This document shows, piece after piece, positions 1 through 64,000 of a DNA stretch of 64,000 bases (position 1 is its first letter; each line of letters begins with the position of its first letter). Source of the DNA: Microbacterium sp. KUDC0406 (GTDB lineage Bacteria; Actinomycetota; Actinomycetes; Actinomycetales; Microbacteriaceae); contig NZ_CP091138.1 of the NCBI RefSeq assembly GCF_021582875.1, forward strand, positions 1,984,001 through 2,048,000. Direction: 5' to 3'. A program made the translations under genes and the position numbers. The notes under the pieces were generated by a model. The model saw only the letters and a program-made list of their open reading frames with translations, had not been told where the DNA came from and ran no database searches.

Positions 1-239
1 AAGAAGCCCTCCCCGCCGATGCCGTCGCGGAACCGCTCCAGCGACACCGGACGGTGACCGTTCGCCGCCAGGAACGGCGTCGACACGGTCTGCGCGTATT
101 CGGCGTACTCCGCCTTCGTGATGCCGCCGCCGTCGGCCGGCCAGACGACGCGATTCGGGCTGGACAGCCCGATCTCGCGTTCGACGTCCTCGCCGGAGTC
201 GGTGTCGGTCACGGTCAGCGTCACGCGCTCAGAGGCCAT
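1..239 (-). CDS. LigD-type DNA polymerase/primase domain protein (N-terminal part, runs off the window)
   Basis: The 79 visible residues begin MASERVTLTVTDTDSGEDV and continue with NRVVWPADGGGITKAEYAEY and RPVSLERFRDGIGGEGFF. This is the opening of the LigD polymerase (archaeo-eukaryotic primase) fold used in bacterial non-homologous end joining: a short sheet, the NP/NR-K/V-V-W/L-P motif, then GxPVTLERxPDG. The catalytic aspartates and any ligase or nuclease domain lie outside the window, so it cannot be said whether this is full LigD or a stand-alone polymerase-domain protein. The ATG at 239 is the first start before the conserved motif. Confidence 0.75.
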   Translation of the reverse strand, partial: MASERVTLTVTDTDSGEDVEREIGLSSPNRVVWPADGGGITKAEYAEYAQTVSTPFLAANGHRPVSLERFRDGIGGEGF

Positions 240-294
240 GCTTCGAGCGTAGGCGGTCCGTGTGCCGAGGCACAGGCCCCTTCGACGCGCGGTC

Positions 295-1290
295 TCAGAC
301 GGCCGCGCGCTCCCGGTCGAGGTCGACGAAGACCGCGGTGTTGTGGTGGTATGCGGCGCGCACCTCGTCCAGCATCCGCTGCTGCTCGTCGGCCGTCAGC
401 ATCGCGCCGAACGCGTCGAGCACCTCTCGGTAGCGGTTCTTGAACGCGTCGATCCCGCCGAGGCCGGAGAAGTCGTAGAACGCCACCCCGTCCGCGTCGA
501 ATCCGAACTGCTTCGCAACCCGCCTGGCGATCACCTGTCCACCGGAGAGGTCGCCGAGATAGCGCGTGTAGTGGTGCGCGATGATGCCGGCGACCCAGCG
601 CTCTCGGGCGATCTCGTTGATGCGGGCCGCGTACGCGGCCGTCGCCGGGGTCGCGCCGGCGGTGTCCCGCCAGGCCGGGCCGCTCAGGTGCACCAGATCC
701 TGTTCGAGAGCCGCCATGCGCCGGAGGGCCTCCGGATGCAGCTCTGCCAGGACCGGATCCTCGAGCAGCTGCGCCGATGCCGCTTCGAGCGCCTCGTACA
801 TGAAGTAGTGCTGGATGACGAGGGCGGTGTAGTCGAGGATGGTGCCCTTGCCCCGCATGATGTCGGCCATGAACGACGCGCCCTCGCTGTCGCCATGGTC
901 GCCCCAGGTCGCCTCGCGGAGTCGCCGTGCGAAGCTCTCGTCGTCGGTCGCGTGCGCACCGTGAGCACCGTGAGGGCCGTTGCCCGCCGGTGCATGCTCC
1001 TGACGCGCCGGCACGCCGAGCTGCTCACAGGCCTGGCGGTAGAGCATCACGACGGCCCGGCGGATCTGCGGGCGCTCGGTGACCTCGCCTCCCGGCCAGA
1101 GCAGTGTCAGATCGTGGACGCCCGAGTCATCCGTGACCCGCCAGGTTCCTCCGCGCGCGTCGAGCGAGCTCATCACGACGGCGGTCGCGCCCGGGTGGCC
1201 GAAGGCGCGTGCGATGAGCAGATTGTCGTCGGTGTGGTCGCCGTTCATGTGCGCGGTGACCGCGCCGATCACAGTGTCGTCGATGATCAT
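295..1290 (-). CDS. DUF2470-heme oxygenase fusion (biliverdin-producing heme oxygenase)
   Basis: The protein has about 331 residues and two domains. Residues 1-100 match the DUF2470 pattern (AHMNGDHTDDNLLIARAFG) found in HugZ-type haem-utilisation proteins. Residues 120-331 are a heme oxygenase domain: REATWGDHGDSEGASFM carries the likely proximal haem histidine, and YLGDLSGGQVIARRVAKQFG is the distal-helix signature. By family it cleaves haem to biliverdin, CO and iron in the cytoplasm. The ATG at 1290 is preferred over an upstream in-frame start at 1332, because the latter would place the iron box inside the coding region. The iron box 18 nt upstream implies induction by iron starvation. 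Most heme oxygenases lack the extra domain. Confidence 0.85.
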   Translation of the reverse strand: MIIDDTVIGAVTAHMNGDHTDDNLLIARAFGHPGATAVVMSSLDARGGTWRVTDDSGVHDLTLLWPGGEVTERPQIRRAVVMLYRQACEQLGVPARQEHAPAGNGPHGAHGAHATDDESFARRLREATWGDHGDSEGASFMADIMRGKGTILDYTALVIQHYFMYEALEAASAQLLEDPVLAELHPEALRRMAALEQDLVHLSGPAWRDTAGATPATAAYAARINEIARERWVAGIIAHHYTRYLGDLSGGQVIARRVAKQFGFDADGVAFYDFSGLGGIDAFKNRYREVLDAFGAMLTADEQQRMLDEVRAAYHHNTAVFVDLDRERAAV

Positions 1291-1307
1291 GGGTCCGCCG
1301 TTCGGGT

Positions 1308-1326
1308 TTAGGTAAGGCTGACCTAC
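1308..1326 (-). promoter_or_regulatory. IdeR/DtxR-type iron box
   Basis: TTAGGTAAGGCTGACCTAC matches 16 of 19 positions of the classical DtxR/IdeR operator TTAGGTTAGGCTAACCTAA. It lies immediately upstream of the heme oxygenase start, consistent with repression by iron-loaded IdeR/DtxR. Confidence 0.8.
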
Positions 1327-1363
1327 ATTCAACCATGCGTGAGCGGCGATGTCGCCCTCTCGA

Positions 1364-2491
1364 TCAGTCCTCCAGGTCGACGGCGAGCACCATCACCGGC
1401 GCGAGCGCGTCCCGCTCCACCGCGATCGAGGGACCGGCGGAGTCCACGATCACTCCGGCCAGCTCAGAGTGGCTGCTCAGCACCTTCGCGAGCTGCTCGG
1501 GCTCGAACGGCATCGGCCGGTCGTCCCGGCCGAGGGCGACGACCTCGAGCGGGTGCGAGAACACCTGCAGGAACCGCTTGCCGTCGGCGGTGTGCGCCTC
1601 GGCGATGCCGACCGGTGCTCCCGTGCTGCCGTCGCTCACCGCGACCCACACCTTCTTCTTCGCGAGCACCTCGCCGATGCGCGCCGCGGTGTCGGACTGA
1701 CGGGGCGCGGAGACGAGGCCCTTGATCGTCATCTCGGAATCGCCCTGATCGAGGGCCTGCTGCAGCAGCTCGGTGGGGAAGACGACCCGATGGGGCGCGG
1801 ACGCGTTGTCGATGATGATGCCGGTGAAGCCGCCGTCGATGACCTGCTGGTAGATGAGACCGACGGGCTGTGCCATCGCCGACGTCGCGGCCGGGTCCTC
1901 CTCGGCATCGACTGCGGCACGCAGCGCCGCCCCCGAACTGAAGGCGAGCAGGAAAGACTTCTCGTCCTCGCGGATGACGGCGACCGACAGCGCCTGCCCG
2001 GCGCCGATCTGCTCGCCCGCGTCGCCGTGCACCCGCAGGTACAGGTGTCCCTGCATCGACTGACGCATGACCCCGAGCAGCTCCTCGTTGCTCGCGCCCT
2101 CGACGATCTCGGCGAGGGCCTCGCGCAGCAGCACGTTGTCCTTCAGCCCCTCGATCGTGTGCGTGTCCTCGGGCGGCAGAGCCGAGGCGAGCGGCAGGCG
2201 CGGCTTCTCGTCCTCGACGACGTTGATCGTGGGCTCGCGTCGCGGCCGCGGGGGCGCGACGACGGGCTCCTCCTGATCCGGGGCTGCGGGCTCGTCGACC
2301 GGAGCCGCGACCTCGGGACCGGCATCCGCGCCGACGCCTCGGAACGCCTGCACCGAGATGCCGACGCTGGGAACGGCGTCCTCCGCCTGTTCCTCGGCTG
2401 GGGCGTCCTCGACGGGAGCGTCGGCGACTGCGGCATCCTCTTCGACGGTGGAGGGATCTGCGGTCTTCTTGCGGCGGGAGAACAGGGCCAT
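1364..2491 (-). CDS. SseB-family protein
   Basis: A 375-residue soluble protein starting MALFSRRKKTADPSTVEED, followed by an acidic, alanine-rich linker of about 120 residues. It then has two SseB-like alpha/beta segments: NVLLREALAEIVEGASNEEL with GHLYLRVHGDAG, and a C-terminal half with VWVAVSDGSTGAPVGIAEA and GVIVDSAGPSIAVERD. SseB-domain proteins are widespread in actinobacteria and have no settled function. The ATG at 2491 fits the family better than an upstream in-frame start at 2515. No membrane segment is visible. It is separated from the next gene by family A repeats. Confidence 0.7.
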   Translation of the reverse strand: MALFSRRKKTADPSTVEEDAAVADAPVEDAPAEEQAEDAVPSVGISVQAFRGVGADAGPEVAAPVDEPAAPDQEEPVVAPPRPRREPTINVVEDEKPRLPLASALPPEDTHTIEGLKDNVLLREALAEIVEGASNEELLGVMRQSMQGHLYLRVHGDAGEQIGAGQALSVAVIREDEKSFLLAFSSGAALRAAVDAEEDPAATSAMAQPVGLIYQQVIDGGFTGIIIDNASAPHRVVFPTELLQQALDQGDSEMTIKGLVSAPRQSDTAARIGEVLAKKKVWVAVSDGSTGAPVGIAEAHTADGKRFLQVFSHPLEVVALGRDDRPMPFEPEQLAKVLSSHSELAGVIVDSAGPSIAVERDALAPVMVLAVDLED

Positions 2492-2518
2492 ATGTGTCAG
2501 CCTAACCGCCCTCACCCC

Positions 2519-2693
2519 GGGTCGTTGAGCGAGCCCGGGTCGTTGAGCGAGCGAGGAACGAGCGAGACGAAACGCTCCAGGTCGCGTGAGAGCGTTTCGT
2601 CTCGCTTCGCTCGCTCAACGAGCAACGGGGTGTCAGAGCTTCGGGTGACCTGAGAGCGTTTCGTCTCGCTTCGCTCGCTCAACGAGCAGCGGG
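2519..2693. repeat. Family A palindromic repeats, intergenic cluster with a tandem duplication
   Basis: The stretch begins with two left half-units (GTCGTTGAGCGAGC) and is followed by two right half-units (CGTTTCGTCTCGCTTCGCTC). The right half-unit and its flank are duplicated over about 62 nt (roughly 2586-2648 and 2651-2710). The duplicated block includes a GTCAGAGCTTCG copy that repeats the pcrA stop-codon region. No gene is seen here. Confidence 0.85.
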
Positions 2694-2695
2694 GG

Positions 2696-5175
2696 TCAGA
2701 GCTTCGTGATCGGCGCGATCTTGATCAGCAGCTTCTTCTGTCCGGCGGTGTCGAAGCGCACGTGCGCGATGCGCTTCGCGCCTTCGCCGGTGACGGCCTC
2801 GACGCGCCCCTCACCGAAGTCGTCGTGCCGGATGCGATCACCGGCTGCGAGCTCGAGGTCGCCGTTGTCGCGCACCTTCGCCGTGACCTTGTTCGGGAAC
2901 TTGTCCATCGCGGTGGACAGCGGCGCGAGGCGCTTCTCCAGCGGCTGTGCGGCGAAGCGGTCGCGGCTGCCCCCAGCGCCCTGGCGGCGCGCATTCAGGG
3001 CGCGGGACTGCATACCGCCGCGGGAGTTCACATCGCCCGGCGACTGCCGCCAGTCGATGAGGTCGGCGGGGATCTCCTGCAGGAACCGGCTCGGCATCGC
3101 CACCGACACCTCGCCGAACTGCGCGCGGGTCATCGCCAGCGACAGGTGCAGCCGCTTGCGGGCGCGGGTGATGCCGACGTAGAACAGCCGGCGCTCCTCC
3201 TGCGGCCCGCCGGGCTCGCCCGCAGAGATGCGATGCGGAATGAGGTCCTCCTCGACGCCGGTGACGAACACCGCGTCGTACTCCAGGCCCTTCGCGGTAT
3301 GCATCGTCATCAGCGACACCGTGCCCGACTCGTCGTCGAGGTCATCGGCATCCGACACCAGCGCGACCTCGGTGAGGAAGTCGACCAGCGTGCCGTCGGG
3401 GTTGTTCCGCGCGAAGTCGCGGGTGACCGCGACGAACTCGTCGAGGTTCTCGAGACGCGCCTCGTCCTGCGGGTCGCGGCTGCGGCGCAGCGCGTCGAAG
3501 TAGCCGCTCTTCTCGAGCAGCAGCGACAGTCCCTCGGCCACCGACGTCGCCGAGGGCACCTCGCCGGAAGCCGGCAGCATGATCGCCGTCGCCTCGCTGA
3601 GCACCTGGTCGAGCTGCCCGATCGCGGCCTGCAGCTTCGGACCGACCCCCAGCTGCGTCGGGTGCGACAGCGCCTCGCGGAACGTGATCCCCTGCTCCTC
3701 GGCGAAGCGCGCGATCGCCGTCTCGGTGACGTCGCCGATGCCGCGCCGGGGCTTGTTCAGGATGCGGCGCAGCGACATCTCGTCGGCGGGGTTGGCGACC
3801 GAGACGAGATAGGCCAGGGCGTCCTTGATCTCGGCGCGCTCGTAGAACTTGGTGCCGCCCATGATCTTGTACGGCACGGCGGCGCGGATGAAGATCTCCT
3901 CCAGCGCACGCGACTGCGAGTTGGTGCGGTAGAACACCGCCATCTCGGAGTACGGCATGCCCGCACGGCGCAGCGACTCCACCTCGTCGGCCACGAACTG
4001 CGCCTCGTCGTGCTGGGAGTACCCGGTGAAGCCGACGATCTTCTCGCCGTCGCCTTTGTCGCTCCAGAGCTTCTTGTCCTTGCGGTCGAAGTTGTTGCCG
4101 ATCACCGAGTTGGCGGCGGAGAGGATGTTCTGCGTCGAGCGGTAGTTCTGCTCGAGCAGCACCACCTTCGCCCCGGGAAGTCGCGCTCGAACTCGCTGAT
4201 GTTGCGGATGTCGGCGCCGCGGAAGGCGTAGATCGACTGGTCGGAGTCGCCGACGACGGTGAGCGACGCGCCCGGTTCGGATTCCCCGGTCGTTGAGCGA
4301 GCGGAGCGAGACGAAACGTCCTCCACGAGCACGAGAGGCCGGTCATCGCGTTTCGTCTCGTCGCTGCGCTCCTCGCTCAACGACCGGAAAACGCCTTCGC
4401 CCTGCACGGGCCGCGTGAGCTCGTGGATGAGCGCGTACTGGGCGTGGTTGGTGTCCTGGTACTCGTCGACGAGGATGTGCCGGAACCGTCGCCGATAGGT
4501 GTCGGCGACGTGCGGGAACGCCCGGAACAGGTACACCGTCTGCCCGATCAGATCGTCGAAGTCGAAGGCGTTCGCCTTCTGCAGCCGGCGCTGGTAGTCG
4601 GCGAAGATCTCGGCGAACAGCCGCTCGGCCGGGTCGTTCATGTTCGCGTCTCGGGAGTACGACTCGGCATCCTGCAGCTCGTTCTTGAGCTTCGAGATGC
4701 GCCCCTGCACGGATGCCGGGGTGAGACCGTAGGCATCGGCCTCGTGCTCCTTGACGAGTCGCTTGATGAGGGCGCGCGAGTCGCCGGAATCGTAGATGGT
4801 GAAGTTCTGCGTGAACCCGAACTGCCCGGCCTCGCGGCGCAGGATGCGCACGCAGGCGGAGTGGAAGGTCGAGATCCACATGCCGCGCGCTGCGTCACCG
4901 ACCAGCCCCTGAACGCGCTCGCGCATCTCACCGGCCGCCTTGTTGGTGAAGGTGATCGCCAGGATCTGGCTCGGCCAGGCCTCACGGTTTCGCAGCAGCA
5001 GCGCGATGCGGCGGGTGAGCACGCTGGTCTTGCCCGAGCCGGCGCCGGCCACGATCAGCAGCGCCGGGCCGCGGTGCGTCACCGCGTCGAGCTGCTGCGG
5101 GTTGAGTCCGGCGAGCAGGGCGTCGGTCCCCTGCGGGCCGGCGGATGCGGGGACGATGAGGGGCGCTTCTGTCAT
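2696..5175 (-). CDS. pcrA: ATP-dependent DNA helicase PcrA/UvrD (one frameshift, one in-frame repeat insertion)
   Basis: Superfamily 1A 3'-5' helicase of DNA repair and replication restart. Visible motifs: NPQQLDAV (Q motif), AGAGSGKT at residues 43-50 (Walker A), AITFTNKAAGEMRERV, DEYQDTNHAQYAL (Walker B), VVGDSDQSIYAFRG (motif III), EQNYRSTQNIL (motif IV), TMHTAKGLEYDAVF (motif V) and GITRARKRLHLS (motif VI). The C-terminal GDRIRHDDFGEGRV and KLLIKIAPITKL are typical of PcrA. A single missing base in a C run at 4171-4174 breaks the frame at DFPG/AKVVLLEQNYRS; both halves are otherwise intact, so a sequencing error is likely. A family A repeat adds about 35 residues (FRSLSEERSDETKRDD to VSSRSARSTT) between Walker B and motif III, without breaking the frame. 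Confidence 0.92.
4284..4387. repeat. Family A repeat inserted in frame inside pcrA
   Basis: The left half GTCGTTGAGCGAGCGGAGCG and the inverted right half ending CTCGCTCAACGACC flank a 35-nt centre. Read on the minus strand it encodes SLSEERSDETKR, a centre, and VSSRSARSTT. It lies between LTRPVQGEG and ASLTVVGDSDQS, where PcrA homologues have a variable surface loop. Confidence 0.9.
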
Positions 5176-5221
5176 GGCCCTTCGAGTCTAGATCGCCCCT
5201 CCGACGCTCTCGCCCGCCGGG

Positions 5222-5227
5222 TAGGAT
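5222..5227 (+). promoter_or_regulatory. Probable -10 box (TAGGAT)
   Basis: TAGGAT matches the TANNNT actinobacterial -10 pattern and lies 40 nt before the next plus-strand gene, which has a GGAGG ribosome site. No clear -35 was assigned. Confidence 0.45.
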
Positions 5228-5266
5228 CGAGAAGACGAAGCGGTTCCGCTGTGCGGAGGTGACGAC

Positions 5267-5662
5267 ATGATCCGTGTTCTCGACGAAGACCAGTGCTTCA
5301 GCCTGATGGCGTCCACGACCGTTGCGCGGATCGGGTTCCTGCACGACGGACGCATGGAGATCATTCCCGTCAACTTCCTGGTCCGTGATCGTCTCCTGAC
5401 CTTCCGGGTCAGCGAGGACGGCATCCTCGCCTCGCTGCCGGAACAGCCCGATGTCGCCTTCGAGGTCGACCATCTCGACGACCTCGCCGGCGCCGCGTGG
5501 AGCGTTCTGATGAGCGGACGCGTGGAGCCGATCGATCCCAGCGAGGTGAACAGCGGCGACGCCGCCCGCACCCGCCCCTGGGCCGGCGGGACGCGCGAGC
5601 TCTGGCTGCGCTTCGTCCCCGAGCGCGTCTCCGGCCGCTCGGTGCGCCGCGACTACGACTAG
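5267..5662 (+). CDS. Pyridoxamine 5'-phosphate oxidase-like flavin/F420-binding protein
   Basis: A 131-residue protein of the split-barrel PNPOx-like family: LDEDQCFSLMASTTVARIGFL opens the barrel, followed by IIPVNFLVRDRLLTFRVSEDG and VAFEVDHLDDLAGAAWSVLMSGRVEPI. The C-terminus (ELWLRFVPERVSGRSVRRDY) is typical of the small actinobacterial members. Family members bind FMN or F420 and act as oxidoreductases, mostly of unknown substrate. GGAGG lies 7 nt before the ATG. Its stop codon overlaps the stop of the convergent gene by 4 nt. Confidence 0.8.
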   Translation: MIRVLDEDQCFSLMASTTVARIGFLHDGRMEIIPVNFLVRDRLLTFRVSEDGILASLPEQPDVAFEVDHLDDLAGAAWSVLMSGRVEPIDPSEVNSGDAARTRPWAGGTRELWLRFVPERVSGRSVRRDYD

Positions 5663-6690
5663 CGGCGGAAGAACGCGACGCCGAGGTCGGGATGGTCGAC
5701 GAACACGCCGTCGACGCCGGTGCGGGCGATCGCGTCCCACTCCGCCTCGTATTCGCCGAACGCCGCCTTGCCGCCGTGGCCGCGATAGGCGGCGTCCAGG
5801 AAGTGGTTCTCGGGGCGGCAGGTCCAGGTGAACACGCGCAGCCCCCGAGCATGGGCGTGATCCACCAGAGCGGTGCCCTTCGACAGGCTCGGGGCCCCGG
5901 GCAGCAGCATCTTCTTGTTCACGCTGATCCCGTCGACGGTGCCGGCCAGCCGGTCGAGACCTGTCGGCTCCATCTCGGACCGGTAGGTCGGCGCCGCTCG
6001 GCCCAGTGCGGCGACCTGATCGAACGGCTTGCCCGCCGCCTCGACGAGGTAGATGTACGACGCGGAGACGCCCTGCTGACGCAGTCGGTGCAGCACGGTC
6101 TGCTCGAAGGACTCGACGATCAGCGGCAGTTCGCCGTCCGCCCATCCGGCGGCACGCAGGTCGCGCACGATCAGCGGCACCAGGTCGAGCCCGATGCCCT
6201 CGAAGTAGGTGGCGTGCTTGATCTCGAGCACCACGCCGATCTCGCGGCCGTGCTCGACCGAGCCGGCCCGCACCAGGTCGAGCAGATCGGTCAGGCGCAG
6301 GATCGGCTGGGCACCGTCGAAGCTGGCGCTGGACGGGCGCAGTTTCGGCAGCCGCTCCCTGGTGCGCAGCGTGCTCAGCTCGGCCCAGGTGAAGTCCTCG
6401 GTGAACCAGCCGGTGTGCGCCTCGCCGTCGACCCTCTTCGTGGTGCGGCGATCCGCGAACTCGGGATGCTCCGCGACATCCGTCGTGCCGGAGATGTCGT
6501 TCTCGTGCCGGATGACGAGCACGCCGTCGCGGGTCGCGACGATGTCGGGCTCGACGGCGTCGACCCCCATCGCGAGCGCGAGCTCGTACGAGGAACGGCT
6601 GTGCTCGGGGCGGTAGCCGGGGGCACCGCGATGCCCGATGACGAGCGGAGATCTCCTGGCCACGCTTTCAGCGTAAAGCACCCCGTTCAT
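5659..6690 (-). CDS. Glycerophosphodiester phosphodiesterase family protein
   Basis: A 343-residue GDPD/GlpQ-type enzyme. The catalytic signature VIGHRGAPGYRPEHSRSSY is near residue 17, followed by GVDAVEPDIVATRDGVLVIRHE (metal-binding E/D and second histidine) and VVLEIKH. HARGLRVFTWTCRPEN and GVDGVFVDHPD close the TIM barrel. By family it hydrolyses glycerophosphodiesters to glycerol-3-phosphate and an alcohol. No lipobox or convincing signal peptide is visible, so the location is uncertain. GGAGG lies 6 nt before the ATG, which supports this start. Confidence 0.88.
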   Translation of the reverse strand: MNGVLYAESVARRSPLVIGHRGAPGYRPEHSRSSYELALAMGVDAVEPDIVATRDGVLVIRHENDISGTTDVAEHPEFADRRTTKRVDGEAHTGWFTEDFTWAELSTLRTRERLPKLRPSSASFDGAQPILRLTDLLDLVRAGSVEHGREIGVVLEIKHATYFEGIGLDLVPLIVRDLRAAGWADGELPLIVESFEQTVLHRLRQQGVSASYIYLVEAAGKPFDQVAALGRAAPTYRSEMEPTGLDRLAGTVDGISVNKKMLLPGAPSLSKGTALVDHAHARGLRVFTWTCRPENHFLDAAYRGHGGKAAFGEYEAEWDAIARTGVDGVFVDHPDLGVAFFRR

Positions 6691-6702
6691 AGAGAACCTC
6701 CG

Positions 6703-6708
6703 TAGACT
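6703..6708 (+). promoter_or_regulatory. Probable -10 box (TAGACT) of the BI-1 gene
   Basis: TAGACT fits TANNNT and sits about 55 nt upstream of the start, giving a leader of roughly 45 nt that carries the AGGAG ribosome site. Confidence 0.4.
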
Positions 6709-6762
6709 TGTCGGACACTGACCGATCCCCCGGGACCGATCCCCTCAGGAGTGATCCGCACC

Positions 6763-7674
6763 ATGAGCAGCAACTTCGCTTTCAACAACCCGGCGTTCCA
6801 GCAGCAGGACCCGCGCAAGGCCGCGACGTATCCCGGTGCGCCTCAGAACGGCACGTACGCACCGCCGCCCGCTCCGACCGCGGCCCAGGCCGCCGCCGTG
6901 AACGCGAATCTCGAGGGCATGTACGCCGCCCCCGCGGCCGGCGCGATCGAGACCGACCGGATGACGGTCGAGGACACGATCTGGAAGACCGTCGGCCTGT
7001 TCGCGATCCTCGTGGCCACCGCCGTCGTCGGCTGGATCTGGACCGCGACGAGCTTCTACAACACGGGCGAGGCGAACCTCGTGCCGTGGATCGTCGGCGC
7101 ACTGGGCGGCTTCGTCCTCGCGCTGGTCGTCATGTTCACCTCGCGCAAGAAGGTGCGTCCGGCGCTCATCTTCGGCTACGCGGCTTTCGAGGGTCTGTTC
7201 ATCGGCGCGATCTCGGCCTGGTTCGAGATCATCTGGCCGGGCATCGTCATGCAGGCCACGCTCGCGACCCTCGCGGTCGTCGGTGTCACGCTCGCCCTGT
7301 TCGCCAGTGGCAAGGTGCGGGCATCCGCGAAGATGACCAAGATCGTCATGATCGCGATGTTCGGGTACCTGGCCTTCTCGCTCCTGAACCTCATCCTGAT
7401 GTGGACCAACGTCCTGCCGCAGGAGCTGATGTTCGGCATGCGGAGCGCGCCCAGCCCGCTCTTCGGCATCCCGTGGGGCGTCATCATCGGCATCCTCGTC
7501 GTCTTCATGGCCGCGTACTCGCTGGTTCTCGACTTCGACCAGATTCAGCAGGGTGTGCGCAACGGGGCGCCCCGCAAGTACGGCTGGCTCGGCGGCTTCG
7601 GCATCATGGTCACCGTCGTGTGGCTGTACGTCGAGATCCTGCGCATGCTGGCCATCCTGCGCGGCAACAACTAG
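6763..7674 (+). CDS. Bax inhibitor-1/YccA family membrane protein
   Basis: A 303-residue protein. Its N-terminal 65 residues are cytoplasmic and rich in Ala, Pro and Gln (FNNPAFQQQDPRKAATY). Seven hydrophobic segments follow from TVGLFAILVATAVVGWIW to MVTVVWLYVEILRMLAILRG. The pattern, including FEGLFIGAIS and LDFDQIQQGV (the acidic residues of the family's pH-sensing pair), matches actinobacterial BI-1-like proteins. Relatives are proposed calcium-leak channels; the bacterial role is not settled. The ATG at 6763 has AGGAG 11 nt upstream. A GTG at 6751 would overlap that site and is less likely. Confidence 0.85.
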   Translation: MSSNFAFNNPAFQQQDPRKAATYPGAPQNGTYAPPPAPTAAQAAAVNANLEGMYAAPAAGAIETDRMTVEDTIWKTVGLFAILVATAVVGWIWTATSFYNTGEANLVPWIVGALGGFVLALVVMFTSRKKVRPALIFGYAAFEGLFIGAISAWFEIIWPGIVMQATLATLAVVGVTLALFASGKVRASAKMTKIVMIAMFGYLAFSLLNLILMWTNVLPQELMFGMRSAPSPLFGIPWGVIIGILVVFMAAYSLVLDFDQIQQGVRNGAPRKYGWLGGFGIMVTVVWLYVEILRMLAILRGNN

Positions 7675-7687
7675 ACACGACATCGCG

Positions 7688-7719
7688 AAAGGGCCGCTCT
7701 CCTCGGAGGGCGGCCCTTT
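7688..7719. terminator. Bidirectional hairpin terminator
   Basis: AAAGGGCCG pairs with CGGCCCTTT around a 14-nt loop, with further pairing possible inside the loop. It lies between the ends of the convergent BI-1 and ECF sigma genes. Confidence 0.75.
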
Positions 7720-7727
7720 CCGCATCC

Positions 7728-9011
7728 TCAGCCGCGCGCCTTCGCCTCGAGCAGGGCGCGCTCGCGGTCGTTGCCGGCCAGGCGCGCGGCGACGGCGAAC
7801 TCGCTGCGCGCCTCCTCGTCGCGCCCCAGGCGCAGCAGCAGCTCGGCACGGGTCGCGGGCAGCAGGTGGTAGCCGCGCAGCGCCCCCTCCTCCGCGAGCC
7901 GGTCGATGATGCGCAGCGCGTTCGCGGGGCCGGTGGCCATCGCCACCGCCGCAGCACGGTTCAGCTCGACCACCGGCGACGGCGCGATGCGCCCCAGCGC
8001 CTCGTAGAGCAGCACGATGCGCTCCCAGTCGGTCTCGTCGACGGATGCCGCCACCGCATGGCATTCGGCGATCGCGGCCTGCAGGGCGTAGGGGCCGCGA
8101 CCGCGGCCGAGTGCGTCGGTGCGGGCCAGCGCCGCTCGCCCGCGCATGATCGCGCCTCGATCCCAGCGACGGCGGTCCTGGTCGGCGAGCAGGATCGGGT
8201 CGCCGTTCGGATCGACGCGGGCGGGGAAGCGCGCGGCGGTCAGCTCCATGAGCGCGACGAGTCCGTGCGCCTCCGGTTCACGGGGTGTGAGCTCAGCCAG
8301 CACGCGCCCCAGCCGCACGGCTTCACGGGCCAGATCCGGTCGCATCCAGTCGTCCCCCGCACTGGCCGCGTGCCCCTCGTTGAAGATCAGATAGAGCACG
8401 CCGAGGACGGCGCCCAGCCGCTCCGGGTACTCCTCGCGCGGCGGCACCTCGAACGGCACGTTCGCCGCGCCGAGGGTCTTCTTCGCGCGCACGATGCGCT
8501 GCTGCACCGTCGCGACCGGCACGAGGAACGCCCGCGCGATCTCCTCGCTGGACAGGCCGCCCACCACCCTCAGGGTGAGGGCCACGCGCGCTTCACGGGA
8601 CAGCACGGGGTGGCAGGCGACGAAGATGAGGCGGAGCACGTCGTCGTCGATCGCGTCCGGATCCCACGGCACGCCCTGCGCCGACTGCTCCTGCTGCTCC
8701 CGCTCGAGGTCGTGCGCGATCACCACCAGCCGCTCGTCGTAGCGCTCTCTGCGCCGCCAGCCGTCGATCGCGCGACGCTTGGCCACGGTGGTCAGCCAGG
8801 CCGCGGGACTGCTCGGGATGCCGGCAGCCGGCCACTGCACGAGCGCCTCGGCGAGGGCGTCCTGTGCCAGATCCTCGGCGAGGGCGAAGTCTCCCGTCAT
8901 CCGGGTGAGAGTCGCGACGATCTTCGCCGACTCGATGCGCCAGACGGCGGCGACGGCGCGCTCCGCGGATTCACGGGAGCGCGCCGTCGCGGCATCCTCA
9001 GCTCTGGGCAC
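7728..9011 (-). CDS. ECF RNA polymerase sigma factor, YCII/DGPF-linked (ECF42-like)
   Basis: A 427-residue sigma factor. Region 2 is IVATLTRMTGDFALAEDLAQ, leading into AWLTTVAKRRAIDGWRRRE. Region 4 is LTLRVVGGLSSEEIARAFLV with ATVQQRIVRAKK. A long C-terminal extension of about 230 residues (VLYLIFNEGHAAS, ELNRAAAVAMA, LRGYHLLPATRAELLLRLGR) has the TPR-like composition characteristic of ECF42 sigma factors, which are encoded next to DGPF/YCII proteins, as here. The GTG at 9011 overlaps the end of the upstream YCII gene by 14 nt, suggesting translational coupling. No anti-sigma factor is visible; family knowledge suggests the extension regulates activity. Confidence 0.88.
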   Translation of the reverse strand: MPRAEDAATARSRESAERAVAAVWRIESAKIVATLTRMTGDFALAEDLAQDALAEALVQWPAAGIPSSPAAWLTTVAKRRAIDGWRRRERYDERLVVIAHDLEREQQEQSAQGVPWDPDAIDDDVLRLIFVACHPVLSREARVALTLRVVGGLSSEEIARAFLVPVATVQQRIVRAKKTLGAANVPFEVPPREEYPERLGAVLGVLYLIFNEGHAASAGDDWMRPDLAREAVRLGRVLAELTPREPEAHGLVALMELTAARFPARVDPNGDPILLADQDRRRWDRGAIMRGRAALARTDALGRGRGPYALQAAIAECHAVAASVDETDWERIVLLYEALGRIAPSPVVELNRAAAVAMATGPANALRIIDRLAEEGALRGYHLLPATRAELLLRLGRDEEARSEFAVAARLAGNDRERALLEAKARG

Positions 9012-9423
9012 GGCGCTCGTTCTCCTCGCGCCAGCCCGCTTCCTTCTGGATCCACTCGTTGTCCTGCGGGAAGTCCGACAGCTCGGTGACGCGACGCACC
9101 TCGAGGTACGAACCCGGTCCGAGCGGCGCGCGCTTCGCCCACTCGGCGGCCTCCTCGCGGGTGGACACCTCGATGATCCAGAAGCCGTTGAACAGCTCCT
9201 TCGTCTCGCCGTAGGGACCATCGGTGACCAGCGGCTCCTCGGCCGAGAAGTCCACGACGAAGCCCTCCTCGGCCTCGGTCAATCCCTCGCCGCCGATCAT
9301 CACGCCGGCCTTGAGCATGGACTCGTTGTACTTCCCCATCGCCTCGATGACCTGCTCGAAGGGGACGTCCTGATATGCCTCGACACCCGCATCGTCCGCG
9401 CGCATGATGAGCATGTACTTCAT
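8998..9423 (-). CDS. YCII/DGPF-domain protein
   Basis: A 141-residue protein starting MKYMLIMRADDAGVEAYQD, with a central VTDGPYGETKELFNGFWIIE. This corresponds to the DGPF motif of YCII-related proteins, here DGPY. GAGGAGAT is well placed before the ATG. It is first in a two-gene operon with the ECF sigma factor and overlaps it. The family is consistently linked to ECF42 sigma factors and is sometimes annotated as PhnB-like; its biochemical role is unknown. Confidence 0.85.
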   Translation of the reverse strand: MKYMLIMRADDAGVEAYQDVPFEQVIEAMGKYNESMLKAGVMIGGEGLTEAEEGFVVDFSAEEPLVTDGPYGETKELFNGFWIIEVSTREEAAEWAKRAPLGPGSYLEVRRVTELSDFPQDNEWIQKEAGWREENERRAQS

Positions 9424-9493
9424 GATGATCTCCTCGATCTCGGGGTCGTCTCTCGACCCTGTCATTCAGGACGTCGAACGAGAAGAGAGCCGA

Positions 9494-9529
9494 TCGACAT
9501 CGGCGCGGAACTTTTTCTAGGATTTCTGC
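9494..9529 (+). promoter_or_regulatory. Promoter giving a leaderless transcript
   Basis: TCGACA (-35) and TAGGAT (-10, 9518-9523) are 18 nt apart. The -10 is followed by exactly 6 nt and then the ATG, so transcription probably starts at the start codon. The same TAGGNT-N6-start layout occurs at three other plus-strand genes in the window. Confidence 0.65.
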
Positions 9530-10213
9530 ATGGATCCCTCGGAGGCCCTCGTCGATGAGGTGCGCGCTGTGCTGCGGGACGCCGCAGACCCGGCGCTCGC
9601 GCCCGGGCAGCAGGCGTACATGAAGTCGGCGATGCCGTTCCTGGGCGTGCGCGTGCCGGAGGTGCGACGGCACGTGGTGGGGACAGCCCGGGCCGAGAAG
9701 GATGCCTGGACGCTGCGTGAGGCGGCCCTGACGCTGTGGCGAGAGGCCTCGTACCGCGAGGAGCGCTACGCCGCGCAGGCGCTGATGGCGCTGCCGCCGC
9801 TGCGTGGACGGCTCGACCAGCTGGACGTGCACGAGGAGATGGTGCGCACCGGAGCGTGGTGGGACCACGTCGACGAGGTGGCGCATCGGCTGGCCGAACT
9901 GCTCGACGCGCATCCGGCCGAGATGGCCGTCGAAATGCGCGTGTGGTCAGGCGACGAGGACTTCTGGATGCGACGGGTGGCGATCATCTCGCAGCTCGGG
10001 CGGAAGGACCGGGTGGACCGGATGCTCCTCGTCGATGCGATCGAGCCGAACATCGCCGATTCCGAGTTCTTCATCCGCAAGGCCATCGGCTGGGCGCTGC
10101 GCGACCTCGGCAAGAGTGATCCGGACTGGGTACGGGGCTTCGTCGCGGAGCATCCGGGTCTCTCGCCCCTCTCGCGCAAGGAGGCTGTCAAGCACCTCGC
10201 CCCCGGTCGTTGA
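9530..10213 (+). CDS. DNA alkylation repair protein (AlkD-like HEAT-repeat glycosylase family)
   Basis: A 227-residue all-helical protein. The sequence runs MKSAMPFLGVRVPEVRR, EASYREERYAAQALMALP, TGAWWDHVDEVAHRLAELL, MRVWSGDEDFWMRRVAIISQL, FFIRKAIGWALRDLGKSDPDWV and LSPLSRKEAVKHL. The tryptophan/aspartate pair in WWDHVD and the RRVAI and KAIGWALR helices are the AlkD DNA-binding features. AlkD-type enzymes excise bulky or cationic alkylated bases. The start is leaderless. The last codons, including the stop, come from the family A repeat (GGT CGT TGA), so the natural C-terminus has been altered by the repeat. Confidence 0.85.
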   Translation: MDPSEALVDEVRAVLRDAADPALAPGQQAYMKSAMPFLGVRVPEVRRHVVGTARAEKDAWTLREAALTLWREASYREERYAAQALMALPPLRGRLDQLDVHEEMVRTGAWWDHVDEVAHRLAELLDAHPAEMAVEMRVWSGDEDFWMRRVAIISQLGRKDRVDRMLLVDAIEPNIADSEFFIRKAIGWALRDLGKSDPDWVRGFVAEHPGLSPLSRKEAVKHLAPGR

Positions 10214-10278
10214 GCGAGCGTCGGTCGTTGAGCGAGCGCAGCGAGACGACCACCTTCGTCGCTCGCTCAACGACCCGC
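10203..10278. repeat. Family A repeat bridging two convergent gene ends
   Basis: Two left half-units (GGTCGTTGAGCGAGCG) are followed by an inverted right half (CTCGCTCAACGACC). The GGTCGTTGA ends provide the stop codons of both the AlkD-like gene and, on the opposite strand, lactate dehydrogenase. Confidence 0.85.
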
Positions 10279-11218
10279 GTGTGGCTCCAGCGCGTCGAGG
10301 GACGCGCGGATGGCGGCGGCGGATGCCGCGAGCTTCGCCTCTTCGCCGGGCGTCATCGGCGTGCCCGCGACGGCGAGCGCACCCGACGCCGAGACGACGG
10401 ACGGCAGCGACAGCGCGACGCCGTCGATCCCGTGCTCGCCGTTCAGCACCGTGGACACCGGCAGCACGGCGTGCTCGTCGCGGATCACGGCCTCGGCGAT
10501 GCGCGCCGCGCTCACGCCGATCGCCAGGTTGGTCGCACCCTTGCCGCGGATGACGGCGTACGCGGCATCCCGCACCTCGACGGCGATGCGGTCGAGCTCC
10601 TCGGTGGTGAAGGGCTCGTCCGCAGGCCAGTCCAGGATCGGAACCGGACCGATGGTCGCGTTCGACCACACCGGGAACTGGCTGTCGCCGTGCTCGCCCA
10701 CGATGTCGGCGTGCACGCTCGCGGTGCTCACGCCCGCCCGCTGCGCGAGCCGCCAGCGCAGCCGCGAGGTGTCGAGCACCGTGCCCGATCCGAAGACGCG
10801 GGCGGCGGGCAGCCCGGTGATGCGCTGCGCGACGACCGTCATCACGTCGGCAGGGTTGGTGACGATGATGAACACCGCGTCGGGGGCGTGCTCGAGCAGA
10901 CCCGGCATCAGGCTCTGCAGGATCCGCACGTTCGTGCCGGCCAGCTCCATCCTGGTCTGCCCCGGCTGCTGCTTCGCCCCGCGGTGACGATCACCACGTC
11001 GCTGTCGTCCACGACCGAGAGGTCGGAGCCCCCGCTCACCGATGACGAGGTGAACTGGGTGCCGTGTGCGAGGTCGAGCACCTCCGCCTCGACCTTCTCC
11101 GTGGCGATGTCGTACAGCGACACCTCGGCCGCGCTCCCCGGATCAGCGCCGCGTAGGCGACGCTGACTCCGACTCCGCCCGCACCGACCACTGACAGCTT
11201 CGTGCGTCCTCTGCTCAT
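10267..11218 (-). CDS. ldh: L-lactate dehydrogenase (two frameshifts)
   Basis: NAD-dependent lactate/malate dehydrogenase family, about 316 residues once repaired. It has [23 protein letters not shown] (Rossmann GxGxxG), [59 protein letters not shown] (Asp and Arg of the active site) and [18 protein letters not shown] (catalytic His195 equivalent in GEHGDS), which points to lactate rather than malate dehydrogenase. Frame breaks at 11136-11139 and 10977-10980 each correspond to one missing base in a C run. The stop codon lies within the family A repeat. Confidence 0.87.
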
Positions 11219-11308
11219 GGCACCATCCTGCCGGAGTCGCCGACGGCCGCGCAGCCCGATGTCCCGTACCATGATGGGCCGGGACAGCGGACAGCCGGAG
11301 GGGGCGCG

Positions 11309-13270
11309 ATGAGGAACCGGAGACGACACGGTGCGATTCTGGGAGCGGCAGCTCTGCTCGGCGCACTCATCGCCGGGCCGGCGATGTCGGCGGCCGGCCA
11401 GACCCCGCCCGATCTCGAGCCGGGGTATGTCAGCGACTACTCCGATGTGCTCTCGGATGCGGACGAGGCCCGACTCGAACAGCGCCTCGGAGACCTCGCC
11501 TCCGCCGACGGACTCCCCGAGCTGTACGTCGTGCTGGTGCCCGACTTCGACTCCCCCGGCAACGCCCTGGCCTGGGCGGATGCGACCGCGCTGCGCAACA
11601 ACCTCGCGGCCGACCAGTACCTGCTCGCGATAGCCACCGACGGACGCTCTCTCGCGATCTCTGCGGAGTACGGCGACGGTGGGGTCGAAGCCGGTCCGCT
11701 CTCCGAGAGCCGGGTGCTCGAGATCGAGGACGACCTCGGCTCCCGCTACCTCGCCGACGACGACTGGGCGGGCGGCATCGAGTTCGTCGACGACGAGTTC
11801 TCGAAGGTTCCACTGCCCTGGTGGGTGTGGCTGCTCGGGGCGGCGGCACTGGCGCTGCTCATCTTCGTTGTCGCCAGGATCATGGTCGTGCTGCGTCGCC
11901 GGGCGGCCCGTGTCGCCGAGCTGCGGACATTGGAGGGGCAGAAGAAGAGCGCTGCACGACGGCTGGTGCAGACCGACGAGGCCGTGCGCACCAGCGAGCA
12001 GGAACTCGGATTCGTCACGGCGGAGTTCGGTGAGGAGACCACGGGCGAATTCACCACCGTCCTTGCCGAGTGCCGTTCGCTGCTGCAGCAGGGGTTCGGG
12101 CTGCTCGAGAAGCTGGAGGATGCCGAGGAGGACACGCTTCAGCAGACCAGGGAGTGGACGAACGAGATCCTCCGGCTGTGCCGGCAGGTCGACGACGCCC
12201 TGGACGGCCGCACGCACGAGCTCGCCTCTCTGCGGGCGCTCGCCGAGGGCGCCGTGGACACGCTGGCGCGACTGAAGACGGCTCGCGCAGAGGCGACCGC
12301 GCTGCAGAGTGAGGCCGCGGATCGTCTCGAGTCCCTCGCCGCCGCCTTCGCGCCGGCGGATCTGATCGGCGTGGTCGACAACGACGATCAGATCGGCAGC
12401 CGGCTGCGCGCGGCGGATGCGCAGCTCGAGGCGCTGCAGAAGGCCATCGACGCACGCCGCCCGAAGGCCATCACCGATGCCGTGCACGAGGTCGAGCGCC
12501 TGCTCGCCGAGGCACGGGACCTGCGTGACGCGATCGAGGCCCAGGCCGACGCCCTCGCCGCACGGTCCGCCGCGCCCGCGACCGGTTCCGCCCTGGAGCG
12601 GGCCATGGCCGCTGTGCGAGCTGCGGAGACCTCGATCGGGGCGAGACCGGGCGGGGTGAGCGCGTTCGCGCTGGCCCGGCTGCACTCGGCCCAGCGACAG
12701 CTCGACGCGGCCGTCTCCGCGGAACAGCCCGAGGATGCCGAGCGCCTGGCGGCATCCGCCCTGGCTCTCGCCGAGCAGGTGCAGGGTCTCGTCGGTGCTC
12801 CTGCGGCGCCCGAGCGCCGCCGGTTCATGAGGTCCTCCGCTCACCCGTCCGACGCCGGCGCGGTCATGTACGACACGCCGGCGACGAGTTCTGCGCGCAG
12901 CTCGGACTGGCGCCGGGTCTCCGCGCGCGACGACGACGAAGGACGAGGCGGCAAGGCCGTCGCCGGCGGCCTCAGCGGCGGGGTCATCGGGCTCTTCAGC
13001 GGCATCGGCGTCACTGCCGATGAGCCCGGCGGGGTCGTGCTCTTCGTGCTCCTCGGCGCCGGAATCGGCGCGCTGGCCGGAGCATTCGGCGGCTCAGGCG
13101 GAGGCGGCGGCTCGTCCTCGGGCTGGGGCGGCTCGTCGAGATCCTCGTCGCGGGGCGGCTCGTCGCGCTCGTCGCGCAGCCACTCGTCCAGCCGTTCCTC
13201 CAGCCGTTCCTCCAGCCGTTCCTCCGGCGGCAGCCGCTCGTCCGGCCGTTCCGGCGGCCGCCGCTTCTGA
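11309..13270 (+). CDS. TPM-domain membrane protein with Ser/Gly/Arg-rich tail
   Basis: 653 residues. A signal peptide (residues 1-30, ending AMSAAGQ) is followed by a TPM domain (31-165: [32 protein letters not shown]). One membrane span lies at 171-195 ([20 protein letters not shown]), then a 350-residue cytoplasmic region predicted as coiled coil (heptad-like LEQ, ALRAEA runs). A glycine-rich hydrophobic patch ([16 protein letters not shown]) and an extreme tail of Gly, Ser and Arg from about residue 596 follow. TPM domains occur in photosystem repair and phosphatase-like proteins; the actinobacterial function is unknown. A strong GGAGGGGG ribosome site precedes the ATG. Confidence 0.8.
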
Positions 13271-13298
13271 CCGCCCTTCTTTCCGCCCTCTCTTCCCG

Positions 13299-13540
13299 CA
13301 GGCGGCGGACGATTCTGCAGATGGCGGACGACACGCCGCTTTCTGCTCCGCCATCCGCAGATCCGTCCGCCATCCGCAAGGCACGCCATCCGCTGCGCGC
13401 ACGGTCCCCCCTCCGTCAGCCAGGTCGAGGCCCTCGCACGCGCCGGCCCGTCCGTCTGCAGGCGGCGGACAGAACGACGGATGGCGGAGCCCGCGCCGGT
13501 GTGTGCGCCGCCATCCGCAGATCCGTCCGCCATCCGCAAG
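13299..13540. repeat. Family C palindromic repeats, two copies
   Basis: Two units of about 83 nt, at 13299-13380 and 13456-13540. Each pairs GGCGGCGGAC...ACGGATGGCGGA with CCGCCATCCGCAGATCCGTC and has a central GTGTG or ACACG. They fill the gap between the TPM and HAD genes, and the second ends only 5 nt before the HAD promoter. No gene is seen here. Confidence 0.8.
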
Positions 13541-13545
13541 GCCCC

Positions 13546-13551
13546 TAGGCT
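13546..13551 (+). promoter_or_regulatory. -10 box (TAGGCT) of a leaderless promoter
   Basis: TAGGCT followed by 6 nt and then the GTG start codon of the HAD gene. Confidence 0.55.
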
Positions 13552-13557
13552 GGGCCC

Positions 13558-14262
13558 GTGGCGACGGGCGATCGGCGAGTGGTGTTCTGGGACTTCGACG
13601 GCACGCTCGCCGTGCGCGAGGGCATGTGGTCAGCGGCCGTCGCCGACGCGCTGCGATCGGTGGATGCCACGATCGCGGTCGATCCGGAACTCGTCCGGCC
13701 GCATCTGCGCAGCGGGTTCCCCTGGCACGAGCCCGAGGTCATGACCTCTCCCCCGCCGTCGGCGGATGCCTGGACCGCGCGCCTCGCGCCGGTCTTCACC
13801 CGTGCGCTGAGTGCGCAGGGCGTTCCCGAAGACGTCGCGTCGGCGGCATCAGCTCGGGTGCTCGACGAGTACTACCGGCACGAGCCCTGGCGGGTGGTCG
13901 ACGGCGCCACAGAAGCGCTGCGGCTGGTCGCGGATGCCGGCTACGACAACGTCATCCTGAGCAACCATGGGCCGGGCCTGCCGACGCTCGTCGACGCCCT
14001 CGGCCTGTCACCGCTGATCACCCTGACGATCACCAGCGCGGCGGTCGGCATCGAGAAGCCGAACCCGCTGCTGTTCACGCATGCGCTGCGCGTGACGGAT
14101 GCCGGCGCCGACACCTGGATGGTCGGCGACAACCCCGTCGCCGACGTCGAGGGGGCTCAGCGCGCCGGCATCCGCGCTCTCCTCGCCGACGGGATCTATC
14201 CCGACTCGCGCGGCCTGACCGTCCTGCAGGCCGCCCGCCACATCGCCGCCGCAGCATCCTGA
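13558..14262 (+). CDS. HAD-superfamily hydrolase
   Basis: A 234-residue HAD phosphatase. Motif I is VVFWDFDGTLAVREG (nucleophile DxD), motif II is VILSNHGPGLP, the motif III lysine is in GIEKPNPLLF, and motif IV is TWMVGDNPVADVEGAQRAGI. The alpha-helical cap between motifs I and II makes it subclass I (phosphoglycolate or haloacid dehalogenase-like). The substrate cannot be told from sequence. The GTG start at 13558 has no ribosome site but sits 6 nt after a TAGGCT box, consistent with leaderless translation. Confidence 0.85.
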   Translation: MATGDRRVVFWDFDGTLAVREGMWSAAVADALRSVDATIAVDPELVRPHLRSGFPWHEPEVMTSPPPSADAWTARLAPVFTRALSAQGVPEDVASAASARVLDEYYRHEPWRVVDGATEALRLVADAGYDNVILSNHGPGLPTLVDALGLSPLITLTITSAAVGIEKPNPLLFTHALRVTDAGADTWMVGDNPVADVEGAQRAGIRALLADGIYPDSRGLTVLQAARHIAAAAS

Positions 14263-14268
14263 CCCGGC

Positions 14269-14344
14269 AGAATCTCGGAGATCTGCACCGTCCCGGACCA
14301 GATCCGCCTCATCCCTCAGCGATCCCGCAGATCTCCGAGATTCT
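14269..14344. repeat. 18-bp perfect inverted repeat after the HAD gene
   Basis: AGAATCTCGGAGATCTGC (14269-14286) is perfectly complementary to 14327-14344, with a 40-nt spacer. Each arm also contains a shorter palindrome (ATCTCGGAGAT-like). It begins 7 nt after the HAD stop codon and may act as a terminator or belong to another repeat family. Confidence 0.6.
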
Positions 14345-14599
14345 TCTCCCCTGACCAAAGCTCTCCATCCCTGCGTCCCCTCGCAAAGCTCTCCGCCCCC
14401 ACACCAGAGGCATGAGGGCGGAGGGATCGTCGCGGAGCGAGCATCGGGGAGGAGCGAAGCGGAGAGGCTTGGACCGCGGTTCCTGAGCGAGCGGAGCGAG
14501 TCGAAGGGCTGCGAGCGCAGCGACGATCCCGCAGTCCGCACCCCGTTTCGTCTCGCTCCGCTCGCTCAACGACCGGGCAGTCGGAAGCCCGCCCCTATC
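14345..14599. repeat. Repeat-filled intergenic stretch with a divergent family A element
   Basis: A CCAAAGCTCTCC segment near 14355 pairs loosely with GGAGAGGCTTGG at about 14460. From about 14481 to 14577 a degenerate left half (TGAGCGAGCGGAGCGAGTCG) is followed by a canonical right half (CGTTTCGTCTCGCTCCGCTC). The left half reads GAGTCGAAGGGC, a junction resembling family B. No gene is seen between the HAD gene and guaA. Confidence 0.7.
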
Positions 14600-16186
14600 T
14601 CACTCCCACTCGATCGTTGCCGGCGGCTTCGACGTGACGTCGAGCACGACCCGGTTGACCTCGCTCACCTCGTTGGTGATGCGGTTCGAGATCTTCGCGA
14701 GCACGTCGTACGGCAGGCGGGTCCAGTCCGCCGTCATGGCGTCCTCCGACGACACCGGGCGCAGCACGATCGGATGCCCGTAGGTGCGGCCGTCGCCCTG
14801 CACGCCCACCGAGCGCACGTCGGCGAGCAGCACCACGGGGCACTGCCAGATCTCCTGGTCGAGGCCGGCGAGGCTGAGCTCCTCGCGGGCGATCGCGTCG
14901 GCCTCGCGCAGCACGTCGAGACGCTCGCGCGTGACCTCGCCGATGATGCGGATGCCGAGGCCGGGGCCGGGGAACGGCTGGCGGCCGACGATCGCCTCGG
15001 GGATGCCGAGCTCGCGGCCGATCGCGCGCACCTCGTCCTTGAACAGGGCGCGCAGCGGCTCGATGAGCTCGAAGTCGAGATCGTCGGGCAGTCCGCCGAC
15101 GTTGTGGTGCGACTTGATGTTCGCGGTGCCCGCTCCGCCGCCGGACTCGACGACGTCGGGGTAGAGCGTGCCCTGCACCAGGAACGAGACCTTCTCGCCC
15201 GAGGCCTTCGCCTCTTCGACGAGGTCGCGCTGCACCTTCTCGAACGCGCGGATGAACTCGCGGCCGATGATCTTGCGCTTGGTCTCGGGGTCGGTGACGC
15301 CCTCGAGGTGGCCGAGGAACGTGTCGGCAGCGTCGACGGTGATCAGACGCACGCCGGTGGATGCCACGTAGTCGCGCTCGACCTGCTCCCGCTCACCCTT
15401 GCGCAGCAGGCCGTGGTCGACGAAGACCGCGGTGAGCTGGTCGCCGATGGCCTTGTGCACGAGCGCCGTGGAGACGGCGGAGTCGACGCCGCCGGACAGC
15501 GCCGAGATGACCCGTGCGTCGCCGACCTGCTCACGGATGCGCTCCACCTGCTCGGCGATGACGCTGTCGCTGTTCCAGTCGGCCGCCAGCCCCGCGCCCT
15601 TGTGCAGGAAGTTCTCGATCACGGCCTGGCCGTGGTCGGAGTGCCGCACCTCGGGGTGCCACTGCACGCCGTACAGGTGACGCTCCTCGTTCGCGAACGC
15701 CGCGACTTTGGTCGCCGGCGTGGTGGCCAGCACCTCGAAGCCCTCGGGGGCGCGCGAGACCTGATCGCCGTGACTCATCCACACGTTCTGCTCGGTCGGC
15801 TCACCGCCCAGCAGCGTGCTGTCGTTCAGCGGGATCATCGCGTCTGTCGCGCCGTACTCGCGCAGGCCGGTGTTCGCGACCTCGCCACCGAGGGTGCGCG
15901 CCATGTACTGGAAGCCGTAGCAGATGCCGAGCGTCGGCACCCCGAGCTCGAGCACGGCCGGGTCGAGCTGCGGCGCACCCTCCTCGTAGACCGACGACGG
16001 ACCGCCGGAGAGGATGATCGCCACGGGGTTCTTGGCTGCGATCTCGTCGGCGGACGCGGTGTGCGGCACGATCTCGCTGTAGACGCCGGCTTCGCGGACG
16101 CGACGGGCGATGAGCTGCGCGTACTGCGCGCCGAAGTCGACGACGAGCGCCGGGCGCTGCGCGGTGTCGGGGGTCTGGTCGGTCAC
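14600..16186 (-). CDS. guaA: GMP synthase (glutamine-hydrolysing)
   Basis: 528 residues, the normal length. The N-terminal class I glutamine amidotransferase has [30 protein letters not shown] (nucleophile Cys) and VQWHPEV (His/Glu). The ATP-pyrophosphatase domain has [14 protein letters not shown] (PP-loop), and the C-terminal dimerisation domain has [14 protein letters not shown] and ends [10 protein letters not shown]. It converts XMP to GMP. The GTG at 16186 overlaps the stop of the upstream DUF3817 gene (GTGA), so the two are translationally coupled. Longer upstream in-frame readings are not coding. Confidence 0.97.
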
Positions 16187-16695
16187 CGGATGCCTTCCGT
16201 GGTGGATGTCGATGTGGGCTGAGCCTCCGACTCGGCCGGGCTCTGGGTCCCTGAGCCGGCCGAAGGGTCGCGCGCCGCGAGGTAGGACTTCACGTCGCGG
16301 GCGACGCGGGTCTCCATGAAGAACGAGAGCAGCGGCACGACACCGCCGAGGGCGAGCATGATGAGACGCGGGAAGCGCCAGCGCATCAGGCTCCACATGC
16401 GGAAGCACGAGAACAGGTAGACGACGTAGAACCAGCCGTGCGCGACCAGGATGCCGAGCGACAGGTTGAGGCCGTCGCCGGTGGACTCCAGGCCCTCCGG
16501 CCCCTCGACGACGGGGGCGAACCACAGGAACCCGCCTGAGCCCCCCAGGAAGAGTTCGAGATGGATCGGCGTGTACTTCAGCACCATCTCGGTGACCAGC
16601 AGCAGCAGCATGACGCCGGTGATGATGGACGCGATCTGGTAGAACTTCAGCGCACCGCGGATCGCCGGGAAGCTGGCGACTTTCGGTTCGGGCAT
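16183..16695 (-). CDS. DUF3817 integral membrane protein with repeat-derived tail
   Basis: 170 residues with three hydrophobic segments ([61 protein letters not shown]). This is the DUF3817 (YdzA-like) pattern; DUF3817 proteins often precede guaA in actinobacteria and have no known activity. The C-terminal [16 protein letters not shown] is encoded by a family B repeat, so this tail is probably not ancestral. Confidence 0.85.
16235..16271. repeat. Family B repeat inside the DUF3817 gene
   Basis: TGGGTCCCTGAGCCGGCCGA followed by AGGGTCG matches the family B consensus GGGTCCCTGAGCCTGTCGAA. It is in frame and encodes DPSAGSGTQ on the minus strand. Confidence 0.8.
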
Positions 16696-16724
16696 GCGTC
16701 CATTCTACCGGCGGCGCGAGGTGC

Positions 16725-16772
16725 GACGGAGGGCCGCCGGATGCTGCGTACAGCACCCGGCGGCCCTCCGTC
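16725..16772 (-). terminator. Strong hairpin terminator of the nuclease/nucleotidase gene
   Basis: GACGGAGGGCCGCCGG and its perfect 16-bp complement flank a 16-nt loop (ATGCTGCGTACAGCAC). It lies 7 nt beyond the stop codon of the minus-strand gene. No U tract is present. Confidence 0.8.
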
Positions 16773-16778
16773 GGGCGA

Positions 16779-19700
16779 TCAGCCGAACAGCCCCTTGAGG
16801 AAGTCCAGCAGCGCGTCCACGATGTCGCGGATCACGTCGACGATCCCGCCCCCTCCGGCCCGGTTCACGTGCACGGTGGCGGTGGCCTCGTCGCCGTCGG
16901 CCTGCGACACCGCGAGGATGTACTTGCCCGGCTGGGTCTTCTTCGGCACCGTCACCGAGGCCGAGAACTTCCCGTCGTTGCCGACCTTGACAGTGCCGAG
17001 CGAGACGGGAGCGCCCTTCTTGGCGCGCAGCTCCACGGTCACGGTCTCACCCGGCTCGTAGCCCGAACCGGTGATCGCGAGCTTCTTGCCCGCGGCGACC
17101 TTGCCCGATCCGGCATCGATCGTTCCCGCGAACACCGGCGGCTCGCCGCCGTCATCCGCGAAGGTGATCGGCAGCTGTGCCGTCGTCCCGGTGCCCGCCA
17201 CGCTCACGGTGAGCAGCTGCGCGCCATGCGCGCCCTCCGGAACCGTGAAGGTGAGCGTCGCGCGACCCGCCTCGTCGCCGGCGTCGATGACCGTCGGGTC
17301 GACGGCGCCGGTGGCCAGGACGGCATCGCCCAGCGAGAGGCTGACCTCGCCCGGCGCCTGCTCCCCCGCGCTGAACGCGAGCGACGAGAGAGCCACAGTC
17401 ACCTGGTCGCCGGCGGCGTAGCCGCCCTCGGGCGCCGACGGGAGTGACCGTCGCACCGACGGCGCGCTGCTTCAGATCGGGCGTGGCCGTCTCGTTCGCG
17501 GAGAACCAGTCCACCATCGACTGCAGGTCGATCTTGCCGGTGTCCTTCTTGTTCGCGCCGTCGGCGAGGGTGAAGAAGTTGTCACCGCCGGCGGCGAGGA
17601 ACGAGTTCGCCGCGACCAGGTAGGACTGCGCCGGATCGATCGCGGTGCCGTTCAGCGTCATCGAGGTGATGCGCTCACCGGTCGCCGCAGCCGGATCGTA
17701 GGTGTACTCGAAGCCCTGCGAGACGCCCAGCTTCAGGAACGGACGGCTCGCGCCGGCCGGCTGCCACTGCTCCTCGAGCACGCTCTTCAGCTGCGCGCCG
17801 GTGAGCTCGAGCGTCACCAGGGTGTTCGCGAACGGCTGCACCGTCGCCGCCTCACGGTACGTCAGGTTGCCGTCGGGGTCGCTCGCCCCGCTCGACGCGT
17901 ACGTGAGGTTGGTGCGGATGCCGCCCGGGTTCATCAGTGCGATCTCGGCACCGGTGGACCACTGCTGCACGTCGGCGACGAAGTTGCCGATCGTCGACTC
18001 ACCGCCGCGGTTCTCGGTCTTGCCGTCGCTCTGACGCGCGCGGTTGAAGTCCGCCGTGATCTCGCCCACCTTCTCGGCGCCGATCACGTCGGCCTCCTCC
18101 TTCGCCGCGTCGACGATCGCCTGCACCTCGGGAACGGCCGGGTAGTTGCCCACCCAGATCTTCGTGCCCGGCTTGTCCGGGTCGTCGATCTGACGCGCGA
18201 GCGGCTTGATCTCGTTCGAGATCGACAGCAGCTCGTGGGTCTTCGGATCGACCTTCAGATTCATCAGCCCGAAGTTCTCGCCGTACTGCCCCGCCGACAC
18301 GACCGGACGGCCGTCGATGACGTGGTTGTACGCCAGGTGCGTGTGCGCAGACACGATGGCGTCGACGTCGGAGTCGACTCCGTAGACGATCTGCCCCAGG
18401 GGCGAGTCGGGCGTGATGCTCGACAGCTCGGTGGTCGCGGTGCCCTCGTGGACGAGCAGGATGATGACATCCGCCTCGCCGTTGGACGCGTCGCCGTCGC
18501 TGAGCGCGTCGGCCGCCTTGTTCACCGATTCGGCGATGTCGCGGATGTCGAGGTCCTTGATGCCGTCCGGCGAGACGAGCGAGTCGAGCTCTTCCGTCAC
18601 CGCACCGACGAATCCGACCTTGACTCCGTCGACGTCCTTGACCCAGCTCGGAGCCAGAGCGGTCGGTGCGTCCTCATCGGTGCCGAGGAACACGTTCGAG
18701 CTGATGTACTCCCAGTCGGCCCGGTCCTGGATGCGATCGCGCAGATCCTCCCAGCCCTGATCGAACTCGTGGTTGCCTGCGGCGCTCACCTCGAGACCGG
18801 CGGCGTTCAGCGCGTCGATCGTGGGGTTGTCGTCGAGGATGAACGACGTGAAGGTCGACGCGCCGACGAGGTCGCCCGCCGCGGCGAACACCGTGTTCGG
18901 GTTCTCGGCCCGCACCTGATCGATCGCACCGGCGAGCACGGCCGCGCCGCCGGCGGCGCCGTCCGCCTCGATACGACCGTGGAAGTCGTTGATCGTGGCG
19001 ATGTCGATGCTGATCGGCGGCTGCGTGCTGGACACGCCCACGACGATCGGATCGTGGTCGCTGGAGCGGTACGGGGTGCCCGACTCGGTGGCGCCGAACG
19101 CGTAGCCGCGGTCGCTCCACTCCGGCGAGTTGATCCCCAGACACCGGCGCCCGTGACGGATGCCTTCAGCGACGGCGACGCGATCACGTGGTCGAGCGAT
19201 CCCAGCTCACCGTCGAACGAGTAGGTGTACTGCCCGTCGGTGGTGTCGGCCACCATGTCGGACCACCCGGCCGAGGTGAACACGTCGATCGGGTCCTCTT
19301 CGCTGTACGCGTTGAAGTCGCCGACGAGGAACACGTCGTCGCTGCCCGAGGACTCCTGCACGTCACCTGCGAGCGTCAGCACGGACTGCGCCTGCTTGAC
19401 GCGGTCCGCGTTGAACTGCCCCTGTCCGTCGGCCGGCTCCGCGCCGTCGCCCGACTTCGACTTGAAGTGGTTGGCGATGACGCTGAACGTGCGACCGTCG
19501 GCCTCGAAGGTCTGCGCGATCGGCTCGCGGGCGTTGCCCCACACCGTCTCGTCGGTGACTGTCGTGGCGTCGCCGACCGTCTTGACGGCGGCCTTGCGGT
19601 AGATGATCGCGCTGGTGATGTAGTCGGTCGTCGCCGCGTCCTGCAGCGCGGCCGGCGTGGGCACGTAGCCCCACACGTCGGAACCCGCCGCGGCATTCAG

Positions 19701-21458
19701 ACCGGACACGAGATCCTTGAGGGCGGTGTCGACCGGTTCGCCGAGCTTGACCGAGTTCTCGATCTCCATGAGGGTCACGACCTCGGCATCCAGGCCGTTG
19801 ATCGCCGAGACGATCTTCGACTTCTGGATCGCGAACTGCGCGGCATCCTTCGCGCCGCGCGCGTTGGAGTTCTCGCTGCTCAGCGTCGTGAAGTAGTTGT
19901 ACACGTTGAACGAGGCGACCTGGAAGTCGCCGCCGACGGCCGGCGGAGCCGCCGGGCGCGGGTTCTTCGTGTCGAACGTGACCTTGTACGACGCGTCGCT
20001 GGAGTCGTCGATCGGCACGACCGGCTGCAGGCGCCAGTCGTCGAAGCCGTACTGCAGCACGTAGCCGTGATCGGAGAAGTTCACCGCGTCGCCGTTGCGG
20101 ACCACGGTGTCCTTCGTGAAGTACGGCTGGTCGCCGGGGTGCCCGCTGCTGGTCACCTGGGTCGACCATCCGTCGTCGAGCAGGATGCGGCTGGCGCGGT
20201 TGGCCTTCGCGATGGCGTCGGCCTCGGCGCCGGGGCGCTTCACCTCGGTGCTCTTGACGTTCAGCTCGTTCGGGTTCAGCCACAGCGTGCCGAAGTTGTA
20301 GAGCTGGTGCGTGGAGGCCAGCGCGTACGTCCCCGAGGGGGCGACGAGCATGTTCTCGTAGGCCTCGCGGTCGCCGCCCACCACGGATGCCGGCAGCGGG
20401 GTCGCCTCCGGCACGCCGACGCCGGCGGTGACCAGCTCGACACCCGACTCGGATGCCGGGGTGATCTGGGTCTGCCCGAAGTACTCGCTGACCACGCCGG
20501 TCACCGAGACCAGGTCTCCGATCTTCACCCCGGACGCCGTCAGGGCGTTCAGGTAGACGAAGACGCCGTCGGATGCTCCGGGCGTCGCGTCCTCGGCGCC
20601 GCCGGAGCCCTCGGTCTGGATGCTGATGCCCTTGTAGCCGCCGGTGCGGTAGTCGCCCGTGACGACGCCCTCCACCGTGACCGTCTGCCCGTCCATCGCG
20701 GCCTTGTCGGCGGCGCCCTGCACCTCGGCGATCGTGGCCTTCACCGGGTCGGTGCCCGGATCGGGATCGGGATCGGTCTGCCCGCCGGACGCCTGCGGGG
20801 TGATCGTCGCCGAGAGCGAGAAGTCCTTGCTGTTGTCGTCCGTGTCGGACCCGTTCGTGCGGTTCAGCGACTTCACGTCGGTGTTGCTCGACGGCGCGGC
20901 GGCGACCTTCGTCTCGAAGGTGTTCGAGGTGCCGTAGCCGAGCAGGTCGACGATGTCGCCGCCGGTCGCCGACCCGGTCGGCAGGGTGACGGCGCTCGTG
21001 CTCTTCACGAGCGCGATCGTTCCCGTGGTGCCGCTCGGGTTCAGGTTGCCGGTGGCGTCGGGCGCGGGCAGTTCGGCGCCGTTCGCGCCGTTGCTGCCGC
21101 CCTTGACCAGGTAGTACCCCTTGGCCGGGATGCTGCCGGTCAGCGGCACGACGCCGTTGGAGTTGCCGGAGCCGGTGGCCGATCGGTACTGCAGCGACAT
21201 GCCGTCGAGCGTCACCGCTGCGGAGGTCGGGTTGTAGAGCTCGACGAACTTGTTCGTGAACGCCGCGCCCGCGCTGCCGCCGGACAGGTAGGCCTCGTTG
21301 ATGACCACCCCCGTCCCGGTGGTGTCGGCGAAGGCGGGGGTCGCGGCGATCGAGCCGAAGCTCAGCGCGACCGCGGCGGATGTGACGAGGGCGCAGGCGC
21401 GCCCCCTTCTGCGCGGGACGGGAACGGCGCGGTTCCCATCATCAGGGGCGGACATCAT
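16779..21458 (-). CDS. Secreted multidomain ExeM/NucH-like nuclease fused to UshA-type 5'-nucleotidase (two frameshifts)
   Basis: About 1,560 residues after repair. A signal peptide (to AATPAFADT, residue about 45) is followed by a lamin-tail domain ([28 protein letters not shown]). Next come an OB-fold segment ([10 protein letters not shown]) and an endonuclease/exonuclease/phosphatase domain ([54 protein letters not shown]). A metallophosphatase follows ([31 protein letters not shown]), then a 5'-nucleotidase C-domain ([24 protein letters not shown]) and Ig-like repeats. It probably degrades extracellular DNA to nucleosides and phosphate. Frame breaks are at 19135-19138 (lost base) and 17440-17442 (gained base). 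No sortase motif is visible. GAGGAGA precedes the start. Confidence 0.87.
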
Positions 21459-21613
21459 CAGTGCTGTCTCCTCGGGTTCTGGTGGCGGTTCGCGGGAACC
21501 TCCGAGACGCGCGCCGGGTGGCGCACGCGCATGTCAGAGACATTAGGCGTTTCCTGAGACATTCCTCAATGGTGTTCGCGATCCGGTCATCGAATCGTCA
21601 CCGGCGCGACGGC

Positions 21614-22409
21614 TCAGGATGCGGCGGACGCGTCCGCGCGGTCGTCGAACTCCTCGACCTCGCGCTCCCAGGCATCCTTCGCGAGGCGGTACCAGAGGTA
21701 GAACGCGAATCCGGCGAAGATCGCCCATTCGATCGCGTAGAAGATGTTCAGCCAGTTCACCGAGGAGCGCTCCTCCGGTGCCGGCGACGAGATGTCCGCG
21801 AGTCCTGCGGTCGCCTCGGAGGACGCCAGATAGGGGCGGTACACGTCCAGCCGGTCGACGTCGTGCCAGCGGCTGAGCAGCGCGGCAGGCGAAATCCGGT
21901 TCAGATCGAACGGGTCCCTGGTGACGACGGGACCCTCGTCCGAGATCACGCGACCGGTGATCTCGGCCTGCGCGGATCCGCGCGCGGCCAGTGCGGATGC
22001 CGGCGGCATCCGCCTTCTCGCGCGTCGGTGCGAACCCGATCGCGACGGCGATCGAGGTGCGCTCGGCGACGCGCAGCTGACCGGTGACCCAGTAGCCGGC
22101 GGCTCCGTCGTTGAAGCGTCCGGAGACGACGATGAAGTCCTCGGGCACCCAGGTGCCGCTGGTCTCGACCTTCTGACCGACCAGCGGCTCGGCGAGGTAG
22201 TCGCCGGGCTGGACGACCTCGGTGAGCGGCTGCACCTTCTCGGTCATCCCCGGCTCGGGCGGCGCCGTGTCGATCGCGCGGCCGAGCTGCCACTGCCCCA
22301 GCCAGGCGAAGACTCCGGCGACCACAAGGCAGAGCGCGAGCATGCCCAGCCAGCGCCCGCGCAGCATCACCTCCCGCAGCGTGGGAGGGAAGTCCTGCGT
22401 ATCGGTCAT
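21614..22409 (-). CDS. SURF1-family cytochrome oxidase assembly protein (one frameshift)
   Basis: About 264 residues. The first membrane span (WLGMLALCLVVAGVFAWLGQW QLGR) carries the SURF1 hallmark LGxWQLxR. A soluble domain follows (GTWVPEDFIVVSGRFNDGAAGYWV), and a second span (WLNIFYAIEWAIFAGFAFYLW) preserves the family's NxxYAxEWxxF pattern. SURF1 proteins help assemble haem-copper oxidases. A gained base at about 22000 breaks the frame after ADAA. The ATG overlaps the GuaB3 stop (ATGA), so the pair is co-translated. Confidence 0.87.
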
Positions 22410-23524
22410 CCGGCCTCGTAGGGCGCCAGGACGACCTCGACCCGCTGGAACTCCTTCAGGTCGGAGTACCCGGTGGTCGCCATGGACTTGCGCAGCGCGC
22501 CGATGAGGTTCGCGGTGCCGTCCGCCACCGGAGCGGGGCCGTACAGCACCTCCTCGAGCGTGGCGACGCCCTCGACCTGCACCCGGCGGCCACGCGGCAG
22601 CTGCGGGTGATGCGCCTCGGCTCCCCAGTGGAAGCCGCGACCCGGGGCATCCGTGGCGCGTGCGAGCGCGACCCCGAGCATGACGGCGTCGGCGCCCATG
22701 GCGAGCGCCTTGACGATGTCGCCCGAGGTGCCCACGCCGCCGTCGGCGATCACGTGCACGTAGCGGCCGCCGGACTCGTCGAGGTAGTCGCGTCGCGCGG
22801 CGGCGACGTCGGAGACGGCCGTCGCCATCGGGGCGTGGATGCCGAGGGTGGCGCGCGTGGTGGACGCCGCGCCCCCGCCGAAGCCGACCAGCACGCCGGC
22901 CGCGCCGGTGCGCATCAGGTGCAGTGCGGCGGTGTAGGTGGCTGCGCCGCCGACGATCACCGGCACGTCGAGGTCGTAGATGAACTTCTTCAGGTTCAGC
23001 GGCTCGGCGACGCTCGAGACGTGCTCGGCCGAGACGGTGGTCCCCCGGATGACGAACAGGTCGACACCGGCTTCGACGACCGTCTGGTAGAACTCCTGGG
23101 TGCGCTGCGGCGTGAGCGAGCCGGCGACGGTGACGCCGGCCTCGCGGATCTCGGCGAGACGCGCCTTGATGAGCTCCGGCTTGATCGGCTCGGAGTACAG
23201 CTCCTGCATCCGCACCGTCGCACGATCGGCGGGCAGACCCGCGATCTCCGCGAGCAGCGGCTCGGGGTTCTCGTAACGGGTCCACAGGCCCTCGAGATCG
23301 AGCACGCCCAGACCACCGAGACGGCCCAGCATGATCGCGGTCTGCGGGCTGACGACCGAGTCCATCGGCGCGCCGATGACCGGGATGTCGAACGAGAACG
23401 CATCGATCGTCCACGCCGTCGAGACGTCCTCCGGGTTACGCGTGCGCCGGGAGGGCACCACCGCGATGTCGTCGAACGTGTACGCGCGACGAGCGCGCTT
23501 GCCTCGGCCGATCTCGAAGTCCAT
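22406..23524 (-). CDS. GuaB3-type IMP dehydrogenase-related protein
   Basis: 372 residues, beginning MDFEIGRGKRARRAYTFDDI. The TIM barrel of the IMPDH/GMP reductase family is clear: IPVIGAPMDSVVSPQTAIML, VRMQELYSEPIKPELIK, FVIRGTTVSAEHVSS, VIVGGAATYTAALHLMRTGA and [26 protein letters not shown]. There is no CBS pair, and the loop that carries the catalytic cysteine in IMPDH (GSICTT) is replaced by RGTTVSAEH. It therefore belongs to the actinobacterial GuaB3 group, whose reaction is not established. The ATG at 23524 is preferred over a GTG two codons upstream. It is coupled to SURF1. Confidence 0.85.
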   Translation of the reverse strand: MDFEIGRGKRARRAYTFDDIAVVPSRRTRNPEDVSTAWTIDAFSFDIPVIGAPMDSVVSPQTAIMLGRLGGLGVLDLEGLWTRYENPEPLLAEIAGLPADRATVRMQELYSEPIKPELIKARLAEIREAGVTVAGSLTPQRTQEFYQTVVEAGVDLFVIRGTTVSAEHVSSVAEPLNLKKFIYDLDVPVIVGGAATYTAALHLMRTGAAGVLVGFGGGAASTTRATLGIHAPMATAVSDVAAARRDYLDESGGRYVHVIADGGVGTSGDIVKALAMGADAVMLGVALARATDAPGRGFHWGAEAHHPQLPRGRRVQVEGVATLEEVLYGPAPVADGTANLIGALRKSMATTGYSDLKEFQRVEVVLAPYEAG

Positions 23525-23559
23525 GGTCACCCCTTCAGACTACCCGGGTCGCACGGAGG

Positions 23560-25249
23560 TCATCGGGCGCGTGCCACACGACGCTCATCCCAGACCGGGG
23601 CATCCGACTCGTACACCTCGCCGTCCTCGCCGAAGACGAGGAACCTGTCGAACGAGCGCGCGAACCAGCGATCGTGCGTGACCGCCACGACCGTGCCCTC
23701 GAAGCGCGCGATCGCGTCCTCCAATGCCTCGGCCGACTCCAGGTCGAGGTTGTCGGTCGGCTCGTCGAGCAGCAGCAGGGTCGCGCCGGACAGCTCGAGC
23801 AGCAGCACCTGGAAGCGCGCCTGCTGACCACCGGAGAGCTGCGCGAACTCCTGCTGCGCCTGGCGCACCAGGCCGTAGCGATCCAGCGCAGAGCTCGCGG
23901 CGTCGCGCGGCATCCCCGCCCTGCGGTCATCGCCGGCGGTGCAGGATCTCGAGCAGCGTGCGACCGGCGAACTCCGGATGCGCGTGCGTCTGCGCGAACA
24001 GTCCGGGCACCACGCGGGCGCCGAGCACGGCCGCGCCGGTGTGCGCGACCTCGTCGAGCCGCTCCCCGGCGCCGGTCAGGTGCCCGAGCGTCGGGTCGGG
24101 ATCGCTGCCGCCGCGCGCCAGCAGGCGCAGGAAGTGCGACTTGCCCGAGCCGTTCGAGCCCAGCACGGCGACGCGGTCGCCGAACCAGATCTCCGCATCG
24201 AACGGGCGCATCAGCCCGGTGAGCTCGAGCCCGGTGCACACGATCGCCCGTTTGCCGGTGCGCGATCCGCGCAGCCGCATGTCGAACTCCTGGGCGGGCG
24301 GACGCTCCTCCGGAGGCCCGGCCTCCTCGAACTTGCGCAGCCTGGTCTGCGCGGCACGGTACCGCGAGGCGAAGCCGTCGTTCGCCTCGGCCTTGACCTT
24401 GAGGTTGGCGACCAGGGTCTTCAGCTTCTCGTGCTGCTCGTCCCAGCGCCGGCGCAGCTCGTCGAGCCGGTCCATCCGGTCGATCCGGGCCTGATGGTAG
24501 GTCGCGAAGCCGCCGCCGTGCACCCAGGCCGTCGCTCCGGCACCGCCGGGCTCGAGCGTCACGATGCGGTCGGCTGCACGCGCCAGCAGTTCGCGGTCGT
24601 GCGAGACCAGCAGCACCGTCTTCGGGGTCTCGCGCAGCCGCTCCTCCAGCCAGCGCTTACCCGGCACGTCGAGGTAGTTGTCCGGCTCGTCGAGCAGCAG
24701 CACGTCGTCGGGTCCGCGCAGCAGGGCCTCGAGGGCGAGGCGCTTCTGCTCGCCACCGGAGAGCGTGGAGAGATCGCGGAACCTGGCGCGCTCGAACGGC
24801 ACGCCGAGGGCCGCCACGGTGCACTGGTCCCACACGGTCTCGTGCTCATAGCCGCCGGCATCCGCGTACTCCGCGAGCGCCGTCGCGTACCGCATCTGGG
24901 TGCGCTCCGTATCATCCTCGATCAGCGCGTTCTCGGCGCTCTCGAGGGCTTCGGCCGCCTGCCGGATGCGGGCGGGCGCGACCGAGATCAACAGGTCGTG
25001 CACGGTCTGGCCCTCGCGTCCGTGACCGACGAACTGGTCCATCACGCCGAGCGATCCGTCGATGGTCACGACGCCGTCGTCCGGGGCGAGATCGCCGCGG
25101 ACGATGCGCAGGATCGTGGACTTGCCGGCCCCGTTGGGGCCGATCAGGGCACTGGTCGATCCGGAGCCGACCCGGAAGGTCGCCTCGTCGAGCAGCGGGC
25201 GGCCGTCGGGCAGGGTGAACGAGACGCCGGCGACGTCGATGTATCCCAC
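23560..25249 (-). CDS. ABC-F family ATPase (one frameshift)
   Basis: About 562 residues with two ABC domains and no membrane segment. The first has IGPNGAGKSTILRI, LSGGEQKRLALEALL and VLLLDEPDNYLDV. A basic, charged linker (YHQARIDRMDRLDELRRRW) leads to the second, with LGSNGSGKSHFLRLL, LSGGQQARFQVLLLEL and LLLLDEPTDNLDLESAEALE. ABC-F proteins act on the ribosome (translation factors or antibiotic protection) rather than in transport; the subgroup cannot be assigned. A gained base near 23932 breaks the frame at EILHRG/DDRRAGMPRDAAS. Confidence 0.88.
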
Positions 25250-25323
25250 AGTGGTGGTCCTTCCGCCCGCCGCATCCTTCGCGAAGGCGAGCCGACCAGG
25301 CTATCAGTTCGGCGCGATCCGGG

Positions 25324-25686
25324 TCAGCGCACCTGGATGATGCGATCCGACTCGCCCCAGGCGCGATCCGCCGTCAGCGCGGACGCATCCAGCCGATCGG
25401 AGAGCGCCAGACAGAGCCGATCGCCGAGGGACAGTCCGGATCCGCGGCGCCAGGCGGCGGCCGCTGCTTCGGCGTCTGCGATGGTCACCGGCTCGACGCG
25501 GAGGTCATAACTCAGCAGCAGGCTGCGCGCCACGCCCCAGTCAGCACCGGCCGCGCGGATCTTCTGCGCGATCTCGGACCAGTTCGCGGCGCCGACAACG
25601 CCTCCGTCGAGCGCCGACTCGACCAGATCCGCACCCGGCTCGCCCTGCAGGAATGCCAGCACGGCCGACGCGTCGAGCACGCTCAC
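25324..25686 (-). CDS. PIN-domain ribonuclease toxin (VapC-like)
   Basis: 120 residues with the four acidic PIN positions: the first Asp in SVLDASAVLAFLQGEPG, Glu in NWSEIAQKI, Asp in LSLGDRLCLALS, and Asp in ALTADRAWGE. VapC toxins are Mg-dependent endoribonucleases acting on tRNA or rRNA. The GTG start overlaps the upstream antitoxin stop (GTGA), the usual arrangement of a coupled toxin-antitoxin pair. Confidence 0.85.
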   Translation of the reverse strand: MSVLDASAVLAFLQGEPGADLVESALDGGVVGAANWSEIAQKIRAAGADWGVARSLLLSYDLRVEPVTIADAEAAAAAWRRGSGLSLGDRLCLALSDRLDASALTADRAWGESDRIIQVR

Positions 25687-25928
25687 GCAGCGTCCTCCCG
25701 GCCTGCGGCAGCTCGACGCTCGGCGAGCAGATCACCGACCAGATCGGTGCCGGACAGCTGTGCTCGCAGGATGCGCTTGGCCTGATCCCTCGTCGCGAGC
25801 ACGACACCGTTGTCGGTCTCGATGAAGAGCAGCGGCGTGCCGGATTCCCAGTGCTGCCGCGTGCGGAGAGCTGCGGGCACCACGAGGCGGCCCCGATCTC
25901 CCATCGATGCAACAAAGGTGGTATCCAT
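25683..25928 (-). CDS. AbrB/SpoVT-type antitoxin (VapB-like)
   Basis: 81 residues. The N-terminal swapped-hairpin DNA-binding domain is ASMGDRGRLVVPAALRTRQHW. The C-terminal segment (RILRAQLSGTDLVGDLLAER) would bind the toxin. It is first in the operon and presumably autorepresses with VapC. The ATG at 25928 is chosen because the swapped-hairpin fold begins right after it; an in-frame start at 25952 also exists. Confidence 0.82.
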   Translation of the reverse strand: MDTTFVASMGDRGRLVVPAALRTRQHWESGTPLLFIETDNGVVLATRDQAKRILRAQLSGTDLVGDLLAERRAAAGREDAA

Positions 25929-25976
25929 GTCATCAAAGTACCACTCAAGCACACAGGATGGGCCAGAACGGATGGG

Positions 25977-27431
25977 TCAGCGCGGGTCGGACATCCTCGC
26001 GAGCAGCTCGATGAGCAGGGCCTCGGCGACCGGGGCGGGCAACTCCTCGATCAGCGCCATCAGGGTCGACATCGGCTGCTCGGGCTTGACGCTGCCGGCG
26101 CCGGCGATGCGCAGCAGACGCCAGGACGCCGCGGGGCCCGGCACCCGGTCGGCGCTGTAGCCGAGCGCGCGCACGGCGCCGGCCAGCACCCTGCCGTCGG
26201 CGGGCGGGCGCCCGCGCACGGCGTCGGCGGCCGTGGAGAGCGCGCGGCGGAACTCGCCGAGATTCCGCTCCAGCACAGGCGTCAGCGTGAGGTGCGCACT
26301 GCGGGGCAGACGCGATCCATCGGCCTGCAGGAAGCCCGGCTGATGCTGGATCCGCCACCGTGCCGCACCATCTCGTCTGCGAGCCGGTGCGGGTCGACAC
26401 GCTCCGCCGCGGGCAGCGAGACGTCCGAGATCAGAGCGATCGCCGGTCCCACCGGATCACCCATGACTGCCAGCCCGCTGATGCCCGCCACCTCCGACCG
26501 GATGCCGCGGGCGACCCGCGCGATCGATGCGGTGAGCTCGGCGAACCCGGCATCCCCGAGCCGCTGCACGATGGCCCAGGCGGCGGCCAGCGGAGACGCC
26601 GACTTCGAGCCGAGCAGGGTCGGGTTCACGACCGGATACCCCGGCCAGCGCGTGGTCGCGAAGAACTGCGCGCGGTGCTGGCGGCGGCCCCTCCCGCCAT
26701 GCCCGCCGTGCAGCAGCACCGAGACGCCCTTCGGCGCGTACCCGAACTTGTGCAGGTCCACTGAGACGCTGGTCACGCCCGGGACCCGGAAGTCCCACGC
26801 CGGGGCATCCGGCCACCACGGCAGCACCAGCCCGCCGAAGCATGCGTCGACATGGCAGCGGATGCCGCGCGCCTTCGCCGCCGCGGCCACCGGCCGGATC
26901 GGGTCGAGGGCGCCGCTGGGATAGGCGGGGGCGGAGACGACGACGAGCGCGACGTCGTCGTCCATCCGGGCGATCAGGTCGTCCGGGTCGACGGCGCCGT
27001 CCGGCCGGCACGGCACCGCGTCGTAGTCCAGGTCGAACATCCGCGCGGCCTTCTGGAACGCGGCGTGCGCGGTCGCCGGCGCGAGCAGCCTCGGCCGGCC
27101 GGCACCGCCCTCGGCCCGCCACAGGTCGCGCGCGGTCTTCACGGCGAGCAGGCAGCTCTCGGTGCCGCCGCTGGTCACCGATCCGACCACGTCCCGTCCA
27201 CCGTGCACGGCGTGCCGCACGAAGCCGAGCACGTCGCGCTCCATCGCGGCGACCGAGGGGAACACCGTCGGGTCGAGTCCGTTGACGGGTCGTGCGAGAG
27301 ACGCCGGCGGCATCCGCGAGCTCGTCGAGCTCAGGCATCCCGGAGTCGTAGACGTACGCGAGCACGTGCCCGCCATGCGTGGGCGCATCGCCGGCGCGCA
27401 GCTGCCGCAGCCGGTCGAGGATGCCGGTCAC
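25977..27431 (-). CDS. PLP-dependent group II decarboxylase / sphingosine-phosphate lyase-like enzyme (two frameshifts)
   Basis: About 484 residues after repair. Fold-type I PLP enzyme: GSVTSGGTESCLLAVKTARD (cofactor phosphate loop), HAAFQKAARMFDL (stacking His), CHVDACFGGLVLPW (PLP Asp) and TSVSVDLHKFGYAPKG, where the Lys binds PLP. FATTRWPGYP and HGWRIQHQPG are typical of the lyase/tyrosine-decarboxylase group. The substrate is unknown; the adjacent symporter-like gene may be linked. Frame breaks: a gained base near 27303 (ELADAA/SLARPVNG) and a lost base at 26358-26359 (HGWRIQ). The start is GTG 27431 or an in-frame start at 27491. Confidence 0.8.
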
Positions 27432-27546
27432 CGGGCCACCGCCCCGAGCATCAGCCGCGGGCTCGTGCGCCTCCTGCGGACGCAACCGCATGTTTCATCC
27501 GCGTGAAGCGCACAACCCCGCGCGAAGCGCCCGGTGACGCCCGGGG

Positions 27547-28899
27547 TCATGCGGATGTCCCGACGATGTCGTGCTCGCGCAGACGGTAGCGCGACAGCGT
27601 GACCAGGCTCAGCACCATGAGCACCGCGGGAAGGGCGCTGAACGCCACGGCGATGCCGGCCACCGCCGCGGCCGGCTGCTCGACGGCGACGCCGGCGGTC
27701 GACTCGACGTACCCGGTGAGCGCGAGCACGATGGACAGCACGGTCGCGCCGAGGGCCATGCCCGTGGTCTCGCCCGCGGTCCACACACCGCTGAACACGC
27801 CCGATCGGTTGCCGCCCTCCGACGTCGACCGGTCGTGCGCGATCACGTCGGGAAGCATCGCCATCGGAAGGGTCTGCATGCCGGCGTACGTGGCACCGGC
27901 GAGCGCAACGGGCGCGAGGATCCACCATCCTGGCAGCCAGACCATCACCAGGAGCACGAGTGCCGCGAGCAGGAAGACCAGGCTGGCCAGACGGAACGCG
28001 CGTTCCTTGCCGGTGCGGTCGGCGATGAGCTTCCACACCGGCGCCATCAGCAGCGCCGGCGCGATGAGTGCGACGAACAGCGGCGTCACCGCCCCCTCGT
28101 CGTGCAGCACCCAGCGCGCCACGAACTGCGCCGCGGCGAGCATGAGCCCGGTCGCCAGCCCCTGCAGCATGAACGTCAGCAGCAGTGCGCGGAACGGCTG
28201 ACTCTGCCGCAGCACCCGGATGCCGTCGTGGTAGTGCGTGCCGATCGTCGCCCCCGGCACCACCGGCAGCGCGGGCCGCCGCGGTGCGACCGTCGCGGAG
28301 ATCAGCATGCCGACGCCGAGCACTGCGCCGGCGATGATCGCCATCACCAGGTAGCCGCGCAGCGGGTCGTCGGGGAACATGCCGCGCAGCTCGGGCCCGC
28401 CCGCCCCGAACAGCAGGATCGCGAGGGTCAGCACCACGACGCGCCACGTCAGCAGGCGGGTGCGTTCGCGATAGTCGTCCGTGAGCTCCGCGGGCAGGGC
28501 GATGTACGGCACCTGGAACAGGCTGAAGCAGGTCGCCGCGAGCACGAAGGCCACGAGCACCCAGAGCCCGGCCGACAGCGGCGAGAAGGATGCCGGCACC
28601 GCGAACGTGAGCACGAACGCGAGCGGCAGCCCGATGCCGCCGACCACCATGAACCAGCGCCGCGTTCCGGTGCGCGCGTAGGAGCGGTCGCTGAGACCGC
28701 CGATCACCGGGTCGATCAGCACGTCCCACACCTTCGCCGCCGTGACGATGGCACCCGCGGCGAGAGCGGTCACCCCCAGCGAGTCCGTCAGGTAGTAGAC
28801 CAGGACGAGTCCGGGCAGGGTGGCGAAACCGCCCGTGCCGAGTGAACCGATCGCGTACCGCGCGATCTGTCCGCGATCCAGTGTCGACGCTGACCTCAT
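27547..28899 (-). CDS. GPH/MelB-type MFS sugar-cation symporter
   Basis: 450 residues with about 12 membrane spans. The first is IARYAIGSLGTGGFATLPGL. KVWDVLIDPVIGGLSDRSYARTGTRRW is the signature loop 2-3 of the glycoside-pentoside-hexuronide family, and FQVPYIALPAELTDDYRERTRL is the conserved TM4-5 region. The cargo is not predictable. It lies about 115 nt upstream of the PLP decarboxylase on the same strand, so the two may be co-transcribed. Confidence 0.83.
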   Translation of the reverse strand: MRSASTLDRGQIARYAIGSLGTGGFATLPGLVLVYYLTDSLGVTALAAGAIVTAAKVWDVLIDPVIGGLSDRSYARTGTRRWFMVVGGIGLPLAFVLTFAVPASFSPLSAGLWVLVAFVLAATCFSLFQVPYIALPAELTDDYRERTRLLTWRVVVLTLAILLFGAGGPELRGMFPDDPLRGYLVMAIIAGAVLGVGMLISATVAPRRPALPVVPGATIGTHYHDGIRVLRQSQPFRALLLTFMLQGLATGLMLAAAQFVARWVLHDEGAVTPLFVALIAPALLMAPVWKLIADRTGKERAFRLASLVFLLAALVLLVMVWLPGWWILAPVALAGATYAGMQTLPMAMLPDVIAHDRSTSEGGNRSGVFSGVWTAGETTGMALGATVLSIVLALTGYVESTAGVAVEQPAAAVAGIAVAFSALPAVLMVLSLVTLSRYRLREHDIVGTSA

Positions 28900-28941
28900 G
28901 CGCTCACACTCAGCGAGCGGACCGGTCGGGCCGCGTACCGC

Positions 28942-29217
28942 TCAGGCCGCGTACCGCCCTGAGGCGATCGCCCTGGCGCGCTTCTTCTCGGCCTCCTCCT
29001 CGCGGTTCTTCGGCGGCACCGTGGCGACGAGATCGTCGAGCAGATGCTGCGTGATGTGCGCGATCTCGGCGACGGCACGGTCGAAGGCCTCCTGGTTGGC
29101 CCTGGACGGCTTGGTCGTGCCCGCGATCTTGCGCACGTACTGCAGGGATGCGGCGTGCACCTCTTCCGAGGTCGCGGCGGGCTCGAAGTTGTGGAGTGTG
29201 TGGATGCTGCGGCACAT
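28942..29217 (-). CDS. DUF2277 small protein
   Basis: 91 residues starting MCRSIHTLHNFEPAATSEEV, the nearly invariant opening of DUF2277 proteins (MCRSIKxLxN). ASLQYVRKIAGTTKPSRANQ and VAEIAHITQHLLDDLV follow. The protein is helical and highly charged at the C-terminus (KNREEEAEKKRARAIASGRY). Function is unknown. The start is fixed by the conserved N-terminus, although the frame stays open upstream. Confidence 0.8.
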   Translation of the reverse strand: MCRSIHTLHNFEPAATSEEVHAASLQYVRKIAGTTKPSRANQEAFDRAVAEIAHITQHLLDDLVATVPPKNREEEAEKKRARAIASGRYAA

Positions 29218-29270
29218 GCCGTTCACGCTACGCCGGGCATCCGACGCCCACCAGGCCCCGACCGATGCCG

Positions 29271-29888
29271 CTACCAGCGCTCGTCGCCGCGCGGCAGCAC
29301 CTCGAGCACGTGCGGGAGCTCGCCGGGGAAGCACGAGCGGAACAGCTCGGTGATCTGCGGGTCCGAGCCGTAGTCGTCGACGATGCGCATGCCGATCATG
29401 GTGGAGATCAGCATGCCCTCCGCCATGAACGTGCGCGCGTCGTCGGCACTGAAGCCCATCTCGTCGCGCACGAAGCGCCACACCTCGGCGAACCCGCGCC
29501 GTGCGGCCGGGCCGATCACGGGATGGCCGCCGAGCAGGTATCCGTGGGACAGCGTCTGGTGCAGGCCACGCACCGAGATGAGGTCGACATAGGCCTCGCC
29601 CACCAGCTTCGGACCGGCCTCCCCCTCGGCCGTCGCCCGGATGAGTGCCGCCCGGAACGCCGCGAGCAGTCGCCCCTTGGCATCATCGAAGGTCGCCAGG
29701 AACAGGTTCTCCTTCGAGCCGAACAGCCGCACGACATAGGGCTGGCTCACACCGGCAGCCTGGGCGACCCCGTCGGTGGTCGCTCCTTCGTACCCACGCG
29801 CACCGAACACCGCCATGGCGGCCTCGAGGATCTGGCGGCGCCGCTCCTCAGAGGACAGCCGCCCGCCGGAGAGCACATCGGAACTCAT
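29271..29888 (-). CDS. TetR-family repressor of the adjacent efflux pump
   Basis: 205 residues. The N-terminal helix-turn-helix is RRRQILEAAMAVFGARGYEG, ATTDGVAQAAGVSQPYVVRL and FGSKENLF. The C-terminal ligand domain is of the type found with DHA2 pumps (GLHQTLSHGYLLGGHPVIG, MGFSADDARTFMAEGMLIST). It is divergent from the MFS gene with two palindromic operators between them, so it most likely represses that gene and itself until a drug is bound. Confidence 0.85.
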   Translation of the reverse strand: MSSDVLSGGRLSSEERRRQILEAAMAVFGARGYEGATTDGVAQAAGVSQPYVVRLFGSKENLFLATFDDAKGRLLAAFRAALIRATAEGEAGPKLVGEAYVDLISVRGLHQTLSHGYLLGGHPVIGPAARRGFAEVWRFVRDEMGFSADDARTFMAEGMLISTMIGMRIVDDYGSDPQITELFRSCFPGELPHVLEVLPRGDERW

Positions 29889-29911
29889 TTCGCCAGGTTA
29901 TCAGCGATCAC

Positions 29912-29941
29912 TTGACTTTGTAATCATTCGATTACTACAGT
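29912..29941 (+). promoter_or_regulatory. Promoter of the DHA2 efflux gene
   Basis: TTGACT (-35, 29912-29917) and TACAGT (-10, 29936-29941) are separated by 18 nt. The spacer is occupied by the first TetR operator. Confidence 0.65.
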
Positions 29942-29969
29942 TCCTTCGAGCAAGTAATCATTCGATTAC
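29920..29969. promoter_or_regulatory. Two identical TetR operators
   Basis: The 16-bp palindrome GTAATCATTCGATTAC occurs at 29920-29935 and again at 29954-29969, 34 bp centre to centre. The first lies between -35 and -10 of the efflux promoter and the second lies in the leader. This is a textbook position for repression by the divergent TetR protein. Confidence 0.85.
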
Positions 29970-29985
29970 AACCAACGGAGAACCC

Positions 29986-31482
29986 ATGACCGAGACCGCA
30001 TCCCCGCCCACGTCCGCGCGGCGCAGCCGCCCCGTCGCCCTGATCATCGCGGCATCCGCTCTGCCGATGTTCATGGCCACCCTCGACAACCTCGTCATGA
30101 CCAATGCCCTGCCCGTACTGCACCGCGAGATGGGTGCCAGCGTCGAGGAGCTGCAGTGGTTCATGAACGCCTACGCGCTCGCCTTCGCCGGCGCGATCCT
30201 GATCGCCTCCGCGCTCGGCGACCGCTTCGGCCGGCGCACGGTCTTCGCCCTCGGCATCCTGCTGTTCGGCGCCGGCTCACTGTTCGCCGCGCTCAGCACC
30301 GATCCGGGTCAGCTGATCATCGCACGCGCCGTGCAGGGACTCGGCGGTGCGGCGATCATGCCGCTCTCGCTCGCCCTCCTCACCGGTGCGGTCCCCGCGA
30401 CCCGTCGTGCCCTCGCCATCGGGATCTGGGGCGGCGTCTCCGGCCTCGGCGTCGCCGTCGGCCCGCTCGTCGGCGGCGCGATCATGGAGGGCTGGAACTG
30501 GCAGGCGATCTTCTGGATCAACGTGCCGATCGCCATCCTCGCCGTGCCGTTCGCCCTGCTGGTGCTGAACAACGACTTCGGCGCACGAGTGCGCATCGAC
30601 GTGCCAGGCGCCCTGCTCGCCGCCGGCGGCGTGCTGGCACTCGTGCACGCGATCGTCCGCGGCAACGACGACGGCTGGGACTCCCTCGATGTGATCGTCG
30701 AGATCGCGCTGGGCACCGTGCTGCTGATCGTCTTCCTGATCTGGCAGGCCAGAGCGCAGCATCCGCTCGTCCCGCTGCGGCTGTTCCGCGACCGCTCCTT
30801 CTCGATGACCAACGTCGTCGGCTTCGCGTTCAGCTTCGGCACCTTCGGTGCGGTGTTCATCCTGATCCAGTATCTGCAGGTCGTACAGGGAGCGACCCCG
30901 CTCGAAGCCGCCGTGCAGACGACGCCGTGGACGATCGCGCCGATGTTCGTCGCGCCGCTGGCCGGCATCATCACCCCGCGCGTCGGCACGCGGGCGCTGA
31001 TCGTGACGGGTCTCGCGCTGCAGGGCCTCGCACTGGCCTGGCTGGCGATCATCATCGCCCAGGACACGCCGTACGCCGCGATGATCGTCCCGTTCGTGCT
31101 CGCCGGCATCGGCATGGGGCTCGTCTTCGCCCCGTCGACGACCGCCCTGCTCGCCACGCTCGGCCTGATCGATCACGCGAAGGCATCCGGCGTGAACGCG
31201 ACCATCCGCGAACTGGGCGTCGCGCTCGGCACCGCCGTCATGACGGCGGTCTTCGTCGGCGCCAGCGGTCAGCTCGCCCCCGACCTCTACGTCGACGCTG
31301 CTCGCCCCGCCATCCTCACCGGCGTCGCTGTGCTCGCGCTCGGCACATTGCTCGCGCTGCTGATGCCACCCGGTCGAGCGACGGATGCCGCCGGTGCCCG
31401 CCGAGCTCGCGACCGTCGCCTGACGGCGAGAGGACGTCGAGTTCCCCACCGACTTTCCGCCGAGGTCCCCACTTCTGCATGA
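29986..31482 (+). CDS. DHA2-family (EmrB/QacA-type) MFS drug efflux transporter
   Basis: 498 residues with about 14 membrane spans. The sequence shows MFMATLDNLVMTNALPVLHR (motif D1), NAYALAFAGAILIASALGDRFGRRTVF (motif A), IARAVQGLGGAAIMPLSLAL (motif B) and GIWGGVSGLGVAVGPLVGGAI (antiporter motif C), as in 14-TM proton-drug antiporters. The final 30 residues are basic and extend past the last span. The start is the ATG after CGGAGAACCC. It is controlled by the divergent TetR gene. Confidence 0.9.
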   Translation: MTETASPPTSARRSRPVALIIAASALPMFMATLDNLVMTNALPVLHREMGASVEELQWFMNAYALAFAGAILIASALGDRFGRRTVFALGILLFGAGSLFAALSTDPGQLIIARAVQGLGGAAIMPLSLALLTGAVPATRRALAIGIWGGVSGLGVAVGPLVGGAIMEGWNWQAIFWINVPIAILAVPFALLVLNNDFGARVRIDVPGALLAAGGVLALVHAIVRGNDDGWDSLDVIVEIALGTVLLIVFLIWQARAQHPLVPLRLFRDRSFSMTNVVGFAFSFGTFGAVFILIQYLQVVQGATPLEAAVQTTPWTIAPMFVAPLAGIITPRVGTRALIVTGLALQGLALAWLAIIIAQDTPYAAMIVPFVLAGIGMGLVFAPSTTALLATLGLIDHAKASGVNATIRELGVALGTAVMTAVFVGASGQLAPDLYVDAARPAILTGVAVLALGTLLALLMPPGRATDAAGARRARDRRLTARGRRVPHRLSAEVPTSA

Positions 31483-31697
31483 GACCTGTGTTCAGATCGC
31501 GGGCCTCATGCAGCGGTCAGGAGGTCACGCGGAAGTCGCCGGCGGCCCCTGCCGCGGCTGCCACGGCGTCGGGTGACCGGATGCCGGAACATCTGCACGA
31601 CCACGGAGCGCATGCACGACCGCATCCCGCGTCCGGCCGTGCAGGTGTTCCCGCGTCGTGCAGATGTCCCCGCGGACGCCGAACGCGGCACCGAACA
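31483..31697. other. Intergenic stretch with nested inverted repeats
   Basis: CTGCATGAG spans the MFS stop codon and pairs with CTCATGCAG about 20 nt later. ACATCTGCACGAC (31589-31601) pairs perfectly with 31655-31667 and encloses a smaller GCACGAC/GCCGTGC pair. No open frame resembles a protein. It is probably transcript-end structure or an unnamed repeat. Confidence 0.5.
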
Positions 31698-31737
31698 CGA
31701 CGAAGGGCGGATGCTGCGCAGCATCCGCCCTTCGTCG
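31698..31737. terminator. 40-nt perfect palindrome, bidirectional terminator
   Basis: CGACGAAGGGCGGATGCTGC is followed directly by its exact complement. It lies between the convergent efflux gene and guaB. A degenerate family A half-unit (GACTCGCTGCGCTCGCTCAA) follows at about 31749. Confidence 0.8.
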
Positions 31738-31821
31738 CCGCCGAGGTTTCGACTCGCTGCGCTCGCTCAACCTGAGCCGGCCCGCGTCAAGTCCGCTCCG
31801 CGGCCGTGACCCGCTGCCGAC

Positions 31822-34907
<3,086 letters not shown>

Positions 34908-34908
34908 C

Positions 34909-35885
34909 ATGGACTTCGGCACCATCTTCGGCAACACCCTCGCCTACCTGCTCAGCCCCGTCACGATCGCCTACGCGCTGGCTGCGACGGGCCTGGCGGT
35001 GCACTTCGGCTACGCCGGCCTGCTGAACTTCGGCATGGCGGCCTTCATGGCCGTCGGCGCGTACGGCTACGCGATCTCGATCCTCACCTTCGGGGCGCCC
35101 TGGTGGCTGGGCATGATCATCGGCCTGCTCGCGGGCGCGGTCTTCGCGCTGATCCTCGGTATCCCGACCCTGCGGCTGCGCGCCGACTACCTCGCCATCG
35201 CGACCATCGCGGCGGCCGAGATCGTGCGCCTGATGTTCCTCACCGAGCTGTTCAAGGACTGGACGAACTCCGCCGGCGGTCTCAGCGGCTACAGCAGCGG
35301 CTTCCGCGACATCAATCCGTTCCCCCGGGACAGTACGGCTTCGGTCCCTGGACGTTCAACGAGGTCGGACTGTGGAACCGCGTGTTCGGCATCGTCATGC
35401 TGGCGCTCGCCATCCTGCTGGTCTGGGCCCTGATGCGCAGCCCGTGGGGCCGCGTGCTCAAGGGCATCCGCGAGGATGAGGACGCCGTCCGCTCGCTGGG
35501 CAAGAACGTCTTCGCGTACAAGATGCAGGCGCTGGTCGTCGGCGGTGTGATCGGCGCGCTCGGCGGGATCGTGTTCGTGCTCCCCAGCGCCGTCGTGCCG
35601 GGCAGCTACTCGACCTCGCTCACCTTCTTCCTGTGGACGATCCTGCTCCTCGGCGGCGCGGCGACCGTCTTCGGCCCGACCCTGGGCGCGGTGCTCTTCT
35701 GGATGGTGTTCGCGTTCCTCGGCAACCTGCTTCCGCAGATGGCCTCGGCGGGCTACCTGCCGATGAGCAGCACCCAGGCCGATGTCGTGCGCTACATCCT
35801 GGTCGGCATCGTGCTGATGCTGATCGTGATCTTCCGCCCTCAGGGCATCCTCGGAGACAAGAGGGAGATGACCTTTGTCAAGTGA
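34909..35885 (+). CDS. livM: Branched-chain amino acid-type ABC permease LivM (one frameshift)
   Basis: About 325 residues after repair. LivM features: AATGLAVHFGYAGLLNFGMAAFMAVGAYG, IPTLRLRADYLAIATIAAAEIVR, ALMRSPWGRVLKGIREDEDA (EAA-like coupling helix) and LGAVLFWMVFAFLG. A lost base in the C run at 35322-35326 separates INPFPPGQYGFGPWTFNEVG. It begins 1 nt after the livH stop. No LivG fusion is present. Confidence 0.88.
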
Positions 35886-36896
35886 CGAGAACCGGGTCCC
35901 TGAGCCCGTCGAAGGGCCCACGACCGGCAGCATCCGCCGTCCGAAGACCACCGGACTCGCCAAGGGCCCCGCGGCCCCCGGCGTGGCGAAGGTCGATCCG
36001 ATCCTGGTGGCGGATGCCGTGCAGCGGCGCTTCGGCGGCCTCGTGGCCGTCGACGTGGACCACCTCGAGATCCCCGCGGGGCGATCACGGCTCTGATCGG
36101 CCCGAACGGCGCCGGCAAGACCACGCTGTTCAACCTGCTCTGCGGCTTCGACAAGCCGAACACCGGCACCTGGTCGTTCGACGGCCGCAACCTCGCCGGC
36201 GTGCCGTCGTTCAAGGTCGCTCGGATGGGCCAGGTGCGCACCTTCCAGCTGACCAAGTCGCTGTCGCTGCTGACCGTGCTCGAGAACATGAAGCTCGGCG
36301 CCCCCGGCCAGAAGGGCGAGCGGTTCTGGCAGAGCCTGTTCCCCGGTTCGTGGCGCAAGCAGGAGAGCGAGATCGAGGAGCGTGCGCGCGAGCTGCTCGC
36401 CCGGTTCAAGCTCGACGCGAAGGAGAAGGACTTCGCGGCCTCGCTGTCGGGCGGCCAGCGCAAGCTGCTCGAGATGGCGCGTGCGCTGATGAGCGACCCG
36501 ACGCTGGTGATGCTGGACGAGCCGATGGCGGGGGTGAACCCGGCGCTGACGCAGTCGCTGCTGGACCACATCCTCGACCTGAAGGACCGCGGCATGACCG
36601 TGCTGTTCGTCGAGCACGACATGCACATGGTGCGGCACATCGCCGACTGGGTGGTCGTGATGGCCGAGGGGCGCGTGGTGGCCGAGGGGCCGCCCGAGGA
36701 CGTCATGGAGGATCCGGCCGTGGTCGACGCCTATCTCGGCGCCCACCAGGACCTCGATCTCGGTGTCGTCACCGGTCGCCTCACCGTCGTCGACGAGGCG
36801 ACCGCAGAGCGCGCGGCGCAGCTGCGCGAGAAGATCGAGACCGAGGCGGAGGCCGAGATCGAGGCCGAGGACGCCGCTGAGGAGGAAAAGTCATGA
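35875..36896 (+). CDS. livG: ABC transporter ATPase LivG (one frameshift; repeat-derived N-terminus)
   Basis: About 340 residues after repair. The ABC domain has LIGPNGAGKTTLFNLLCGF (Walker A), LSGGQRKLLEMARALM (signature) and VMLDEPMAGVNPAL (Walker B, the MAGVNP form typical of LivG), then LFVEHDMHMV. The start is an unusual TTG overlapping the livM stop by 11 nt. Residues 6-16 (RVPEPVEGPTTG) come from a family B repeat. The acidic C-terminal tail (EKIETEAEAEIEAEDAAEEE) is low complexity. A lost base in the G run at 36078-36081 breaks the frame at IPAG/AITALIGPNG. Confidence 0.87.
35892..35919. repeat. Family B repeat in the livG 5' end
   Basis: GGGTCCCTGAGCCCGTCGAA plus GGGCCC; in frame, encoding VPEPVEGP near the LivG N-terminus. 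Confidence 0.85.
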
Positions 36897-37716
36897 CGGA
36901 TACTGCTTCGACGGGCCCTTCGACGGACTCAGGCCCTTCGACAGGCTCAGGCCCTTCGACAGGCTCAGGGACCCAGAGTGACGACCGCGAGGTCATCGTC
37001 CAGCTGACCGACGTGCACGCCGGCTATCTGCCCGGGGTGAACATCCTGAACGGTGCCAATCTCGTCGCCCGGCAGGGCGAGCTGATCGGCATCATCGGCC
37101 CGAACGGCGCCGGCAAGTCGACGCTGCTGAAGTCCATCTTCGGCATGGTGCACGTGCGCTCCGGCGACATCACCGTCAACGGCGAGAGCATCGTCGGTCT
37201 GAAGGCCGACAAGCTCGTCCGGCGCGGCGTGGCCTTCGTGCCCCAGACGAACAACGTCTTCCCCTCGCTGACGATCGCGGAGAACCTGCAGATGGGGCTG
37301 TACCAGAACCCCAGGATCTACACCGAGCGCCTGGAGTTCGTCACCGGCATCTTCGCCGAGCTCGGCAAGCGCCTGAACCAGCGCGCCGGTTCGCTCTCGG
37401 GCGGCGAGCGGCAGATGGTGGCGATGTCGCGCGCCCTGATGATGGACCCGTCGGTGCTGCTGCTCGACGAGCCCTCGGCGGGTCTCTCCCCGTCAGGCAG
37501 GACGACGCGTTCATCCGCGTCTCCGACATCAACAAGGCCGGCGTGACCACCATCATGGTCGAGCAGAACGCGCGCCGATGCCTGCAGATCTGCGACCGCG
37601 GCTACGTGCTCGATCAGGGTCGCGACGCCTACGAGGGCACCGGCCGCGACCTGCTGAACGATCCGAAGGTCATCGGCCTGTACCTGGGCACGCTGGGCCA
37701 GGAGGATGCCGCGTAG
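36893..37716 (+). CDS. livF: ABC transporter ATPase LivF (one frameshift; repeat-derived N-terminus)
   Basis: About 274 residues after repair. Walker A is IGPNGAGKSTLLKSIFGM, the signature LSGGERQMVAMSRALMM, and Walker B VLLLDEPSAGLSP, followed by VEQNARRCLQICDRGYVLDQG, the LivF H-loop region with Q in place of H as in the family. The N-terminal 30 residues (STGPSTDSGPSTGSGPSTGS) are three tandem family B units read in frame. A lost base near 37493 breaks the frame at SPVRQDDAF. The ATG overlaps the livG stop (ATGA). Confidence 0.87.
36906..36975. repeat. Tandem family B repeats in the livF 5' end
   Basis: Three successive copies of GGCCCTTCGACAGGCTCA-like units of 21 nt, the last continuing into GGGACCCAG. 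The 21-nt period keeps the reading frame (GPSTGS repeats). Confidence 0.9.
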
Positions 37717-37731
37717 CATCCGCTCCGGCAC

Positions 37732-37774
37732 GAAGAAGGGGCTCGGATGCCGCCGGCATCCGAGCCCCTTCTTC
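37732..37774. terminator. Long hairpin terminator between livF and livJ
   Basis: Twenty-one-bp perfectly complementary arms (GAAGAAGGGGCTCGG... and its inverse) around a single base. It lies between the convergent livF and livJ stop codons, so it serves both strands. Confidence 0.85.
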
Positions 37775-37782
37775 TCTGCGGG

Positions 37783-39036
37783 TTACTTGATTCGCTTGAT
37801 GGTGTTGCCGGACTCGAACTCGTAGACGCCCATCGCGGCGCCCTGCGGGTCGTGGTCCTCGTCGAACGTGACCTCGCCGGACATGCCGTCGTAGTCGATC
37901 TTCTTGCCGTCGTTGATGAGCTTGGCGCAGTCGGCGAAGCTGGTGCACTTCTCACCGTCGCCCGAGCCGCCCGAGATCTCGATCAGTTCGCCGGCGATGT
38001 CGGCGCCCTTGTCGGAGTTCGCCTGCAGCGCACCCAGCGCCATCAGGATGACGGCGTCGTACGCCTCGGCCGAGTAGGTCAGCGCGTCGATCTTGTCGTG
38101 ACCCAGGCCGGTCCAGACGTCGTTGAGCTGCTTCACGAAGTCGTCCGACAGCTCGGCTCCGGCACGGGTGCCCTTCGACCCGGTCAGGTCGACCGACAGG
38201 TCGGGCCAGTCCTTCAGGTTGCCGTCGACCAGGTACAGCGCGCTGGTGTCGACGCCGGCGTTGCCCAGCAGCGGCGCGATCGTAGAGAACTGGTCGTACG
38301 AGACGATGGCGACGGCGTCGGGCTTAGCTGCCGCGACCTCACTCACCTGGGCGTTGAACTGCCCGTCGCCCTGGTTGTACGACGACTCGGCGACGACCTT
38401 GCCGCCGGTGCCCTCGAAGACCTCCTTGATGGCGCCGGCCAGGCCCTGGCCGTACGGGTCGTTCTGGTAGATGATGCCCAGCGACTTGTGCTCGTCCTCG
38501 GCGATCGTGTTCGCCAGCACTTCGCCCTGCAGGTAGTCGCTCGGCGCGGTGCGGAAGTACAGGTCGCTCAGGCCTGCGAAGTCGACACCGGTGTTCGACG
38601 GCGAGATGGCCAGGATGCCGGCGCTGGTGTTGCCGTCGACGATCAGCTTGGTGACGCTGGATGATGCGGCGCCGACGAGCGTGGTGATGCCCTCGCTCTG
38701 CAGCTTGGCCATCGAGGTCTCGTACGCCTTGTTGTCGAGGTCGCCCTCGTCGGCGGTGCTGAGGTCGATCGTCACGCCGGCCTTGGCGTCGTTGACCTGC
38801 TGCACGGCCAGCTGCACACCGGCCTCCATCGGCGCGCCGAGGAATGCCAGGGTTCCCGTGGCTGGAAGCAGCGACCCCATCTTCAGAGTGACGTCCGCGG
38901 CGGGCTTCTTGCCGCCGTCGTCATCGCCGCCGCTGTTGCTCGGCGTGCTGCAGCCGGCCAGGACGAGCGCGGTGGCGCTGGCCAGCGCGATGCCGGCGAA
39001 GACCCGCGTCTTTCGCGAGCGCTTCAGTGCGTTCAT
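37783..39036 (-). CDS. livJ: ABC transporter substrate-binding lipoprotein (LivJ-like)
   Basis: 417 residues. Lipoprotein signal: MNALKRSRKTRVFAGIALAS then ALVLAGCSTPS, with Cys 29 as lipid anchor. Periplasmic-binding-protein fold type I: VTLKMGSLLPATGTLAFLGA, GVQLAVQQVNDAKAGVTIDL, ITTLVGAASSSVTKLI, SDYLQGEVLAN and TYSAEAYDAVILMALGAL. It is the only binding protein near livHMGF and is transcribed convergently to it, so it is very likely the partner. The ligand could be branched-chain amino acids or another amide or amino acid; sequence alone does not decide. Confidence 0.88.
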   Translation of the reverse strand: MNALKRSRKTRVFAGIALASATALVLAGCSTPSNSGGDDDGGKKPAADVTLKMGSLLPATGTLAFLGAPMEAGVQLAVQQVNDAKAGVTIDLSTADEGDLDNKAYETSMAKLQSEGITTLVGAASSSVTKLIVDGNTSAGILAISPSNTGVDFAGLSDLYFRTAPSDYLQGEVLANTIAEDEHKSLGIIYQNDPYGQGLAGAIKEVFEGTGGKVVAESSYNQGDGQFNAQVSEVAAAKPDAVAIVSYDQFSTIAPLLGNAGVDTSALYLVDGNLKDWPDLSVDLTGSKGTRAGAELSDDFVKQLNDVWTGLGHDKIDALTYSAEAYDAVILMALGALQANSDKGADIAGELIEISGGSGDGEKCTSFADCAKLINDGKKIDYDGMSGEVTFDEDHDPQGAAMGVYEFESGNTIKRIK

Positions 39037-39145
39037 GGTGCTCCCTTGCTAAATGAACGTGGTCGACCCACCTTCGGGTGTCTCCACCCTAGGCGGTCGC
39101 ACTGCGCACGACGACGAGATTCGGTTTCAGTGCGTTAACGATCCG

Positions 39146-40066
39146 TCAGACCAGCTCGACGGGTCCGGTGGGGGTCGCGGCCCGTCCGCGTCGCGACTGC
39201 ACGGCGATGTCCACGAGGAACACCGCGATCGCGAGCCACACCAGCACGAACCCGGCCCAGCGCTCCGGCGGCATCGGCTCGCCGAGCAGCAGCCAGCCGA
39301 CCAGGAACTGCATCACCGGGGTGATGAACTGGATCATGCCGACCAGGGTCAGGTCGACCCGCCGGGTGCCCGCTGCGAACAGCAGCAGCGGGATGGCCGT
39401 GGCGACGCCGGCGAAGGACACGAGCACTGTGTTCAGGGCACCGGATGAGCCGTAGGTGATGCCGCCGTCCTGCGCGACGAAGAACAGGATCACGGCGGCG
39501 ATCGGGATGAGCCAGAACGACTCCAGGGTCAGTCCGCTGGTGGCATCCACCGCCGGGCCGATCTTCTTCTTGACCAGGCCGTAGACACCGAACGACCCGG
39601 TGAGCGACAGTGCGATCCACGGGAAGGTGCCGTGCGCGACGATGATCACGATCACGGCGAGCGCGGCGATCCCGATCGCCACCCACTGCAGGCGCCGGAT
39701 GCGCTCGTGCAGCACGAGCACCCCCAGCAGCACCGTGGTGATCGGGTTGATGAAGTACCCGAGGCTGGTCTCGACCACCTGGTCGTTCAGCGTGGCGAGC
39801 ACGAAGACCTGCCAGTTGATGTAGATCAGCACGCCGGCGAGAGCCGTGAGCGCGAGCAACTTCGGCTGCCGCGCGATGGCCATCAGTGCGGGCCAGCCGC
39901 GAGTGACGGTGAGCAGCAGGATGCAGAACACCAGTGACAGCAGCACGCGCCAGGCGACGAGCTCCCAGGGGCCGATGGGCTTGAGCGCGATGAAGTACAG
40001 CGGAAGCACGCCCCAGATCAGGTACGCGCCGACCGTGTACAGCACCCCCGAGGTCTTCGTGTTCAC
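39146..40066 (-). CDS. rarD: EamA-family transporter RarD
   Basis: 306 residues with ten membrane spans. The RarD opening GVLYTVGAYLIWGVLPLYFIALK is clear. The signature segments NWQVFVLATLNDQVVETSLGYFINPITTVLLG, IALSLTGSFGVYGLVKKKI and LTLVGMIQFITPVMQFLVGW also match. RarD is a drug/metabolite-superfamily permease of unclear substrate (chloramphenicol sensitivity in some hosts). It lies downstream of groES but is separated from it by a strong terminator. Confidence 0.9.
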   Translation of the reverse strand: MNTKTSGVLYTVGAYLIWGVLPLYFIALKPIGPWELVAWRVLLSLVFCILLLTVTRGWPALMAIARQPKLLALTALAGVLIYINWQVFVLATLNDQVVETSLGYFINPITTVLLGVLVLHERIRRLQWVAIGIAALAVIVIIVAHGTFPWIALSLTGSFGVYGLVKKKIGPAVDATSGLTLESFWLIPIAAVILFFVAQDGGITYGSSGALNTVLVSFAGVATAIPLLLFAAGTRRVDLTLVGMIQFITPVMQFLVGWLLLGEPMPPERWAGFVLVWLAIAVFLVDIAVQSRRGRAATPTGPVELV

Positions 40067-40087
40067 CGATCAAGACTACGGGTACGA

Positions 40088-40122
40088 CGAAGGGCCCGGA
40101 TGCCAGGCATCCGGGCCCTTCG
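40088..40122 (-). terminator. groES hairpin terminator
   Basis: CGAAGGGCCCGGATGCC and its exact complement flank a single base. It lies 20 nt beyond the groES stop. A short family B remnant (CTGAGCTTGTCGAAGC) follows at about 40123. Confidence 0.8.
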
Positions 40123-40142
40123 CTGAGCTTGTCGAAGCGTCG

Positions 40143-40439
40143 TCAGCGGACGACGACCGCGAGCACGTCGCGAGCCGACAGGACGAGGAACTCGTCCGCG
40201 CCGAACTTGACCTCGGTGCCGCCGTACTTGCTGTAGAGCACACGGTCGCCGACGGCGACGTCGAGCGGAACGCGGTTGCCGTTGTCGTCGATGCGGCCGG
40301 GGCCGACGGCCACGACCTCGCCCTCCTGGGGCTTCTCCTTGGCGGTGTCGGGGATGACCAGGCCACTCGCGGTGGTCTGCTCGGCCTCGACCTGCTTGAT
40401 GACGATACGGTCCTCGAGCGGCTTGATGGAAACCGACAC
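40143..40439 (-). CDS. groES: Co-chaperonin GroES
   Basis: 98 residues: [40 protein letters not shown] (mobile loop [10 protein letters not shown]), [20 protein letters not shown] and [20 protein letters not shown]. It caps the GroEL folding chamber. No groEL follows, so the chaperonin partner is elsewhere. Two CIRCE-type operators upstream indicate HrcA control. Confidence 0.97.
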
Positions 40440-40477
40440 GGTCTACCTCTTTCTCGGCTGAACAATCAGAAGACTGG

Positions 40478-40503
40478 TTCGCACTCTCAGGGGAGAGTGC
40501 TAA
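40478..40503 (-). promoter_or_regulatory. CIRCE operator (HrcA site)
   Basis: TTCGCACTC, 8 nt, GAGTGCTAA. The consensus CIRCE is TTAGCACTC-N9-GAGTGCTAA. The spacer is one base short; it contains a G4 run, so a missing G of the kind seen at many frameshifts here could explain it. It lies 39 nt before the groES start. Confidence 0.85.
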
Positions 40504-40522
40504 TGCCAGTGTAGGCGGTCGG

Positions 40523-40549
40523 CTGGCACTCACGCAATGCGAGTGCCAG
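40523..40549 (-). promoter_or_regulatory. Second CIRCE-like operator
   Basis: CTGGCACTC, exactly 9 nt, GAGTGCCAG. The GCACTC-N9-GAGTGC core and the spacing are those of CIRCE, with perfect 9-bp arms. It probably cooperates with the proximal site. Confidence 0.75.
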
Positions 40550-40631
40550 TTGCCCGCCTTCGAATCGCCCGACTTGCGGCATCCGGCGGTGGAACGCAGC
40601 ACGTTGCGCGATTCGAAACAGAATGGATCCG

Positions 40632-40637
40632 TAGGCT
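40632..40637 (+). promoter_or_regulatory. -10 box (TAGGCT) of a leaderless promoter
   Basis: TAGGCT then 6 nt then the GTG at 40644. A second GTG lies directly upstream at 40641, and the 6-nt rule seen elsewhere favours 40644. Confidence 0.5.
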
Positions 40638-40643
40638 GGGGTG

Positions 40644-42311
40644 GTGGAGATGACCGAGCTGACCGCACTGCTCACCCTCGACGGGCTGTCGCTCCTCGAC
40701 GAGCTGGGGCCGATCACCTCGGCCGCAGAGGTCGCGAAGGCCGTCTCCCGGCTGCGCGCCGCCGGGCACTCCCCCGACCTGGTGTCCGCCGTGGTCGGTC
40801 AGGCGCACCTGCGGACGAAGGCACGGGCGAAGTTCGGCGAGTTCGCCGGCCGGATGCTGTTCACCCGGGCCGGCCTCGAGCAGGCGACGCGCCTGAACGT
40901 CGCGACGCTGCACGCGGTGCGGATGCGGCAGTCCGGCATCTCGCACGTCTCGGACCTCGGATGCGGCATCGGGGGCGACTCGCTCGCGTTCGCCGGTGCG
41001 GGCCTCGCCGTGCACGCGGTGGACGCCGACGACGTGACCGCCGCCATCGCCGCCTACAACCTCGCGCCGTTCGGCGATGCCGTGTCGGTGTCGCACGGCA
41101 CGGCCGAGGAGCACGCCCCCTCCTCCCCGGTCGTTGAGCGATCCTCCTCCCCGGTCGTTGAGCGAGCCTCCTCCCCGGTCGTTGAGCGAGCCTCCTCCCC
41201 GGTCGTTGAGCGAGCCTCCTCCCCGGTCGTTGAGCGAGCCTCCTCCCCGGTCGTTGAGCGAGCGACGAAGGAGCGAGACGAAACGGTCCCAGGCGCCGAG
41301 GAAGCTGAAGGCGTTTCGTCTCGCTCCGCTCGCTCAACGACCGATGGGGATGACGGCGTTTCGTCTCGCTCCGCTCGCTCAACGACCGATGGGGATGACG
41401 GCGTTTCGTCTCGCTCCGCTCGCTCAACGACCGATGGGTATGAAGGCGTTTCGTCTCGCTCCGCTCGCTCAACGACCGATGGGGATGAAGGCGTTTCGTC
41501 TCGCTCCGCTCGCTCAACGACCGAGGGGTATGAAGGCGTTTCGTCTCGCTTCGCTCGCTCAACGACCGAGGAAGCTGAAGGCGTTTCGTCTCGCTCAGCG
41601 ACCACGGATCACGCCGTCTGGCTGGATCCGGCCCGCCGCACGGCGGGGCACTCCGAGACGCAGCGCGTCGCGGCATCCGACTGGTCGCCCTCGCTGGACT
41701 GGTGCTTCGATCTGGCCGCACGGGTGCCCACCGGGATCAAGCTCGGGCCGGGCCTTGACCGCGATCTGATCCCCGACGACGTCGAGGCGCAGTGGGTGAG
41801 CGCCGACGGCAGCGTCGTCGAACTGGTGCTGTGGAGCGGGGCGCTCGCGCGCGCAGGCATCCGTCGTGCGGCGCTCGTCGTGCGCGGCGACGCCGTGCAC
41901 GAGCTGACCGGCGCGGCGGATGCCGAGGACGCACCGGTGCGCGAGCTCGGCGCGTTCCTGCACGAGCCGGACGGCGCGGTCATCCGCGCCCGCCTCATCG
42001 GCGACGCCGCCCGGATGCTGGATGCCGGCATGCTCGACGAGAGGATCGCCTACCTCACCGGCGACGCGGCGGTCACCAGCCCGTTCGTGCAGTCCTTCCG
42101 GGTGCGCGAGACGATGGCGGTGCATCCGAAGACGATCAATGCCGCGCTGCGCGCGAACGGGATCGGCCGTCTCGAGATCAAGAAGCGCGGCATGGACGTC
42201 GACCCGGCGGCGTTCCGGAAGAAGCTCACGCTGAAGGGGTCGGAGGAGGCGACGCTGATCCTCACGCGCACGACGGCCGGACGGGTCGCGATCCTCGCCG
42301 ACCGGGTGTGA
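40644..42311 (+). CDS. SAM-dependent methyltransferase-like protein (THUMP-like) with an internal repeat array
   Basis: 555 residues. An N-terminal helical domain (AKAVSRLRAAGHSPDLVSAV, KFGEFAGRMLFTRAGLEQAT) precedes a Rossmann methyltransferase fold with VSDLGCGIGGDSLAFAGAGL at about residue 103 and AVHAVDADDVTAAIAAYN. After AEEHA the protein is interrupted by about 165 residues of repeat peptide. The domain then resumes with AVWLDPARRTAG (DPxR active loop), PTGIKLGPGLD and LGAFLHEPDGAVIRARL, and ends in a small THUMP-like segment (MAVHPKTINAALRANGIGRL). Without the insertion it would be about 390 residues, the usual length. The substrate is unknown. The array stays in frame throughout, so the gene is probably expressed. 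Confidence 0.8.
   Translation: MEMTELTALLTLDGLSLLDELGPITSAAEVAKAVSRLRAAGHSPDLVSAVVGQAHLRTKARAKFGEFAGRMLFTRAGLEQATRLNVATLHAVRMRQSGISHVSDLGCGIGGDSLAFAGAGLAVHAVDADDVTAAIAAYNLAPFGDAVSVSHGTAEEHAPSSPVVERSSSPVVERASSPVVERASSPVVERASSPVVERASSPVVERATKERDETVPGAEEAEGVSSRSARSTTDGDDGVSSRSARSTTDGDDGVSSRSARSTTDGYEGVSSRSARSTTDGDEGVSSRSARSTTEGYEGVSSRFARSTTEEAEGVSSRSATTDHAVWLDPARRTAGHSETQRVAASDWSPSLDWCFDLAARVPTGIKLGPGLDRDLIPDDVEAQWVSADGSVVELVLWSGALARAGIRRAALVVRGDAVHELTGAADAEDAPVRELGAFLHEPDGAVIRARLIGDAARMLDAGMLDERIAYLTGDAAVTSPFVQSFRVRETMAVHPKTINAALRANGIGRLEIKKRGMDVDPAAFRKKLTLKGSEEATLILTRTTAGRVAILADRV
41117..41610. repeat. Coding tandem array of family A half-units
   Basis: Six left half-units of 24 nt (TCCTCCCCGGTCGTTGAGCG, encoding SSPVVERA) are followed by a full left arm (ERDETV). 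Seven right half-units of 45 nt come next (GTTTCGTCTCGCTCCGCTCG, encoding GVSSRSARSTTDGDD), the last one truncated. Both periods are multiples of three. Variation lies in the last 4 codons (DGDD, DGYE, DGDE, EGYE, EEAE). The opposite strand is also open throughout (SLSERSETKR repeats). Confidence 0.95.
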
Positions 42312-42314
42312 ACG

Positions 42315-43406
42315 TCACTGCGACTTCTTGCCGGTCGTGTCGTCGATCGCCGGGTCGGACGGCTCGCCGCCACGGATGACGGTCAGGAACTGCCCGTTCG
42401 GCGTGTTCCGCAGTTCGTACGTCACACCCGGCATCGTGAGCCTCGTCCCCGGGATGTCCGCCTGGATGTCGCAGCCCTTCGCGATCAGGTGCGTCGTGTC
42501 GGCCACGAGCAGGCAGTTCGCGGAGTCCTCGTACCAGATCGGCGTCTCCCCGTCGTAGCCGACGATCCGCAGATAGTTGCCCTCGTACCCGGCGGCGACG
42601 ATCGTCTTCGCGATGTCGAGCTCGGTGCCGGTGAAGTTCGCGGTCCAGTCGTCGTCCCCGAACGTCATCCCCCACTTGTTCATGATCACGGTCAGGTCGC
42701 CCTGGATGTCCCTGGCCACGATCGCCTGAACGATGCTTCCCTGCTCGTCGCGGAGCCGCGTCTGTGCGGAGAGCTGTCCCCAGCCGTCCTGGTCGTCGTC
42801 CGTGTTCTTCGGATCCGGGGCCGGCGCGCAGCTGATCGTGTTGTCGGTGTCGGGAGTCAGAAGCAGGCACTCCAGCTTCGTCTCGCCCTGCGTCGCGTAC
42901 CAGGCCGTGATCCCGTACTTCTCCCCCAGCATGCGGATCGAACCGGCGTCGTAGTCGCCGGAAGCCTCGAGCTGCGCCCAGGCCTCCTGCTGCTCCGCGT
43001 CCATCGCGGGGCCGGTGCCACGGCCGAACAGCAGCCAGCCCGCGCCGAGACCGATGAGAAGAGCGGATGCCGCGGCCACGACCGTCAGGAGGATGCGGTG
43101 CCCTCTGGTCGTTGAGCGAGCGGAGCGAGACGAAACGCCCTCACCCCCATCGGTCGTTGAGCGAGCGGAGCGAGACGAAACGCCGTCAGCCTCCCCGACA
43201 TCTGAGACCGTTTCGTCTCGCTCGTTCCTCGCTCGCTCAACGACCCCGGAGGGAAGATCGGCCGTTGAGCGAGGGACCGGGGGCCGCGCGGCGTCCTGCA
43301 GCTCGGCGAGCTCCTGCGCCTCGGCCGGGCTCAGCCCTCCGCCCGGCCCGTAGGCGCGGCGCTGCAGATCCCGGATGCGCTGTCGCTCGTCTTCCGTCAT
43401 GCTCAC
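42315..43406 (-). CDS. Single-pass membrane protein of unknown function, paralog 2, with family A insertion
   Basis: 363 residues. A short N-terminal motif (RIRDLQRRAYGPGGGLSPAEAQELAELQ) leads to a repeat-encoded stretch (VVERARNERDETVSDVG, VSSRSARSTTDGGEG). One membrane span follows (ILLTVVAAASALLIGLGAGWLLFG), then an extracytoplasmic domain of about 240 residues with four or five cysteines (LECLLLTPDTDNTISC, ANCLLVADTTHLIAKGC). It is 4 nt coupled (GTGA) to the next gene, a paralog. No family recognised; the outer domain could be a binding or sensor module. Confidence 0.75.
   Translation of the reverse strand: MSMTEDERQRIRDLQRRAYGPGGGLSPAEAQELAELQDAARPPVPRSTADLPSGVVERARNERDETVSDVGEADGVSSRSARSTTDGGEGVSSRSARSTTRGHRILLTVVAAASALLIGLGAGWLLFGRGTGPAMDAEQQEAWAQLEASGDYDAGSIRMLGEKYGITAWYATQGETKLECLLLTPDTDNTISCAPAPDPKNTDDDQDGWGQLSAQTRLRDEQGSIVQAIVARDIQGDLTVIMNKWGMTFGDDDWTANFTGTELDIAKTIVAAGYEGNYLRIVGYDGETPIWYEDSANCLLVADTTHLIAKGCDIQADIPGTRLTMPGVTYELRNTPNGQFLTVIRGGEPSDPAIDDTTGKKSQ
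43103..43270. repeat. Family A repeats inside paralog 2
   Basis: Two left arms (GTCGTTGAGCGAGCGGAGCG) at about 43109 and 43153, one right arm (GTTTCGTCTCGCTCGTTCCT) at about 43212, and a degenerate left arm at about 43260. All are in frame with the minus-strand gene. Confidence 0.9.
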
Positions 43407-44491
43407 TCCGGCGTCTGGCCCGCGGCGTCACCGGTCGCGGGAGCCTCGTGCCCGACCATGGTCGTGAGTCGAGTCCCCTGATTCGTGTCCAGCAGTCCGT
43501 ACGTGGCATTCGGCAGTTCGATCACGACGTCGCCGGAGTCAGGCTCACAGGACTGCTGGGTGATGCCGCCGAGATCGGCGACATACAGACAGGTCTCCTC
43601 GCCCTGGGACATCCAGATCGGCGTCCCTCCGTCGTATCCGGCGATCTGCATGGATGTACCGTCGATCCCCGTCTCCGCCACGATGTTCTTCGCGATCTGG
43701 AGTTCATCGCCGACGTACATCTGCGTCCAGTCCCACGTCTGGGACTGGTCCCATCTCGACAGCACCGCCGTCGGTGCGCCCCGCACGTCTCGCACGACCA
43801 CGCCGCCGACGACGGTGCCCTCGTCGTCATCGAAGTCGACCTGGGTCGACAGCGGCATCTGCTGGCCGTGCTCGTTCTCCTCTGCGTGCCGGTCGGTCGG
43901 CAGGCATCCGATTGACGTCTGCTTCGAGGGGGTGAGCATGACGCATTCGGTCTTGGCGTCGTCCTGCGTCGCGTACCAGGCAGTGATCCCGTACTGCTCG
44001 CCGAGCATGCGGATGGACCCGGCGTCGTACTTTCCGGATGCCTCGAAGTCCGCCCATGTCTGCTGCTGCTTCGCGTCCAGCACCGGTCCGGTGTCACGAC
44101 CGAACAGCAGCCAGCCTGTGCCGAGACCGATGAGAAGAGCGGATGCCGCGGCCACGACCGTCAGGAGGATGCGGCGACTTCTGGTGGTCGTTGAGCGAGC
44201 GACGCGAGACGAAACGGTCTCACCCCGATCGGTCGTTGAGCGAGCGGAGCGAGACGAAACGGTCTCACCCTTCCCGACACCTGAGAGCGTTTCGTCTCGC
44301 TCGTTCCTCGCTCGCTCAACGACCCCGGAGGGAAGCTCACCGCCAACGACCTCACCCTCCCCGGCACTTGGGGAAGGGGGCTGCGCGGCGTCCTGCAGCG
44401 CGGCCAGCTCGTCCGCCTCGGCGGCGCTCAGCCCGCCGCCCGGGCCGTAGGCCCGGCGCTGGAGCTCGCGGAGGCGCTCGCGCCCCGGCAT
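43403..44491 (-). CDS. Single-pass membrane protein of unknown function, paralog 1, with family A insertion
   Basis: 362 residues with the same plan as its neighbour. It has RLRELQRRAYGPGGGLSAAE, a Pro/Ser-rich linker and repeat peptide (VVERARNERDETLSGVG, VSSRSARSTTDRGETVSSR). The span is ILLTVVAAASALLIGLGTGW, and the outer domain has SIRMLGEQYGITAWYATQDD, TECVMLTPSKQTSIGC, ETCLYVADLGGITQQSC and YGLLDTNQGTRL. The two genes arose by tandem duplication. The repeat insertion is at the same site in both, so it predates the duplication. No function recognised. Confidence 0.75.
   Translation of the reverse strand: MPGRERLRELQRRAYGPGGGLSAAEADELAALQDAAQPPSPSAGEGEVVGGELPSGVVERARNERDETLSGVGKGETVSSRSARSTTDRGETVSSRVARSTTTRSRRILLTVVAAASALLIGLGTGWLLFGRDTGPVLDAKQQQTWADFEASGKYDAGSIRMLGEQYGITAWYATQDDAKTECVMLTPSKQTSIGCLPTDRHAEENEHGQQMPLSTQVDFDDDEGTVVGGVVVRDVRGAPTAVLSRWDQSQTWDWTQMYVGDELQIAKNIVAETGIDGTSMQIAGYDGGTPIWMSQGEETCLYVADLGGITQQSCEPDSGDVVIELPNATYGLLDTNQGTRLTTMVGHEAPATGDAAGQTPE
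44183..44335. repeat. Family A repeats inside paralog 1
   Basis: Two left arms (about 44187 and 44231) and one right arm (about 44289, GTTTCGTCTCGCTCGTTCCT). The order and in-frame placement match paralog 2. Confidence 0.9.
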
Positions 44492-44493
44492 CG

Positions 44494-44937
44494 TCACCCC
44501 AGCCTCTCGAACTGCGTGACCGCCCAGATCAGCCAGCCGGAGCTGAACACCGTGGCCGTGATCCCGAGCACCAGTGCCCAGATCGCGACAGCCCGGCTCT
44601 CGACCGGCCGGCGGATCGACATGATCGCGGCGATCACGGCGATGATCGCGACCGGGATGCCCCAGCCGACGAACAGTGCGGTGCACAGTGCGACGATCGC
44701 GGCGAACAGCGCCCACGGCGCCAGTCTGGTCCTGTCCTCGGCGTAGGTCTCGCCCGCGGCGGGCTCCCACTCGGCACGGAGTCCTCCCGTGTCGGCATCC
44801 GGTCCTGTCATCACCGGCTCGACGCTCACCGGGCCGGTGGGCAGCTTGCTGTAGGTCTTGCGCGCGCCGGGCAGGGCCGCCGACCCCGTCGGGCGCTCGA
44901 CCTCGGGGCTGGGCTCTTCGACGTGCGGATCGCTCAT
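44494..44937 (-). CDS. Small membrane protein of unknown function
   Basis: 147 residues. The first 80 residues are polar and acidic ([16 protein letters not shown]). Two or three membrane segments follow ([59 protein letters not shown]), resembling DUF4190-type proteins. Its ATG overlaps the tsaD stop, and it ends 2 nt before the start of paralog 1, so tsaD, this gene and both paralogs form one operon. No function is assigned. Confidence 0.7.
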
Positions 44938-45992
44938 GCCGGGCTCACCTGGATCTCGGTGACGGGCAGCGTGGAGTCTGCGCCGAACGCGAGGGTCGAG
45001 GGTCCGCGGCCCGAGGCGATCAGTTCAGCGGCGAGCGCCGCGATCATCGCACCGTTGTCGGTGCACAGACTCAGCGGCGGGATGCGCACGGTCACGCCGG
45101 CGGCCTCGGCTCGCTCGAGGGTCACGTCGCGCAGCCGGCGATTGGCGATCACGCCGCCGCCGAGCAGCAGGCGCGGCACCCCCAGGTCTTCGCAGGCGGC
45201 CAGGGCCTTGGTGACCAGTACGTCGACGACAGCCTCGCGGAAGCTGGCCGCGACATCGGCCACCGGGATCTCCTGCCCTTCGGCCTGCGCGCGCTCGATC
45301 CAGCGGGCGACGGCCGTCTTCAGACCCGAGAACGAGAAGTCGTAGCGGTGCTTCGCCATGTCGGATGCCCGGGACAGCCCCCGAGGGAAACGGATGGCGC
45401 TCGGGTCGCCCTCGGCCGCGGCGCGGTCGATCTGCGGCCCGCCGGGATAGGGCAGCCCGAGCAGCCGGGCGACCTTGTCGAAGGCCTCCCCGTCGGCATC
45501 GTCGACGGTCTCGCCAAGCAGCTCGACGTCGGTGGTCAGGTCGCGCACGTGCAGCAGCGACGTGTGCCCGCCGCTGACCAGCAGGGCGATCGTCGGGTAT
45601 TCGAGGGGTTCTGAGTCGGGCGTGAGGATGTCGGCGGCGATATGACCGACCAGGTGGTTCACCGCGTACAGCGGCTTTCCCAGCGAGACCGCGAGCCCTT
45701 TCGCCGCTCCGACCCCCACCATGAGCGCCCCGGCGAGACCGGGTCCGCTGGTCACGGCGACGGCGTCGAGGTCGCCGAGCGCGACGTCCGCTTCGGCGAG
45801 CGCGGCCTCGAGCGACGGCTGCAGCGCCTCGAGGTGAGCACGGGCGGCGACCTCGGGAACGACGCCGCCGTAGCGGGCGTGCTCGTCCATGCTCGACGCG
45901 ATGGTGTTCGACAGCAGCGTGCGGCCGCGCACGATCCCGATGCCGGTCTCGTCGCAGCTCGTCTCGATGCCGAGGACCAGAGGTTCAGGCAT
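44934..45992 (-). CDS. tsaD: tRNA N6-adenosine threonylcarbamoyltransferase TsaD
   Basis: 352 residues. ASKHA-type fold with [31 protein letters not shown] (metal-binding His pair with the later site), [14 protein letters not shown] (HxxxH metal motif), [22 protein letters not shown] and [13 protein letters not shown]. It transfers threonylcarbamoyl to A37 of ANN-decoding tRNAs with TsaB and TsaE, both in this window. The ATG overlaps the end of rimI by 8 nt. Confidence 0.96.
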
Positions 45993-46578
45993 CCATGCTT
46001 CCTTCCAACGGGGTTCGTGGCTGGGTCCCTGAGCTCGTCGAAGGATCCTCCGGGGACGCTTCGACAGGCTCAGCGACCCAGTCTGTCGAAGGCTCAGCGA
46101 CCCAGCCTGTCGAAGACTCGATGGCCGAGGCGGCCCGCCCCGCCAGCCCGATCTTCATCACGATGGCGTCGATCCCGCCCTTGTAATACCGCGGGCGGCG
46201 TCCGATCTCGACGAAGCCCTCGGCGAGGTACAGCGCCTGTGCGACCTCGTTGTCGTCGCGCACCTCGAGGAACGTGTCGCGCGCGCCGCGCTCGCGTGCC
46301 TGGTCGAGCAGCAGGCGCAGCATCCGCCGCCCTCGGCCCTGTCCGCGGAACGCGGGGTCGAGTGCGATGGTCTGGATGTCGGAGTCGGGGGCGCCGGGCA
46401 GCGCCCGCACGCCGCCGTAGCCGACGACGCGGCCGTCCTCGTCGTCGACGAAGTACCGGTTGTGCGCGCTGGTGATCTCGGTGGCCATGGTCTGCTCGCT
46501 CCACGCGTCATCGGGGAAGGACGAGTTCTCCAGTGCCATGATCGCGCCGAGGTCGTGGATCGTCGCGGGGCGGATCAC
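45985..46578 (-). CDS. rimI: Ribosomal-protein-alanine N-acetyltransferase RimI with repeat-derived tail
   Basis: 197 residues. GNAT fold: [44 protein letters not shown] (acetyl-CoA loop RGQGRG), [29 protein letters not shown] and DAIVMKIGL. The normal protein ends near MKIGL. Here about 50 extra residues follow ([30 protein letters not shown]), encoded by family B repeats. The GTG start overlaps the tsaB stop. The order tsaB-rimI-tsaD is conserved in many bacteria. Confidence 0.92.
46018..46120. repeat. Cluster of family B repeats in the rimI 3' end
   Basis: GGGTCCCTGAGCTCGTCGAA, an inverted CTTCGACAGGCTCAGCGACC, then two more CTGTCGAAGGCTCAGCGACC-like copies, all in frame with rimI on the minus strand. 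Confidence 0.88.
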
Positions 46579-47158
46579 AGCCGCACCTGCCGCGGCACGC
46601 TGACATCCGGATGCCGCAGGTACAGCGGCTCGTCGCCGGCGAGCGTGCGTCCGGCGGCGAGTGCGAGGGCGCCGACCCGGGCGAGAGCCGATGCGTCGAT
46701 CGTGGTCACCGTGACCGCGGGGACGGCGAGCTGCGCATCCTGCGGTTCGAGACGGGTCGGCTCGACGAGGAGCGGGATGCCGTCGGCATCCGTTCCCTCG
46801 AAGACGCTGACGGCGACCTCCCGGCGACGCGCGTCGGTGACGATCGCGAAGCGATCCGTCCGCCCCAGCGCGAGGGCGGCGGCGTAGTGACTGGGCACGG
46901 GGACCACGGGAACCCCGCGCCCGAGCGCGAACGCGCGCGCTGCGGCGACGCCGATGCGCAGTCCGGTGAAGGGACCGGGCCCCATGCCGGAGACGACGTG
47001 CGTGATGCCGGGACGGGCCACGCCCTGCAGCAGGTCGCCGATGACCTCGGCGTGTCCGAGGGGTTGGCGCTGCCCGCGTCGGCGACCGTCGTGCCGTCAT
47101 CGGCGACGACGGCGACGGCCGAGCCCAGTGAGGTGTCGACGGCGAGGATCACGCTCAC
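46575..47158 (-). CDS. tsaB: tRNA threonylcarbamoyladenosine biosynthesis protein TsaB (one frameshift)
   Basis: About 195 residues after repair. VILAVDTSLGSAVAVVADDG (ASKHA phosphate-1 motif), VVSGMGPGPFTGLRIGVAAARAFALG (the TsaB signature) and FAIVTDARRREVAVSVFEG. TsaB is the scaffold for TsaD and lacks the metal site, as here. A lost base in the G run at 47060-47063 breaks the frame at ANPLGHAEVIGDLL. Confidence 0.92.
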
Positions 47159-47202
47159 CAGCGTAGTCGCGGCCCGGCGCGAGGGCCCTCATCGGGCGTC
47201 GT

Positions 47203-48364
47203 TCAGCCTCCGTCCGCCACCCTCCGCTGACGCGCGGCGACGACCTCCCGCACGGCGGGCCGCAGCGGATGCCCGGGCTCGAGGCCCGTCACCTCCGCCA
47301 CGAAGGCGTCGGCGTCCTGATCCCGCAGCAGCTGCTGCAGCTGAACGGATTGGGCATCGTCCGGGTCGTCGAATGCCAGCGCCGCGGAGACCGCCTCGAT
47401 GAGGGCGGAGATGGGCAGCCCGCGCTCGGCGGCCTCGGCGGCCGGGCCGATGAACCTCTCGTGCCGGGACAGCTTGCGCAGCGGCTGCCTGCCGACCCGC
47501 CAGACGGTGTCCGGCAGTGCGGGATTGCGGAACCGGTCCAGGATCGCGGCGCGGTACGCGGCGAGGTCATCCGGATCCAGGCCGTGCTTGGCGGCGAGCA
47601 GTGCCGACGTCTCCTCGAGCGCGGCCGCCACCCGGCCCGCGATCCGCGGGTCGGCCAGCGCGTCCGAGATCCGCTCGACCCCGCTGGCCGCGCCGAGATA
47701 CGCGGTCGCGGCGTGCCCGGTGTTGACCGTGAACAGCTTGCGCTCGATGTACGGCGCGAGGTCGTCCACGAAGTGCGCGCCGGGGATGTGCGGGGGCCGT
47801 TCGCCGAACGGCCCCCGCTCGATCGCCCACTCGTAGAACGGCTCCACGGTGACATCGAGGCCGGCGTCGGCGGGCTGGCCGGGCACGATCCTGTCCACGG
47901 CCGTGTTGGCGAACACCGCCCGCTGCGACAGGTCCGGCCACTCGTCCCCGGCCGCCGCGGCGATCTCGTCGCGCAGGACATCGGTCGCGTTGATCGCGTT
48001 CTCGCAGGCCATGACCTGCAGCGGCGGCGATGAAGCATCCCTGCGTCGCAGCCCTTCGAGGATGAGCGGCGCGATGAACCGCAGCACGGTGGGGCCGACC
48101 GCGGTGGTCGCGACGTCGGCATCGGCGACCTCCGCAGCCACCGGCGGCCGGGTCGGCGGCGCTGTTCAGAGCCCGGAAGCCCGTGATCACCGTGTCGCCG
48201 CCGCCCTCCCCCACTTCGTGAACGGTGTACGAGTCGGCGGCCGAGAGCGCGTCCACGAGCGGGGCGGCGACGTCGGAGAACACCAGGTCGTAGCCGCCCT
48301 CGTGCAGCAGCAGTCCGACGAAGCCGCGTCCGATGTTGCCCGCGCCGAAGTGGACGGCCTTCAT
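47203..48364 (-). CDS. mtlD: Mannitol-1-phosphate 5-dehydrogenase (one frameshift)
   Basis: About 386 residues after repair. [20 protein letters not shown] (Rossmann motif), [80 protein letters not shown] and [26 protein letters not shown] (catalytic Lys and His). It oxidises mannitol-1-phosphate from the PTS to fructose-6-phosphate. A gained base at about 48141 breaks the frame at [14 protein letters not shown]. The start overlaps the mtlF stop (ATGA). Last gene of the operon. Confidence 0.93.
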
Positions 48365-48801
48365 GAGTCGTTCACCGCCGACATCAGGTCGAAGAGCTCC
48401 TCCGGCGTCGCCGCGGCCTTCAGCCGCGCGACATCGTCCTCGTCGGAGAACAGGATCGCGATCTGGGACAGGATCTCGAGGTGCTCGTCCCCCCGGCCGG
48501 CGATGCCGATCACGAACGTCACCGGCTCGCCGTCCCAGTCCACGCCGCCGTCGTACCGCACCACCGAGAGGGCGGATGCGAGGATCGCGTCCTTCGTCTC
48601 GTTGGTCCCGTGCGGGATCGCCAGCTCATTCCCCATGTAGGTCGACACCGTCTGCTCGCGCGCCTGCATCGCGTCGTAGTAGGCGTCTGTGACCGCCCCC
48701 GCCGCCTGGAGGAGCCCGGCCGCTTCGCGCATCGCGTCGTCGCGGCTCGCGCCGTCCCGGTGGATGCGCACCTGCCCGATGCTCAGTACCTCGCCCGCCA
48801 T
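48361..48801 (-). CDS. mtlF: PTS mannitol-type EIIA protein
   Basis: 146 residues, a stand-alone EIIA of the mannitol/fructose class. The phosphorylated His is in [20 protein letters not shown], with [29 protein letters not shown] following. It accepts phosphate from HPr and passes it to MtlA. Coupled to mtlD. Confidence 0.94.
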
Positions 48802-48819
48802 GTCCTTGTCCTTTCGTCG

Positions 48820-50488
48820 TTACTCGTCGTCCTCGTGCTGCTGTCGCACCAGGTCGACGACCTCCTCGTACTTCGGAGAGTTCATGAAGTTGTCCACGGA
48901 GACATGAATCGCGTCCGGGGCCTTGGCCCTGGCCCGATCGGTCAGCTGGTTCTGCGTGATGATCAGATCGGCCGTCCCGTCGAGATTGGCGATCGCCTGG
49001 TTCACCACGGTGACGCCTTCGACGCCGGCCTTCTTCATCTTGTTGCGCAGCACGCTCGCGCCCATCGCGGACGAGCCCATGCCCGCGTCGCAGGCGAAGA
49101 CGATGCTGCTCACCCTCTTGTCGGCGAGCACCGCCCCTGCGGCAACGTTCACCCCGGCGACCTCATCGGCGATCGTCGTCTGCTCACCTGCCGCGTTCGC
49201 CTCGGCCTGTTCGCGCAGACCCGACAGCGCCTGGGACGACTTGCCCTTGTTCGCCTCGGTCGCGGCCACGGCTGCGGCGAGATCGCCGGCCCCCTCGGTC
49301 GCGAGGTCGCGCTTCCTGGTGCGGAGCAGGAAGAGCGCGGAGACCAGGAACGACACGGTCGCCGCCAGCACCACCGAGAGCGTCACGCCGACGTATCCCC
49401 AGCCGGGTCCGAAGTTGCTGTCTCCCGAGGTCTGGATGAGCACCGCGATGATCGAGCCGGGCGCCGCCGGCGCCCGCAGACCGCTGCCGAAGACGGCGTT
49501 GGTCGCGACCCCCGTCATGCCGCCCGCGATCGCCGCGAGCACCAGGATCGGCTTCATGAGCACGTACGGGAAGTAGATCTCGTGGATGCCGCCGAGGAAC
49601 TGGATGATGATCGCTCCGGGGCGGAGGCCCGTGCGGCGCCGACGCCGAAGAACGTGAACGCCAGCAGGATGCCGAGTCCCGGGCCGGGGTTGGCCTCGAC
49701 CAGGAACAGGATCGAACGGCCGAACTCGAGCGACTGCTGGGTGCCGATCGGAGTGAACACGCCGTGGTTGATCGCATTGTTGAGGAACAGGATCTTCGCC
49801 GGTTCCACGATGATCGACAGCAGGGAAGAAGCCCGTACTGCACGAGGAAGTCCACGATCGCGCCGAGGCCGTCGCTCAGCCAGGTCATGACCGGGCCGAA
49901 CACGAAGAATCCGACGATGGCGAGGATCATGCCGAGGATGCCGGCGCTGAAGTTGTTCACCAGCATCTCGAACCCTGGCCTGATCTTGCCGTCCCAGATC
50001 CGGTCCATCCACTTGGTCAGCAGAGCGGCGAGCGGCCCCATGACCATCGCGCCGAGGAACATCGGGATGGTCGTTCCCACGATCACTCCGACGGTGGCGA
50101 TCGCGGCGACCACACCGCCGCGTTCGCCGTAGACCATGCGGCCTCCGGTGTTCGCGATCATCAGCGGCAGCAGGTACGTGATCATCGGTCCGACGAGGCC
50201 GACGTACTGCGGGAAGGTGGCGCCGCCCTCGGAGGCCTGCGCCAGCGCGGTCATCGCGTGGCTCCAGCCGATCTCGTCGGCATTGCCGAAGCCGCCGAGG
50301 ATCGGCGCGACGGGGGTCCACCAGCCCAGCCAGCCGGTGGCGATGAACAGCGCGGTGATGAATCCCCAGGCGATGAAGGCGGCGATGTTCGGCATGATCA
50401 TGCCGGACAGGAAGGTGCCGAATCGTTGTATGGCGACCTGTGCCTTCTTGCCGCCGCTCGGTGCGACGGCCGGTGACGTCGTTGTCAT
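48820..50488 (-). CDS. mtlA: PTS mannitol transporter EIICB (two frameshifts)
   Basis: About 557 residues after repair. The EIIC part has [73 protein letters not shown] and [19 protein letters not shown] (the conserved GGIHE loop). The EIIB part near the C-terminus has [20 protein letters not shown], where the Cys is phosphorylated. Frame breaks at 49823-49825 and 49618-49621 each lack one base. GAGGAG precedes the ATG. It imports and phosphorylates mannitol. Confidence 0.94.
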
Positions 50489-50530
50489 GGTGATCTCCTC
50501 TTGTCAGGGTCTGTCAGTGGTTCGGGTCTG

Positions 50531-52214
50531 TCAGTGCTTCGGGTCCGTGCCTGCGCGTGATGCGGCCGTCGCGGCGGCGCGTGCCGTCCCGGCGCCGTCG
50601 GCGGCGAGCGCAGCATCCGCCATCCGTCGCGCGTCCTCGAGGCTGTGCGCGTGCAGGGCGGCGCGCACGTCGGCGAGCGCCGCCGGCGCCATCGAGAGCG
50701 AGGTCGCGCCGAGGCCCACCAGCACCAGCGCGAGCATCGGATCGGCGGCGGCCTCGCCGCAGATGCCGACCGGCTTGCCGTGGGCGCGGCCGGCCGCGCC
50801 GATCTCGCGGACCAGACGCAGCACCGCCGGATGCCACGGGTCCTGATACTGGGCCACTGTGCCCAGCACTCGGTCGGCCGCCATCGTGTACTGGGTCAGG
50901 TCGTTGGTTCCGACCGAGACGAAGTCGGTCTCGGCGAGCAGATGGTCGGCGAGAAGCGCCGCCGACGGCACCTCGACCATGATCCCGACCGTGCGGATGC
51001 CGTGCTCCCTGGCGAGGGCGGTGAACCAGCGGGTCTCCTCGACGGTCGCGACCATCGGGGCCATCACCCACAGGTCGGCTCCGTGCCCCTGCTCCGTGGT
51101 CGAGGCGTCCGCCTCGGCCAGGGCGGTGAGCTGGTCCCGCAGCACGTTCTCGTGTGCGCGGAGTGCACGGAGACCGCGCAGCCCGAGCGCGGGATTCTCC
51201 TCCTCCGCGTCGTTGAGGAAGGACAGCGGCTTGTCGGCTCCGGCATCCAGCAGCCGCACGACCACCTTCGTCCCGGCGAACCCGGTCAGCAGCTCCTCGT
51301 ACGCGGCCCGCTGCGCGGCCACGGACGGGGCCTCGTCGGCGCTGAGGAACAGGAACTCGGTGCGGAACAGCCCCACCCCTTCGGCGCCCAGGGCGCGGGC
51401 GTCGGCCGCGCCCTCCGGCTTGCCCAGGTTCGCCAGCAGCGGGATCGGGGTGCCGTCCGAGAGCGCACCCGGCCCGACAGGGACCGTGGCGGAGTCCCGA
51501 GCGCGCATCCGCTCGTCAGCCGCGTCGATGTCGGCGCCGGACGGATCGACGAGGACGGTGCCGGCGGATGCGTCGACGATCACTGTCTGGCCGTCGGTCA
51601 GTCCGGTGGCCTCCACCGCGCCCACGACCGCGACGATCCCCTTCTCCCTGGCCAGGATGGCCGTGTGCGAGGTCGGGCCGCCGTCACTGGTGACGAGCGC
51701 CAGGACCTGACCGAGATCGAGCAGGGCCGTGTCGGCCGGGGCGAGGTCGCGGGCGACCAGTACGAACGGATGACCGGGCTCGGGCACCCCGGGGCGGGAA
51801 CCCCCTGCAGCCGCGCGATGATCCGCTGCGCGACATCGTCGAGATCCGCGGCGCGCTCGCCGAGATAGCCGCCCATCGCCGTCAGCATGTCGCGGAACAC
51901 CGCGAAGGCCTCGTGGATCGCGCGCTCGGCGGTCCTGCCCGCGACGATCCGCGCCTCGATCTCGTCCGCCAGTGACGGGTCCTCGGCCATCATGGCCTGG
52001 GCCTCCAGCACCTCCTGCGCCGAGCCGCCGGCCCGCTCCCGCGGTCCTCGAGCTCGCGCGCGACCGCGCTCAGCGCCTCTGCGGCCCTGGCGCGCTCCTG
52101 CTCCGCCCCCAAGGCGCTGGGCGTCTCGGCGGGCGCGGGCAGCGGAGCGGCCATCCGCGCCACAGGTCCATGCGCGATGCCCTGCCCGATTCCGACTCCC
52201 GCGAGCTGCGTCAT
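50531..52214 (-). CDS. ptsI: PTS enzyme I (two frameshifts)
   Basis: About 562 residues after repair. Phosphohistidine motif LVTSDGGPTSHTAILAREKGI; PEP-binding barrel with GVGLFRTEFLFLSADEAP, LDAGADKPLSFL, NPALGLRGLR, FVSVGTNDLTQYTMAADR and GICGEAAADP (active Cys). It starts the phosphate relay from PEP to HPr. Frame breaks at about 52038-52040 (LEDRGERAGG) and 51787-51790 (APGVPEPGHP) each lack one base. The start is ATG 52214 or a GTG at 52229. The last 18 nt around the stop are partly duplicated just downstream. Confidence 0.94.
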
Positions 52215-52231
52215 CTCCTCTGCCCCCACGG

Positions 52232-52501
52232 TCAGGCGTCGTGATCGGTGGTCAGCAGCGCGTCGAGCTGATCGATGACGGCGTCCGCGCCGTCGCCGTC
52301 GGCCGTCAGCGTGACCTCGTCGCCCTGTTCGATGCCCAGGGCGATCACGGAGAGGATGCTCGCCGCGTTCACCGGCGACCCTTCGCCCTTCGCCAGTGTC
52401 ACCGGGATCCCGGCATCCTTCGCGGCCTGGGCGAACAGCTTCGCCGGACGTGCGTGCAGTCCGTGGGCGGATCCGATCCGCACCGTCCTCGTCACCGTCA
52501 T
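52232..52501 (-). CDS. ptsH: PTS phosphocarrier protein HPr
   Basis: 89 residues. SAHGLHARPAKLFAQAAKDA contains the active-site His, and NAASILSVIALGIEQGDEVT contains the Ser-46-type region of the family. It carries phosphate from EI to MtlF and other EIIA proteins. The ATG overlaps the stop of the upstream EIIB gene. Confidence 0.96.
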   Translation of the reverse strand: MTVTRTVRIGSAHGLHARPAKLFAQAAKDAGIPVTLAKGEGSPVNAASILSVIALGIEQGDEVTLTADGDGADAVIDQLDALLTTDHDA

Positions 52502-52854
52502 CGGGTCTCCTCTCGTCGGTCCGCGCGAACGCGGTGATCGTCATCGGTCTCGGCGGTGAGTGCCTGGCGCACGATCTCCAGTGTCCGCGCGCCGTCCAGA
52601 TCGCCGTAGATGTCCGGGGGCAGCACCGCGACCCTTGTGCCGCGCGCGGCCGCGTCGACCAGCAGGTCGTCCTGCCGGTCGGCAAGGTGCGGGCCGAGCA
52701 GCAGCAGATCTGCGCCGTCCAGGCATCCCGGCAGTGCGGACAGCGATGCGGGCTCCGCGGTGTGCGCGATCGCGCGCGCATCCAGGGCCGTCCGCAGCCG
52801 CTGCGCCACGAACGTGCTGGACGCACCTGCGCCGCACAAGACCACGATCCTCAT
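52498..52854 (-). CDS. Orphan PTS EIIB of the lactose/chitobiose type
   Basis: 118 residues. IVVLCGAGASSTFVAQRLRT is the P-loop with the phosphorylated Cys, and ADLLLLGPHLADRQDDLLVD matches the LLGPQV region of lactose/cellobiose EIIB. The polar tail (TDDDHRVRADRREE) is extra. No EIIC of that class is in the window, and MtlA already has its own EIIB, so the partner is unclear. As first gene of the pts-mtl operon it could be regulatory. Confidence 0.83.
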   Translation of the reverse strand: MRIVVLCGAGASSTFVAQRLRTALDARAIAHTAEPASLSALPGCLDGADLLLLGPHLADRQDDLLVDAAARGTRVAVLPPDIYGDLDGARTLEIVRQALTAETDDDHRVRADRREETR

Positions 52855-52999
52855 CGACCCGCCTCCTCCAGGTCATTCTGACCGCCGGGCGAGCGGGCCT
52901 GCCAACAGATCTGTTTCCGGTGGGGCGGAAAGACCTCGGACCCGGACCGCCATGGTTGACTGGTCCCGTCGTGCGTCGATGCCGGCGGAAGGAGCGACG

Positions 53000-54901
53000 G
53001 TGACCAGATCGAGACAGGACCGTCTGCTCTCCCTGCTGATGCGCGATGGCGGGTGGCTCACGGCCGCGCGGCTCGCGGACGCCCTGGGTGTGACGCCGCG
53101 CAGCATCCGCTCCTACGTCACCGCCCTGAACTCCCGCGCCGGCGGCGTCGCCGTGGAGTCCGGCCCGCAGGGCTATCGGATCGGCCCCGCAGCCGGAGCG
53201 CTCCCCGCCGGAAACGGTGACGGCGACACGCCGCGAGACCGGCTGCACACCCTGGTGCGCGACCTCCTCACCGCCGACGACGGCATCGACGTGCATGACG
53301 CCGCTGCGCGGCTGCACGTGTCGGATGCCACGCTCGAGGCCGACCTCGCTCGGGTGCGCAACCTGATCGCCGACCCGTCGCTGGTCCTCTCCCGTGCCGG
53401 CTCGCGGGCGCGTCTGAGCGGTCCCGAGAGCGCACAGCGCCGTCTGCTGAGCGTGCTCGTGCACGACGAGATGGATGCCGGGCCGTTCGACGTGGTCTCG
53501 CTGCGCAGGGCCCTCGGCGAGACCGTGCCCCGGGCGGATCGTTTCGACGCCTTCGCCGAGGCGCTGCGCACCGCGCTGGGAGAACACGGCTACTACATCA
53601 ACGAACTCGGCATCTCGGACGTGCTCGCCCATATCGCGATCGCGGTCGACCGGGTCGCGCACGGACGGCCACTCGAGATCGCCGGAGCGTCGGCCGGTCC
53701 GGCCGCCGACGACATCGCCGAACTGCTCGCGACGCTCGTCTGGGAGCAGCTCGGGGTCGCCCTGGGAGCCGGCGACCGCCAGCACCTGGCGATGCTGCTC
53801 CTGACCCGGGTGGTCACCCCCGGACCGGCGGCGAGGCCGACCGCCGCGCCCGAGATGGAGGAGACGGTGCGCGACCTCGTCACCGCCGTGGCCGAGGAGT
53901 TCCTCGTCGACCTGGTGCACGAGGAGTTCATCCGCCGGCTGGCGCTGCACGTGCAGAATCTGCAGAGCCGCGCCAGGGAGGATGCCTGGTCGCGCAACCC
54001 GCTCGCCCGATCGCTGAAGTCCTCGTATCCGATGATCTTCGACATCGCGGTGTCCATCGCCAGCGGACTGCAGCGCCGCCTCGGCTTCACGATCCCGGAT
54101 GACGAGATCGCGTACATCGCGATCCACGTCGGCGGGCGGCTGGAGCGCAGCAGGCGCCGTGCCAGTCTGCTGACCGCGACGATCGTGTGCCCGGGCTACT
54201 ACGAGATGCAGGATCTGCTGCGCTCGAGCGTGGCGCAGTCCCTCGGGCAGTCGATCGAGGTCGTCGACCTGCAGACGCGGATCGACCCGGACTGGGCCGC
54301 GATCGACTCCGACCTGATCCTGACGACGGTGAGCGCTCCCCCGCTCGGCGACCGCGTCGTGCGCATCCAGCCGTTCCTCACCGAGGCCGACGTGGATCGC
54401 GTACAGCTCGCTGCCTCCCGCATCCGGCGCAGCAGAAGACTGGCCGGGCTGCGCGGCGAGCTCGAGCGGTACTTCGACGAAGCGGCGTTCGTCTCGCCGC
54501 TCCCGGCGGACACCGAGGAGGAGGTCATCCGGCGACTGGGCGGGCTGCTCGTCGCGCGCGGGGTGATCGATGACGACTACGTCACGAGGGCGATCGAACG
54601 GGAGCGGCTGTCATCGACCGCCTTCACCGACGATCTCGCCGTTCCGCACGCCATCGGCATGACCGCGTCGCGGACCATGATCGCGATCGGCGTCGCCGAC
54701 CCGTCGATCCGGTGGGGCGACGCGCGGGTGCACGTCGTGGCGCTGGTGGCGTTCTCAGAGGATGACCGGGAGGCCTTCCAGACGGTGTTCGAGCAGCTCG
54801 TGGAGGTGTTCGGCGAGCGCGAGTCCGTGCAGCGGCTGCTCGCGAGGAAGGCGGACTTCTCCTCCTTCCTCGACGAGCTGGTCGCGGTGATCGACGGCTG
54901 A
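53000..54901 (+). CDS. mtlR: PTS-controlled transcriptional regulator (MtlR/BglG type)
   Basis: 633 residues. N-terminal winged helix (QDRLLSLLMRDGGWLTAARL, LGVTPRSIRSYVTAL), a second HTH (LHVSDATLEADLARVRNLI), and two PTS regulation domains (GYYINELGISDVLAHIAIAV; FTIPDDEIAYIAIHVGGRLE). An EIIB-like domain (TIVCPGYYEMQDLLRSSV) and a C-terminal EIIA domain (FTDDLAVPHAIGMTASR) complete the set. This domain order is that of MtlR activators, whose activity is set by HPr and EII phosphorylation. GGAAGGAG lies before the GTG at 53000. It diverges from the pts-mtl operon and should control it. Confidence 0.93.
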   Translation: MTRSRQDRLLSLLMRDGGWLTAARLADALGVTPRSIRSYVTALNSRAGGVAVESGPQGYRIGPAAGALPAGNGDGDTPRDRLHTLVRDLLTADDGIDVHDAAARLHVSDATLEADLARVRNLIADPSLVLSRAGSRARLSGPESAQRRLLSVLVHDEMDAGPFDVVSLRRALGETVPRADRFDAFAEALRTALGEHGYYINELGISDVLAHIAIAVDRVAHGRPLEIAGASAGPAADDIAELLATLVWEQLGVALGAGDRQHLAMLLLTRVVTPGPAARPTAAPEMEETVRDLVTAVAEEFLVDLVHEEFIRRLALHVQNLQSRAREDAWSRNPLARSLKSSYPMIFDIAVSIASGLQRRLGFTIPDDEIAYIAIHVGGRLERSRRRASLLTATIVCPGYYEMQDLLRSSVAQSLGQSIEVVDLQTRIDPDWAAIDSDLILTTVSAPPLGDRVVRIQPFLTEADVDRVQLAASRIRRSRRLAGLRGELERYFDEAAFVSPLPADTEEEVIRRLGGLLVARGVIDDDYVTRAIERERLSSTAFTDDLAVPHAIGMTASRTMIAIGVADPSIRWGDARVHVVALVAFSEDDREAFQTVFEQLVEVFGERESVQRLLARKADFSSFLDELVAVIDG

Positions 54902-54908
54902 GCGGCGC

Positions 54909-55391
54909 TCAGTCCCCGATCCGGGCGATCGTGACGATCCGCGGGGCGTCGGCGTCGAGGTCCTCGTCGGCGAGGTCGTCATCGCCCCCGACCGGGCGCT
55001 CGAGCTCGATGTCCCACCAGGCATCCGTCACGGCGGCGGCCATCGGCCGCCCCCACTCGATCACCGTGACCGAGTGCGCGATGTCGAGGTCGAGGTCGTC
55101 CAGCTCGTCGGCCGAGCCCAGGCGGTAGGCGTCCACGTGCACGAGCGGCGCGCCGCCGACCAGCGAGGGGTGCGTGCGGGCGATCACGAAGGTCGGGCTC
55201 TGCACTGGGCCGCGCACGCCGAGGCCCTCGGCCAGGCCCCGTGTGAACGTCGTCTTCCCCGCGCCGAGGGGCCCGGTCAGCACCAGCACGTCACCGGCAC
55301 GCAGCCGGGTGCCGATGCGGTGCCCGAGCGACTCCATGTCGTCCGACGTCGCGATCTCGCGTCGCCCGACGAATTCCCCGAGCCCGCTCAT
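54909..55391 (-). CDS. tsaE: tRNA threonylcarbamoyladenosine biosynthesis ATPase TsaE
   Basis: 160 residues. Walker A is VLVLTGPLGAGKTTFTRGLA, followed by VQSPTFVIARTHPS, LVHVDAYRLGSADELDDLDL (Walker B region) and VTVIEWG. TsaE powers the TsaB/TsaD cycle. The ATG at 55391 has GGAGAG 6 nt upstream; another ATG two codons earlier would overlap that site. The C-terminal 25 residues are acidic and longer than in most homologues. Confidence 0.93.
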   Translation of the reverse strand: MSGLGEFVGRREIATSDDMESLGHRIGTRLRAGDVLVLTGPLGAGKTTFTRGLAEGLGVRGPVQSPTFVIARTHPSLVGGAPLVHVDAYRLGSADELDDLDLDIAHSVTVIEWGRPMAAAVTDAWWDIELERPVGGDDDLADEDLDADAPRIVTIARIGD

Positions 55392-55419
55392 CGCCATCTC
55401 TCCGCACCTCGCCGCGCAC

Positions 55420-55507
55420 TTCGCCGAGACCCCGTCTCCGCGTCGACACCCCGCCTGGCCGACGCCGCTGAGACGGCGTCTCGGCGGTAAGACGGGGTCT
55501 CGGCGAA
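55420..55507. repeat. Family D palindromic repeat
   Basis: TTCGCCGAGACCCCGTCT (55420-55437) pairs perfectly with 55490-55507. An inner stem (GCCGACGCCG with CGGCGTCTCGGC) lies between them. Located between alr and tsaE. Confidence 0.8.
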
Positions 55508-55521
55508 CGAGCGGACGGCGG

Positions 55522-56622
55522 TCATCGCACGCTCCGGCGCGGCACGCGCGGCCCGATGCGGGTGACGATCTCGTAGTTGATCGTGCCAGCGGCATCCGCC
55601 CAGTCGGTGGCGGAAGGCTGGCCGAGCGTGGGGTCGCCGAACACGATCACCTCGTCGCCGGGCGCGACCTGCGCATCGCCGACGTCGACGACGAACTGAT
55701 CCATCGCGATGCGCCCGGCCACGCGGAAGCGCTGCCCGCCGATCTGCACCGGACCTCGGTCGGATGCCTGCCGCGGAATGCCGTCCGCGTAACCGAGAGG
55801 TACGAGCACCAGCGTGGTCTCGCGCTCGGTGCGATAGGCGTAGTCGTACGAGACGCCGGTGCCGGCGGGCACTCTGCGCACGGCATCCACTGCGGCGCGC
55901 AGCGTCATCGCGGGCCGCAGGCCGAGGTCGGCCGAGCTGCGATCGGCGAACGGCGACAGCCCGTACAGGCCGATGCCGATCCGCACCGCATCCAGACGGG
56001 TGTCGGGGCGGTCGATCGCGGCCGCAGTGGCGGCGAGGTGCCGGATCTCGGGGCGGATGCCGAGAGACGCCGCCTGCTCGACCGCCGCGTCGAAGTCCGC
56101 GAGCGCCGCGGCGTCGTCGGCGGCGGAGGCGTTCGAGAGATGGCTGAAGATGCCGACGACGCGGATGTGCCCGATCCGCTCCAGACGGGCGGCCTCGGCG
56201 AAGGCCCGCTCGCGGTCTGCGGGGGCGAGCCCGTTGCGGCTGAGCCCCGTGTCGAGCTTGAGGTGCACGGCGGTCGTGCCCGGAGCGGATGCCGCGGACT
56301 GCAGCTGCGGCATCGACGAGACGCCGATCTCGATGCCGGCATCCGCGGCGTCGTCGAACCGGCGGTCGGCCGGATGCAGCCAGGCCATCAGCGGCGCGTT
56401 GATGCCGGCGCGACGCAGTTCGAGCGCCTCCTCGATCGTGGCGACCCCGAGCCGGGACGCACCTCCGGCGAGGGCGGCGGTCGCGGCATCCACCGCGCTG
56501 TGGCCGTATCCGTTCGCCTTGACCACGCCGATCACGTCGACGCCGGTCAGCCGCCTCAGGTGCCGGACGTTGTCGGAGATCGCGTCGAGGTCGATCGTGG
56601 CCTCGCGGAAAGGCGTGCTCAT
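55522..56622 (-). CDS. alr: Alanine racemase
   Basis: 366 residues. REATIDLDAISDNVRHLRRL, VVKANGYGHSAVDAA (PLP Lys in the KANGYGHG-type motif), HLKLDTGLSRNGL, FSHLSNASA, VRIGIGLYGLSPF, VSYDYAYRTERETTLVLVPLGYADGIPR (catalytic Tyr region) and GRIAMDQFVVDVG. It makes D-alanine for peptidoglycan. The start follows the conserved fold; the open frame extends upstream into a repeat without coding character. Confidence 0.96.
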   Translation of the reverse strand: MSTPFREATIDLDAISDNVRHLRRLTGVDVIGVVKANGYGHSAVDAATAALAGGASRLGVATIEEALELRRAGINAPLMAWLHPADRRFDDAADAGIEIGVSSMPQLQSAASAPGTTAVHLKLDTGLSRNGLAPADRERAFAEAARLERIGHIRVVGIFSHLSNASAADDAAALADFDAAVEQAASLGIRPEIRHLAATAAAIDRPDTRLDAVRIGIGLYGLSPFADRSSADLGLRPAMTLRAAVDAVRRVPAGTGVSYDYAYRTERETTLVLVPLGYADGIPRQASDRGPVQIGGQRFRVAGRIAMDQFVVDVGDAQVAPGDEVIVFGDPTLGQPSATDWADAAGTINYEIVTRIGPRVPRRSVR

Positions 56623-56642
56623 GCGGTGTGCTCCCCTTCTGC

Positions 56643-56737
56643 TCCTCGCCGAAGCCCCTCCTGATCGCCGAGACCCCTCCTGGGTGACGTCGCTGCGGCG
56701 GGGCCTCGGCGGCAGAAGGGGGTCTCGGCGGAGAAGG
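56643..56737. repeat. Family D palindromic repeat, second copy
   Basis: CGCCGAGACCCCTCCT (56666-56681) pairs with AGAAGGGGGTCTCGGCG (56714-56730). An extra CGCCGAAGCCCCTCCT copy lies at about 56647. Located between acpS and alr. Confidence 0.75.
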
Positions 56738-56743
56738 AACGGG

Positions 56744-57106
56744 TCATGCGGCATCCGGTCCTTCTGCGATGACCTGCGCGATCGCAAGGCCGGCGTCGTG
56801 GCTCAGGCTCAGATGCAGCGTGCGGATGCCGCGCCGCGATACGACCTCGGATGTCGTGCCGGTGAGCACGAAGTAGGGCTTGCCGGAGGGCTCGGAGGCG
56901 ATCTCGATCTCGGTCCAGTGCACCCCGTCCGAGCCGCCGAGCGCCTTGATCAGCGCCTCCTTCGCCGCGTATCGCGCGGCGAGCGATCGCAGGGGCAGCT
57001 GCTGCTCGGATGTCGTGAACAGACGCTCCAGCAGCCGAGGCGTCCGCGCGACCGAGCGCTCGAACCGCGGGATGTCGACGAGGTCGATTCCGGTCCCGAT
57101 GATCAC
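56744..57106 (-). CDS. acpS: Holo-ACP synthase (4'-phosphopantetheinyl transferase)
   Basis: 120 residues. MIIGTGIDLVDIPRFERSVA (Mg-binding Asp), LAARYAAKEALIKALGG (KEA motif) and LHLSLSHDAGLAIAQVI. It adds phosphopantetheine to acyl carrier protein. The order acpS-alr-tsaE is common in Gram-positive bacteria. Confidence 0.95.
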   Translation of the reverse strand: MIIGTGIDLVDIPRFERSVARTPRLLERLFTTSEQQLPLRSLAARYAAKEALIKALGGSDGVHWTEIEIASEPSGKPYFVLTGTTSEVVSRRGIRTLHLSLSHDAGLAIAQVIAEGPDAA

Positions 57107-57157
57107 CGGATCAGCCTACCGGGGCGGGGTCGATGAGCTCTCTGCGGTGCAGGATCC

Positions 57158-57371
57158 TCTGCGGGTGGCGGAGGTTTCTGGGGATGGCGGCAGATCCCGC
57201 CGCGATTCGTCCGCCGGGTGCAGATCCTGCCGCCAGCTGCACGACACGACGACGCCCACGGTGTCCGCAGATCTCGGGCATCCGCCCTTGCAGGCGGCGG
57301 ACGAATCTACGGATGGCGGAGATTCCGCCGGTGTGTCCACCGCCGAACGCAGATCGATCCGCCACCTGCAG
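57158..57371. repeat. Family C palindromic repeats, two copies
   Basis: Units at 57158-57240 and 57288-57371 with GGCGGCGGACGAATCTACGG and GGATGGCGGAG arms against CGCAGATCGATCCGCCACCT. The centre contains GGTGTGTCC. They fill the gap between acpS and the SRPBCC gene; no gene is seen. Confidence 0.75.
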
Positions 57372-57383
57372 GTCAGGCCAGGG

Positions 57384-57875
57384 TCAGAGGGCCCCGAACC
57401 GGGCCTCGTATTCCGGCGAAAGTTCTGCGAACCGGTCATCCCATTCCTGCTCGAAGGACTCTCCGGCGAGATGAGCCCTGAGCCGCTCCAGATACGTCTG
57501 CCAGCCGGCACCGTAGAAGATCGAGCGGATGCCGGTGTGCACGAGGCGCATCCGGGTGCCGCCCTCGACCTCTTCGAGGGTGACGACGACCTCGGTGGGC
57601 TCCTCCTCGATGGCGTGCCAGGTGGTGGTGAATGACCGCGGGGCGTCGCAGGCGGTGATGGTGCCGGTGGCCCAGGAGGGCTCGTCGCCGTTCGCAGCGA
57701 CGGCCCAGGTGCCGCCGAGACGCAGGTCGCCGGTGTACTCGACCATCCAGCGCGACAGGCGCTCCGGCGTGGTGATGGCCTGCCAGAGGTCGTCGATGCC
57801 GGTGGCGTAGACGTCTTCGTAGACCAGCCGGTAACCGGACGGATGCTTCTCGATGACGGGACTGGTGATGCTCAT
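57384..57875 (-). CDS. SRPBCC/AHSA1-type protein
   Basis: 163 residues of the START-like fold: YEDVYATGIDDLWQAITTPERLSRWMVEYTGDLRLGGTW, VVVTLEEVEGGTRMRLVHTGI and GAGWQTYLERLRAHLAGE. This is the Aha1 C-terminal-like group typical of proteins encoded with ArsR regulators. The ligand is unknown. Its ATG overlaps the ArsR stop (ATGA), so the two genes are co-translated. Confidence 0.87.
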   Translation of the reverse strand: MSITSPVIEKHPSGYRLVYEDVYATGIDDLWQAITTPERLSRWMVEYTGDLRLGGTWAVAANGDEPSWATGTITACDAPRSFTTTWHAIEEEPTEVVVTLEEVEGGTRMRLVHTGIRSIFYGAGWQTYLERLRAHLAGESFEQEWDDRFAELSPEYEARFGAL

Positions 57876-58222
57876 GAGATCTTCCTCTCCCTGTTCTCGG
57901 ATGCCGCGCGGCGACCCCGCGCGACCTCGGTGTGCAGGGCGTCGAGGCGCTGCGCGAGCGGATCGGTCAGCTGCGCGAGGGCTCGGGATGCGGCATCCAC
58001 TCCCGCGCGATCCAGCGCGTAGATCCGGCGCGTGCCCTCGGCGCGCACGGTCGCGAAGCCGTTCTCGCGGAGCACCCGCAGGTGCTGCGAGACCGCCGGC
58101 TGCGAGATGCCGAACTCGTCACGGGCGATGTCGGTCAGCACGCCGGCCGGCTGCTCGCCCAGGGCGAGCACCGCGAGCAGGCGCCGCCGCACGGCATCCG
58201 CCAGGACCTCGAACTCATGCAC
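57872..58222 (-). CDS. ArsR-family transcriptional regulator
   Basis: 116 residues. Winged helix: VLADAVRRRLLAVLALGEQP, VLTDIARDEFGISQPAVSQHLRVLRENGFATVRAEGTRRIYAL. No cysteine metal site is present, as expected for the SRPBCC-linked ArsR group. The GTG at 58222 lies 6 nt after a TATAAT box, implying a leaderless transcript. A palindrome overlapping that box suggests autoregulation. Confidence 0.88.
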   Translation of the reverse strand: MHEFEVLADAVRRRLLAVLALGEQPAGVLTDIARDEFGISQPAVSQHLRVLRENGFATVRAEGTRRIYALDRAGVDAASRALAQLTDPLAQRLDALHTEVARGRRAASENRERKIS

Positions 58223-58228
58223 GGCTTC

Positions 58229-58250
58229 ATTATATAAGTCTATTCTTATA
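58229..58250 (-). promoter_or_regulatory. Leaderless promoter (TATAAT) with overlapping palindromic operator
   Basis: On the minus strand ATAAG-N6-CTTAT immediately precedes and overlaps the TATAAT box (58229-58234). This is a likely ArsR autorepression site, and its AT richness stands out in this GC-rich DNA. Confidence 0.7.
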
Positions 58251-58268
58251 TGCGCCAGAAGCTCTTCG

Positions 58269-58348
58269 CCCGGCGGACCGATCTGCGGATGGCGGAGGAT
58301 TCCGCGGAGTGTCCGTTGCCGGATGCAGAATCGTCCGCCATCTGCGGT
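58269..58348. repeat. Family C palindromic repeat
   Basis: CGGCGGACCGATCTGCGGAT and GGCGGAGGATTCCGC arms, central GAGTGTCC, then GCAGAATCGTCCGCCATCTG. It lies just upstream of the AbiEi/DUF559 gene. Confidence 0.75.
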
Positions 58349-58447
58349 AGTGCCACTCACCCTCCACAACGAGGCTCTCCCAAGATCCATCCACATCGCG
58401 GCTTTTCGATGTCCGGCGTCGCTCTGAGATCGACCAGGATCACCAGC

Positions 58448-59279
58448 ATGATCTCGGCCCGCCAGCTCGTCGACCACTTCGGTGGCATCGCCCGCAGCAA
58501 GCAGCTCGCTCCATTCGGATTCAGCCGTTACCGGCTGGACCGCGCCGCGCGGACCGGCGAGATCGACCGCATCCGCCCTGGAGTCTTCGCCACCGCGTCT
58601 GCCTCACCCTCCGCCCGCTCGGCGGCTGCCCACGGAGGTGCGCTCACGTGTTCTGCGGCGCTGCGGCACCGCGGCGTGTGGGTGCTGACCGATGACACCA
58701 CACCGCATGTGTGGATGGGACGCGCGGGACGCACGCATCCCCACGACCGGTGCAGTTGCACCGCGCACTTCCGCCCCGGTCGAATGACCTTGGGCGTCGC
58801 CGAGGTCGAGCACGCGCTCGTCCACGCCTACGAGTGCCACGGCGACGAGTTCTTCTTCGCCGCGTTCGAATCCGCCTGGAACAAGCGACTCATCGGGGCC
58901 GGCGAGCGATCCCGCATCCGCGCTGCGCTCCCGGCATCCGCCCGCTGGCTGGTCGACTTCGCACGCGGCGACGCCGAGAGCGGGCTCGAATCGCTCGTGC
59001 GCCTGCGTCTGCACCTCTTGGGCATCAGCGTCGAGACGCAGGTCGACATCCCGGGCGTCGGGCGCGTCGATTTCGTGATCGACGGGCGGCTGATCATCGA
59101 GGCCGACGGCCGGGAGAACCACGAAGGTGAAGGGAATCGCCAGAAGGACCTGAGGCGGGATGCCGCCGGCATCCGCCCTCGGCTACGAATCACTGCGATT
59201 CGACTACTGGCAGATCATCGACGAGTGGGAGCGGGTGCTCCCCGCGATCCTGGCTGCGCTGGCTCGAGCTCGAGCCTGA
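58448..59279 (+). CDS. AbiEi-like N-terminal domain plus DUF559 (Vsr-like) nuclease-fold protein (one frameshift)
   Basis: About 277 residues after repair. The N-terminus (ISARQLVDHFGGIARSKQLA, RYRLDRAARTGEIDRIRPGVF) resembles the AbiEi antitoxin winged helix. The C-terminus is a DUF559 restriction-like fold: GISVETQVDIPGVGRVDFVIDGRLIIEADGRENH, where D, the DFVI Asp and EADG fit the nuclease acidic triad. FDYWQIIDEWERVLPAILAA ends it. A gained base near 59167 breaks the frame at RDAA/ASALGYESLRFD. Such proteins are common as solitary genes in actinobacteria; the role is unknown. No AbiEii partner is present. It is flanked by family C repeats on both sides. Confidence 0.75.
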
Positions 59280-59294
59280 CGCCCGATCCGTGCT

Positions 59295-59377
59295 CTGCGG
59301 ACGGCGGACCGATCAACAGACGGCGGACGATCCCCGGCGTGTCCCCCGCCGGACGCAGAACGGTCCGCCAACCGCAA
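59295..59377. repeat. Family C palindromic repeat
   Basis: GCGGACGGCGGACCGATC and GACGGCGGACGATCCCCGG arms, central GGCGTGTCC, then CGCAGAACGGTCCGCC. It lies between the DUF559 gene and the glmS end. Confidence 0.75.
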
Positions 59378-59434
59378 GCGACACGACGACGGATGCCCCG
59401 GAGGCTCCGAGGCATCCGAACGTCCGAACGAGAC

Positions 59435-61279
<1,845 letters not shown>

Positions 61280-61330
61280 GGGTTCAAGAGTAAGGGCGCG
61301 GTTTTGCGAGGGTTCCGAACCAATCGGTTC

Positions 61331-61432
61331 CGGGTCGTTGAGCGGAGCGACGAAGGAGCGCAGACGAAACGCCTTCACCCCGCCAGGAGAGTCACTGCGT
61401 TTCGTCTCGCTTCGCTCGCTCAACGACCTGAG
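61331..61432. repeat. Family A repeat between coaA and glmS
   Basis: Left arm GTCGTTGAGCGGAGCGACGA with a small rearrangement, a centre, and the right arm CGTTTCGTCTCGCTTCGCTC ending AACGACC. It starts 51 nt upstream of glmS and stops just short of the coaA stop codon. Confidence 0.88.
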
Positions 61433-61437
61433 GGGCA

Positions 61438-62376
61438 TCAGACCTTGCGCAGCTGCACCCTCTCGACCGCGTGGTCGACGCCCTTGCGCAGCACGAGCGT
61501 CGCGCGGTGCCTGGTGGGCAGCACGTTCTCGAGCAGGTTCGGCATGTTGATGTCGTTCCAGTACCCCATCGCCGTCGTGACGGCCTCGTCGTCGGTGAGG
61601 TGCGCGAACACGTTGAAGTACGACGACGGGTTGGTGAACGCACCCTTGCGCAGCGCGAGGAACCGGTCGACGTACCACTGCGCGATGTGCGCGGGGTCGG
61701 CGTCGACGTAGATCGAGAAGTCGAACAGGTCGCTCACCGCGACGTCGTTCGGCGCGGGCGGCGGCTGCAGCACGTTCAGCCCCTCCACGATGACGACGTC
61801 CGGACGGCGCACCACGACCGTGGCATCCGGGATGATGTCGTACCGCATGTGCGAGTAGAACGGCGCGCGCACCTCGTCCGCACCGCTCTTGACCTCGGTG
61901 AGGAACGAGAGCAGCGCGCGGCGGTCGTACGACTCGGGGAATCCCTTGCGGTCCATCAGGCCGCGGCGCTCCAGCTCGGCGTTCGGGTAGAGGAATCCGT
62001 CGGTGGTGACCAGCTCGACGCGCGGGGTGCCCGGCCAGCGGCTCATCAGCTCGCGCAGCAGGCGCGCGATCGTGGACTTGCCGACCGCGACCGATCCGGC
62101 CACGCCGACGACGAACGGCGTCGTGGAGTCCGGTTCCTGCAGGAACGCACTGGTCGCCGCGCCCAGGCCCTTCGTCGAGGTGGCGTAGAGGCTGAGCAGG
62201 CGGCTCAGCGGCAGATACACCTCGCTGACCTCGGTGAGGTCGAGGCGGTCGCCGATGCCGCGCAGTTCGACGACCTCGGTCTCGGTCAGCGGCTGATCCA
62301 GACCGGCGGCCAGCCGCGCCCAGTCCGCGCGATCGATCGCGCGGTACGGAGACAGCGGCAGAGTCGGGTCGGTCAC
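61438..62376 (-). CDS. coaA: Type I pantothenate kinase
   Basis: 312 residues. P-loop [76 protein letters not shown] and [24 protein letters not shown]. It catalyses the first step of coenzyme A synthesis and is usually feedback-inhibited by CoA. Length and motifs are standard. Confidence 0.96.
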
Positions 62377-62441
62377 CCGAACATCGTATCCGCGCCGCGG
62401 CGAGGGCGGATGCCGGTGGGCGGCTGCTCGAGCCCCGGCAA

Positions 62442-62447
62442 TAGGCT
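62442..62447 (+). promoter_or_regulatory. -10 box (TAGGCT) of a leaderless promoter
   Basis: TAGGCT, 6 nt, then the lepB ATG. Confidence 0.55.
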
Positions 62448-62453
62448 GATCCC

Positions 62454-63170
62454 ATGTCCGAGCACGCCGGCGACGCGCCCCTGCCTCCGCTCTGGCGGCG
62501 GATCACCGGCAGCACCTGGTTCCACCTGATCGCGGCGTTCGTGGTCGTCGGCGCGCTGCTGTCGTTCGTCGCGAAGCCGTACTGGGTGCCGTCGGGATCG
62601 ATGGAGCAGACGCTGCAGGTCGGCGACCGTGTGCTGGTGAACCGCCTCGCCTACATCGGCGACGCGCATCCGGGTGACGGCGACGTCATCGTCTTCGATG
62701 CCGACGAGACGTGGGGACCGCACGCATCCGACGACGAGAATCCGCTGAAGACGGTGCTGCGCCGGCTCGGCGAGGTCAGCGGCTTCGGTCCGTCGGGCGA
62801 GCACACCCTGATCAAGCGGGTGATCGCCGGGCCGGGGCAGACGGTGTCCTGCTGCGACGCCGAGGGCAGGATGCTCGTCGACGGCGAGCCCGTCGACGAG
62901 CCGTACGTCTTCGCGGACTTCCCGTTCGAGCCCGGCGCGCTGGACTGCGAAACGACGCCGAGTTCGATGCGCTGCCTGCCCGAGGTCACGGTGCCGGAGG
63001 GCGCGTATCTGGTGCTCGGCGATCATCGGGCGAACTCGGCCGACGGCGCGTATCCATGCCGTGGACGGGTGGATCCTGACCCCGGATGCTGGCGCTGGGC
63101 GCACGACGACGACGTCGTGGGCCGTGCCGTGGTGATCCTGTTCCCGTTCGACCGCTGGTCAGGCCTCTGA
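62454..63170 (+). CDS. lepB: Signal peptidase I
   Basis: 238 residues. One N-terminal span ([20 protein letters not shown]), then the catalytic serine in [19 protein letters not shown], the catalytic lysine in [15 protein letters not shown] (KRVIAxPGD-type), and [16 protein letters not shown] (GDNRxxSxDSR-type). The loop with two cysteine pairs ([20 protein letters not shown]) is unusual. It cleaves signal peptides outside the membrane. The start is probably leaderless. Confidence 0.93.
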
Positions 63171-63480
63171 CAGCGCTTCCGGGTCGGCGACGTCTACGCG
63201 GGTAGATCGCCGGGAACACGGGCCGGAGAGTCGACGAGAAAAGTGCTTCCGAATCGGGCGCTGATGAGCTAGAGTCAACTCGTTCGCACCGTTGTCTGCG
63301 AGCCCCGCCGTGTGGGAACGGCGACGGTACTTCGTGATGTGGGATCACGTCGGCAGACGACACCGAGGGGTCGGTGGTGTGCGGCGAACCGTGTGCCGAT
63401 CAGCACACGGCTGGGGAACAACACTGGGGAACAATGATGCGCTGGGGACTGCGTTTCATGCTGGCTCGGGGAGCCCGGGC
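63171..63480. other. 310-nt non-coding leader upstream of the glycosyltransferase gene
   Basis: A possible TAGAGT -10 box lies at about 63270. A small hairpin GTGTGC-N6-GCACAC is near 63392-63409. A short direct repeat (CTGGGGAACAA) occurs twice near 63411 and 63424. No convincing small ORF and no recognised riboswitch. A long 5' leader is plausible. Confidence 0.45.
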
Positions 63481-64000
63481 ATGACCTCCGTCGAGGACGC
63501 GCTGAGCGTCGCTCGCTTCGGGACCGTACACGTGCCGCTGGCCGCGCCGCCCGGCATGAGTGCGCCCGCGAGGCCTGATCCGTTCACGGCTCCTCCGATC
63601 ACGTCGCCGACCGATGCGACGACATCGCACGGTGATGCTCCTCCCGTGCATGCGTCGACCGCTCCACGCGTCTCCGCGACGCTGGAGCACCGGTTGACGT
63701 GGGAACGGCGATACCACCGTCGGCTCGGTCTGACCGATGCCGCGGTGCTCGCCGCTGCCGCCGGCGCCGCCGCCATCAGCAGCACGCTGGGAGGCGGCCC
63801 CTCCGCCGCCGTCCTGGTGCACAGCGTGCTGCTGATGGCGATCTGGCATCTCTTCTGAGCGCCATGCACACCCGGCAGGCCGCACTCTTCCGCACCAGCG
63901 TCTCGGAGTACCGCAGCGTGGCGCACGCGACGGGTCTCGCGTTCGGCATCCTCGCGATCATCGCGGTCGTGCTGCGCCTGCCCGACATGCAGCTGACGAT
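63481..64000 (+). CDS. Polyprenyl glycosylphosphotransferase (exopolysaccharide sugar transferase), N-terminal part; one frameshift, runs off the window
   Basis: A Pro/Thr/Ala-rich cytoplasmic N-terminus is followed by LEHRLTWERRYHRRLGLTDA and membrane spans (AAVLAAAAGAAAISSTLGGG; AAVLVHSVLLMAIWHLFL). After repair comes the conserved linker MHTRQAALFRTSVSEYRSVA and a further span (GLAFGILAIIAVVLRL). This is the N-terminal membrane region of WcaJ/CpsE-type transferases; the catalytic bac_transf domain lies beyond the window. A lost base near 63854 breaks the frame at HLFLSAMHTRQ. The ATG at 63481 is the best of several in-frame starts. Confidence 0.72.

Follow-up and report, generated by a model that had tools for sequence, protein, structure and literature searches.

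Hairpin repeats of Microbacterium sp. KUDC0406 that invade proteins and accompany a stand-alone GIY-YIG nuclease

The window analysed here is a stretch of 64,000 nucleotides of Microbacterium sp. KUDC0406 (NZ_CP091138.1, positions 1,984,001 to 2,048,000), and it carries 17 half-sites of a repeat, family A, at no more than 3 mismatches in 20, where shuffled sequence would give 0.04. A sequence-only reading had located the repeat at nine places, and the sequence is indeed present at all nine, entire or partial. The element at 2516..2692 lies in the gap that separates the stop of uvrD from the next gene and consists of a B arm (2541-2574, +), A arms at 2593-2620 (-) and 2657-2684 (-), and an 18-bp tandem repeat of the arm start (2516-2551). 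The element at 4287..4387, formed by an A arm (4291-4318, +) and a B arm (4349-4382, -), is inside uvrD/pcrA itself (gene 2696-5175, - strand), where it is translated in frame to SLSEERSDETKRDDRPLVLVEDVSSRSARSTT within a variable loop of UvrD/PcrA. Between convergent genes are found a compacted element at 10203..10275, an element at 14479..14573 with a degenerate left arm and an A arm at 14544-14571 (-), both of these being partly degraded, and a solo variant arm at 31744..31773 (-) with a different closing stem, AGGT/ACCT, which is still complementary. An array at 41119..41607 sits in frame inside the gene of a THUMP-like-domain protein (40641-42311); it is composed of tandem 24-bp truncated arms, a B arm (41252-41285, +) and six A arms (-) with a period of 45 bp, both periods being divisible by 3. 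The elements at 43108..43245 (A arms 43110-43137 and 43155-43182, +; inverted B arm 43209-43242) and 44187..44324 (A-type arms 44189-44216, a variant, and 44234-44261, +; inverted B arm 44288-44321) have a similar layout. The last element, at 61333..61428 (B-type arm 61336-61371, +; A arm 61398-61425, -), is 3' of a PRK-like gene and 5' of a GATase/SIS-domain gene, both on the - strand. Five short-class hairpins of the same YGAG/CGAR grammar also occur within the window, namely CCCTGAGCCGGCCGAAGGG (16249..16267, +), CCCTGAGCCCGTCGAAGGG (35898..35916, +), CCCTGAGCCTGTCGAAGGG (36952..36970, -), CGCTGAGCTTGTCGAAGCG (40121..40139, +) and CGCTGAGCCTGTCGAAGCG (46057..46075, -).

The proposed architecture of an exact arm and its inverted copy is right as to repetition and inversion and wrong as to the identity of the two arms. 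Arm A, usually the exact one, has the 28-nt core CGTTGAGCGAGCGNAGCGAG[A/T]CGAAACG, whereas arm B is usually a longer variant, mostly of 34-37 nt and of several types among the matches listed. Arm A is open in five of its six frames, with a stop in a single frame, as had been noted. Of four places read as lying in genes, the UvrD loop and the 41119-41607 array are secure, and those at 43108 and 44187 are intergenic according to a simple, retrained gene caller, which itself missed the THUMP-like-domain gene that holds the array.

A genome-wide search gave 161 arm matches against 0 in the reversed control; 100 of these matches served as the own-genome sample of repeat places. Among repeat clusters, 13 of 86 were called in-gene, though 83.5% of the examined DNA was called coding, and the 41119-41607 array is one further in-gene case beyond those called. 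The 5' 4-mers of 117 A arms are chiefly CGGT (55), TGGT (33) and GGGT (15), and 65 of these arms stand without an inverted partner within 90 nt. In-frame insertions were read in UvrD, UvrC, DnaX, ArgC and an M13 peptidase; the gene models at two loci, L064 (N-terminal insert) and L114 (C-terminal insert), may be wrong. At the UvrD loop the long-class word is absent in all 29 relatives fetched from the 56 that have the gene. At the M13 peptidase loop, the site of a long-class insert in the own genome, a hairpin resembling the short class is present in 3 of the 19 relatives fetched from the 57 that have the gene, and the other 16 have no hairpin of this kind. The linker flanking this loop, which was inspected for a target-site duplication, varies among species and so blurs the ends of the insert. 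The 161 matches, the patchy family A counts across genomes of the genus and the presence or absence at the M13 site, a comparison at species level, support the earlier view of a dispersed, probably mobile and protein-invading repeat.

That view had named RAYT-type (Y1) proteins, acting in trans, as the family to look for. No PF01797 match was found in the own genome and only one of 59 genus genomes gave a match, while the same search was positive in 5 of 14 control genomes; a Y1 partner of the kind that PF01797 can detect is thus not supported. Action of an enzyme in trans is plausible. The gene that proved to be linked to the repeats lies outside the window (G000:C1:3170562-3170858). It encodes a stand-alone GIY-YIG nuclease of about 99 residues (PF01541, E 1.3e-16) that matches the UPF0213 structures 1zg2 (E 4.7e-21) and 1ywl (E 3.6e-16). 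Residues Y6, Y16, G18, H30 and E63 are invariant in 17 aligned GIY-YIG proteins and R26 is nearly so. One genome (G018) has a strong small GIY-YIG match yet no match of the first repeat pattern.

A hairpin of the form N3-YGAG...CGAR-N3' lies within 350 bp of the nuclease gene at 90 of 96 genus loci, on both sides at 77, and at 78 of 80 named loci, on both sides at 63, the two sets having species in common. With the stricter TGAG/CGAA pair, a match lies no further than 400 bp away at 66 of the 80 loci, and 51 have one on either side; the corresponding figures at 1400-1800 bp are 4 and 0, and four other motif pairs gave 0-5 near loci. The looser YGAG/CGAR pair has a background in G+C-rich DNA, with matches at 550-900 bp at 47 of 176 loci (8 on both sides). 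Twelve loci of UvrC-size GIY-YIG genes (L135-L146) yielded two isolated matches, without the class cores. Where hairpins are on both sides, the chosen pair is inward-facing at 87 of 140 loci. No same-side flanking family is common to another locus at 53 of 69 named GIY loci, and within Microbacterium a common flanking family is seen for 16 of 351 pairs of loci and 7 loci share a neighbourhood; such differences also increase with species divergence, and the training of the gene caller was confined to Microbacterium. Relatives in Bacteroidota, Spirochaetota and one alphaproteobacterium likewise have hairpins on both sides. Plasmid and phage collections contain 3 and 4 matching records; of four such loci fetched, two alphaproteobacterial ones have hairpins (flanking the gene in one case, upstream alone in the other) and a Sphingomonas locus and a phage locus have none. 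A Muricauda-type 24-mer is beside the gene on each side in 3 of 8 genomes searched, the three that have this class; apart from one extra one-mismatch match in one genome, this word has no dispersed copies in the eight.

The three hairpin classes (C, S and L) correspond to three clades of the nuclease. The 25 rows of clade C have class C in 23 cases and none in 2, the 21 of clade S have class S in 20 and C in 1, and the 50 of clade L have class L in 43, none in 5 and C in 2. This amounts to 12 class changes where shuffling gives 45.4 on average, and a number as low was reached in 0 of 200 shuffles. Copy number follows the same division, in statistics that ignore phylogeny: at least 10 long-class arms are present in 45 of 49 L-clade carriers and 25 of 149 other genomes (Fisher 8e-22), and at least 20 short-class hairpins in 19 of 21 S-clade carriers and 17 of 177 others (1e-14), with much weaker associations across classes (odds ratios 2.2-2.7). 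In a 30-genome UvrD tree agreement is seen in about 3 of 4 independent pairs and disagreement in none, the pairs being too few. Exceptions occur both ways, with fewer than 10 long arms in 4 of the 49 L carriers and at least 10 in 19 of 116 genomes that lack all three clades; 169 short hairpins are present in the own genome, which has no S-clade gene.

A stem was not required by the search, and still at least 3 complementary closing bases were found in 244 of 412 near matches versus 7 of 43 far ones. Ten distinct 3-nt closing stems occur at least 8 times each, and in other lineages C-G replaces T-A at the Y-R pair. GNA or GNNA tips are present in 188 of 413 distinct hairpins, compared with 1.9% when the inner part is shuffled, by a scoring of our own making that rewards tandem G.A. 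The GAA of GCGAAGC is known as a mini-loop of great stability in DNA, in which a G-A pair is sheared (PMC6582339). Nearest-neighbour energies for DNA give no support to the fold of a single arm (z +1.6 for arm A; 193 of 200 shuffles equally good), and the hairpin claim thus rests on comparative evidence. In the table of first and last bases T...G and C...G each account for 53 distinct sequences; since 163 of 178 T...G matches come from long-class arms read in a second register, arms in which the T...A partner is present too, two registers are possible in the long class.

By computation, family A makes up the long class within a superfamily of short repeats with arms of the form N3-YGAG-(inner)-CGAR-N3'; in the genomes examined these repeats are linked to a stand-alone GIY-YIG nuclease gene and diversify together with it. 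The explanation that we favour, and consider probable as a whole, is that these hairpins are cut as single-stranded DNA by the nuclease and spread by repair. In each arm, tandem sheared G.A pairs (YGAG/CGAR) would hold together a hairpin of single-stranded DNA; the short class would have a single module of this kind, arm A two and the common B arms three, and GNA/GNNA mini-loops would cap the long-class hairpins. Cutting may take place on a strand exposed in replication, transcription or repair, and pairs of hairpins may then be copied to new places by repair or template switching. The autonomous form would be the nuclease gene between inward-facing hairpins, the dispersed A-spacer-B palindromes its MITE- or REPIN-like derivatives, and solo arms and arrays by-products; in-gene copies would persist if they fall in a loop and keep the reading frame. 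A joining step is not accounted for by enzymes of the GIY-YIG type, which are hydrolytic nucleases.

In a rather unlikely competitor, the repeats are target sites that the nuclease does not move, serving to control DNA uptake or transformation or the processing of exposed single strands, with selection and recombination keeping and spreading them, a picture like that of Ssn/NTS in Neisseria. Linkage and the match of clade to class are equally expected from it, repeats do persist in genomes without the gene, and to our knowledge a nuclease alone has no joining activity. However, differing hairpin classes at one M13 peptidase loop across species, in-frame insertions in UvrC, DnaX and ArgC and gene-plus-hairpin units at varied places resemble mobility and not functional placement. 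That gene and repeats are both passengers, the latter multiplying as unstable G+C-rich palindromes slip and recombine and being merely tolerated by the gene nearby, appears improbable: tandem expansions with periods of 13, 18, 24 and 45 do occur and would fit, but the correspondence of three clades with three classes, the class-specific copy numbers and the same arrangement in distant phyla are left unaccounted for. Very improbable is an RNA-level element, a transcription terminator or mRNA-end hairpin spread by selection. The full palindrome does fold strongly as RNA (z -3.65 to -7.84 for six family A elements), and more clusters are in convergent than divergent gaps (17 versus 9 of 86), but it predicts neither solo arms within genes nor arrays, nor different classes at a single site, nor linkage to a nuclease. 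We give almost no credence to the original proposal that a RAYT transposase moves a REP/REPIN element, for although 52 of 117 A arms form inverted doublets with a short spacer (within 90 nt) and copies are many and mostly intergenic, PF01797 has no match in the own genome and matches in 1 of 59 genus genomes, and the 5' flank is mostly GGT with no GTAG-type tag. A reading as integron attC-like sites was considered as well and set aside.

Returning to cutting by the nuclease and spread by repair, we tentatively suggest that it describes a distinct mobile element of at least four phyla, in which one gene of about 100 codons stands between inverted single-stranded hairpins with tandem G.A pairs, hundreds of gene-less derivatives occur in some genomes, and movement proceeds by nicking and repair without a transposase. 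Such an element could supply the missing type of enzyme for REP classes reported without one, and would provide housekeeping proteins with new peptides read in frame. A nuclease gene beside its own hairpin class, with the clade predicting class and copy number, poses a directly testable question; different classes at one site are natural replicates, and this is an actinobacterial example of repeats that extend proteins of repair and replication by peptides read in frame.

Among the matches listed, titles and beginnings of abstracts on REPs in Microbacterium, RAYT in actinobacteria, palindromic elements in protein-coding genes, and GIY-YIG with Neisseria, repeats, transformation or palindromes do not describe this element; short-class words matched other subjects only, and words for the repeat were too general. 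The UPF0213 proteins 1zg2 and 1ywl are of the same family as the partner, and their entries are hypothetical proteins without an assigned repeat. An enzyme gene bounded by inverted ends that are common to short non-autonomous copies (both sides at 77 of 96 loci) resembles the relation of IS and MITE. We know of no partner enzyme for the Rickettsia palindromic elements. These are palindromes translated as peptides within proteins, according to PMC3733652. By that description, family A is like them in its read-through peptides inside proteins. The same paper defines CGTC-tagged REPs, which include neisserial dRS3 and rickettsial RPE-4 and RPE-6, by a CGTC (or TGTC/CCTC) tag, an 8-9 bp stem mostly starting with AT and a 4-5 nt loop, and reports that no dedicated transposase was found and that some copies lie inside genes of DNA repair (excinuclease proteins, UvrD/REP helicase) (PMC3733652). 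Family A as well is REP-like, without a Y1 transposase and with copies inside repair genes; it differs from these REPs, so far as they are described there, in having GGT before the closing stem and another stem and loop. REPINs of the REP-RAYT system are inverted doublets forming hairpins, of high copy and in clusters, with a single-copy enzyme gene beside its own repeat type (PMC3116915). Compared with that account, family A has the inverted doublets, high copy, clustering and an enzyme gene with its own repeat type in common, and a GIY-YIG instead of a Y1 enzyme, no GTAG tag and unequal arms as differences. The closest kind would probably be Ssn/NTS. Ssn proteins of Neisseria are reportedly site-specific single-strand GIY-YIG nucleases with NTS repeats (Chenal, Veyrier and colleagues, Nat Commun 2025), their site-specific cleavage said to be limited to single-stranded DNA. 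A small stand-alone GIY-YIG protein and a cognate sequence in many genomic copies would be common to both, and relative to Ssn/NTS the system found here may have, in addition, the YGAG/CGAR grammar, GNA loops and module ladder, inverted repeats flanking the gene, in-frame invasion of proteins and a range across phyla.

The 30-mer (two free positions, at most two mismatches) matched 161 arms, not whole palindromes, across the single 3.61 Mb contig of the genome, and none when the genome was read backwards as a control. In the window, which covers bases 1984001-2048000 of that contig, a 20-mer gave 17 matches with at most three mismatches against 0.04 expected. The closest named relatives of the genome's GIY-YIG nuclease point to Microbacterium as the genus. 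The repeat is therefore not confined to the window, in keeping with the mobile palindrome proposed in the sequence-only reading. The chromosome is unevenly filled among the 100 copies listed of the 161, with 24 in one twelfth (1.81-2.11 Mb) and none at 0.90-1.20 Mb.

The palindrome is asymmetric, consisting of an exact arm A and an inverted, longer variant arm B. The inverted partner within 90 nt of an A arm is B in 48 of 117 cases in the examined stretches, A in four and absent in 65; arrays with periods of 13, 18, 24 and 45 are also present. Runs of a 13-bp repeat, GAGACGAAACGCA, come immediately after the A arm at loci L098, L094, L105 and others. Own-genome stretches totalling 370,915 bp contain the motif TGAGC(2-16)[T/A]CGAA 228 times, 161 of these occurrences with at least two complementary closing bases, while two control motifs gave 12 matches each in the same stretches, none so closed. 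The closing stems vary yet remain complementary (CGT/ACG, CCC/GGG, CGC/GCG, CAC/GTG, AGGT/ACCT), and the short class (TGAGCCTGTCGAA and near forms) obeys the same arm rule as the long class, making the repeats a superfamily with a common covarying grammar.

In tandem G.A notation the number of modules rises from one in the short class to two in arm A and three in the common B arms; long-class tips are GNA or sometimes GNNA. By our own scoring, such tips close 188 of the 413 distinct hairpins at all nuclease loci, against 1.9% of matches with the inner part shuffled; GCGAAGC is described in PMC6582339 as an extraordinarily stable DNA hairpin. We infer the arm structure by comparison, since standard DNA energies do not favour the single-arm fold and a second register (TCGT/ACGA around TGAG/CGAG) is possible in long-class arms. 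Every A arm, including that at 4291-4318 of the window, also contains two AGCGA words, for which an alternative DNA structure is conceivable; AGCGA-quadruplexes are described in PMC5442326.

Thirteen of 86 clusters were called in-gene, and the array at 41119-41607 is a further case overlooked by the retrained gene caller. The invaded genes, as assigned by Pfam, encode UvrD, UvrC, DnaX (two arms), a DEAD/DUF3418 helicase, an ArgC-type semialdehyde dehydrogenase, an M13 peptidase, an MMPL protein and others. The predicted read-through into peptides was borne out: in-gene arms are read as VVERAERDET or a variant in seven cases, VSSRSARSTT or a variant in four, and SLSERSETK and RFVSLRSLND in one each, with none using the stop-bearing frame. 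The M13 domain has 215 residues against 205 profile positions, the excess being the length of the 30-nt arm A in its loop. This loop was compared in 19 relatives, fetched from the 57 that have the gene: it holds a short-class-like hairpin in three, in either orientation, a short empty form in 13 and other longer linkers in three. The long element in the UvrD loop is absent from all 29 fetched relatives, one of which has a short-class hairpin there. Insertions thus differ between species. The uvrD/pcrA frame shifts just past the element (window 4102-4165), leaving two overlapping ORFs, 4102-5175 and 2696-4165; in most relatives the gene is one uninterrupted frame of some 800 aa or longer, and the change reflects either a genuine break or a fault in the assembly.

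The RAYT-type (Y1) enzyme suggested by the sequence-only reading is not supported, as PF01797 has no match in the own genome and is present in only 1 of 59 genus genomes, though the element reaches up to 111 arm matches in a relative.

Because a GIY-YIG gene was seen adjoining a copy in the own genome, PF01541 was searched in the genus genomes and matched in 59 of 59, mostly in UvrC-size frames. Strongly matching small stand-alone genes lie nearly all in element-bearing genomes with hairpins adjoining them, the exception being G018, which has such a match and no element match. A search with the own nuclease matched 82 of the 198 genus genomes. At 96 genus loci (18 from the PF01541 search and 78 collected later), hairpins lie within 350 bp of the nuclease gene on both sides in 77, on one side in 13 and on neither in six. 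The protein tree has three clades, and the majority hairpin class agrees in 23 of 25 C, 20 of 21 S and 43 of 50 L loci; the ten others comprise seven without an L, S or C hairpin and three with a C hairpin.

At least ten long-class copies occur in 45 of 49 L-clade carriers versus 25 of 149 other genomes, and at least 20 short-class copies in 19 of 21 S-clade carriers versus 17 of 177 others (the own genome, with 169, among the latter), species relatedness being controlled in one small test only. Cross-class comparisons are much weaker, some nominally significant. Four L-clade carriers have fewer than ten long-class copies, and 19 of 116 genomes with none of the clades have at least ten long arms. 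Repeats and GIY-YIG gene are thus linked, co-diversified and associated in copy number, and they are very probably partners.

GIY-YIG frames are interrupted by in-frame stops at L130 and in G005, G217, G220, G128 and G178. Since G014, the genome of L130, keeps 49 long arms, copies can outlive the nuclease gene. At L132 (G050) the frame continues into tandem short-class hairpins, which add repeated ASTSSATKGD peptides to the nuclease C-terminus. In five single-contig or large-contig genomes (G200, G215, G160, G106, G213) a C-clade gene is found some 4-5 kb short of the record end, as if it were a conserved near-origin gene and not a mobile one.

Among the best 80 of 579 nuclease relatives from named genomes are members of Actinomycetota, Bacteroidota, Spirochaetota, Fibrobacter and Ignavibacteria. 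A TGAG/CGAA hairpin lies within 400 bp in 66 of these 80 and on both sides in 51, against 4 and 0 in far zones. Ten of the loci without it were inspected and read CGAG...CGAG, a compensatory T-A to C-G change; counting either form, 78 of the 80 loci carry a hairpin on at least one side and 63 on both. Hairpins lie on both sides in Muricauda, Tannerella and Treponema, among others, and are one-sided or absent at the Ignavibacteria and Fibrobacter loci; three alphaproteobacterial plasmid loci have them on both sides, upstream only and not at all, respectively. In three Muricauda-type genomes a 24-mer occurs once per side of the nuclease gene, and one of these genomes has an extra match with one mismatch; such a pattern fits an element that has left few derivatives or none. 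Flanking genes vary from locus to locus: among the 69 named loci of the best 80 with enough flank, 53 share no same-side flanking family with another.

The autonomous form would be the nuclease gene with its hairpins. The substrate would be a single-stranded DNA hairpin, which the nuclease may cut, with spread through repair or copying; we consider mobilisation of this kind somewhat better than an even prospect.

The Ssn nuclease family has its own repeats, NTS, and is the closest match in kind to the element and its nuclease. Compared with REPIN-RAYT as outlined in PMC3116915, the element works alike, yet differs in enzyme and tag. For CGTC REPs, the account of Di Nocera and others (PMC3733652) gives no dedicated transposase as found, and it reports intragenic REPs in repair genes.
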